DNA of 53,847 nt from Synechococcus sp. M44_DOE_062 (GTDB taxonomy: Bacteria; Cyanobacteriota; Cyanobacteriia; Thermostichales; Thermostichaceae): positions 1-53,847 of the forward strand of contig DVDX01000016.1 of NCBI GenBank assembly GCA_015295985.1, written 5' to 3'. The position numbers and the translations under genes are program-made. This document shows, piece by piece, positions 1-53,847 of this stretch. Below the pieces are notes generated by a model. The model was not told the DNA's origin and did not search any database. It worked only from the letters and a program-made list of their open reading frames with translations. The first letter of the stretch is position 1, and each line of letters starts with the position of its first letter.

Positions 1-497
1 TGTTCTACCCACTGCAACTCCACCTCGGCCTCTGGCCAATAGCCCCGAACGGCCTTTTCTTGAACTTGCGTGCCGATGCCGGGCACAGGAAGAGTATTGC
101 TATGAGGAGCAATGGCTTCCCATCCAGAGGGTTTGGGAGCAGCAACCGTATCCACCTGAGAGAGGCTAGCTTGGCTGACCCTAACCACCCGCTGTCCTTT
201 CTCGGATTGACCACGGCCATTTTTGACATGGCAGCCGGCACAAGAGTTGTTGTTGAACAAAGGCCCCAAGCCGGGGTTAACGGGTGCTGGGGCCGTTACG
301 AAGCTGGCCTCAAAGGCAATGTCCCCCAGAGCATGCAGCCTGGCCCAGCGGGGATCTAAGTTAGGAGCCGGTTGCCCGTAGGCTGTTGAGGTGCGGTTCC
401 ACAGGGTTGTTTCCCCGCCCGCTCGAGGGGGCAATGGCTGGGATCCAGTCTGGAGAGCCAAAACACTCCCCACCCAAAAGGATCCCACCACCAGCAT
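1..497 (-). CDS. c-type di-heme oxidoreductase (DHOR-like), partial
   Basis: The 5' part of a gene that runs off the left edge; about 165 codons are visible. The ATG at 497 follows an in-frame stop four codons upstream. The N-terminus (MLVVGSFWVGSVLALQTGS) looks like a signal peptide or anchor. Around residue 85 lies a c-type heme motif, CAGCH, preceded by GPLFNNNS and followed by KNGRG, as in the DHOR or 'thiol oxidoreductase' family of periplasmic di-heme proteins. The second heme site would lie outside the window. The gene is 70 bases downstream of the imelysin gene in the same direction. Imelysin-DHOR pairs are a known arrangement in bacteria and are linked to iron uptake (irpA-irpB type), so an iron-related periplasmic redox role is inferred. 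The family call is firm; the function is inferred. Confidence 0.8.
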   Translation of the reverse strand, partial: MLVVGSFWVGSVLALQTGSQPLPPRAGGETTLWNRTSTAYGQPAPNLDPRWARLHALGDIAFEASFVTAPAPVNPGLGPLFNNNSCAGCHVKNGRGQSEKGQRVVRVSQASLSQVDTVAAPKPSGWEAIAPHSNTLPVPGIGTQVQEKAVRGYWPEAEVELQWVE

Positions 498-567
498 CAG
501 GATCTGTTAAGACACGACGCATAGGCTGTGGACATCGGGCTAGCGTTTTATGGGCCAGGGTTGAGAT

Positions 568-1802
568 CTACTGCTGCAAGAGAGGCACAACTCCCTGAGA
601 AAAGCTGTCAAAGGCGCGTTGGATTTGCTCTATAGCAGCGGTGAAGGAGCTACGAGCATTGGCATCACAAAGGCTTTTTTCAATAGGCGCAGGGATCCTT
701 TGGAGAGCCGCTGCTGCTGCCTGAAACTCCGCCTGGATTTGAGTATCCAAATCGGGGTTGATGCCCCGGACAAATTGACTCAGTCCGCGGCCTTTTCTAT
801 CTCTAAATCCACCCAAATAAGCATATTGAACGCTGCGCACATTAGCCTGAAACTCCGGCAGCGAATGGTGGGCAAAGCGACTTTCCAAGAGAAAAGGATT
901 TTGCCGGGCAAAGGCTTCGCCAATTTTGACGTTGCCCAGCTCGTCTAGCATGCCGAGAATACCTTGGGCTATTTCTTCAGCAGCAGCTTGCAGCGTGAGA
1001 TAGCTATTGCTGCCCTCGCCTGCCCTCACCCATCCTTCGCGAAAGGGAGGTAATCCTTCCACCCCCTCTGTCCAGCTTTTGAGCAATTTTTCGCCGTATC
1101 CGCCAAAACCGAACTAACAGCAGCTAAATACTCCCGATCCCGCTCTGTAAAGTCCTCCAGGGACTTGTTGTTATCGACCCCGAAAAGCAAAAAAGCAACG
1201 GCATGAAATCCCTTTTGCCCGCTCTCTAAGTCCGCCACAATCTCCGGGGCGAGAGGATCCCCACTTTTTAGAACTTCCAGCACCTCCACCTCATTCAGGG
1301 GCCATTCGTCCAAGTTTGCATCTAGCCCCAAAGAGGCTGCCGGACCGAAGGCAAAAGCTTCGCTTTCCTCCCAAGTAATGCGAGCAACAGACCAAGCTTG
1401 GCGGGCCGCCTCTAAAGTCCGCGGATTGGGATCTTTGACAAAGGCCTGGATGGCTTGCGACAGCGCTTGGGTATCGGCTGCCAACTGCTCATAGGCAGGG
1501 ATCACCACCTGATCCGCAAAGTCAACGAGGATTTGGCGATCTTGAAACTGCTGTTCGGGAGCGAGCACTACTGCTGGCCGGGTGGAGCCTGAGCCCAGAG
1601 AACCTCCCCCTTCCTCTCCTCCCTCCCCACCCCCTTCCGCAGGGATGGGCCGGCACTCTGGATTCGTCGAAGCCATGCTCAGAACTGGCGGATCGCCTCC
1701 AGCGCTCCCAATAGGAGGATCCCTTCGAGTTTCCCCACACGCAGCCCCGCTTACCAAAATGTAAAGCCCTATACCTGTCCAAAGCTTGAGATGCCCCGAC
1801 AT
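568..1802 (-). pseudogene. imelysin-family lipoprotein with an apparent frameshift
   Basis: Two overlapping frames together encode one imelysin-like protein (IrpA/ICMP type, iron-regulated periplasmic) of about 410 residues, the usual family size. The first frame (1802 to 1026) starts with a lipoprotein signal (hydrophobic stretch ending GAAC) and a low-complexity Gly/Ser/Pro linker. It carries the imelysin core with LDEWPLNE and FHAVAFLLFG, a GxHxxE-like site. The second frame (1086 to 568) carries the C-terminal half with SLPEFQANVRSVQYAYLGG. The switch falls at a run of five T on the plus strand (1087-1091): one extra base would give AKKLLKSWTEG in one frame. This is either a real inactivating mutation or a homopolymer sequencing error. 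The gene diverges from isiA across a spacer with Fur-like sites, which fits iron control. Confidence 0.75.
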
Positions 1803-1870
1803 ATGCCCTGGCTCCTTTCCTGCCAGCCCTGTCTGGCTTGGCTGAATGATGCCTCATTGGAATCCAGTTG

Positions 1871-2070
1871 TTGAGACTCAATCTTAAGAAAACCGAGATT
1901 TTTGTAATTGCTTACAATTTGCTCTTCCCCCTAACTGGTTCGCTAGGGGGGAGCCCTTGAGGCTTTTTGCCCTCATCTCCGGTTGTTAATAAAACTTAAC
2001 TTCTCAGGCTTAAAAATATTTCTCAATAAGTTTAGGGTATATCAGGGATCACTATTGAGATTTACTATCA
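1871..2070. promoter_or_regulatory. candidate Fur-box cluster between imelysin and isiA
   Basis: The 377-base spacer between the divergent imelysin and isiA genes is AT-rich in its middle. Positions 2013-2031 match the published Anabaena FurA consensus (AAATAAATTCTCAATAAAT) at 15 of 19 positions by eye. A second TTCTCA core lies at 2001-2006. A reverse-strand relative (ATTGAG within 2051-2070) and a palindrome TTGAGACTCAA at 1871-1881, nearer imelysin, share the CTCAA core. A perfect palindrome, TTGTAA-TTGC-TTACAA, lies at 1902-1917. isiA and imelysin genes are classic Fur targets. The sites are 110-170 bases from the isiA start, which fits the long isiA leader known in other cyanobacteria. 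Binding is inferred. Confidence 0.5.
1927..1968. other. two small hairpins in the imelysin/isiA spacer
   Basis: CCCCCTA (1927-1933) pairs with TAGGGGG (1944-1950). It is followed directly by AGCC (1952-1955) pairing with GGCT (1961-1964) and a short T run. They could be a terminator or leader structure. The location between divergent genes makes a simple terminator role doubtful. Confidence 0.3.
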
Positions 2071-2179
2071 GTAGTGGTCGCGCGTCTCGAAAGGATGTGT
2101 CCAGGAGGCCAGGGCCGGGCTTGAGGCGAGGTCTCTGGCCTTTTTCTGGAAGGAACTCGGAAAGTCAGGAGAGACGGAT

Positions 2180-3214
2180 ATGACAGCGACGACATCAGCG
2201 CAAGAAGGCCAGTCTAACTTGCAAAACCAGATTCCCTGGTGGGCAGGCAACGCCCGTTTGACCGATCTTTCTGGCCGACTGTTGGGGGCCCATGTGGCCC
2301 ATGCCGGGCTCATCGTTCTCTGGGCCGGTGTCATGACCCTATTCGAGTTGGCCAATTTTGACCCGACCCAGCCGATGTACGAGCAGGGGCTAATCCTGTT
2401 GCCCCACTTGGCCAGCTTGGGGCTGGGAGTGGGATCCGGCGGGGAAATCCTGGATACCGGTATCTACTTTGCGGTGGGGGCCGTACATCTGATTAGCTCT
2501 GCTTTTTTGGGGTTTGGCGGTATTTTTCATGCCCTGCGGGGGCCGGCGGTGCTGGAGGCCAAAGCCTTTCCCCTGTTTAGCTATGACTGGCAGGACAAAA
2601 ACAAGATGACCACCATCCTAGGGATCCACCTGGTGCTGCTGGGACTGGGGGCATGGTTGCTGGTGCTTAAGGCAACAGTGTTTGGCGGATTGTTTGACCC
2701 TGGGGTGGGAGAGGTGCGCACCATCCTTCCCAATTGGAATCCGTTTGGGCACCTGTTGGGCGCAGAAGGACGCCATTGGATTGCCGGGGTAGACACTTTG
2801 GAAGACGTGGTGGGCGGCCACCTCTGGCTGGGCTTGCTCTTGGTTGCAGGTGGCATTTGGCACATAGCTACCAAGCCTTTTGGCTGGGCAGAGCGAATTT
2901 TTGTCTGGTCGGGAGAGGCTTATCTTTCCTACAGCCTGGGGGCTTTGGCCTTGATGGGGTTTATTGCTGCCTATTTTGTTGCCGTCAACCCGGTGGTTTA
3001 TCCCGAAGTTTTCTATGGCCCCCTGCTCCAGGTGGGCTTGGATCGCTATCCCTTTTTTGAGCAGGGAGGAGCTTTAACGTCTAGGGTTTGGCTGGCTAAC
3101 GCCCACTTTTGGCTGGCCTTTTTCTTTCTACAGGGTCATCTTTTTCATGCTCTGAGGGCACGAGGGTTCAACTTTCGTACCGGCAGGGTGGAGCTCTCCG
3201 TTCAGCGAGCCTGA
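2180..3214 (+). CDS. isiA: IsiA, iron-stress chlorophyll-binding protein (CP43')
   Basis: A 344-residue protein of the CP43/Pcb/IsiA family. It is a thylakoid antenna protein with six membrane spans that rings photosystem I when iron is scarce. Family signatures are visible: WWAGNARL near residue 20, [65 protein letters not shown], and a C-terminal span with [23 protein letters not shown]. It lacks the large lumenal loop of true CP43, as expected for IsiA. The ATG at 2180 follows GGAGAG with suitable spacing. isiB lies 47 bases downstream, the classic isiAB operon. The upstream Fur-like sites fit iron control. Confidence 0.96.
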
Positions 3215-3261
3215 CTGTGGCGTTGAGTTCATCTTGAAGTTGCAAGTTTGAGGTAGGAGAA

Positions 3262-3771
3262 ATGGCAAAGGTAGGCTTGTTTTTTGGCACTCAAACCGGC
3301 AATACGGAAAGGGCTGCCGAGATGATCCAAAAAGAGCTGGGAGAAGAAAATGTCGATTTGATCAACATCTCAGAGGCCAGCATTGAGGATTTTGACAGGT
3401 ATGACTACTTGATCATCGGCTGTCCAACCTGGAATATTGGCGAATTGCAGGCAGACTGGGATGGGTTTTTCCCAAACCTGGATGAGATTGATTTTTCCGG
3501 AAAAACGGTGGCCTATTTTGGAGTTGGGGATCAGTTGGGTTACCCCGACAACTTTCAAGATGCAATGGGGATCCTGGCTGAGAAAATTGCTGAGCGCGGC
3601 GGTAAAAACGTCGGATCTTGGCCTACAGAAGGCTATGAGTTTAATGAATCCAAGGGGGTGATCAATGATGAGTTTGTCGGCTTAGCTTTAGATGAGGATA
3701 ATCAGCCAGAGCTAACTGAGAAGCGAATTAAAGAGTGGACAGCTAAGTTAAAGCTGCTCTTTAATCTGTAG
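3262..3771 (+). CDS. isiB: flavodoxin IsiB
   Basis: A 169-residue long-chain flavodoxin, which replaces ferredoxin as an electron carrier under iron limitation. The FMN phosphate loop is TQTGNTE (residues 10-16). The flavin-stacking tryptophan lies in CPTWNIGELQADW (W57), and the second isoalloxazine loop is GVGDQLGYPDNF (tyrosine about residue 94). Length and motifs match cyanobacterial IsiB. The ATG at 3262 follows GGTAGGAGAA. It lies directly after isiA and before a second isiA-like gene, so all three are probably one iron-responsive transcription unit. Confidence 0.97.
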   Translation: MAKVGLFFGTQTGNTERAAEMIQKELGEENVDLINISEASIEDFDRYDYLIIGCPTWNIGELQADWDGFFPNLDEIDFSGKTVAYFGVGDQLGYPDNFQDAMGILAEKIAERGGKNVGSWPTEGYEFNESKGVINDEFVGLALDEDNQPELTEKRIKEWTAKLKLLFNL

Positions 3772-3833
3772 TCTTTAACTTGGCTTTGATGTGTTTAACG
3801 TGTCAGTAACGGCTTTATTTTGGGAGTTTGATC

Positions 3834-5414
3834 ATGACCAACGCAGCTTTATCCTCATCGCCTGCTTCTGTTGAGGGATCCCCCCAGGTTAGTTGGTTGG
3901 CGGGCAATGCTCGCTTGGTAAATTGGTCTGGAAAATTGCTGGGTGCCCATGTGGCTCATGCGGGGTTGATCATGCTGTGGGCCGGTGGGATGACCCTGTT
4001 TGAGTTGGCCCACTGGGATCCCAGTCAACCTATGTACAGCCAAGGGCTGATTTTGCTGCCCCACCTGGCTACGTTAGGTATCGGCGTGAATGCAGATGGG
4101 CTGATCCCAGATCCCTATCCGTTTTTCGTGGTGGGGGTGCTGCACCTAATCGCATCGGCGGTGCTGGGGGCAGGGGGAATCTTCCATGCCCTTTTGGGGC
4201 CGGAGGTGCTGCCCAAGGGGAACACCTTTGCCGACTTTTTCGGCTACGACTGGGAAGATGACGACAAAATGACCACCATCCTGGGCATCCACCTGCTGCT
4301 GTTGGGGCTGGGGGCTTGGTTACTGGTGGCCAAGGCCCTGTTTTGGGGAGGGCTGTATGATGCTCACCTGGGCCGAGTGCGGGTGATTGCGGATCCCACC
4401 CTGAATCCGCTGCGGATTTTTGCCTACCTGACGCCGCTGATGGGCCAGCAGGGCATGGCTGCGGTGAACAACCTGGAAGATCTGGTAGGGGGGCACATCT
4501 ATGTGGGCCTGCTCTGTGTCCTGGGGGGATTTTGGCACATGGCCACGCGGCCTTTTGCTTGGGCAAAGCGGGTGTTGATCTACTCTGGGGAGGCTTATCT
4601 CTCCTACAGCCTGGGAGCCTTGGCCTACATGGGGATCCTGGCGGCCTATTTTGTCAGCGTCAATGAGATGGCCTACCCCGTAGCTTTTTACGGGCCGCTA
4701 GGACTGGCCGCTGACGAAAGGGGGATTGTGAGCAGCCGCACCTGGTTGGCCACCGCCCACTTTGTTTTGGGGATCCTGTTTTTGGCAGGGCACATTTGGC
4801 ATGCCATCCGGGTTCGGGCAGCAGCCAGCGGTTTTGACTTTCAGCAGGGAGGCTGGGTGCGAGCCGGGGATCCACAGGTGGGCAATTTCGAGACGCCGGT
4901 TAACAAAGGGGATCTCACCCTGCTGCTGCTCCAGAACCTGCCCATCTACCGGGAGGGCTTGTCGCCTTTCCTACGCGGCTTGGAGATTGGAATGGCGCAT
5001 GGATACTTCCTGGTGGGGCCGTTTTACAAGTTGAGTCCGCTGCGGGATTCGGAGCAAGCCCTGACGGCGGGGACACTGGCGGCCATTGGGTTGGTGCTGA
5101 TCCTAACGGTTTGTCTGTCGATTTACGAACGGGTGTCTTTTCCACGAGCTCGGCTGATGGCAGTGGTCAACACCCCCTATGGAGAGGTGGCCTATCCCGC
5201 GCCGGGAGTGCAACTGATGGCGGAATCGCAGGGATCCCCTCAGCCGGTGCGTGTGCCGGCAGGATCGGAGGACTTGCCCGAAAACCTACGTACCCGAGGT
5301 GGCTGGAGCCAATTGGCCGGGGGATTCTTGGTGGGCGGAGTTGGCGGTGCCCTGTTTGCCTACATGCTCCTGAACAGCACAGATGTGTTTGCCCAAATGC
5401 TGCCAGGGCTGTGA
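3834..5414 (+). CDS. IsiA-like chlorophyll protein fused to a PsaL-like domain
   Basis: A 526-residue fusion. Residues 1 to about 345 are a second CP43'/IsiA antenna unit ([25 protein letters not shown] at the N-terminus, [35 protein letters not shown]). From about residue 355 the sequence follows PsaL, the PSI trimer-forming subunit: [37 protein letters not shown], and a last span [23 protein letters not shown]. IsiA-PsaL fusions are known in some cyanobacterial isi clusters, and a role in docking antenna to PSI is inferred. The ATG at 3834 follows GGGAG (3822-3826); a TTG six bases upstream in frame is less likely. GC is higher in its middle than in isiB. Confidence 0.93.
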
Positions 5415-5642
5415 ATGAGATCTGAGGTTCCTCGGTTCGGGGATCTGCGGAAAGGAGGGGGGTATTGTCCCCTCTCCTCTATGCCCAATCTGCTTGGATC
5501 CCTTGAGCCGCAGCTTCCAATGCCAATTGCACCATTCACAATTGCATTGTCAACTGCACTTTGCCGGTCGGCTTCTGGCTGCTGAGTTTTGTAAATCTTT
5601 TGCTCGGTCAGCGGCCTTGGTGTTTTTACACAGTCAAGTGGA

Positions 5643-6416
5643 ATGACAAACATGAGTTTAAGCTCTGCTTCTATGCTCCCTTTCGAGGCCCTGTATCTGG
5701 GCATTTCTCCCAGCCTAAAGCTTTTTGATCAGCCTCTGCTGGGATCCCTGGGGAAATGTTTTCGGATAGCCTACTGGGAGTATCACCAAACCCAAGATGA
5801 GCCTTGTAGCCTGGAGACTGTGATCACGTTGCTGTACGAATATCTCAAAGCTTGGGATCGACCCGTTCATCTCATCGGCCACGGTTTGAGCGGGGTGGTC
5901 GCTTATCTTTTTGCGTGCCATCACCCACAGCGGGTACAGTCTCTGACCTTGCTAGCAGTGGGAGGTCGGCCTGCCGCCACCTGGCATACCCATTTTTATG
6001 TACAGCGACAGGTGTTCTGGTGCAGCCGGGAACAACTCTTGGTGCGTATAGCCCAGAGCCTTCTGCCCACTTCAGAACAGTGGCGAGCGCGCTCATTATC
6101 CTGTGCTTTGGCTAAAGATTTGGATACCTCTCCGATCCCTCACTCCCTATTTCAAGTAATAACAGTTCCGGTACAGAAGGTGTCGGTGCCTATGTTGGTT
6201 TGCGGCAGCAAGGACGACCCAATTGCGGATCCTACTTCACTAGAGAAGTGGAGAAATCACTTAAAGCCAGGGGATCAAATTTGGTGCTGCCCTGGAGGGC
6301 GACACTTTTTTCATTACTCTTTTCCGAGTTTGGTCAATTTAAAAATAATGGATTTTTGGCAGGAACTGCGCAAACCCCAGCCAAGCACAGCTTCAAGAGG
6401 TCGGGCTTTCCCATGA
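5643..6416 (+). CDS. alpha/beta-hydrolase fold protein lacking the serine nucleophile
   Basis: A 257-residue alpha/beta-hydrolase-like protein at the position of IsiC-type hydrolases in isi clusters. The nucleophile elbow reads HLIGHGLSGVVAYLFA: the family pattern G-x-S-x-G is G79-H80-G81-L82-S83, so the catalytic serine is glycine. A downstream aspartate (VCGSKDDPIADP) and histidine (GGRHFFHYSFP) sit where the other triad residues belong. It may therefore be a non-hydrolytic binding protein or use another mechanism. It lies 228 bases after the isiA-psaL gene. A hairpin-forming GC-rich stretch lies at about 5451-5480 in that gap. The ATG at 5643 has only a weak ribosome site; a second ATG is three codons in. 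The fold call is good; the function is unknown. Confidence 0.75.
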   Translation: MTNMSLSSASMLPFEALYLGISPSLKLFDQPLLGSLGKCFRIAYWEYHQTQDEPCSLETVITLLYEYLKAWDRPVHLIGHGLSGVVAYLFACHHPQRVQSLTLLAVGGRPAATWHTHFYVQRQVFWCSREQLLVRIAQSLLPTSEQWRARSLSCALAKDLDTSPIPHSLFQVITVPVQKVSVPMLVCGSKDDPIADPTSLEKWRNHLKPGDQIWCCPGGRHFFHYSFPSLVNLKIMDFWQELRKPQPSTASRGRAFP

Positions 6417-6622
6417 GCAGTATGCATGGCGTCTTCTACTGCTTACCCAAAAAGGCTCCCGTTTCCGGTTGAGGCCAAGCGGCCAAGGTGAAGCCGCTCA
6501 CATTGGGAAAATGGGCAGGGATGGGATAGGCTCCTTCAGCCCCCGGTAAAGTTGGTAGAATAAAATCAGTCTTCGCCTTGGATGGGGATAGGGACTGGGG
6601 TTGACTGTTGGGATCCTCGGCT

Positions 6623-7027
6623 ATGTTCGACAAACTGCTCTTTCCCATCGATAACTCGCGTGAGACCAGCCACGCCTTGCCCTTGGTGGCAGACATAGCA
6701 CAGCGCTACAAGAGCCAAGTGTATTTGCTTTCTGTGCTGGATGATACAGAGCTTGACCCGGAGCGAGCGGAGCAAGCCCGGCAGAACATCCATAACCTGC
6801 TCAAGCAAACGGAGTCTGGCCTGCATCAAATTGGCCTCACCAACGTCAAGAGTGAGTATCGAGAGGGGAAGGTGCCTTTCGTCATCTGTGATGTGGCAGA
6901 CGAGCTGGAGATCAGCCTGATTGTGATGGGCTGCCGCGGCCTCACCCTGTCTGGGGAGGGGCAGAACAACTCTGTAAGCCACCGCGTGATCGACCTCTCC
7001 CCCTGCCCGGTTTTGGTTGTGCCCTGA
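6623..7027 (+). CDS. universal stress protein (UspA family)
   Basis: A 134-residue single-domain Usp starting MFDKLLFPIDNSRET. The ATP-binding signature G-x2-G-x9-G-S/T is approximated by MGCRGLTLSGEGQNNSVSHRVI, followed by the usual end CPVLVVP. The size is typical for the family. The ATG at 6623 matches normal Usp N-termini; an in-frame TTG at 6608 would add five residues. It follows the isi cluster on the same strand but is separated by about 200 bases, so co-regulation is unproven. The specific stress role cannot be told from sequence. Confidence 0.9.
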   Translation: MFDKLLFPIDNSRETSHALPLVADIAQRYKSQVYLLSVLDDTELDPERAEQARQNIHNLLKQTESGLHQIGLTNVKSEYREGKVPFVICDVADELEISLIVMGCRGLTLSGEGQNNSVSHRVIDLSPCPVLVVP

Positions 7028-7200
7028 GAAGAGGGATCCCATTAGCGGTATTCTGTAGAGTACGCCAAGGCTGGCTCTTGCTACGGCTCCTGAATGTTGC
7101 CTTGTGTAACAGCAAGGGCATAATCTTTTATCTTGCCTAGAGGTCTGCTGTACAACGAAGAGCGAGATACAGCTTTTCCCGACGTTGTGGGAGGTCTGTA

Positions 7201-7242
7201 AAGTCAGTAGAAGCCCGGCCCCGCACAGGTCTGTACTGACTT
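7201..7242 (+). other. perfect inverted repeat in the ftrC leader
   Basis: AAGTCAGTA (7201-7209) and TACTGACTT (7234-7242) form a perfect nine-pair stem with a 24-base GC-rich loop, 75 bases upstream of the ftrC ATG. It could be an RNA leader structure or a dimeric protein binding site. No known riboswitch class was recognised. The rest of the gap 7028-7317 holds nothing recognisable. Confidence 0.4.
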
Positions 7243-7317
7243 CGGGAGGTGTTGCCGGAAAAAGCTGTGAGCCCCATTGCTAGCAACAGCCGGTTAGTTC
7301 CACCTTTGGGAATCGTC

Positions 7318-7674
7318 ATGGAAAGTCGTGGTTACAACAAGTCCTCACAGAAGAGCTTTGAGTTGATGCGGCATTTCGCAGAAACCTATGCCAAACGCTC
7401 AGAGACCTTTTTCTGCTCGGATCCGTCCATTACGACGGCGGTGATCGAGGGCTTGGCTCTGCACAAAGAGCAGTTGGGCGCCCCGCTGTGTCCCTGTCGT
7501 TTTTACGAAGACAAAGAGGCGGAAGCAAAAGCAGGCTATTGGAATTGTCCCTGTGTACCCATGCGAGAGCGAAAGGAATGTCACTGCATGCTGTTCTTAA
7601 CGCCGGATAACCCCTTTGCCGGCACCAGCCAGACCTTACAAGAGGTGCCCCTGGAATACCAAACCACCCAATGA
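7318..7674 (+). CDS. ftrC: ferredoxin-thioredoxin reductase, catalytic (beta) subunit
   Basis: A 118-residue catalytic subunit of ferredoxin:thioredoxin reductase, which passes light-derived electrons from ferredoxin to thioredoxin. The 4Fe-4S and redox-active cysteines follow the family pattern: FFCSDPS, then CPCRFYED, then CPC 16 residues later, then CHC eight residues after that (KECHCMLFL). The ATG at 7318 starts MESRGYNKSS, as in other cyanobacteria. Upstream in-frame codons exist from 7249 but would add an extension without family support. The variable subunit (ftrV) is not in the window. Confidence 0.96.
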   Translation: MESRGYNKSSQKSFELMRHFAETYAKRSETFFCSDPSITTAVIEGLALHKEQLGAPLCPCRFYEDKEAEAKAGYWNCPCVPMRERKECHCMLFLTPDNPFAGTSQTLQEVPLEYQTTQ

Positions 7675-7786
7675 CAGCGCCCGGCAGAGGTCGGGAAACA
7701 GAGGCAGGCTTTGGAAAGGTGACAGGGCTCGGTATAATCGAAAAGCTGTTGGGCAACGGTTATTTGCACGAGGAGGAAACGCTCTT

Positions 7787-7903
7787 ATGACTCCCTCACT
7801 TGCTAATTTCCTCTGGAGCTTGGTGGCCGGTGCAGTTGTGCTGGGGGCTCTTTTCGGTGCCATCATCTTTGTTAGCCAAAGGGATAAAGTGCGTCGTCGC
7901 TGA
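7787..7903 (+). CDS. psbX: photosystem II protein PsbX
   Basis: A 38-residue single-span protein starting MTPSLANFLWSLVAGAVV and ending IIFVSQRDKVRRR, which closely follows the PsbX pattern (MTPSL at the N-terminus, a hydrophobic span, then SQ-DK-R). PsbX is a small PSII subunit near cytochrome b559 and the quinone site. A strong ribosome site, AGGAGG, lies about ten bases before the ATG. The gene is 112 bases after ftrC. Confidence 0.93.
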   Translation: MTPSLANFLWSLVAGAVVLGALFGAIIFVSQRDKVRRR

Positions 7904-8119
7904 GATCCCTGCTTGTCGGCACTTGCCCGCCGATGCTTCGCTTTTCCCTGTACCGCAGTCGCTGGGTGGGGGAGACTTGGGTGCTGAGATGTGGCTGCGG
8001 TAGGCAATCGCCGGAGTGCTTCGCCCCTGTTGTCAAGAAGCCAGCCGGGTTGGGTGACCCGCAGAGCATCCATAACACCTTATGATCAAAAGCTGATCTA
8101 GCGACACCCTGGGGATCCC

Positions 8120-9532
8120 TTGCCGGCATTGACCCACCCCTTGTATTACTGGCGGCAGAAAAACCGCTACTACCACGAGGATCTGGAGCGGCTGCATCGC
8201 TTTTTTGTCCCTGCCGGTTTGCGCATCTTGGAGATCGGTTCCGGCACGGGATTCCTGCTTAATGCCTTACAGCCCAGCGTCGGGGTGGGGATCGACCGGG
8301 ATGCGGAGATTGTTGCCCAAGCTCAGGCAGAATTTCCCCATCTCCATTTCCGGGTGCAAGATGCTCACACCTTGGACAAAGAGGATCCTGTCCTCGCCGA
8401 GCCTTTTGATGTCATTCTGCTCACCAATACCCTGGGCTATCTGGCCGACATCCAGCAGGTTCTCCAGCAGTTGCGCCGCTTCTGTACCCCTCGCACCCGC
8501 CTGATCCTCTCCCACCACAACCCCCTCTGGGAGCCGATCCTGAGCCTGGCAACCGCTCTCAAGCAACGGATGCCTCTGCCGGCAGCCAACTGGTTATCGG
8601 CAGCCGATGTGGCCAATCTGCTGCACTTGGCGGGATACGAGGTCATTCAGCAGGGCAAGCGGCTGTTGCTGCCGCGGCGGATCCCCCTGCTTTCCACCCT
8701 GATCAACCGGGTGATTGCCCCCCTGCCTGGGATCAACGCCCTCTGCCTGACGGAATATACGATCGCTCGCCTGCAACCCGACCCGGCTTGGGATCCCCCC
8801 CCTGAGCAGCAGCCTTCCTGTACGGTGGTGATTCCGGCTCGGAACGAAGCGGGCAACATCCGCCACTGTGTGGAACATTTGCCCGAGATGGGATCCCGCA
8901 CCGAGATCATTTTTGTGGAGGGGCATTCCAGCGATGAGACTTGGGCCGAGATCCAGCGGGTACAAGCGGAATACCAAGGGATCCGCAATATCCGGGCTTT
9001 ACGGCAGGAGGGCAAGGGTAAGGGAGATGCGGTGCATAAGGGACTGGCTGCCGCTACAGGAGATGTGTTGATCATCCTCGATGCGGATTTGACGGTACAG
9101 GCAGAGGACATGCCCAAGTTTTTCCGGGCTGTAGCTTCTGGGCGGTGTGACTTCGCCAATGGTTGTCGCCTTATCTATCCCCTGAAACCGGAGGCAATGC
9201 CTCGGTTGAACCAATGGGCCAATCGTTTTTTTGCCGCTCTCCTCTCCTACATTCTCGGCATCCGCATCAAAGATTCCCTCTGCGGCACCAAAGCCCTGTG
9301 GCGGGAGGACTACCAGCAGATTGCCAAGCTGCGCCAAGAGTGGGGCAATTTCGACCCGTTTGGAGATTTTGACCTGTTGCTGGGATCCGCCAAGCGCACC
9401 CTGAAGATCCTAGATATCCCCGTGCGCTATTTTCCCAGAACCTATGGCCGCTCCAACATTCACCATGTGCGAGAGGGGCTGCGGCTGCTGCAGATCTGCG
9501 GCTTTGCCCTCAAGCGCTTTAAGGGGTGCTGA
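8120..9532 (+). CDS. SAM methyltransferase fused to a family 2 glycosyltransferase
   Basis: A 470-residue two-domain protein. Residues about 30-190 form a class I methyltransferase (motif I ILEIGSGTGFLLNAL, then VGIDRDAE and FDVILLTNTLGYL). Residues about 230-465 form a GT-A glycosyltransferase of family 2, dolichyl-phosphate-mannose-synthase-like: TVVIPARNEAGNI, then ILDADLTV as the metal-binding D-x-D, then DSLCGTKALWRED and FDPFGDFDLLLGSAK. The substrate is unknown; a lipid-linked sugar or surface glycan is inferred. No ATG fits, and TTG at 8120 or 8129 is the likely start. The gap 7904-8119 upstream holds no gene that I can see. Confidence 0.85.
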   Translation: MPALTHPLYYWRQKNRYYHEDLERLHRFFVPAGLRILEIGSGTGFLLNALQPSVGVGIDRDAEIVAQAQAEFPHLHFRVQDAHTLDKEDPVLAEPFDVILLTNTLGYLADIQQVLQQLRRFCTPRTRLILSHHNPLWEPILSLATALKQRMPLPAANWLSAADVANLLHLAGYEVIQQGKRLLLPRRIPLLSTLINRVIAPLPGINALCLTEYTIARLQPDPAWDPPPEQQPSCTVVIPARNEAGNIRHCVEHLPEMGSRTEIIFVEGHSSDETWAEIQRVQAEYQGIRNIRALRQEGKGKGDAVHKGLAAATGDVLIILDADLTVQAEDMPKFFRAVASGRCDFANGCRLIYPLKPEAMPRLNQWANRFFAALLSYILGIRIKDSLCGTKALWREDYQQIAKLRQEWGNFDPFGDFDLLLGSAKRTLKILDIPVRYFPRTYGRSNIHHVREGLRLLQICGFALKRFKGC

Positions 9533-9712
9533 ATGTTGCTTTAACCCAAAGGTGCCGGTCTGTACTCTTGTCGAGGCAGGGCCAGTCTCCGCAAGTGCTT
9601 CTCCGTATTTGGGATCCCTGCTCAGCTACCCAGAACTCGTTACAATAGTTGGTCAATTGGATCACTGTAACGTGTGGATCGGCCCTGATGGGGAGTGCCA
9701 CAGGAACAAGCA

Positions 9713-11089
9713 ATGGGAGAATCCGTATTGAGCAGGCTGGGCCAATGGATCTCAAACACCCCCCTGCGCTCCCTTGACCAAGCTTACGAGGCTGCCCTGC
9801 GCATTAAGGCCATCGAGGATCAATACTTCCAGGGAGGATCCATCGGCAGCAATGGGCAACATGGCCAAAATGTCAGCCGCTACTTTCAAATTCAACTGCG
9901 CCGGCAACTGCGCCAGATCGATCTGCGTTTGGCAGAGTTTAGAGCCAGCAGCGCCTTTTCTCGCCTGCCGGATCCTGAGCAAAATGGCAGCGGCCCTACT
10001 TCTACCCAAGATCAAGAACGCCATGCCGCTGGGGTCGACGCTCCTGAAAGCAGCAGCGAAAACTCTGAGAATGGTCGCCAAAGACGAGATCTTTCCATTT
10101 TGGAGAAACTGCAGTTTATCGATCAGGTAACTTCTCGATACAAACGCCCGACCAGAAAATCCCAGCCCATCTCTGGTTCAATTTCCGCTTCACCTAAGCC
10201 TCTCCAACAGCCAGAACAACCGACCTCAATCCAACCCAGTTCTTCTAATGTCTCTGTCAAGGCAGACTCCGGCAATGGCGCTGCCCCGGTCGCTTCCAAA
10301 GCTGCCATTCTGCCCCGCTCCATTCTGCGCACGGCCAGCCAAATCCGCCGTGAGCTAAGTTCCCAAGCCGAGGCGGAACTGATCCAGGAGTATCGGGAGG
10401 CTCGCACTCGCACACTGGTATCGATTCGTTTTCTGTTGTTGTTGGCCATTTTGCCTCTCCTCACCCAGATCCTCTCGAAAAACTTTCTGTTTGGGCCATT
10501 GGTGGATCACTTCCAACAACGGGAGCCTGCCATTGTGGCTCTAAGCCACGAATTTCAAGAAAAAGCCCTGTCAGAGTTCGAGTTTTTCAAGGAAAGAATA
10601 GAATTTGAGCGAGCTTTGCACCATCAATCTCCAGAGTGGGATCTGGAATCAGAAGAGCAACTGTCCATGAAGGCAGAGGAACTGCTGAAAAAATATAGCC
10701 GTAGGAACTCGGAAGGATTGAAGAATATCCTTGCTGACTTGCTTTCGCTGCTGGTGTTTGGCTGGCTTATCTTTATTGGGCGTGAGGAAATCGAAGTCCT
10801 TAAATCTTTTTTGGATCGTCTGATCTATGGCCTCAGCGACAGTGCCAAGGCTTTCATTATTATTCTTTTTACCGATGTGTTTGTCGGTTATCACTCACCC
10901 CACGGCTGGGAGGTGCTGCTGAGTAATTTGGCTGCCCATTTGGGGTTACCGGAGAATCGCGATTTTATCTACGGCTTCATCGCTACTTTTCCGGTTTTTC
11001 TGGATACGCTTTTTAAGTATTGGATCTTCCGCTATTTAAACCGTGTATCGCCGTCTTCGGTAGCCACCTATCGGGCTATGAACGATTAA
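9713..11089 (+). CDS. pxcA: proton extrusion protein PxcA (CemA family)
   Basis: A 458-residue inner-membrane protein for light-dependent proton extrusion, related to chloroplast CemA. The N-terminus has the PxcA pattern SLDQAYEAALRIKAIEDQYF. Residues about 85-220 are a low-complexity linker. The CemA domain begins near LIQEYREARTRTLVSIRFLLLL and contains hydrophobic spans, the motif GYHSPHGWE, and the conserved end FKYWIFRYLNRVSPSSVATYRAMND. The ATG at 9713 follows AGGAA with six bases of spacing; an in-frame GTG at 9695 is less likely. Confidence 0.95.
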   Translation: MGESVLSRLGQWISNTPLRSLDQAYEAALRIKAIEDQYFQGGSIGSNGQHGQNVSRYFQIQLRRQLRQIDLRLAEFRASSAFSRLPDPEQNGSGPTSTQDQERHAAGVDAPESSSENSENGRQRRDLSILEKLQFIDQVTSRYKRPTRKSQPISGSISASPKPLQQPEQPTSIQPSSSNVSVKADSGNGAAPVASKAAILPRSILRTASQIRRELSSQAEAELIQEYREARTRTLVSIRFLLLLAILPLLTQILSKNFLFGPLVDHFQQREPAIVALSHEFQEKALSEFEFFKERIEFERALHHQSPEWDLESEEQLSMKAEELLKKYSRRNSEGLKNILADLLSLLVFGWLIFIGREEIEVLKSFLDRLIYGLSDSAKAFIIILFTDVFVGYHSPHGWEVLLSNLAAHLGLPENRDFIYGFIATFPVFLDTLFKYWIFRYLNRVSPSSVATYRAMND

Positions 11090-11260
11090 GGGTTCGCAGT
11101 TCCACTTCAAACTAGGTCGAGACGCTTCCCAAGCGCTCCTTGCTGCTGACATGACCACCCACAGACTCTCTCCCACAGGAAGAAAAAGAAAGAAGTGGGG
11201 GATTGACCTGGCGAATCGTTTCATTGCTGTTTGAAACGACCCTCATTTGAGTTTCCTGAG

Positions 11261-11911
11261 TTAGCTACGCGGGCGCAAGGATTGTCGATGACAGAACCCA
11301 CAGACAAACCAACGCTCCAATTCAGCGGCAGGGGTAGGACAGCGGCAGACGGGACAGGGGAACAGATTCTGCTGGGTTTGTTGTTGTTTCACCACCCTGG
11401 CCCAGCGCTCGAAGGCCACTTTCGGGTCGGAGGTGGGCTGTTTTGGATTGGGGCTGCGACAGGATCCAGGGCGCTGTCCATCTTGAGCTGCCAGGCGGGG
11501 AGGGCCATAAAACTTGCGGGTCAGCTCCGCATCGGGGTGGGGGGTAGCCGGGCCGGATCCCTCGTGCCAAGCACCGGGGCTAAAGCGGATGTCGCTGAGG
11601 GGAGGTTGGATGCGGCTGTTGAGTTTCTTGAGAATCAGCTGACGTTGCAAGGCTAAACTTTGCGCCCAGGCCGGGGTAGAGGTGGCCACCTGCAGCACCT
11701 GTCGGCGCACACGGAAGGGATAGGTTTGAGCAGCTACGGCCTCTCCGACGAGTTCGGGCCAAAGCTGCCGCAGGGTTTGCATTTGCTTCAGTTCAGCCCA
11801 ACGGGGATGGCTGCCGAAGCTTCCCAGGGCCTCATCTAACCGCTGCAACATGGCGGTAAAGTTGACATACTCCCTGCCCCAAAGGTCAGGGATTCTTGTT
11901 CTTGGTTCCAC
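11261..11911 (-). CDS. DUF721 (DciA-like) protein with C-terminal zinc ribbon
   Basis: The N-terminal part (MLQRLDEALGSFGSHPRW, then LRQLWPELVGEAVAAQTYPFRVRRQVLQVATSTPAWAQ) is the DUF721 domain, found in DciA, the helicase loader or operator of many bacteria. The C-terminus adds CPVC and CGFC pairs in CPVCRCPTPAAELERWFVCGFC, a likely zinc ribbon. Either GTG 11911 (216 residues) or ATG 11851 (196 residues) could be the start; the ATG matches the usual start of the domain. A DNA replication role is inferred only from the family. It converges with pxcA over 171 bases that hold a weak hairpin (11218-11239). Confidence 0.75.
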   Translation of the reverse strand: MEPRTRIPDLWGREYVNFTAMLQRLDEALGSFGSHPRWAELKQMQTLRQLWPELVGEAVAAQTYPFRVRRQVLQVATSTPAWAQSLALQRQLILKKLNSRIQPPLSDIRFSPGAWHEGSGPATPHPDAELTRKFYGPPRLAAQDGQRPGSCRSPNPKQPTSDPKVAFERWARVVKQQQTQQNLFPCPVCRCPTPAAELERWFVCGFCHRQSLRPRS

Positions 11912-11929
11912 GACAGCACTTACCGTATA

Positions 11930-11951
11930 GCGCTCCGCGCCGCTGACGCGA
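11930..11951 (+). repeat. dispersed hairpin repeat, copy a (stem GCGC)
   Basis: GCGC-TCC-GCGC followed by the tail CGCTGACGCGA (11941-11951). It matches the window-wide family: variable stem, TCC/TAC loop, conserved tail. It faces copy b at 12096-12119, so the two tails form a long-range inverted pair in the gap between the DUF721 gene and the MscS gene. Confidence 0.75.
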
Positions 11952-12095
11952 GTGCGGGTCGGTTCCCTTATGCCCTAAGGTACCGTTGAACCAACACAAA
12001 AAAACTTAGGCCAGTTCTTTAGCCGTTAGGCTATTGGGTTTTTAGAGAGGTTGATTACCCTCACCTCTGTTTTTAGCTTAGCACAAAGCCGCCCT

Positions 12096-12119
12096 AGTCG
12101 CGTCAGCGAGCCGTAGGCT
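12096..12119 (-). repeat. dispersed hairpin repeat, copy b (stem AGCC)
   Basis: On the minus strand: AGCC-TAC-GGCT, then CGCTGACGCGA, the same tail as copy a with a different but still paired stem. A further GC-rich stretch, 12120-12155, may be a decayed relative. Nothing else is recognised in the 11912-12200 gap. Confidence 0.75.
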
Positions 12120-12200
12120 TAAGCGCAGCCGCGCCGCTAAAGCGAGAGGGCGGGGCTTTAGACCCAGGTTTTTGGTAAATAGGGTGTCGATGGCAATGGC

Positions 12201-14069
12201 TTAGGAAATACCATTTTGGTCTTCCGGCGATTGAGCCGCTTCTTTGAGGGCAGAGTGAATGGAGTCGGCATCGGGCAAAGAAGGGGATCCGCCGTTTTGA
12301 CTGAGGGGGGCAAATCCCTCTAGGCTGCGGATGTGAATGTCTTGTTGCGGGAAGGGGATGCGGATCCCCCGTCGCCGAAACTCTGCTTCAATCAGGAAGT
12401 TGAGCTCGCTGATCACGACCAGTTGATCTTGAGGACGGTTGATCCACACCAGCAATTCAAAGTTGAGCGCAGAAGGGCCAAAGGACTTAAGCCAGACTTG
12501 GGGGGCGGGGCTGCTCAACACCCGAGCATTTTCTTTGGCTGCGCTGAGCAGGGCTTCGGTGACCAGGGCTGTATCGGAGCCGTAGGCGACGCCGACCGGA
12601 ATGTGGATGCGACAGCGGGGATCCCGATAGCTCCAGTTCACCACCTTCGATTCGGTAAAGCGGGAGTTGGGCACAATCACAAAAATGCGATCCAGGGTGC
12701 GCAAGACGGTGGCCCGTGGGCCAATGCGCTCCACCGTGCCGAGTAAGTTGTCCACTTCCACCAGATCCCCAATTTGGATGGGGCGCTCCAGCAAAATGGC
12801 AATGTAGCTGATGTAGTTGTTGGAGAGGTTTTGCAAGCCAAAACCGATCCCCAAACCCACTGCCCCAGCGATGACCGCCAAGGAACCCAGATTAAGACCG
12901 CTGAAGGGCAGAACCAGGAGAATGCCAAAGAGGGTCAGGATGTACTTGAAGATGGCTGCCGAAGACTCTTGGGTGCCCAGATCTAGCCCTAGGCGTGCCA
13001 GAAAGCGCTGCTTGAAGCCAACGCTGACGTAGTGGGCGCCGGTGAAAACCAAAATGGAAAGAACGAGGAAGACCAGCAAGCTGGCAATTGAAACGCTGGA
13101 GTTGGGCAAAGGTTGGGTAAGAACACTCAGAGCCGTGGCAACCACACGACCCAGGCCTAGGTAAAAAGAGCGCTGAAAGGGTCGCAGGGCAGGGATGAAG
13201 CTGATACCACGATCCAGCGAGATGCCGGCGATGAGGATCACCCCCGCGCCCCGCAGCAGCATCCCACCCACATCGATCCAGGTGCCCCAGGTCTCTCCGG
13301 CCTTGAGCTCCAACCAGCGTTGCAGACGGGTTAAGCTGCGGTCGAACAGCCGCCAGAGAAAGAACCCCACCACCAGGGTGGCGATCCCTGCTAAGAGGGT
13401 CAGAACCAGCACGCGCGGATCCTGGGCCCGTTGCAGAGCCAGCAGGTCTTCGCGGTAATTGGCAATCGCTTGCTCCAACCGCCGCGCCCAACTGTTGGCC
13501 ACCAGACGCACGTCATTCAGGCTCACCTGACCCGGTGCTACCCTGCGCTCTGCGGCTGCATCGGCATAAGTGACGGTGAACAAATACCGTTGTGTGCGCT
13601 CAAAGCGGCCTCTTTCCCCCAGGCGTAAGATGTATTGCCCATTGGCATCCTGGGCCACCCGTACCTCTGGCTCCGGCAACTGGCCTTCTTCCAGAAAGCG
13701 CTCGATGATCGCCCGAACGTTGTCCGCCCGCACATCGCTGGGGTACTCTGCCGTCTGCAGGCGAAACACCGGGATGTTCCCCACCAACACCTCTGTGCCC
13801 TCTTGGCCGGTCAAAGGGAGCCCGACTGGGCTGGGGGCCGGAGCAGGGGATCCCTCAGGAATTGGCGCCTCAGCCGGTGTGGGGCGGGGATCCGTCAGGA
13901 AAAAGTTGGGATCCCGAAACTCGAGGGCTTGGGCCAAGGGGATGCCTGAAGGGGCAGAGGCAAGGGCAGGGGTAAGCCAGAGACCTATCCCTACCGCCAG
14001 CCCAACCACAAGAGCTACTCGCTTAAGTGGGACAGAGTCCTGCATGGCCAGTTTGCTGCGAACGCCCAT
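12201..14069 (-). CDS. MscS-family mechanosensitive channel
   Basis: A 622-residue membrane protein. An N-terminal signal sequence ends near TPALASA, followed by a Pro/Ala-rich and a periplasmic region to about residue 210. Several membrane spans follow. The MscS core is LGSLAVIAGAVGLGIGFGLQ (pore-lining helix), then NLSNNYISYIAILLERPIQIGD, VEVDNLLGTVERIGPRATVLRT and VPNSRFTESKVVNWSYRD, and a cytoplasmic alpha/beta domain. The family gates in response to membrane tension. ATG 14069 is used; a second ATG lies eight codons in. The codons just after it (DSVPLKR) look like a decayed copy of the dispersed hairpin repeat. Confidence 0.9.
   Translation of the reverse strand: MGVRSKLAMQDSVPLKRVALVVGLAVGIGLWLTPALASAPSGIPLAQALEFRDPNFFLTDPRPTPAEAPIPEGSPAPAPSPVGLPLTGQEGTEVLVGNIPVFRLQTAEYPSDVRADNVRAIIERFLEEGQLPEPEVRVAQDANGQYILRLGERGRFERTQRYLFTVTYADAAAERRVAPGQVSLNDVRLVANSWARRLEQAIANYREDLLALQRAQDPRVLVLTLLAGIATLVVGFFLWRLFDRSLTRLQRWLELKAGETWGTWIDVGGMLLRGAGVILIAGISLDRGISFIPALRPFQRSFYLGLGRVVATALSVLTQPLPNSSVSIASLLVFLVLSILVFTGAHYVSVGFKQRFLARLGLDLGTQESSAAIFKYILTLFGILLVLPFSGLNLGSLAVIAGAVGLGIGFGLQNLSNNYISYIAILLERPIQIGDLVEVDNLLGTVERIGPRATVLRTLDRIFVIVPNSRFTESKVVNWSYRDPRCRIHIPVGVAYGSDTALVTEALLSAAKENARVLSSPAPQVWLKSFGPSALNFELLVWINRPQDQLVVISELNFLIEAEFRRRGIRIPFPQQDIHIRSLEGFAPLSQNGGSPSLPDADSIHSALKEAAQSPEDQNGIS
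14019..14040 (-). repeat. probable decayed dispersed repeat inside the MscS gene
   Basis: On the minus strand: GGAC-TCT-GTCC, then CACTTAAGCGA. The stem is intact; the loop has one change and the tail four. It encodes DSVPLKR, nearly the DSVPLTR seen at another in-frame copy (27750). Confidence 0.45.
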
Positions 14070-14159
14070 CGATCAAGCAAGTGGGGATCCCTAGGTGCTG
14101 CCCTGTAAGCTCAGGGTGGCACAAGCCAATCTCAATTTTGGCCGATCTGAGCAAGGATT

Positions 14160-16247
14160 TTAGGTGCCCTGAGGGTGGCCCAGAAGGCGCTGACGTAGTT
14201 TTTTGATCTTATCTCGCAGCTCGGCGGCTTCCTCGAATTCTAGGTTTTTGGCGGCCTCTTTCATCTTCAGTTCCAGTTGGCGGATCAGCTCTGGAATCTC
14301 GGAGAGAGGGATCTCTTGCGCAGCTTGAAAGGCTTTTTCCAGATCTGAGTTGCTCAGTTTGCGGGAGATGGCCAAAAAAGACAAGATGGCATTGCTGTTT
14401 TTCTTGACGATGGGTTTGGGTGTGATGTTGTGTTGGCAGTTGTATTGCAATTGAATTTCGCGGCGACGCTGGGTTTCAGCAATAGCCCGGGCCATGCTGC
14501 CGGTCATGGTGTCGGCGTACATCACCACTGTTCCGCGGACATTCCGCGCTGCCCGCCCAATCATCTGAATCAGGGAGCGCTCTGCTCGCAAAAACCCTTC
14601 TTTGTCCGCATCCAAAATAGCCACCAAGGAGACTTCCGGCAGGTCTAAGCCTTCCCGCAGCAAGTTGACCCCCACCAACACATCAAAGGCCCCTTCTCGA
14701 AAATCTTGTAAGATTTCAATTCGCTCAATCGGGGTGATCTCGGAATGCAAGTAGCGAACTCGGATCCCTCGCTCCTGGAGATATTCTGTGAGATCTTCTG
14801 CCATCCGTTTGGTGAGGGTGGTCACGATCACCCGTTCGGCAGGCCCCTGCTGAGAGCGTTCCAATCGCAGATAAATTTCTCCCAGCAAATCGTCCACTTG
14901 CCCAGCCGTGGGGCGCACATGCACCTCCGGATCCACCACGCCAGTGGGCCGAATCACCTGCTCAACAACTCGACCGCTGCCTGGCACATAAAACCTCAAG
15001 GTCTTGCCGTCTTCCACCAGCGTTTCAAATTGGGCCTCACTCTGCTCCAGTTCCCAGTTGCCGGGAGTGGCCGAAACAAAGATGCATTGATGAACTTTGG
15101 CCCAAAATTCTTCGGCTTTGAGGGGGCGATTGTCGAGGGCGCTGGGCAGGCGAAAACCATGATCCACCAGCACCTGCTTGCGGGCACGGTCTCCATTGTA
15201 CATGCCGCGAATTTGGGGCACGGTAACGTGGGATTCATCCACCACCAACAGCCAATCGTTGGCCTTGAAATAATCCACCAAGCAGGCGGGGGGCTCTCCT
15301 GCCCTGCGCCCCGTTAAATGTCTGGAGTAGTTTTCAATCCCATTGCAATAGCCCACTTCTCGCAGCATTTCTAGGTCGTAGCGGGTGCGCTGTTCCAGCC
15401 GTTGGGCTTCCAGGAGCTTGCCTTCTTTGCGAAAGAGGGCCAGTTGTTCTTCCAGTTCTTGCTCGATGTTGAGGATTGCCCGCTCCAATTGTGCTTCTGG
15501 TGTTACAAAGTGCCGAGCAGGATAAACCCTGAGGGCGCTGAGGCTGTTCAAAATCTCGCCTGTAACCGGATCAATTAAGCGGATGGCCTCGATTTCATCC
15601 CCAAAAAACTCGATGCGTATCACCCGATCCTCATAGGCCGGCACAATTTCCAGCACATCTCCTTTGAGGCGAAATCGCCCTCGCACCAGCTCCAAATCGT
15701 TGCGCTCGTACTGGATGCTGGCCAGATCTCGCAGGACATCCCGTTGGTTGATCTCCTGTCCGACTTTGAAGGGGATAGAAGCCTTCAGGTATTCCTCTGG
15801 CATGCCCAGACCATAGATGCAGCTCACCGAGGCCACCACAATCACATCTCGCCGCTCAAACAAAGAGCGGGTAGCCGAGTGCCGCAGCATATCAATTTCA
15901 TCGTTGATGGAAGAAGATTTGGCAATGTAAGTATCGGTGCTAGGAACATAGGCTTCCGGTTGATAGTAGTCGTAATAGCTGATGAAGTATTCGACGGCAT
16001 TGTGAGGAAAAAGCTCCCGCAACTCATTGCACAGTTGGGCCGCCAGCGTTTTGTTGTGGGCCATCACCAAGGTGGGCCTGCCGACCTGCTGGATGGTGTG
16101 GGCGATGGTAAACGTTTTGCCGGTTCCGGTTGCCCCCAGCAAGGTTTGGAAACGATGGCCTTCCGAAATTGACTTCACCAAGCCGGCAATTGCCTTAGGT
16201 TGATCTCCGGTGGGTTGATAGGGAGAAACCAGTTGAAACTCGGACAT
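14160..16247 (-). CDS. uvrB: excinuclease ABC subunit B (UvrB)
   Basis: A 695-residue nucleotide excision repair helicase-like protein. It takes over damaged DNA from UvrA and recruits UvrC. Walker A is GATGTGKT (residues 38-45). The damage-probing beta-hairpin lies in [18 protein letters not shown], the DEAD-type box is VDESH, and helicase motif VI is QMIGRAARN. The C-terminal UVR motif ([27 protein letters not shown]) binds UvrC. Length and start ([20 protein letters not shown]) are typical. Confidence 0.98.
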
Positions 16248-16338
16248 AGGTTTGATTTTCTAACAATCCTAAGCTGAGGGTTCAAATCCAATCCAAACTA
16301 GGGGATACTGCGTTCCAAATCGGTGGATTTTAGGATGG

Positions 16339-16533
16339 CTATACAGATTGATGATATCCAATCGACCTCGTCGGGATGGGGGTAAGTACAGGGATCCAGA
16401 AGGTATAGCCAAACTCTACCCACCCATCTTCCGGCTCAAAGGGAAGATGAAAAGAGTTGCTGAAGGTATAAGCCTGATCCGGCTTCAGCACAGGCACTTT
16501 TGGCATAGGGATCCGGGAAAATTCTGGGTTCAC
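16339..16533 (-). CDS. small hypothetical protein or gene remnant
   Basis: A 64-codon frame (GTG 16533) or 56 codons from an internal ATG (16509). It encodes MPKVPVLKPDQAYTFSNSF and then PFEPEDGWVEFGYTF. The composition looks protein-like rather than random, and it lies alone in the 413-base gap between uvrB and murQ. No family is recognised. It may be the N-terminal fragment of a longer protein whose remainder has been lost. The rest of 16248-16660 is non-coding and rich in GGGATCC. Confidence 0.35.
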   Translation of the reverse strand: MNPEFSRIPMPKVPVLKPDQAYTFSNSFHLPFEPEDGWVEFGYTFWIPVLTPIPTRSIGYHQSV

Positions 16534-16660
16534 TCTAGCATTGGACTGAGGACAAGATGCTCAACAACCGGTTGGGATCCCCTTGCCACCGCTAGAATCC
16601 AAGAGGACAAAATGTGGGATCCCTAGAAAGCGGATCCCTCTTGCCTGGACAAGCACTGCT

Positions 16661-17590
16661 ATGGCTTCCCCACAACTGGCTTGGGATCCCGGATCCCTGA
16701 CCGAAAGCCCCAACCCGGCTACAGCCGAGATCGACCGTCTCAGCACCTTGGAACTGGTGAAACGGATCAACGCCGAGGATCGACGGGTGCCGGAAGCGGT
16801 AGCTGCTCAAGCGGAGCCGATTGCCCAAGCCATCGATGCCATTGCCGAGCGGATGCGTTACGGCGGGCGGCTGATCTATATCGGGGCAGGAACCTCAGGT
16901 CGTCTGGGGGTACTGGATGCGGCTGAGTGCCCACCCACTTTTGGCACTTCCCCTACACAGGTAGTGGCTTTGATCGCCGGGGGGGAAAAGGCCCTGACCC
17001 AGGCGGTAGAGGGTGCAGAGGATGACACCGAAGGGGCTGCCCGCGCGCTGGAGAGTCTTCATCTCCAAGCTCAAGATAGTGTTGTAGGAATTGCTGCCAG
17101 CGGTCGTACCCCCTATGTGCTGGGTGGGATCCGAGCTGCCAGAAGCATGGGGGCGCTCACGATTGGCCTGGCCTGCAATTCCCCTTCCCCCCTAACCGAG
17201 CAGGTGGATATTGCCATTGCCCCTTTGGTGGGGCCAGAGGTGATTCTTGGATCCACCCGCATGAAAGCCGGCACAGCTCAAAAGCTGGTGTTGAACACAA
17301 TCTCCACCGGGGTGATGATCCGCCTGGGCAAGACCTATGGCAATCTAATGGTGGATCTCCAGGCCAGCAATGCCAAGCTCAAGCGGCGAGCGGAGCGAAT
17401 GGTGGCCCTGGCCTGCAATCTGGATCCCACCACGGCTGCCCAATTGCTGCAGACTTGTGATGGAGAGGTGAAAACCGCGATCCTTGTGGCCTTAATGGGA
17501 TGCTCTGCTCAGGAGGCCCGTCAGCACTTGCAGCAGGCCCAGGGCAAAATTCGCCAGGTGCTTGACTCCGCTCTGGCGCAGCAGCGGTGA
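16661..17590 (+). CDS. murQ: N-acetylmuramic acid 6-phosphate etherase
   Basis: A 309-residue SIS-domain enzyme that cleaves the lactyl ether of MurNAc-6-phosphate in peptidoglycan recycling. Signatures: [41 protein letters not shown] (the catalytic glutamate is in AECPPTFG), [19 protein letters not shown], and [21 protein letters not shown]. The ATG at 16661 gives the normal N-terminus; in-frame codons from 16583 would add 26 residues without family support. The recombinase gene follows after 21 bases. Confidence 0.96.
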
Positions 17591-17611
17591 TGATGGCTTG
17601 GTGGCTTGTCC

Positions 17612-29324: not shown

Positions 29325-29424
29325 TACACCGCATAGGCAAATGGGGTTTCTGATGCCCCATCCACTGTCGCTACGCGACGCTGCCGCGACAGCGCTATCC
29401 ATCCCCACCCTGTAGAGGGTGGGG
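29325..29424. repeat. hairpin cluster between aroE and glnT, possible mobile-element end
   Basis: Three stem-loops stand in series. ATGGGG (29341-29346) pairs with CCCCAT (29356-29361). A dispersed repeat copy lies at 29367-29390 (GTCGC-TAC-GCGAC, then GCTGCCGCGAC). CCCCACCCT (29403-29411) pairs with AGGGTGGGG (29416-29424) over the loop GTAG. The last could terminate aroE, although no T run follows directly. Such spaced hairpins also resemble IS200/IS605 ends or a miniature element. Confidence 0.5.
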
Positions 29425-29477
29425 AATTCCGCACGTTTTGTTAAGTTAAGGTCACTCCAGAAAGCACTCCGTACCCC

Positions 29478-29554
29478 GAGAAGAGAGAAAAGAGCGAAGA
29501 GGAGAGATTCCTCCTCCTCACTCCTCCCTTCTCAATCCTCACTTCTCTCTTCTC
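29478..29554. repeat. long purine/pyrimidine palindrome between convergent genes
   Basis: GAGAAGAGAGAA (29478-29489) is the exact reverse complement of TTCTCTCTTCTC (29543-29554). Inside, GAGGAGAGA faces TCCTCCTC. The top strand is almost all purine in the left half and pyrimidine in the right half. It lies just beyond the glnT stop codon (29563) and may act as a two-way terminator or form unusual DNA structure. Confidence 0.6.
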
Positions 29555-29562
29555 ATGCCGGC

Positions 29563-30861
29563 CTAACAATCCAAGGTTGTTTCTCGCTCCCAAGGGGTGA
29601 TCTGACGGTTGTATTCCTGCCACTGTTGGCGTTTGAGCTTGAGGTAGGCATCTACAAAGGGATCCCCCAGTCTGCTGCGGAACAGGGTGCTTTGGTCTAA
29701 ATGGTTGAGGGCTTCGACCAAAGAGCCGGGCAACATTTGGGCATTGGGGAGGGGATCCGTGTAGGTGTTGTTGTCGCAGCGGGGGCCAGGATCCCGTTGG
29801 TGTTGGATCCCGTCCAGACCGGCAGCAATGAGACCGGCAGCCAACAGATAGGGATTGGCAGCGGCATCGGCCAAACGCAATTCAAACCGCCCGGCATCCG
29901 GGATCCGAATGGCGTGGGTGCGATTATTGCCGCTATAGCTGATCGTATTGGGAGACCAGGTGGCTCCAGAGAGTGTGACGGGGGCATTGAGGCGACGATA
30001 AGAATTGACCGTTGGGTTGGTAAGGGCACACAAAGCAGGTGCATGGTGTAGCACCCCGCCGATGAAGTGATAGGCCAATTGAGAAAGCCCCAATTCCCCT
30101 TGGGGATCGGCGAATAGGTTTTGCTCCCCTTGCCAGAGAGAAATATGGGTGTGGCAGCCGTTGCCTGTCAGATGGGCAAAGGGTTTGGGCATGAAGGTAG
30201 CTCGGTAGCCATGCTTTTCGGCAATGCTTTTCACCATGTATTTGAAAAAGGCGTGGCGATCAGTCGTAACCAGGGCGTCGTCAAACCGCCAGTTCATCTC
30301 AAACTGGCCGTTGGCATCTTCGTGGTCGTTTTGATAGGGATCCCAGCCCAGCTTCTGCATACCATCGCAGATGTCTCGGATCACCGAGAAACGTCGCATC
30401 AAACTCTGTTGGTCATAGCAAGGCTTGGCCTGTCGGTCACGCTCATCGGAAATGGCCCACTCTTCTGGGGATAGAAGCATGAACTCACATTCGATCCCCG
30501 TCTTGACTTGAAAGCCCATGGCCTCTGCTTGGGACAACACCTTCTTCAATACCCAGCGGGGGGTTTGTGGCAAGGGATCCCCGTTGACCTGAATTAGATC
30601 GGCAGGCATCCAGGCCACTTCCGGCTGCCAGGGCAGTTGAAACAAGCGCTTGCGCTCCGGCTGGGCAAACACATCCGGATCTGCAGGAGTCAAGTCTAAC
30701 CAGGCGGCAAACCCGGCGAATCCAGCCTGACCCTCTGCCATGAAGTCGATAACTGAGGCAGGCACCAGCTTGGCCCGTTGGATCCCGAACAGATCGGTAA
30801 AAGAGAGCAGAAAGTAGTTGATCCCTTGGGCGCGGGCAATTTCAGAGAGCGGCTGTGTCAT
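29563..30861 (-). CDS. glnT: glutamine synthetase family protein, GlnT (type III) group
   Basis: A 432-residue glutamine-synthetase-fold enzyme. The N-terminal beta-grasp part has YFLLSFTDLFGIQRAKLVP. Catalytic motifs are GIECEFMLLSPEEW, NDHEDANGQFEMNW, NGCHTHISLW, NPTVNSYRRLN and RIPDAGRFELRLADAAANPYL. The length and the early SFTDLFG pattern fit the GlnT group rather than GlnA (about 470 residues) or GlnN (about 720). Ligation of ammonia or an amine to glutamate is expected, but the exact substrate is not certain. It diverges from the glycosidase-like gene over 251 bases with no recognised gene. Confidence 0.87.
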   Translation of the reverse strand: MTQPLSEIARAQGINYFLLSFTDLFGIQRAKLVPASVIDFMAEGQAGFAGFAAWLDLTPADPDVFAQPERKRLFQLPWQPEVAWMPADLIQVNGDPLPQTPRWVLKKVLSQAEAMGFQVKTGIECEFMLLSPEEWAISDERDRQAKPCYDQQSLMRRFSVIRDICDGMQKLGWDPYQNDHEDANGQFEMNWRFDDALVTTDRHAFFKYMVKSIAEKHGYRATFMPKPFAHLTGNGCHTHISLWQGEQNLFADPQGELGLSQLAYHFIGGVLHHAPALCALTNPTVNSYRRLNAPVTLSGATWSPNTISYSGNNRTHAIRIPDAGRFELRLADAAANPYLLAAGLIAAGLDGIQHQRDPGPRCDNNTYTDPLPNAQMLPGSLVEALNHLDQSTLFRSRLGDPFVDAYLKLKRQQWQEYNRQITPWERETTLDC

Positions 30862-31112
30862 GCACCCAAGCTAGGTCTTAGCTTCGGGTAGAGATGTGTC
30901 TTTCAGCACAGAAATCAATCTTTTTTGGGGTTGAAAGCCGTAAGCGATCCAGACTGCTGCAATGCCATTTTTGATGCTTAGGGATGTTTAGGGGGCCCAG
31001 CAGCAAGTGAGACTTTCCAGAAGAGATCCACCAGAAGATTGGGCTGGTCTTTTTTCGGATGGCCGCTCTCTAGGCGGGAGAGAAGTATGATTGGGGTCGG
31101 TGGAGGTTGAGA

Positions 31113-32768
31113 GTGCTGAGACTGCTGAAAAACCAACAGATCCGCTGGCTTGCGGGTGCGCTGGGCGCACTGATATTGCTGGGATGGGGGATCGCAGCCC
31201 ATGCTCAATTTCTGTGGCCGGGCCATTCCCTTTTCCAGGGCAGCCAGGAACCGGCGAGATCCCTGGTCAATGCCTTCTGTCAGCAACCGCCTGCGGAAGT
31301 GGCCCGCAAATCTCAACTGCGCCAACAGGCCAGCCGGTCAGATGTCGCCCGAATCGAATACGCGCAGATTTTGGACGAGCATCGCGCTGCCCTGATTGCC
31401 TGCCGCAGCCAACGCTGGCCCCAGATCCAGGCCATCTGGGTACGTCTGCACCCTTGTGATGCCAATCCGGGCGTGTTGGATCAGGTATTCGACCAAGTGG
31501 TGAATCTGGGCTACAACCGCGTCTTCATCGAGACCTTTTACGATGGCCGCTCTATTTTGCCGGATGGCGCAGGGGGGATCTGGCCCAGCTTACAGCCCAA
31601 CGCCGACTTGTTGGATCTGGCTCTAAAGGCAGCACGACGCCGCGGCTTATCTGCCTATGCCTGGGTGTTTTCCCTCAATTTCGGTTACAGCTACGGACAA
31701 CGGCCCGATCGACAGGTGGCCCTGGCCCGCAACGGTCGCGGCATCACCACCGTCTTGGATCCTGCTACAGCCCTTTTGGAAGACCTGGACAGCCCCGGCG
31801 AAGTATTTGTGGATCCCTTTCATCCCTTGGCACGGCGGGATTTTGCCGAGTTAGTCCGCCGCATCCTACAGCGACAGCCGGATGGGATCCTTTTCGACTA
31901 CATTCGCTATCCACGTGGCTCAGGGGGATCCAGCGTGGCGGCCACCGTCCGAGACTTGTGGATTCATGGAGAGGCCGCTCGGAAAGCCTACCTCGATTTG
32001 GCAGAAAATCCAGCGGGTCGGGCGCTGCTGGAGCGCTATTTGAGCCAGGGCTACGTGACGGTGAGGGACGTGCAGCAGTTGGATGCTGCTTACGCCGAGG
32101 AACCCCGATGGCGTCAGCCAGGGGATCCCTGGCCCAATCCTCAGCAGGTGCTTTCCCCAGAGCTTTTGGATCGGGGTGCCCAGAGAGAGAGCATAGCAAC
32201 CGGTCAGCAGAGCGGAGATTTGCCTTCCATCCACTCATTGGAGTCACCGAAGCCATTGGGGGATCCCACCCCAACTCCTAGCGCCGCTCTTCGCCAAGAA
32301 CGCTGGCAGCAGCAGCTTTGGCAGCTCAGCGTCGAGTTTGCCCGCTATGGGGTGCTCGATTACCTACGACAAGCTGCCCAACCCGCCCAGAGGCTGGGGA
32401 TCCCAGCGGGGGCCGTCTTCTTCCCAGAAGGCAACCAGGCAGTAGGAGAAGGATTTGACGCGCGTCTGCAACCCTGGGATCGCTTTGATCCGGACATGGA
32501 ATGGCACCCAATGGCCTATGCCAGGTGCGAGGATGCCACTTGTGTAGGCCAGCAGGTGGAGCAGGTCTTGGCCGTAGCTTCTCCCCAAACCTTTGTTTGT
32601 CCCGCCATTGCCGGCCTATGGGGACAGTCGCAACAACAGCGCCCCAGTCTGGAAGTGCAAATGGCAGAGCTGGCCCGCCGCTTTCCACAGTTGCCCTGTG
32701 TAAGCCATTTTGCCCTCTCTTGGATCGAGCCTAAAATGGAGCGCAGCCGCCGAACTTGCCAGCTCTAG
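31113..32768 (+). CDS. exported glycosyl hydrolase-like protein (GHL10/DUF187 type)
   Basis: About 551 residues with a signal peptide (WLAGALGALILLGWGIAAHA). The barrel-like domain contains IQAIWVRLHPCDANPGVLDQ, GYNRVFIETFYDGRS, LSAYAWVFSLNFGY, PDGILFDYIRYPRG and later WHPMAYARCED, as in family-10-like glycosidases. A linker of about 60 residues (around 340-400) is Pro/Ser/Gln-rich. GTG 31113 is used, with GGAGG six bases before; the in-frame TTG at 31107 overlaps that site. A cell-wall or polysaccharide substrate is inferred. Confidence 0.82.
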   Translation: MLRLLKNQQIRWLAGALGALILLGWGIAAHAQFLWPGHSLFQGSQEPARSLVNAFCQQPPAEVARKSQLRQQASRSDVARIEYAQILDEHRAALIACRSQRWPQIQAIWVRLHPCDANPGVLDQVFDQVVNLGYNRVFIETFYDGRSILPDGAGGIWPSLQPNADLLDLALKAARRRGLSAYAWVFSLNFGYSYGQRPDRQVALARNGRGITTVLDPATALLEDLDSPGEVFVDPFHPLARRDFAELVRRILQRQPDGILFDYIRYPRGSGGSSVAATVRDLWIHGEAARKAYLDLAENPAGRALLERYLSQGYVTVRDVQQLDAAYAEEPRWRQPGDPWPNPQQVLSPELLDRGAQRESIATGQQSGDLPSIHSLESPKPLGDPTPTPSAALRQERWQQQLWQLSVEFARYGVLDYLRQAAQPAQRLGIPAGAVFFPEGNQAVGEGFDARLQPWDRFDPDMEWHPMAYARCEDATCVGQQVEQVLAVASPQTFVCPAIAGLWGQSQQQRPSLEVQMAELARRFPQLPCVSHFALSWIEPKMERSRRTCQL

Positions 32769-32831
32769 CACCCATCGTAACCCGATCTGTTGATCCCAGC
32801 CTCAATCGAAAACTTATGACTCCTGAGCAGT

Positions 32832-33185
32832 TTGATATTGTTTGTTAACCGCCTGTTTCAACTCACCTTCCAGATCGGCGATCGCCTCGGCTGTGAGTCT
32901 TCCGATCCCGCTCAATTGTTGCTAACCCACCAACCTAGCCTGGAAGCATGCCACGTATACTTCCCCTCAGATTACGCTTACGAGGGACTTGATGCTGAGG
33001 TGTGGGCAAGTTATGCCGCTGAAGTGTCAGCCTTAGCACAGATGATTGAGATTTTGCAGACCTACCCCCTCACCTATGGCCTCTATCGCCAAGATGAAGT
33101 TTCGTGGTGGGTCTGTGCTTTTTGGATGGCCCAAGAGGACTTGGGAACCAACTTCCTACTGCGTGCGCATCGAGTCGAAACCTAG
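32832..33185 (+). CDS. hypothetical protein, start possibly broken by a 4-base duplication
   Basis: A frame of 117 codons from TTG 32832 with protein-like sequence (LFQLTFQIGDRLGCE, CHVYFPSDYAYEGLDAEVWASY, WWVCAFWMAQEDLG). An ATG at 32817 begins MTPEQFDIV in another frame and stops after ten codons. Removing four bases (the repeat in ATTGTTTGTTAACC, about 32836-32846) would join them as MTPEQFDIVNRLFQLTF. Either the gene uses TTG or it has recently been shifted. No family is recognised. Confidence 0.55.
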   Translation: MILFVNRLFQLTFQIGDRLGCESSDPAQLLLTHQPSLEACHVYFPSDYAYEGLDAEVWASYAAEVSALAQMIEILQTYPLTYGLYRQDEVSWWVCAFWMAQEDLGTNFLLRAHRVET

Positions 33186-33230
33186 CAGTTATGTTGCTTG
33201 GGTCTTGCTGCCATTCATCTGGAACGCTAT

Positions 33231-35027
33231 CTACATAGACTCCGGTGCACTTAAGCCGAGAATGCCGGTGAGTAGGTTAAACAAAACCTGTCGGGTAGCC
33301 TGCACCAACTGAATGCGAGCTTGGGCTAAGGGGGGATCCTCTTTTAAAAGGGGCAAAATACGGCAGGTGTCGTAAAACTTGTTGAAGTCGGCAGCAATGG
33401 CTTCCGTGTAGCGGATGATCTTGTGGGGGGCACGCTCTTCTGCAGCCGCGATCAGCTCATCCGGCAAGGCCAAAAGGCGCAGCAACAGGGTGCGTTCTTC
33501 CGGCTCTTTGTAGGGCAGTCTGTTTTGTTCATTCAAAGCGACTTTGCTGGTCAGTTGAACCTTTTCTTCTTCCTGTAGCCGCCGCAGCAGGGTACAACAG
33601 CGGGCATGGCTGTAGTGAACATACACTACGGGGTTGTCGAAGGTTTGTTTGACAGCCAGATCCAGGTCAAAGTTGATGGGGCTGTCCATGCTGTTGCTAA
33701 GTAAAAACCAGCGGGTCGCATCGGCTCCCACTCCAATTTCCGGATCTTCGATCAGGTCATTTAATGAGACAAAATTGCCGGTGCGCTTGGACATGCGCAC
33801 TTCGGTTTTCTCGCCGGTTTCCGGGTCGGTTTTGAACAGCTTGACGAATTGACCGATTAAAATTTCCAGCTTGACATCCGGGCTAAAAGCCCCCACTGCT
33901 GCGTTCAAACGGCCGACATAGCCGTGGTGATCGGAGCCGAGAATGTTGATCAGCCGGTGATATCCTCGCTTCACTTTATCCCGGTGGTAGGCAATATCGG
34001 CGGCCAGGTAGGTAAAAGACCCATCGGCTTTTTGCACCACCCGATCCTTGTCGTCGCCGAACTCTTGGGTTTTGAAATAAACGGCTTCTTCTGCCCCTGG
34101 CTTGGGATCCTCACCCCGAGGAGCCTTGGCCCTGTAGAGAAAGCCGCGTTCTTCCAGCTCCTGTAAGGTCTTTTGGATGGCACTCAAGCCTGTCTCAGGA
34201 TCCGGGGTGTGCAGGCGGCGCTCGCTAAACCAGTGATCGAACTCGGTGCGCAGTTGCTGGAGAGTTTGCTTCTGCCAGGCCAGCATTTCCCCGTAGGCCA
34301 AATCGATATACTCCTCTAGAGTGGTGGGCAGAGGGCGGATCCCGGCTTTTACCTGCTCCAAGAGACGTTGGGCTATCTCAATTAAGTAAGTGCCGTGATA
34401 GGCATCTTCTGGCAAAGCAATGTCTTCCCCCTGCAGTTGCCGCACCCGCACCTCGAGAGACTGGCCCAGAAGCCGCATTTGATTGCCGGCATCGTTGATG
34501 TAAAACTCCCGCTCCACTTGGTGCCCCGTCCAGCGCAGCAGGTTGGCCACTGTGGAGCCGACGGCAGCCCAACGTCCATGGCCCACGTGCAAAGGCCCTG
34601 TTGGGTTGGCGGAAACAAACTCCAGCAGAATGCGCTCCGGATGGGGGGTGGCTGTTTTGCCGAAGTTTTCCCCCAGCTCCAGCAGCTCCTGCAGGCGCTT
34701 GGCCAAAAAGGGATCCCCCAGGCGGAAGTTGATAAACCCGGCCCCCGCCACCTGGGTTTCGATGTCGGGCAGATCCAGATGGTTCTGCAGGGTTTGGGCA
34801 ATTTGCGTCGGCGCCATGCGGCACACTTTGGCCATGCCCAGGGGGGTGGGACAGGCATAGTCCCCGTAGCGAGGGTCATTGGGGATCTGGATCACGGGAG
34901 CAATGGCTGTGGCTTGCGGGGGAGCCAGGGATCCCAGTTGGCCTGCCTCTGCCGCCCGTCGAATGGCCTCAGATACAGCACCGGCGAGAAAGCGAATCAG
35001 CGAGGTGGAAGGGGATTGGATGGTCAT
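33231..35027 (-). CDS. argS: arginyl-tRNA synthetase
   Basis: A 598-residue class I synthetase that charges tRNA-Arg. Signatures: the N-terminal tRNA-binding region, the HIGH-type motif [59 protein letters not shown] and a C-terminal DALR-type anticodon domain ([16 protein letters not shown] onward). The ATG at 35027 gives [14 protein letters not shown]; an upstream in-frame start at 35138 would add 37 unsupported residues. Confidence 0.97.
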
Positions 35028-35296
35028 GGTTGAGGGGGCTAGAAGTGAGCTAAGAGCAATGGTGACCGGGATCCCTGCGGCAGTAGGAGCACTATCATAC
35101 CGGCAACGAACCGGCCATGACCAAGGCAGAGTTCTCACCTTGGCTGAAAGGGGATCCCCCAGCAGGTAAAGGTATCCTCGAATACAGAAGTTTGACTCCG
35201 CCTTGCTAAGTTGGTTGCCTATAGTCTTAACCTTATTGTTTGCCGCATTCCCATTTGCGGATCCTTACTGAGCCAGGTGCTGTGGAGCATACAGAT

Positions 35297-36385
35297 ATGT
35301 CCATCCCGAAATCGTCGCGTCGCCAATTCATTCAGTCTGCTGCTGCGGCTGCTTCCCTGGCCGCTGTTGGGGGGTACAACCTAAAGGCTAGAGCCCAGAG
35401 CCGAGGGCCGCTGCTGGTTTCCCAGGGCCTGACGCCCCTGAAGTACACCCTCTCCTGGCTGCCCTCTTCTATGGATACTCCCCTCATAACCGCGATCCTG
35501 AAGGGCTACTTTGCCGAAGAGGGGCTAGAGGTCACCTACGAGCGGGGCTTTGGATCTGCCGATTCCATCACCAAGATCGCGGCAGGCCAGTACGACCTGG
35601 GAGAAGGGGATCCCTACTCCATGATTGAGTTCAATGCCAAAAACCCAGATGTGCCCTTGGTGGCGATCTATGTCCACTTCAATCGCTCTCCCTTCGGCAT
35701 CTACACCCTGAAAGGCAAGGGCATTACGGAGCCTGCCCAACTGGCGGGCAAGAAGCTGGGAGCACCGGCAGGGGATGCGCCGCGTCGGCTCTGGCCGGTC
35801 TTTGCCAAGCAAGTCGGCATCGATCCGGGCTCAGTGGAATGGCTGACCATGGAGCCGCAGTTGCGCGAACCTTTCCTCATTCAGGGCCGGGTGGATGCCA
35901 TCAGCGGCTTTATGACCTCGGCCATGCCCAATTTGGTGCGGGGCGGCGTTAGCTTGAACGATATCACGCCCTTCCTTTACAACGACTATGGCCTTGAGCT
36001 GTATGGTAATGCAGTCATCACCCGTGTGCAATTGCTGCGGGAAAAACCAGAGCAGCTTAAAGCTTTCTTGCGGGCGTATGTCAAGGGTTGGCAAGACACC
36101 ATCCGCGACACCGATGGCAATATGTTGGCCCTTCTGGACAAAGCCAAGGCCGACGGGCAAGTGCTGGATACGGCAATTGAGAAATTGCGCCTTACCCTAG
36201 CAATGCCGCGCCTGTTTGTTACTGATGAGGTGCGACAAATTGGTTTGGGGGATGTGGTGCCTGCTCGTATGGAAACCTCGATTGCTCAGGTGGTGGATGG
36301 CTTTGGCTTGCCCACTAGGCCCTCTCTGGAACAAGTGTTTGATAGAAGTCTGCTCCCACCCAAGTCTGAGCGGATGATTGGATAA
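35297..36385 (+). CDS. Tat-exported ABC substrate-binding protein (NMT1/THI5-like)
   Basis: A 362-residue periplasmic binding protein of the NMT1/THI5, SsuA/NrtA-like fold. The N-terminus has a twin-arginine-type signal (SSRRQFIQSAAAAASLAAVGG). The core includes LPSSMDTPLITAILKGYFAEEGLEV, AAGQYDLGEGDPYS and LAGKKLGAPAGDAPRRLWPVF. Ligands in the family include sulfonates, nitrate, pyrimidine precursors and riboflavin; none can be chosen here. No permease or ATPase gene is adjacent. The ATG at 35297 is preferred over an in-frame start at 35240 because it leads directly into the signal. It diverges from argS. Confidence 0.87.
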   Translation: MSIPKSSRRQFIQSAAAAASLAAVGGYNLKARAQSRGPLLVSQGLTPLKYTLSWLPSSMDTPLITAILKGYFAEEGLEVTYERGFGSADSITKIAAGQYDLGEGDPYSMIEFNAKNPDVPLVAIYVHFNRSPFGIYTLKGKGITEPAQLAGKKLGAPAGDAPRRLWPVFAKQVGIDPGSVEWLTMEPQLREPFLIQGRVDAISGFMTSAMPNLVRGGVSLNDITPFLYNDYGLELYGNAVITRVQLLREKPEQLKAFLRAYVKGWQDTIRDTDGNMLALLDKAKADGQVLDTAIEKLRLTLAMPRLFVTDEVRQIGLGDVVPARMETSIAQVVDGFGLPTRPSLEQVFDRSLLPPKSERMIG

Positions 36386-36869
36386 TCTGGGTAATCCGAC
36401 AACGATTTTGAAGCCTCTGTCTATTGGCTTGCCGGTGCAGCCAACTTATCCTGCTTGCTGGGAGGCTGTTTCCGGCTGCAGGTGCGGTCTGTGTCTCATT
36501 GGATCCCTCATTCGCGCGAAGTATCCCCAAAGCTTTTCGCGGCAGGGATCCCAGGCTGCTCCTGGAAGAGTCCGACGGTAGACCTGTTCCCGTTGGGGGA
36601 CAGGAGATCGGAAGCGGTGCGGAGCAGTAGGGGAGTGTCTCGAACTTTGTTTAAGGTTACCCAAGAACGCCGTAAGGCCCCTGCCTTCGAGCATGGGGAG
36701 CATGTCAATGAAATCAAACCTGAGAAACAGATGTATTGGGAAGAGTAGCTTATGGGTGCTTGAGGTCGAGGTAACTTTTTTGATCCCGAAAAAAAGCTGA
36801 ATAAGTTTGTGATGCCCAGGGATCCCTTTTAATTTTAATCTGAAGAGGATCGCTAGGGAGTTTAGGCCC
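36386..36869. other. 484-base gap before etfB, possibly with a decayed mobile-element end
   Basis: No intact gene. Short protein-like stretches in different frames around 36570-36750 (for example VPVGGQEIGSGAEQ and ERRKAPAFEHGEHVNE) and short GC stems around 36680-36710 suggest the worn 3' end of a transposase gene, but this is weak. The last 60 bases are AT-rich and probably hold the etfB promoter, with AGGGAG at 36855-36860 as ribosome site. Confidence 0.3.
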
Positions 36870-37694
36870 TTGGAAACTTTTGTTCTGATTAAGCAAGTTC
36901 CCGATCAAAATGCCAAAGCGGGCATCAACAGCGACGGCACGATTGACCGGGCCAAGGCCAAGCGGATGCTGAACCCTTTTGATCGCTATGCGCTGGAAGC
37001 AGCCCTGCAAACCAAACGGCAGCATGGGGCAAGGGTGACGGCAATCACAATGGGGCCACCTCCAGCCATTGAGGTGCTCTACGAGGCGATTGCCCACGGG
37101 GTGGATCGGGGCATTTTGATGACCGACCGCCGCTTGGCTGCTTCCGATACCTTGGCTACCGCCTACACCCTGGCTCAGACGGTTCGCTATGCTGGCCGGC
37201 CCCATGTCATTTTCTGTGGGCTTCAAACCACCGATGGCGATACAGCCCAAGTGGGGCCCCAGTTGGCGGAGCGGTTGGGGATCCCTCAGATCACCTATTG
37301 CGAAGCCTTCGAGATTCGGGATGGGATTGTGGTGGCGCGGCGGGCCATTGAGGGGGGATCCCAGATTGTGATGGCGCCCCTGCCGGTTTTGATTACGGTG
37401 GCCAATTCCGCTCGGCGTTTGGCCTACCCCACCCTACGGGGTGTGCAGCGGGTGCAGCGGCTGATGCGGGATGAAGCGGCACGGGCTGAGGCAATCCAGA
37501 TTCTCAACTTGGATGATGTGGGGGCAGACCCGGAGCGCTGCGGTCTCAAGGGATCCCCGACCATCGTGGCCGCCACCGAAAAAGTGGGGGAAATTGGCGG
37601 CAACTGTCAGGTCTTTCAAGGGCAATCCGTCCCCCAATTGGTCAGCCAACTGACCCAGGCTGTTGACCTCTTCCGCTACGCGGCAACTTCCTAG
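36870..37694 (+). CDS. etfB: electron transfer flavoprotein, beta subunit
   Basis: A 274-residue EtfB/FixA-type subunit that binds AMP and pairs with EtfA to carry electrons from dehydrogenases. Signatures: VLIKQVPDQNAKAGINSDGTIDR, NPFDRYALEAAL, VTAITMGPPPA, DRRLAASDTLATAYTLA, CGLQTTDGDTAQVGPQLAERLGIPQ. The start is TTG at 36870, giving METFVLIKQVPD, with AGGGAG nine bases before. etfA follows on the same strand after 214 bases, a wide gap for this pair. No ETF dehydrogenase is adjacent. Confidence 0.93.
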   Translation: METFVLIKQVPDQNAKAGINSDGTIDRAKAKRMLNPFDRYALEAALQTKRQHGARVTAITMGPPPAIEVLYEAIAHGVDRGILMTDRRLAASDTLATAYTLAQTVRYAGRPHVIFCGLQTTDGDTAQVGPQLAERLGIPQITYCEAFEIRDGIVVARRAIEGGSQIVMAPLPVLITVANSARRLAYPTLRGVQRVQRLMRDEAARAEAIQILNLDDVGADPERCGLKGSPTIVAATEKVGEIGGNCQVFQGQSVPQLVSQLTQAVDLFRYAATS

Positions 37695-37908
37695 ATCTTC
37701 CGCCTTGCATCCCTCTGGCCAATTCTCTTCTCAATCACCTCTCCATCATCATGTCTCATCATCGACCCCAGGGCGGCTAGCTGGCGAAAGCTCCTGGTTT
37801 TTAGGCGGTGAAAAGTTGACCCAGAAAGACTTTGCTGACCTCGTTGCAACCCCCAAGATTGCCCTCAACCCGATTCAATCCCGATCTCAATTTAGGAGTC
37901 ACGGTTCT

Positions 37909-39027
37909 ATGGATTGCAAGCGGATATTGGTCTTTGCCGAGCAGGTGAACGGGGAATTGCAGCCCATCGGCTTAGAGTTGTTGGGGGCCGGGCGACGGCT
38001 GGCCGATAAGCTGGGAGCCACCCTGAGTGCCCTTGTTCTTGGACACAACATTGCCCACTTGCCCCCAATCCTAATCGGTCATGGGGCAGATCAAGTCTTC
38101 ATCGCCGATCATCCGGAGTTGGCCGAATACCGCACCTTGCCCTACCGTCGGGTGATCACAGACTTGATCAAAAGCTGGCCCCAACCGCCCCACACCATCC
38201 TGCTGGGATCCACCACCACCGGGCGAGATCTGGCCCCCCGCTTGGCCGCCCACCTGGAGACCGGCCTGACGGCAGACTGCACCGAGCTGGACATCGGCCC
38301 CTTCGAGTACACCAACAGCAAAGATCCGAGCAAGTCTGGCCTCTTCCCCGACTGCCTCTATGCCATCCGGCCCAGCTTTGGCGAATCCCTCAAGGCCCGC
38401 ATCCTTGGCCCGTGGAAAAACCCACAGATGGCTACAGTGCGCCCAGGGGTGATGGTGCCCTTGCCTTGGGATGGATCCCGCCAGGGGGACGTGATCCCGG
38501 TACCGGTCAACTTGGATCCCGGCGACCTAAGCCTGCAGATTGTGGAAACGGTGCGCAACCTGTCCCAGGCGGTGGATCTCACCCGTGCCAAGGTGATTGT
38601 TTCCGGCGGCTACGGGCTGGGATCCCCAGAGGGATTTGAGCTGTTGAGGGAGTTGGCCGCTTGTTTTCCCAACAGCGCCGTCGGCTCCTCCCGCAAGGCC
38701 GTGGATTCTGGGTGGATCCCCTACGCCCATCAGGTGGGCCAAACCGGCAAGACCGTCCGCCCTCAGCTCTACATCGCCTGCGGCATTTCCGGAGCCATCC
38801 AACATCGGGTGGGCATGGACAAATCCCAAACGATCATCGCCATCAACAAAGACAGCTCTGCCCCCATCTTCAAATTTGCCCACTACGGTATCGTCGGGGA
38901 TCTCTACCAGGTGGTACCCGAACTGATCCGTCAGATGCAGCAGATGAAGGGTGAGATCAACGAACGAGCCAACAGCCAGCCTTTCCAAAGCGCCGGTGAG
39001 CGGATCCCAATTCTGCAGGGTCGATAA
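37909..39027 (+). CDS. etfA: electron transfer flavoprotein, alpha subunit
   Basis: A 372-residue FAD-binding EtfA. The N-terminal domain begins [20 protein letters not shown]. The C-terminal FAD domain holds [60 protein letters not shown] and [21 protein letters not shown]. The ATG at 37909 follows AGGAG by ten bases; in-frame codons from 37663 overlap the end of etfB and lack family character. The electron donor is not evident from neighbours. Confidence 0.96.
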
Positions 39028-39049
39028 AAGACTGCTAACCCAAACGCTC

Positions 39050-39334
39050 TCAGTGCAGAGCCATCGTCAGCAGCCCCTGCTGCCCCAGCAGCACCTCCCG
39101 CAACAGGGTAACCAGGCCCACCCAAACCACAGGAGCCATGTCCACGCCTCCCAGCGGCGGGATCAGGCGGCGGGTTGGGTGCAGCAGAAACTCTGTCAGG
39201 CTGACCACCAGCGAGTAGGGCAACCGGGAAGTATCCAGTTGCGGATACCACGACAGAAAGATGCGCAGCACAAACAGGATGGTGTAAAGCGCCAGCAGCG
39301 GGCCAAGCACCCAGGCAGTGAATATCGGCAGCAT
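39050..39334 (-). CDS. YggT family membrane protein
   Basis: A 94-residue protein with two membrane spans: LGPLLALYTILFVLRIFLSW and the C-terminal APVVWVGLVTLLREVLLGQQ. The family motif LHPTRRLIPPLGGVDMAPV lies between them. YggT (Ycf19-like) proteins are linked to chloroplast and nucleoid organisation and to osmotic tolerance. It faces etfA, with 22 bases between stop codons. Confidence 0.9.
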   Translation of the reverse strand: MLPIFTAWVLGPLLALYTILFVLRIFLSWYPQLDTSRLPYSLVVSLTEFLLHPTRRLIPPLGGVDMAPVVWVGLVTLLREVLLGQQGLLTMALH

Positions 39335-39578
39335 AGATTTTGCAGCAATCCAGCTTTAGGGGATACCCTAGATCCATTCTGCTCTGGATGGGAGCAACCT
39401 GTCGGGATCCCGAAGATGCCCCGGGGAATGCAGACGCTCGGCCCAAGTCAAACCCCGACTTTTTTAGACTTTAACTCTCTTCCCGAACATTCCCAAAAAT
39501 AGCCTTGCCGACGGGGCGGCAACCGCAAAGACTAGCGTCATAATGGTCGTATCTTGCTGGACTTCAGGCAGGGATCCC

Positions 39579-40721
39579 ATGCAGGGAAAACTACAAGAGA
39601 TCGATATCCGCAGTATCCTTCAGCTCATCGAGCTGGGCCAGCGCACCGGTGAGCTTTTTGTAGAGGCTAGCTCCTCTGTCTACTGGTTTGTCTTTTTCCT
39701 GAATGGGCGAATCATCTACGCCTCTGAAGCGGAAGGGAACATTGCCCGCCTCAAAGACTACTTGCGCCGGTTCAAGGTGGAAGCTGCCCTTGAGGAAATT
39801 CAAATTCCCCACAAAGCTGCGGTCAATGCCCCCGAATACAACCGCCTCTGGTCTTTGCTAGAAAACCACAAGCTTAGCCCCAACCAAGGCAAGCAAATCC
39901 TGCTGGGCATGGTGCGGGAAGTCCTCTTCGACCTGCTCAGCCTTCACCATGGCTCTTTCATTTTCGAGGCCGGATCCCCCCTATCCCCCCAGTTGACCAC
40001 CTTCCCCGTCACCCCCCTGCTCACCGAGATCGTAGCCCAAGTGCAGGAGTGGAAGAAACTGCACCCCTACATCCAAGCTCCCAACCAAGCCCCCACCATC
40101 GTCAACCCCCTGCCGCTCCAGCAAAATCTGCCTGCCCCCGTCTTCAAAGCCCTGAGCGAGTGGTCGGATGGCAAAACCAGTATTCGCCAGATGAGCCGCT
40201 ACCTGGGTCGAGACACCCTCACGGTGGCCAAGGCCATCTATCCCTACGTCTGCCAAGGGGCCATTCAACTGTCCGAGCCCGTCTTGATCGTGGAGCCCAA
40301 GCCCAGCCGTCCCCTCAAACCCAGCGATAAGCCCAGCCACATCCTTTGCATCGACGATTCCATGGCCATCCAAAAAACCGTGGAGTTCATCCTGCAAAAC
40401 GAGGGCTACCAGGTCACCACCATCGGCAATCCTCTCAAAGCCCTGGGACAGGTGTTTCTCCTCAACCCAGACATGATCCTCTGCGATGTGGCCATGCCCA
40501 AATTGGATGGGTATGAGCTGTGCGCCATGTTGCGCAAGTCTAGCCAGTTTCGCGAAACCCCCATGATCATGCTGACCGGCAAGGATGGTTTTACCGACCG
40601 GATTAAGGCCCGCATGGCCGGAGCCAACGAATTTTTGAGCAAACCCTTTGCGGAAAAGGAGTTGTTGACCATTGTCGAATCCTACGTGGGCCCTCCCCTC
40701 AAACGGGGCGGTGGCGAATAG
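39579..40721 (+). CDS. PatA-like response regulator (PixG/PilG type)
   Basis: About 380 residues. The N-terminal DUF4388/PatA domain (MQGKLQEIDIRSILQLIELGQRTGELFVE, then FFLNGRIIYASEAEGN) leads to a helical middle. The C-terminal receiver (about 252-375) has ILCIDDSMAIQKT, an acceptor Asp in MILCDVAMPKLDGYEL, and LTGKDGF and SKPFAEKEL. It is the first gene of the chemosensory operon, the position of pixG or pilG in Synechocystis tax loci. ATG 39579 follows GCAGGGA. The 244-base gap upstream holds no gene. Confidence 0.9.
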   Translation: MQGKLQEIDIRSILQLIELGQRTGELFVEASSSVYWFVFFLNGRIIYASEAEGNIARLKDYLRRFKVEAALEEIQIPHKAAVNAPEYNRLWSLLENHKLSPNQGKQILLGMVREVLFDLLSLHHGSFIFEAGSPLSPQLTTFPVTPLLTEIVAQVQEWKKLHPYIQAPNQAPTIVNPLPLQQNLPAPVFKALSEWSDGKTSIRQMSRYLGRDTLTVAKAIYPYVCQGAIQLSEPVLIVEPKPSRPLKPSDKPSHILCIDDSMAIQKTVEFILQNEGYQVTTIGNPLKALGQVFLLNPDMILCDVAMPKLDGYELCAMLRKSSQFRETPMIMLTGKDGFTDRIKARMAGANEFLSKPFAEKELLTIVESYVGPPLKRGGGE

Positions 40722-40784
40722 GCGTTGGGGCAGCCAAAATATTGGCCCAGAGGACTGTGGGCGGAGTACTGGACAGAAGAGTGG

Positions 40785-40841
40785 CCTCACCGAAACAATA
40801 GGGGTAGCATGGCCGACCGGGAGCCATGGAGCCCGGTGAGG
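40785..40841 (+). other. nested stem-loop between the PatA-like gene and cheY
   Basis: CCTCACCG (40785-40792) pairs exactly with CGGTGAGG (40834-40841). An inner stem, CATGGC (40808-40813), pairs with GCCATG (40823-40828). It could set relative expression of the first and second operon genes by partial termination or RNA processing. No T run follows, so a simple terminator is unlikely. Confidence 0.5.
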
Positions 40842-40909
40842 TTACAAGAGCAAACCTCAGTCAAGGCAGCCCGACGGTGGCGCGGGAGTGCAAAAGGAGC
40901 AAGGCGGCG

Positions 40910-41287
40910 ATGAGCAAAGTGCTGGTGGTGGATGACAACCGTACCTACCTGGAGACCATTTCCAGCTTGCTTTCCAAGAACGGTTTGGAAGTCTCCACAG
41001 CAACAGACGGCATAGAGGCGATGGAGCTCATTCGTCAGCAAAAGCCTGATGTGGTGGTGCTGGATATTGTCATGCCGCGCATGAACGGCTACGAGGTGTG
41101 CCGGGAAGTGAAGGGGGATGAGAGCACCAAGCACATTCGCATCGTCATGTGTTCCATCAAAGACCAGACCTTTGATATCGAGTGGGCCAGGCGCAACCAG
41201 GCGGATGCCTATGTAACCAAGCCCTTCCAGCCCCAAGAGCTCCTGGCGACCATCAAACATCAATTGCGGGAGATGAATCGGAAATGA
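40910..41287 (+). CDS. CheY-like single-domain response regulator (PixH/PilH type)
   Basis: A 125-residue stand-alone receiver starting MSKVLVVDDNRTYLETISSL. The phosphoacceptor is D52 in VVVLDIVMPRMNGYEV, and the conserved lysine is in VTKPFQPQEL. ATG 40910 has AGGAG ten bases before it. Its stop codon overlaps the next start in an ATGA junction (41284-41287), so translation is coupled. The close similarity to the next gene suggests tandem duplication. It probably signals to the pilus motor. Confidence 0.95.
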   Translation: MSKVLVVDDNRTYLETISSLLSKNGLEVSTATDGIEAMELIRQQKPDVVVLDIVMPRMNGYEVCREVKGDESTKHIRIVMCSIKDQTFDIEWARRNQADAYVTKPFQPQELLATIKHQLREMNRK

Positions 41288-41649
41288 GTCGCGTTTTGGT
41301 GGTGGAAGACAGCCAATCTCAGCGGGAGATGATCAGCAAGCTGCTGCAGGAGAACGGCTTGGAGGTGACGATGGTGGGGGATGGCGTGGAAGCCATCGAA
41401 GCCGTGAAGCAGAGCAAACCTGATCTGATCGTGCTGGATATTGTGATGCCGCGCATGAATGGGTATGAGGTGTGCCGCCTTCTGAAGGCCGATCCCCTCA
41501 CCCAGAAAACCCCGATCGTCATGTGTTCCTCCAAGGGCGAAGAATTTGACCGCTACTGGGGGATCCGCCAGGGAGCGGATGCCTACATTGCCAAGCCCTT
41601 CCAGCCCCAGGAGCTGGTGGGTACGATTAAACAATTGCTGAGAGGTTGA
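41284..41649 (+). CDS. second CheY-like response regulator
   Basis: A 121-residue stand-alone receiver, MSRVLVVEDSQSQREMISKL, with D52 in IVLDIVMPRMNGYEV and lysine in IAKPFQPQEL. It shares LDIVMPRMNGYEVCR and KPFQPQEL with the preceding gene, evidence of duplication, but its N-terminal half differs. The start overlaps the previous stop by four bases. Confidence 0.95.
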   Translation: MSRVLVVEDSQSQREMISKLLQENGLEVTMVGDGVEAIEAVKQSKPDLIVLDIVMPRMNGYEVCRLLKADPLTQKTPIVMCSSKGEEFDRYWGIRQGADAYIAKPFQPQELVGTIKQLLRG

Positions 41650-41760
41650 GAACCACTTTTCTGCCTCGAGACTTCTGGAAAGTCGAAGGGCTTTGTGTTT
41701 TGGCAGGGGGCGTGGGCGGAGACAAACTCTCCACAAGACTGTTACAGGCGGGGGAGCATC

Positions 41761-42279
41761 ATGCTGGGGGATCTGGATTTATTGATGGGGGATGAAACCC
41801 AGGAACTGCAGGAGATGGAGGCTCCCGAGGGTGAGCTGTTCCTAAAGTTCAAGATTGCCACCGGGGAGGAATTTGCGCTGCCAGCGGTATCGGTTGTAGA
41901 GGTGATGAGCATTGGCCCAGAGAAAATCACCCCCATGCCCAATGTCGCTCCGGTTTTGCTGGGCACGCTGAATTTGCGGGGCGAGATCATCTGGGTTGCA
42001 GACCTGGGGCAATTTTTGGGGATCAGCCCACCCCTGAACATCGACCGAGCCGAGATTCCTGTGGTGGCCGTAATGGATCAACAGGATTTGCTGATGGGCT
42101 TGGCTGTGGATTTAATTGTGGGTATGGAGTGGCTGAAGACTGAACTGGTGCGGCCTGCCCTCACGGCTCCTGAGTCCATGGCTCCTTTTTTGCGAGGAGA
42201 ATGGGTGGTGCCCGGAACGGGAGCGCGCTTGCCATTGCTGGATCAGTCGGCCATTCTGAGATCCCATCGTTGGGGTTGA
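41761..42279 (+). CDS. CheW-like coupling protein (PixI/PilI type)
   Basis: A 172-residue CheW domain protein linking the receptor to CheA. The core reads FLKFKIATGEEFALPAVSVVEV, ITPMPNVAPVLLGTLNLRGEIIWVADLGQFLG and GLAVDLIVGMEWL. An acidic N-terminal extension (MGDETQELQEMEAPEGE) precedes it. ATG 41761 follows GGGGAG (41751-41756). It lies between cheY and the receptor gene in the usual operon order. Confidence 0.93.
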   Translation: MLGDLDLLMGDETQELQEMEAPEGELFLKFKIATGEEFALPAVSVVEVMSIGPEKITPMPNVAPVLLGTLNLRGEIIWVADLGQFLGISPPLNIDRAEIPVVAVMDQQDLLMGLAVDLIVGMEWLKTELVRPALTAPESMAPFLRGEWVVPGTGARLPLLDQSAILRSHRWG

Positions 42280-42590
42280 CAGACGGCCCTCTAGGAGCTC
42301 GGCGGGAGGAAAGTGTATAGTTCCTATCAAAGATCCAAGCTCACTCCGTTCACAATGGGGAAAGCTGGACTGACGCTATCCCCTACGGATGCGTGCCGAG
42401 GCGGTTGAGGGCAGGGTTGCATAACAGCTAAGCCCTAAGAGGGCGGCAGAAAGGTGCATTCTCGACCAAAAGGGGGCAGAAGGGGAGATAGCTTGCATTT
42501 ATTCTATGGGGTTCTGAGGTGTTGGGGGCGTTCCGTTAGCATCTGTGTTGAAGCATGAACAGAGGTAGCCAAGCAGTCAAGGGAGGATCC
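42280..42590 (+). other. operon-internal gap between cheW and the receptor gene
   Basis: About 311 bases, wide for this operon. A hairpin GCCCT-AAG-AGGGC lies at 42432-42444. ATCC...GGAT with a central TAC (about 42378-42391) may be a distant relative of the dispersed repeat. A second promoter for the receptor and CheA genes is possible. No gene is seen. Confidence 0.4.
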
Positions 42591-45092
42591 ATGGTTCCGA
42601 GCGCGAACAGTCAGAGAGACTACACCGATGCGGTGGCCGCCTTTTGGCAGGGAGACTACGTCCAGGCGGTGCGGTTGTTCAACCAAGTGGCCGCTGCTCA
42701 GCCGCAAGATACTACTGTCAAGCTGCTGCTGGCTTCAGCACAAAAACAAGCTGGGCAGTTGTTAGAAGCTCGCCAGACCTACAACACCATTTTACAAATG
42801 GCCAGCGATCCCGATGAGCTGGAGTCGGCCCGGAAGGGTCTAGAAGAGCTGTTGCAAATGGCGCCGGAGCTAGCGGACATTCCCGATTCCCCAAGAGTGG
42901 ACGAGTTTCGCCCTCAAGATGAGTTTGCACCTGCGTCGGATGCCTTTTCAGAAGTGGCTTTCCCGGCTGCCGATCCCTTCTTGCAGTTCGAGGGGATGGG
43001 GGAAGCGGATCCCTTCGCTCAAGATCCGTTTCCGCTGGAGGCGGACAGCCTTGGCAGCGATAGCGAGGTCTTCATGGGAGAAGAGAGATTTAGGGATCCC
43101 TTTGAGACCGGCCTGCAAATGCCGGGGGCTGATCCACTGAGTCCATCTTACAAACTGCCGACCTATCCTCGGGTAACCCCGTCAGTCATCTCAGGATGGG
43201 CAGGCTCGCAAGAGAGTGGGCCTCAAACCAATCGGGTGGCTGAGAGTGACTTTGCCTTTCTCAACGAGTTCGATCGAGATCATCCGGAAGTTCTAGAAGG
43301 GGACTCCGATACGCAGTTGGCCGTCGATGCCGATTTTCCTGATGAGATGGGCTTCTCCCTGCCCGGTCTTGAGGAAGAGGAAGGGGGATCCCTGGATGAA
43401 GTCCTGCCGACCGAATTGGTTGCCCCCATGAGTGAGCCGATCCCTGCCCCTGATGAAGATACTGCCAGTCCCGGCTCTGCTCTTTTCGATCTTGACGAGC
43501 TAGACAGCCTGGATCGCGAACTTGCCGGCATGGATGGCGGCGAGCCGGTGGGTGCCTTCTACCCAGACGAAGGGGCGACCGGGGGAATGAGCCCAATGGT
43601 GGAGACCAGCAGTGGAGCGGCCCAAGTTTTGCAGCCGCAACGTCTGCCCACGGCCTTACTCCCCATCCCCGATGTAGGTGAGCAAGGGGCAAGAGCGTCC
43701 GCCGGGATTGCCAACCGACCGATTGCGGATCGGCAATTGGCCATAGCGCTTATCCAAGGAGCGGTGAGTTTGGCTGCCGGATTGGCGATTGGTCTTGGGA
43801 TCCCGACCAATGGGGGAGCCCGCTTGATTGCCGGGGTGATCGGAGGCGGGGTGATCGGCACAGGAGCAGGGGTTATCCTTGGAGCCGGCAGTGCCAAACA
43901 CGTTCGCTCCACCGCCCAAGAGCTGGCCAGTCATTTTGCCGCTTTGGCCCAGGGGAATTATTCAGTACGAGCCACAGCCAACACCCACGATGAGCTGGGG
44001 CGCTTGGCCGACAGCTTTAACCAGATGGCGGCTGCCATCGAAGCCAACTTCACCGAACTGAACCAGCGGGCTGCCGAGCAAGGGCAAGCCAAGGAAGACC
44101 TACAGCGCCAGGTGATTCGCCTGCTGGACGACGTGGAAGGAGCCGCCCGTGGAGACCTGACCGTGCGGGCAGAGGTGACTGCCGATGTGCTGGGGGCTGT
44201 GGCCGACTCCTTTAACCTAACCATTCGCAGTCTGCGAGACATTGTCAGCCAGGTGAAGCGGGCTGCTGCCGCCGTGAACGATGCCGCCTTGCAGAACGAG
44301 GACTTTGCCCGCAGCCTCTCTGCCGATGCCTTGCGCCAGGCAGAGGAGATCTCCAACTCCCTCAACTCCATTCAGGAGATGACGGACTCCATTCAAGAGG
44401 TGGCCAGCAACGCCCGCGAAGCGGCCAATGTGACCGCCCAAGCCACAGAAGCAGCCTCTCGAGGCGGAGAAGCTGTGGATCGCATGGTGAGTGGCATCCT
44501 GGAGATCCGCGAAACCGTGGCAGAAACCACCCGCAAAGTGAAGCGATTGGCGGAATCCTCGCAGGAAATTTCCAAAATTGTGGCTTTGATTTCTCAAATT
44601 GCCTCTCGCACCAACCTGCTCGCCCTGAATGCCAGTATCGAGGCGGCTCGAGCTGGGGAATCGGGACGGGGCTTTGCCATCGTGGCCGATGAGGTGCGAC
44701 AACTGGCCGACCGAGCTGCCAAAGCCTCGAAGGAGATTGAGCAGATTGTGTTGCAGATTCAATCGGAAACCAGCAACGTGATGACGGCCATGGAAGAGGG
44801 CACCCAATTGGTGATCGAGGGGACGCGGCGGGCAGAGCAGGCCAAGAACAGCCTGGACGAGATCATCGAGGTCAGTCGCCGGATTGACGAGCTGGTGCGG
44901 GCGATCTCTCAGGCCACCGTGCAACAAACGGAAACCTCTCGCTCTGTGGCGCAAGTGATGCAATCGGTGGAGTTGACCGCCAACGAGACTTCCAAAGAGG
45001 CGCAGAAGGTGGCAACTTCGCTACAACAGTTGGTGAGTATTGCCCGTGAGCTGCAAACTTCTGTCGGTCGGTTCCGGGTTGGGGATGAATGA
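42591..45092 (+). CDS. methyl-accepting chemotaxis protein (PilJ-like)
   Basis: About 833 residues. An N-terminal TPR-like helical region (residues 10-85: [41 protein letters not shown]) is followed by an acidic low-complexity region to about 370. Two membrane spans follow around 385-440 (rich in Gly/Ala/Ile), then one or two HAMP-like regions ([41 protein letters not shown]). The signalling domain has the tip [21 protein letters not shown] and [18 protein letters not shown] near residue 671. No GAF or bilin-binding domain is visible, so it is PilJ-like rather than the PixJ photoreceptor. ATG 42591 follows GGGAGG; ATG 42555 is in frame without a ribosome site. Confidence 0.9.
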
Positions 45093-45280
45093 GCAAATTT
45101 GCTGTTTTGAGGGCATTCTAGGGGCAAGGATCCCCATGACGGAGAAGTCCCCGATTTGCAATGGCAGTGGGATCCCCCTGTTGCAACCGTTGGCCGGACT
45201 TTTCGCCCAGGCGAGCCTCGCCCTGTCCGGTCTGTTATTACTGAATGAAAACTTGTGGGCTGTAGGAAGGGCCTCCTGCC

Positions 45281-48200
45281 ATGAATGAAGAAGCACAGAA
45301 GCGGATCCTCAGTTATTTCATCGAAGAAGCCCGCGACCACTTGGCAACGATTGAACAAGTGCTCCTCAGCCTGCGGGACAGCATGAGCGATCCCGAGCTG
45401 ATCAACGAACTGTTTCGAGCTGCTCACTCCATCAAGGGAGGAGCTGCCATGCTGGGTCTCACCAGCATCCAACGGACGGCCCACCGCATGGAAGATTTTT
45501 TTAATATCTTTCGCTCTCGCCCAGGCGGAGTGCCCGTCGATCAGCACCTGGAAACCCTGCTGCTGCGAGCTTTTGATGGGCTTTCGATGTTGTTGGAGGA
45601 GCTGCAGAGCCCCCGCGGCCTCACCCAGGAAGTCAGCAACACCACCCTGGCGGAATTGGAGCCGGTTTTTCAAGAGACCGAAAAGCACATTCAAAATCTT
45701 CTTGGCGAAGGCCCTGTCTCAGCTCCCGTCTCACCGCCGCCGGTTCGCACCCTGCAGCAAGACATGGCGGAGGTGGTGCCGCAGCAGTTGCGCCAGATGC
45801 TGGAGCTGTTTAAACAACGGGATCAGCCAGATGTCCGAGAGCGTTTGGTGGCGGCGAACGCCGTTCTCAAGGAGATCGGGCAAGTCCATCATCTGGCGGG
45901 CTGGCAACAGTTAACGGAAACCTTCGAGCAAGCCCTGGGCAACCCCGATGCCGACCTGCGAACTTTGGCTTTGGTTGCCTTGCGGGATTTGAAGCAAGGG
46001 CAGCAACTTATCTTGGCCGGCAAGCCTGAGCAGGTTGCCCCCTCCTCAGAATTGCAACAATTGGCTCGTCCTGCCGCCCCTCCTGCCCCGCCGGATCCCC
46101 TCGAGGTGCTGGTGCATCAGCAGATCCCGGCCTTGTTGCGCCAGATGTTGGAACTCTTCAAACGTCCCGACGACCCAGCCACTCGACCGGCCCTGCAAGC
46201 GTTGGCGCAATCTTTGCAGGATTTGGGGCAATCCTCGGCTCTGGAACTGGGGGGCTGGACAGATTTGACCCGCTTGATCGGCGAGATTTTGGCGGATCCC
46301 GGCCAGGATTTGCGACAACTGGCCCTGCCGGTGCTGCGAGACCTGAAGCAAGCGCACCAAGCTCTGGCCAGTGGAGCGGCAAACACCATCCAGCCCTCGG
46401 CTGAGTTGCTGGCTTTCCGCCCTGTTCCGGCAGCCCCTGAAGAGCCAGAAGTCCCCGAGCCCTTCGACCTTGGCCTTGCTTGGGGGTCTGAGGCAGAGCC
46501 GCCATTCCCAGAACCCGAGGGTGCTGCAGAGGATTGGGCTGTGGCTGCTGGGATCCCTGCGGAGGAAAGCGCTGCCCCCAATCTGAGCTGGGAAGCAGTA
46601 CCCCTGGCCGAGACCTCTTTTGATGGGGATGAGCTGGGAGCCGACCAATTGCCGGAGCAGGAGAGCGTAGAGACAAGCTGGGATCTGGTGGCAGAACAGC
46701 CCCCATCCCTTTGGGAAGTGGGCACCGCTGAGGACTCCGTCCCGCTGGTGGGAACAGATTCAGAGCCTCTGTCTTCTCCCGCGGAAGAGGGCAATCTAGG
46801 TGATCTGAGTTGGCCAGAGGTCGGAGCTGCAGCAGCTTGGGAAGAAGACCGGTGGGCAGCCGCTGGGTCGATAGAAAGCCCAGAAGAGGACGGGCCGGGG
46901 ATCGACTTGCTCTCTGGTGCCGGCGACTTTGGTCGCGCTAGCGGAGCGGAGCTCTATGCCACCCCCTTGGATCTGGAGGAAGAAGCCACCTCAGCCTTTG
47001 ACGAACTGTTTGCCAATGCAGAAGCGCTATCCGATATCGAAGAGTTCCCAACAGAGCTGATCCCTCCCTCTCCTGAGCCCTTCTCCCAGACCTTTGAGGA
47101 TCTGAGCCCAAGGTTGGAGGAGGAGAGAGCCGAGGCAGATCTGGCGGAGTTGTTTGCCGAAGTGGTGGGTGAAGGGGCAGAGGGGGTCGTCTCTGCTGAA
47201 TCTGCCTGGGATACCGCTGAACAGGAGCCAACTGCCCAGAGCGTTGCTGCGGAAATGAGCGAGGGATCCGGCTTTGCCCCAGAGGTAGCCGCAAGTGCCG
47301 GGGTAGAGGCGCTGTTTGAGCTTGAGGAACTTCCCCTGGAGAGCGCTTCCCAGCAAGAAGGGTCTCAGCTTCCTGACGTTGAGGCCGTTGCCGCGGCTGA
47401 GCTGTCTTCACCCCTCCAGGAAGCCCTTGAGGATGGGGAGATCGCAGCAGATCTTTGGGCTGAATTTCCCGCAGACCTCCAGCTAGAGGATTTTTCCCTC
47501 CCAGCAGATCATCTGGCAGAGTCGGGTTCCGACGAGGTGGGATCCCTGGAGGTTGCCGACCCTGCTGTCTTTGATGCTGCCGAAGACAGCCTGGAAAGCC
47601 TTTTTTCCACCCCTGCGGCAGAAGCCGATCCGGCTTGGTCGATGCTGGAAGTCGGTGAACCTTCCGTATTTTCTTTGGACATTGCCGAGCCTGAGCAACT
47701 CGGGGATCTCGTTGTTGGCGAACCCTTCCCCACGTTGGACGAGCTTGCCTCTCTACCCGACATGGCCAACGAGCCGACGGAATCGGCAATTCCAGACTTC
47801 AGGGCTGAGCTGAGCCTGGGGGATCTCTTTGCCGGTGAGCTCCCCGAGGAGGACTCCATCCCACTGACCCAATCAGAAGCTGGGGACACAGCGGAAGCCC
47901 AAGAGTGGGCGCTTCTGGAGGATCTGTTCCCGGTTCAGGAGGAGTCTTTTGCGGAGCTGCAACCCATGGCTGAGGAGGCAGTCCCCCCTTCCTCGGAGAT
48001 TCCTTTCGACCGTCTCGATGCTCTGTTCACTCAGGAATCCGACGGATCCCTCTCGGCCTTGGATGCCGATGGCGGTCGCGCCAGCGGAGCGGAGCTCTCT
48101 GGCCAGGTGGATCTGGATGAGTTGAGCCAGTTCTTAGCAGAAGGGGAAGCGCCCCAAGAAGGGATCCCCTTGGATTTTGCCACCTTCCTGGGCGACACAG

Positions 48201-50677
48201 AGGCTTTGCAAGCGAGCAGCCTGGCCGAAGCGACCGTGTCTGAGCCAGAGCCGCTTGATGCCGCAGTGGAGGAGGACAGTGCCCCCCAACCTGCGGAGGA
48301 CGACCTGGAAAGCCAGTTGGCCAGCCTGTTTGCAGAGGATGAATCCTTGGCTGTTCCTGTTGGCCAGGCTGAGACCCCAGAGGAAGAGGCGCTGGAAGCT
48401 GCTCCGGCTCCCCGTTTGGACGATTTGGCGGCTCTTTTCGATGCTGCTGAACCGGCGGCGGCTCTTGAGGAGACATTGGCTCCCACTCTAGAGCCTGCTG
48501 CTGCAGCGCTGGGCGATGCTGGAAGCGATTTTGAAGCCCAACTGGAGTCTCTCCTGGGGGATCTTGATCGCGTCAGCGGTGGGGAGCACTTTGTAGATCC
48601 CAAAGCACCTGCCGCTGCTCCCACCCTTTCACCAGTTGTTGCTGCTCCCACCGCGGCGGTGACTGGGCCAACCTCACGGCGAACTGCTGCCCTCAGCAAC
48701 CCCGTGATGCGGGTGGAAGTACGTCACCTCGACTCCATCAACAACCTGGTGGGAGAGTTGGTGGTCATCCGCAACAGCATGGAGCAAAACCAAACCCGTC
48801 TGCGCCAGTTTCTGGATGGCCTGTTGGGCCGTGTGCAACAGCTAGGGGATCTGGGCCAGCGCATGCGGGATCAGTATGACCGCTCCCTGCTGGAATCGGC
48901 TTTGTTCTCCAGCCGCAGCGGCTCAGCCTATGGCGGCACGGTAACGGTGGGCTTTGGTCGAAATGGCGAGGGATCCACCCGAGGCAGGCGCGGCCATTCC
49001 TCCGGCCAAGAGTTCGACAAGCTGGAAATGGATCAGTTTACGGCCTTCCACGCTCTGGCCCAGGAGATCATTGAGCTCATTGTGCGGGTGCGCGAGTCTT
49101 CCTCCGACATCGAGTTTGCCGTGGATGAGGCAGAGCAGATTACCCGCCAATTTCGCCAGGTGACCACCCAACTGCAAGAGGGCCTGAACCGGGCGCGCAT
49201 GGTGCCCTTCTCGCAAGTTGCCGACCGCTTGCCCCGCGCCATTCGGGATCTCTCCATCAAAACGGGCAAGCAGGCCAGCCTGGTGGTGGAGGGACGCGAC
49301 ACCCTTATCGACAAGGCCATCCTGGAGGAGCTCTATGACCCGATGACCCACCTGGTGAACAACGCTCTGGTTCACGGGATCGAGCCCCCTGAGGAGCGTC
49401 GCCGGGCGGGCAAGCCCCCTGAGGGCAAGATCGTCGTCAAAGCCTTCTATCAGGGCAACCAGACGATCATCATCGTCTCGGACGACGGCGCCGGGATCCC
49501 GGTGGAGAAAGTCAAGGCCAAAGCTCAAAGGTTGGGGCTGCTGGCGCAACAAGCCGACGAGGACGAAGTGTTCAACGTTCTCTTCCACCCCGGTTTCAGT
49601 GTTCGCGAGGCCAGCGAAGTGGACGACCTGGCCGGTCGAGGGGTTGGCTTGGATGTGGTGCGCCGCAACATCACCGATCTGCGCGGCAGTATCCAAGTGG
49701 ATTCTGTGCGGGGCAAAGGAACCACCTTCACCATCCGTCTCCCCCTCACCCTGAGCATCTCCAAGGCCATGGTGTGTGTCAGCAACAAAGCCCTGATCGC
49801 CTTCCCCCTGGATGGTGTGGAGGAGATGCTGGATGTTCCTGCCGACGAAGTTCAGCCGGATGAGCAGGGGCGGCCCTCGATTCTCTGGCGGGATCAGCGC
49901 CTTCCCTTCCAGCCCCTCTCGAATTTGCTGGCCTACAGCCGCAGCCACAGCCGCAGCCGTTCTGAGGTGTACAGCATCACTCAGGAGGAGGGCATCATTC
50001 CCATCGTCATCCTGCAAAGTGCCGGTCAGTATGTTGCCCTGCAGGTGGACAGCTTTGTGGAAGAGCAGGAAATCGTGATCAAGCAACTGCGCGGGCCTGT
50101 GCCCAAGCCGCCGGGCATTTCTGGGGCAACGGTGTTGGGGAACGGGCGGGTGCTGCCGATTGCCGATATCATCGAGCTGGTGGACATAGCCCACGGTCGC
50201 CGTCGGGATCTCAACCGCTTCTGGCTGGATCACCGGGATGAGGAGCCGACCCCGGAAGAGGTGCGTCAGACCACGGTGCTGATCGTGGACGACTCGATTA
50301 CCGTTCGGGAGCTGCTCTCAATGTCTTTCCAGAAGGTGGGCTACCGGGTGGAACAGGCGCGGGACGGCCAGGATGCCTGGGAAAAGCTGCGCGGTGGCCT
50401 GCCCTGCGACCTTATCTTCTGCGACATCGAGATGCCGCGCATGGACGGCCTAGAGCTGCTCGCCCGCCTGCGAGAAGACAGCAACTTCAAGCATCTTCCG
50501 GTTGCCATGCTCACCTCGCGGGGGGCAGAACGGCACCGGCAAACCGCACGGGAACTGGGAGCAACTGCCTACTTCACCAAGCCCTACCTGGAAGAGGAGC
50601 TGCTCAGCGCTGCTGCCCGCATGCTGCGGGGAGAACAGTTGTTGGCGCCTAACCCAACTTCCCAATCACAACAGTAG
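45281..50677 (+). CDS. hybrid CheA histidine kinase (PixL/PilL type), very long linker
   Basis: A 1798-residue kinase. The HPt domain (1-110) has the phospho-His in FRAAHSIKGGAAMLG. Two tandem helical repeats follow at about 165-275 and 280-380 (both have LRQMLELFK and end with LRDLKQ-motifs). Residues about 385-1130 are an acidic low-complexity linker. Dimerisation starts near 1140 (VEVRHLDSINNLVGELVVIRN). The ATPase (about 1340-1490) has LVNNALVHGIEPPEER, DDGAGI and GRGVGLDVV. A CheW-like domain and a C-terminal receiver (about 1664-1785; VLIVDDSITVREL, FCDIEMPRMDG, TKPY) follow. It phosphorylates the operon CheYs by inference. The linker contains several dispersed-repeat copies in frame. 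Confidence 0.93.
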   Translation: MNEEAQKRILSYFIEEARDHLATIEQVLLSLRDSMSDPELINELFRAAHSIKGGAAMLGLTSIQRTAHRMEDFFNIFRSRPGGVPVDQHLETLLLRAFDGLSMLLEELQSPRGLTQEVSNTTLAELEPVFQETEKHIQNLLGEGPVSAPVSPPPVRTLQQDMAEVVPQQLRQMLELFKQRDQPDVRERLVAANAVLKEIGQVHHLAGWQQLTETFEQALGNPDADLRTLALVALRDLKQGQQLILAGKPEQVAPSSELQQLARPAAPPAPPDPLEVLVHQQIPALLRQMLELFKRPDDPATRPALQALAQSLQDLGQSSALELGGWTDLTRLIGEILADPGQDLRQLALPVLRDLKQAHQALASGAANTIQPSAELLAFRPVPAAPEEPEVPEPFDLGLAWGSEAEPPFPEPEGAAEDWAVAAGIPAEESAAPNLSWEAVPLAETSFDGDELGADQLPEQESVETSWDLVAEQPPSLWEVGTAEDSVPLVGTDSEPLSSPAEEGNLGDLSWPEVGAAAAWEEDRWAAAGSIESPEEDGPGIDLLSGAGDFGRASGAELYATPLDLEEEATSAFDELFANAEALSDIEEFPTELIPPSPEPFSQTFEDLSPRLEEERAEADLAELFAEVVGEGAEGVVSAESAWDTAEQEPTAQSVAAEMSEGSGFAPEVAASAGVEALFELEELPLESASQQEGSQLPDVEAVAAAELSSPLQEALEDGEIAADLWAEFPADLQLEDFSLPADHLAESGSDEVGSLEVADPAVFDAAEDSLESLFSTPAAEADPAWSMLEVGEPSVFSLDIAEPEQLGDLVVGEPFPTLDELASLPDMANEPTESAIPDFRAELSLGDLFAGELPEEDSIPLTQSEAGDTAEAQEWALLEDLFPVQEESFAELQPMAEEAVPPSSEIPFDRLDALFTQESDGSLSALDADGGRASGAELSGQVDLDELSQFLAEGEAPQEGIPLDFATFLGDTEALQASSLAEATVSEPEPLDAAVEEDSAPQPAEDDLESQLASLFAEDESLAVPVGQAETPEEEALEAAPAPRLDDLAALFDAAEPAAALEETLAPTLEPAAAALGDAGSDFEAQLESLLGDLDRVSGGEHFVDPKAPAAAPTLSPVVAAPTAAVTGPTSRRTAALSNPVMRVEVRHLDSINNLVGELVVIRNSMEQNQTRLRQFLDGLLGRVQQLGDLGQRMRDQYDRSLLESALFSSRSGSAYGGTVTVGFGRNGEGSTRGRRGHSSGQEFDKLEMDQFTAFHALAQEIIELIVRVRESSSDIEFAVDEAEQITRQFRQVTTQLQEGLNRARMVPFSQVADRLPRAIRDLSIKTGKQASLVVEGRDTLIDKAILEELYDPMTHLVNNALVHGIEPPEERRRAGKPPEGKIVVKAFYQGNQTIIIVSDDGAGIPVEKVKAKAQRLGLLAQQADEDEVFNVLFHPGFSVREASEVDDLAGRGVGLDVVRRNITDLRGSIQVDSVRGKGTTFTIRLPLTLSISKAMVCVSNKALIAFPLDGVEEMLDVPADEVQPDEQGRPSILWRDQRLPFQPLSNLLAYSRSHSRSRSEVYSITQEEGIIPIVILQSAGQYVALQVDSFVEEQEIVIKQLRGPVPKPPGISGATVLGNGRVLPIADIIELVDIAHGRRRDLNRFWLDHRDEEPTPEEVRQTTVLIVDDSITVRELLSMSFQKVGYRVEQARDGQDAWEKLRGGLPCDLIFCDIEMPRMDGLELLARLREDSNFKHLPVAMLTSRGAERHRQTARELGATAYFTKPYLEEELLSAAARMLRGEQLLAPNPTSQSQQ
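46732..46753 (+). repeat. dispersed hairpin repeat copy in the CheA linker (stem GGAC)
   Basis: GGAC-TCC-GTCC then CGCTGGTGGGA; the stem and loop are exact, the tail partly decayed. It encodes DSVPLVG. A more worn copy (GGACTCCATCCCACTGACCC) lies at 47851-47870 and encodes DSIPLTQ. Confidence 0.6.
46931..46954 (-). repeat. dispersed hairpin repeat in the CheA linker, reverse (stem GAGC)
   Basis: On the minus strand: GAGC-TCC-GCTC then CGCTAGCGCGACC. Read on the plus strand it is in frame and encodes GRASGAEL. The same octapeptide recurs at 48074-48097. Confidence 0.75.
48074..48097 (-). repeat. dispersed hairpin repeat in the CheA linker, reverse, second copy
   Basis: It is identical to the copy at 46931-46954 except for one base in the tail, and is again in frame as GRASGAEL. 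The flanking protein sequence differs, so the match comes from the DNA element rather than a protein domain. Confidence 0.75.
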
Positions 50678-50724
50678 TGCAGTTCTGGCGGGGGTGCTGT
50701 AAGTGTAAGCATGGCACTCTTGTA

Positions 50725-51360
50725 TCAGCGGGTGCCGAACAGGCGATCCCCTGCATCTCCCAGGCCGGGGATGATGTACCCGTGCTCATCTAGGCCATCG
50801 TCCACAGCAGCGGTATAAATCGGCACATCCGGGTTCTGTTTGTGGAAGTATCGGATCCCTTCTGGGGCGGCCACCAGGCAAATGAAGCGGATCGACTTGG
50901 GTCGGGTTTGGCGTAGGCGTGCCACAGCCGCTGCTGCCGAATGGCCGGTGGCCAACATCGGATCCACCACCAGCACCTCACGATCCTCGATATCGGTGGG
51001 CACCTTGAAGTAGTACTCGATGGGGATCAGGGTATGGGGATCCCGATACAGGCCGATATGCCCCACCCGTGCTGATGGGATCAGCTCCAGCATGCCGTCG
51101 AGGAGCCCTTGGCCGGCCCGCAGGATCGAGGCCAGCACCAGCTTTTTCTCTGCCGCCAACATCGGCGCCAACATTGGGGCCATCGGGGTTTGAATGGGCT
51201 GCAGCTTGAGGGGCAAATCGCGGGTTACCTCGTAGGCCATCAAGAGGCTGATCTCCCGCATCAGCGCTCGGAAGTCGGCGGTTGTGGTTTCAACGCGGCG
51301 CATGAGGCTGAGCTTGTGCTGTACCAGAGGGTGATCGATGGTAATCACCTGGGCCGCCAT
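50725..51360 (-). CDS. upp: uracil phosphoribosyltransferase
   Basis: A 211-residue enzyme converting uracil and PRPP to UMP in pyrimidine salvage. Signatures: [48 protein letters not shown], the PRPP loop [18 protein letters not shown], and the C-terminal uracil site [20 protein letters not shown]. The ATG at 51360 has AGGAG before it on the minus strand; an in-frame start at 51513 would add 51 unsupported residues. It diverges from the metallophosphoesterase gene. Confidence 0.97.
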
Positions 51361-51472
51361 GCTGTGCTCCTGAGATAAAGGGATCCCGTGATGGATGCCA
51401 GAATAGCAGAAGCGCTTGCCCCCGGTGGGCCGAAGGCTTCCTCTGCTTGCTGTTGTCAAAGGGGAGTAATCA

Positions 51473-52699
51473 GTGCAGATCCGCTTTGCTGTGGTGAGCG
51501 ATCCCCACGTCACCCTTCCTTCTACCCTTTGGGATCACCCCAGCCGATTTCACTTGGTAGAGGTGAGCATCCCGGCTCTGGAACAGGTTTTGCAGCATCT
51601 GGTGCAGTTGCCTTTGGATTTTCTGCTGTTGCCGGGGGATCTAACCCAGCATGGGGAGCCGGAAAACCATGCGTGGCTGGCGGAGCGGCTGGCTCGGCTG
51701 CCCTTTCCGGCTTTTGTGGTGCCCGGTAATCACGATGTGCCGCAGCCTAAGGGCAACGGGCGCTCCATTGGTTTGGCGGATTTTCCCCGCTACTACCAAG
51801 CTTTTGGCTATGAGGATGGACAGTCTTTGGATTACAGCCGGGTGTTGCGGCCAGGGATCCGCTTAATCGGCCTCAATTCCAACCATTTCGATGCTCAGGG
51901 TCAATTGGTGGGGTGTCTAACCCCGGAACAACTGACCTGGCTGGAGAAGGAATTGGCGGCAGCCAAAGAAGAGCTGGTGCTGCTGATGGTGCATCACAAC
52001 GTGGTCGAGCATCTGCGCGGGCAGTCTCTCCATCCTTGGGGGCGTCGCTACATGCTGGACAATGCCCCCCAATTGCGGCGGCTGCTACAAACTTATGGCG
52101 TGCAACTGGTGTTCACCGGACATCTGCACATCCAGCACATCGCCCGGCGAGGGGGGGTCTATGACATTACCACCGGCTCTTTGGTTAGCTTTCCCCATCC
52201 CTACCGCCTTGTCGAGATCCAGTTGGATCGGGAGACCGGGATCCAAGTCCACATCCAAAGCTATCGGGTGGGATCCCTGCCGGATTGGCCTGATTTGCAG
52301 GCGTTCTCGCGAGAATGGATGGCCCAGCGCAGCGAACCGGCGGTGGTTAAGTTTTTAACTTCTGCGCCGCTGAATCTGCCCCTGGCGCAGGCGCAAGCCT
52401 TGGCCCCACGATTGCGCTACTTTTGGGCAGCAGTGGCTGCCGGGGATCCAGACCTCTCTTTCCCGGACTTTCCCCAACCGGCAGGCCGATTCTTAGAACG
52501 TTTCAGCCGTTGCTTTCGCTGCCCCCCTGATAACCAGGCCCAACTTCGTGTTTCCAAGTGTTTCCAAGTGTTTCCAATTTCTAGGGATCCCCCCGAAGGG
52601 GGAACGCGAGATCGCCCCCCAGGTCCCAGCTACTCCGCCGAGCCCTGCCAGTTTCCAATTTCTAGGGATCCCCCCGAAGGGGGAACCCATGCAGAATGA
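51473..52699 (+). CDS. metallophosphoesterase whose reading frame runs into the CRISPR array
   Basis: A 408-residue calcineurin-like phosphoesterase. Metal-binding motifs are VVSDPHV (D10, H12), [26 protein letters not shown] and FTGHLHIQH. The start is GTG 51473 with GGGGAG before it. The catalytic part ends by about residue 300. From residue 366 the frame is encoded by the first CRISPR repeat ([12 protein letters not shown]), the first spacer, the second repeat, and stops at 52699 in the second spacer. Either the array has replaced the original 3' end or the frame simply lacks its own stop. The substrate is unknown; nucleotide or phospholipid hydrolysis is typical. Confidence 0.88.
52550..52569 (+). 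repeat. two tandem 10-base partial copies of the CRISPR repeat start
   Basis: GTTTCCAAGT occurs at 52550-52559 and 52560-52569, directly before the first full repeat, which begins GTTTCCAATT. Eight of the first ten repeat bases are kept in sequence order, with the ninth (T to G) changed. It lies at the left end of the array, inside the phosphoesterase frame. Confidence 0.8.
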
Positions 52700-53847
52700 T
52701 ACGCACATTTAGATGACAGGTGATAAGGCGTTTCCAATTTCTAGGGATCCCCCCGAAGGGGGAACGAGGCAGATATCCTCCCGACCGTTGAGGCGTTACA
52801 AGCAGGTTTCCAATTTCTAGGGATCCCCCCGAAGGGGGAACATTAATGCTCATGTCGAGCCACTAGTATCGATCGGCTACTTGGCAGTGTTTCCAATTTC
52901 TAGGGATCCCCCCGAAGGGGGAACCGGGGACGGGCACATCCCAGGCGGGGGAATACTCGTCTACCGTTTCCAATTTCTAGGGATCCCCCCGAAGGGGGAA
53001 CTTAAGTTTTATTGGGAGAGAATCTTTACACTTCGCTGGCGGTTTCCAATTTCTAGGGATCCCCCCGAAGGGGGAACGCGGTTCCGTGGCGGCGGACCGC
53101 GTCATAATTGTCTAGTTTCCAATTTCTAGGGATCCCCCCGAAGGGGGAACTCCATGCGGAAATGCGAGAGATGAGCCTGGTCGATACTGAGTTTCCAATT
53201 TCTAGGGATCCCCCCGAAGGGGGAACAGCAATTAAAGACAACCCGGCAGGAGGTCATTTACTATAAACGGTTTCCAATTTCTAGGGATCCCCCCGAAGGG
53301 GGAACACTTTTAATATTGTCCTGAGCAGAACCGAGTATCCTTTTGTTTCCAATTTCTAGGGATCCCCCCGAAGGGGGAACTTTAGACACCCTGCCAACCC
53401 GTGACTGGACATTTTTGTTTCCAATTTCTAGGGATCCCCCCGAAGGGGGAACAAACTTATAACGAATGGAGAACCAGGCAGGGTCTAGTTTCCAATTTCT
53501 AGGGATCCCCCCGAAGGGGGAACGAACCGGACCGTTGCAGTGTTGCAGGCGTTTCGGGGGGGATAGTTTCCAATTTCTAGGGATCCCCCCGAAGGGGGAA
53601 CGACCTCGTTTATGCGGACCTGGGGGGACGTAGTAAAGCGGGTTTCCAATTTCTAGGGATCCCCCCGAAGGGGGAACAATTAAACGCTAGGAACTGGTCC
53701 GGGATTGGCGATTTACCCAGTTTCCAATTTCTAGGGATCCCCCCGAAGGGGGAACATGATCCGGAAAATCGGTACTGATTTATGGGCCGTCAAGTTTCCA
53801 ATTTCTAGGGATCCCCCCGAAGGGGGAACTCCACCCCTATTAAACCC
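52570..53847. CRISPR. CRISPR array, 17 repeats of 36 bases, open at right edge
   Basis: Repeats begin at 52570, 52651, 52730, 52806, 52889, 52966, 53042, 53115, 53191, 53270, 53345, 53417, 53488, 53566, 53642, 53720 and 53794. Each is 36 bases, starts GTTTCCAATTTC, ends GAAGGGGGAAC, and all appear identical. Sixteen full spacers are 35 to 47 bases long, and an incomplete 18-base spacer ends the window. The repeat can fold TCCCCC against GGGGGA over CGAA, and contains the genome palindrome GGGATCCC. No cas gene or clear leader is present. The left end abuts the phosphoesterase frame, so the leader is probably to the right, which would put transcription on the minus strand (inference). Spacer length spread suits type III or some type I systems. 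Confidence 0.98.

Follow-up and report, generated by a model that had tools for sequence, protein, structure and literature searches.

A probably mobile 24-nucleotide hairpin element of SDR type in a genus resembling hot-spring Synechococcus

In this work, we describe a dispersed family of 24-nt elements recognized in the window, the whole stretch of 53,847 nucleotides from Synechococcus sp. M44_DOE_062 that was analysed. The element appears to be a non-autonomous mobile unit of the SDR class which is moved as a hairpin by a trans-acting enzyme, a reading to which we assign a probability of about 0.7. Its mobility and its kinship to the SDRs, taken by themselves, are very probable.

The element is predicted to form two abutting mini-hairpins, the first with a stem of 4–5 bp of free sequence and a TMC loop, the second formed by the tail CGC-TNNC-GCG-A. 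Among 178 distinct ungapped matches (of 193), the loop-closing pair of stem 1 is almost always C-G and the two tip bases of the tail hairpin are variable. The original prediction had assigned to a set of window copies one shared architecture (a stem of 4–5 bp, a TCC or TAC loop, the complementary stem and a common tail), and 11 of the 12 listed copies fit it with at most three mismatches to the tail CGCTGACGCGA; the tail of the copy at 28295 has decayed (CGCTATTGCTA), and one further copy (48568-48591) had been overlooked. The copies in the window and one associated stretch are listed below.

11928..11951, forward strand: 24-nt element, stem GCGC/GCGC, loop TCC, tail exact.
12098..12121, reverse strand: 24-nt element, stem AGCC/GGCT, loop TAC, tail exact.
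27748..27771, forward strand: 24-nt element, stem GGAC/GTCC, in-frame insertion in ORF 27586-28149 (peptide KDSVPLTR), not in G177 or G386.
28051..28074, forward strand: 24-nt element, stem GGAAC/GTTCC, in-frame insertion in ORF 27586-28149 (RNSVPLTR), not in G177 or G386.
28157..28413, no strand assigned: stretch upstream of the shikimate dehydrogenase-like ORF 28408-29313, not in G177, with four element copies and parts repeated elsewhere in the genome.
28222..28245, forward strand: 24-nt element, stem GTTGC/GCAAC, one tail mismatch, within a longer composite repeat.
28246..28269, reverse strand: 24-nt element, stem GGAC/GTCC, three tail mismatches, within the composite repeat that also holds 28222..28245.
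28294..28317, forward strand: decayed copy, stem GTTGC/GCAAC, tail lost.
28316..28339, forward strand: 24-nt element, stem TGCC/GGCA, loop TAC, two tail mismatches.
29366..29389, forward strand: 24-nt element, stem GTCGC/GCGAC, loop TAC; the surrounding intergenic stretch is not in G177.
46730..46753, forward strand: decayed copy within a CheA-type hybrid kinase, read in frame as EDSVPLVG, three tail mismatches.
46933..46956, reverse strand: copy read in frame as GRASGAEL within the CheA-type kinase, two tail mismatches.
48076..48099, reverse strand: copy read in frame as GRASGAEL within the CheA-type kinase, one tail mismatch.
48568..48591, reverse strand: copy overlooked before, tail exact, stem 3/4 paired, contributing eight residues (RVSGGEHF) that the G386 protein lacks.

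The right flank of the 12098..12121 copy, CTAGGGCGG, is common to several other AGCC/GGCC-TAC copies.

The pattern TMCNNNNCGCTGACGCGA was matched 106 times in the 2.93-Mb draft genome that contains the window (G000), while its reversed control was matched 0 times. In 387,589 bases of this genome, 21 copies with a paired stem and exact tail were found against 0 in each of five first-order Markov shuffles; the counts rose to 77 with up to two tail mismatches (again 0 in each of the five shuffles) and to 101 with up to four (0–4 in the shuffles), and a covariance model gave 113 matches at E ≤ 0.05. As counted from the match list, the scanned bases contain 26 of the 106 exact matches and are element-rich; a figure of 850 copies from length alone was therefore set aside for an estimate of roughly 450 in G000. 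Tandem arrays of the element with 24-bp units were also observed.

The dispersed family expected from the window was borne out by this wider search, and all six genomes of the genus (G000, G177, G386, G387, G388 and G389) carry it. Model matches at E ≤ 0.001 number at least 139, 139, 101, 97, 49 and 22 per genome, lower bounds obtained with 150 candidates scored in each (G177 at least 139, G386 101). In a listing of the G177 chromosome viewed by eye, with no origin placed, 39 copies were forward and 19 reverse. The exact pattern was present in 28 of 386 cyanobacteria, with a maximum of 4 outside the genus, and the reversed control gave single matches in some of the 386. The covariance model found 1–14 matches in 11 of 20 genomes outside the genus, mainly in a family labelled f7, in the window's own family and in genome G213; f7 was judged to be Nostocaceae-like from named records in which the repeat also occurs (e.g. 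Cylindrospermum, L096). A loose element pattern searched against wider genome contigs fell, among the matches listed, mostly in unrelated bacteria. Plasmids gave no match to one 52-nt element query, and viral contigs none to two element patterns.

That the stems differ between copies and stay paired was upheld in a set chosen without regard to the 5' arm, i.e. picked by loop and tail in 768 kb of two genomes, some of the copies being orthologues. With an exact tail, 88 of 109 such copies were fully paired (mean 25.6 and maximum 38 in 2,000 shuffles of the 3' arm), and when one tail mismatch was permitted the figure was 124 of 187 (35.4 on average and 50 at most in the shuffles). A structure-aware set of 58 copies was chosen partly by pairing, hence the blind set is the cleaner test; five of the 63 copies found, all fully paired with 2–3 tail mismatches, were left out of it. 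In the structure-aware set, 97.8% of helix-1 cells were paired and 74 cells of both helices were changed on both sides, where shuffling gave 21.3 on average; two of five covariation measures (pairs with both-side change and further pair types) were not above the shuffles, and no covariation was seen in the tail hairpin. The paired stems form subfamilies (GGAC 41, GTGC 19, TTGC 9, GGCC 8 and six rarer) and not a cloud of singletons.

Recent movement is indicated by comparison with the relative G177, which is 88–94% identical to G000 in aligned blocks longer than 3 kb. Indels were scanned in 44 alignments of the two genomes (142 kb including overlaps) in regions chosen for holding elements, and the rates are accordingly not genome averages. 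From 7 bp up, 24 bp was the largest indel class with 19 distinct cases, any other such length giving at most 9; 6-bp indels also numbered 19 in the same alignments. Two of the 16 rows on the G000 side were duplicates (L175) and were dropped from the 24-bp count. Eighteen of the 19 were the element, 14 present only in G000 and 4 only in G177, and the remaining one (C7 51912) was unrelated sequence. Without conditioning on length, the aligned blocks held 46 elements, of which 25 were in both genomes, 2 were partly gapped and 19 were absent from the other genome. The gap was exactly 24 in 14 of these 19; the others were one of 13, one of 39, a 54-bp gap shared by two elements (two tandem units plus 6) and one of 82. 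A near-clean net difference of 18 at L012 2580 also holds an element, and the element differences other than 24 lie mostly in multi-element or rearranged stretches.

The third genome, G386, also lacks the copy in 4 of the 18 cases, all four aligning well (27748, 28051, C7 117882 and C12 7418, the last with three further bases missing in G386), which tells gain from precise loss there, the other 14 fitting either direction. The copies at 27748-27771 and 28051-28074 are exact 24-bp insertions in one reading frame, missing from both G177 and G386. Several flanking bases differ at C12 1265 and 5306, which makes the exact insertion site there less sure.

In all 18 empty sites, read in the orientation of the element, the base immediately following the insertion point is T, and YR comes next in 15 of 18; from the T onwards the sites read TCAG (5), TTGG (3), TCCG (2), TCGG (2) and six single others. 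Three further cases read by eye also have the T (L029 1645; L008 1500 against G386; G177 25257 against G386). At the filled sites, the base that follows the element in place of the target T was A in 9, C in 8, G in 1 and never T, and among copies overall T follows the element in 35 of 178. Five of the 18 inserted 24-mers begin with T, so that the target T may have been retained there on the left side, whereas 13 have lost or changed it. Replacement of the T in 18 of 18 is not predicted by plain cut-and-join and counts against our best explanation. Changes to the right of the junction were common among the 18.

Most of the clean insertions (14 of 18) are inside ORFs of 187–793 codons in the filled genome, on either strand, and the frames stay open. 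By inspection, the commonest copy has no stop in 5 of 6 frames; since the insert is 24 nt long and these frames are free of stops, the element adds 8 residues and is often tolerated. ORFs were called mechanically and, for several insertions, the longest ORF in the empty genome was on the other strand, so flanking peptides were compared. At C12 1265 the site is seemingly upstream of the true start, and the peptide at C12 3594 diverges beyond the insertion. The CheA-type hybrid kinase (Hpt, HATPase, CheW and receiver domains) holds four in-frame copies, and the three other than 48568 lie in a poorly alignable linker. The palindromic elements of Rickettsia likewise are units inserted in frame in protein genes; the window element is much shorter (24 nt), with another sequence and another host.

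The clean insertions, which were selected as 24-bp indels, were fully paired in 17 of 18, with seven stem sequences. Shared aligned copies gave a different picture in a small sample: the 13 usable copies had five one-sided stem changes and no two-sided change. Of the 14 rows in that list, L001 was dropped as a misalignment, and C76 and L003, with 4–6 mismatches, may not be elements; minus these two doubtful rows, 11 copies had four one-sided and no two-sided changes. Taken together, the paired insertions with seven stems and the absence of compensated change in shared copies suggest that pairing is a requirement of mobilisation and not of some function in place, and the covariation would record the spread of several mobile stem variants. 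The original prediction had held that a folded strand is selected or recognised; the mobility process does appear to need one, but pairing was not visibly maintained in place.

Whether folded as DNA or as RNA, four elements taken on both strands (8 of 8 sequences) were predicted to form two abutting hairpins, with weak z-scores of −0.5 to −1.9. The loop of the reverse strand is C-GGA-G or C-GTA-G, that is a GNA triloop closed by C-G, and the strand with this loop was slightly more stable in both kinds of folding. A reference title in PMC11101458 names this motif for extraordinarily stable DNA minihairpins. The loop gives an indirect argument, GGA and GTA being the only frequent forms and RNA from that strand having the loop as well.

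For the mechanism, we propose that a trans-acting enzyme would recognise the folded strand, most likely single-stranded DNA and the strand with the C-G-closed GNA loop (CGGAG or CGTAG), and would join the hairpin at a nick at a T-Y-R site. Mobilisation would require a paired stem, and under this requirement different stems would have spread as subfamilies, which would account for the covariation. That the route runs through single-stranded DNA is, in our judgement, slightly under an even chance. Searches of the six genomes with the reverse transcriptase family PF00078, the RAYT model NF047646 and Y1 transposases found no mobilising enzyme. The RAYT model had no match over its cut-off of 80 bits in any of the six genomes, with weaker matches in three (best 43.4).

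The alternative that survives best is copying from a donor without a dedicated enzyme, in which replication takes another copy as its template before returning and carries 24–25 nt along. In 17 of 18 cases the base next to the tail is A or C, as in a donor, and the extra changes right of the junction as well as the tandem arrays would fit such switching. Set against these are the T at all 18 targets and the gap of exactly 24 in 14 of 19, which point to a site-specific step, and the fact that template switching needs no pairing, yet 17 of 18 insertions are fully paired; we give this explanation perhaps one chance in five.

An RNA intermediate, with a short folded transcript serving as the template for new DNA at nicked T-Y-R sites, is somewhat less likely again. 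Compact RNA hairpins on both strands, the stem covariation and a proposal reportedly made for the SDRs in 2008 speak for it. A search with PF00078 found no reverse transcriptase in any of the six genomes, five of which are at least 99% complete, though two hold at least 139 copies, and close relatives show many presence/absence differences despite this lack of PF00078 matches.

Movement in trans by the IS200/IS605 TnpA (Y1), in the manner in which RAYTs move REPs, is unlikely to a slightly greater degree. Y1 TnpA enzymes act on single-stranded hairpins, Y1 transposase matches were found in all six genomes (G000 4, G386 19, G177 2, G387 3, G388 4, G389 9), and both G177 and G000 have an element copy no more than ~70 bp from a Y1 match. 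A linked REP-type Y1 transposase, considered in the original prediction, did not emerge: three Y1 proteins tested were IS200/IS605 TnpA, and all four matches in the draft G000 carry a stop or are fragments, one of the two in G177 being full-length without a stop. Element number does not track Y1 number (19 Y1 matches and 101 elements in G386, 2 and at least 139 in G177). The copies near Y1 genes were considered as IS ends and set aside; in our reading they look like insertions into the IS-end palindrome. Miniature elements derived from IS200/IS605 resemble the window element in that single-stranded hairpins are possible substrates, and they differ from it in having separate left and right ends around a cargo.

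The likeness to REP sequences that had been suggested extends to short hairpins, many dispersed copies and non-autonomy; REP/REPIN identity was rejected on the missing RAYT match over the cut-off, the lack of a conserved terminal GTAG/CGTC and the copies in genes. In the terminal test, the reverse strand can read CGTC, with two of the four bases variable. The window element is also a 24-nt unit with 14 of 18 clean insertions in ORFs rather than extragenic. Finally, selection acting on the copies where they stand, as functional RNAs or regulatory hairpins, would explain covariation among them, and is very improbable given the clean insertions in ORFs on either strand, the lack of compensated change in the few shared copies and the absence of any Rfam family at gathering scores at the element copies.

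The mobile hairpin unit that we favour has its nearest likeness in the SDRs. Elhai and co-workers reportedly described in 2008 SDR4, SDR5 and SDR6 of Nostoc and relatives as mobile hairpins of 21–27 nt with compensatory changes and with nested and tandem copies. These SDRs are said to be confined to one subgroup of cyanobacteria, and an RNA intermediate was reportedly proposed for them. The window element agrees with this reported description in length (14 of 19 gaps of 24), in being a hairpin with compensatory changes and in its recent mobility. According to a passage in PMC4390886, SDR5 lies exactly between bases 3 and 4 of HIP1. G213, with 7 matches, resembles SDR5 in this respect: all 6 copies viewed are preceded by GCGAT and followed by TCGC (3), ACGC (2) or TCGG (1), i.e. 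they are in or at a HIP1 or near-HIP1 site. The window's genus differs from SDR5 in targeting TYR(G) without HIP1; HIP1 occurs once in the window, whose commonest octamer is GGGATCCC (80 occurrences), and insertion between HIP1 bases 3 and 4 was not the habit found. At the Nostocaceae-like locus L035, an empty palindrome is matched by the same palindrome filled elsewhere, the T before CA being replaced by the element plus A, a net change of +23, not +24. HIP1 itself conforms to T-Y-R, so that the preference of SDR5 for HIP1 may be one instance of this rule.

In the literature searched, mostly without subscription papers, no description of a 24-nt family in hot-spring Synechococcus was found. 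The earlier statement that no description of this exact design was known needs qualifying: the design matches the SDR class as reported and its G213 copies are at the HIP1 position given for SDR5. We file the element as a HIP1-independent branch of the SDR class in a genus resembling hot-spring Synechococcus, with direct empty-site evidence and a target rule. The likeness to that group is drawn indirectly, the position near Synechococcus JA-3-3Ab following from GGGATCCC as the most frequent octamer together with a passage in PMC4390886. More tentatively, and at rather less than even odds, the element might be a 24-nt DNA unit moved site-specifically at T-Y-R by an undescribed enzyme that reads the single-stranded GNA-loop hairpin, with neither reverse transcriptase nor RAYT; the HIP1 association of SDR5 would be one case of this target rule, and the machinery would span hot-spring-type cyanobacteria and Nostocales.

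By matching filled sites with their empty counterparts, one obtains the unit (24 nt), the target rule (T-Y-R) and the structural requirement of an element that is possibly among the smallest mobile elements. To our knowledge, no mover of SDR-type elements has been identified since 2008. With many recent differences, small genomes and no reverse transcriptase found, this genus makes the idea of an RNA intermediate directly testable. For the host, the insertions supply proteins with 8-residue linkers.

At the 18 clean insertion sites, which are distinct 24-bp presence/absence differences between the window's own draft genome (G000) and its relative G177, the target T, the base directly after the insertion point in the empty site, was kept to the right of the element in none (0/18). 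Base differences between empty and filled sites were frequent immediately right of the junction.

Several G000 contigs start with element copies (e.g. C12:9, C17:7, C25:7, C26:8 and C56:32), and at two of these starts, C12 and C25, the copies lie in 24-bp tandem arrays; therefore, longer 24-bp arrays may be unresolved in G000. Four two-unit arrays were detected in G177, three of them exact, all inside about 5.3 kb of one locus (L226:11959-17214).

Several copies of the 24-mer were also nested within a composite stretch, portions of which recur at many sites in the genome and which is missing in G177:

28157-28413, composite segment on the upstream side of a shikimate dehydrogenase-like gene

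The commonest octamer of the whole window was GGGATCCC (80 copies), and HIP1 was counted once. Rfam matches in the window were as follows:

52570-53830, minus strand, CRISPR array of 17 repeats (CRISPR-DR58)
2588-2753, minus strand, IsrR antisense RNA family
4251-4428, minus strand, IsrR antisense RNA family

Since the two IsrR matches lie opposite the ORFs at 2180-3214 and 3828-5414, respectively, these ORFs are suggested to be two isiA-type genes.
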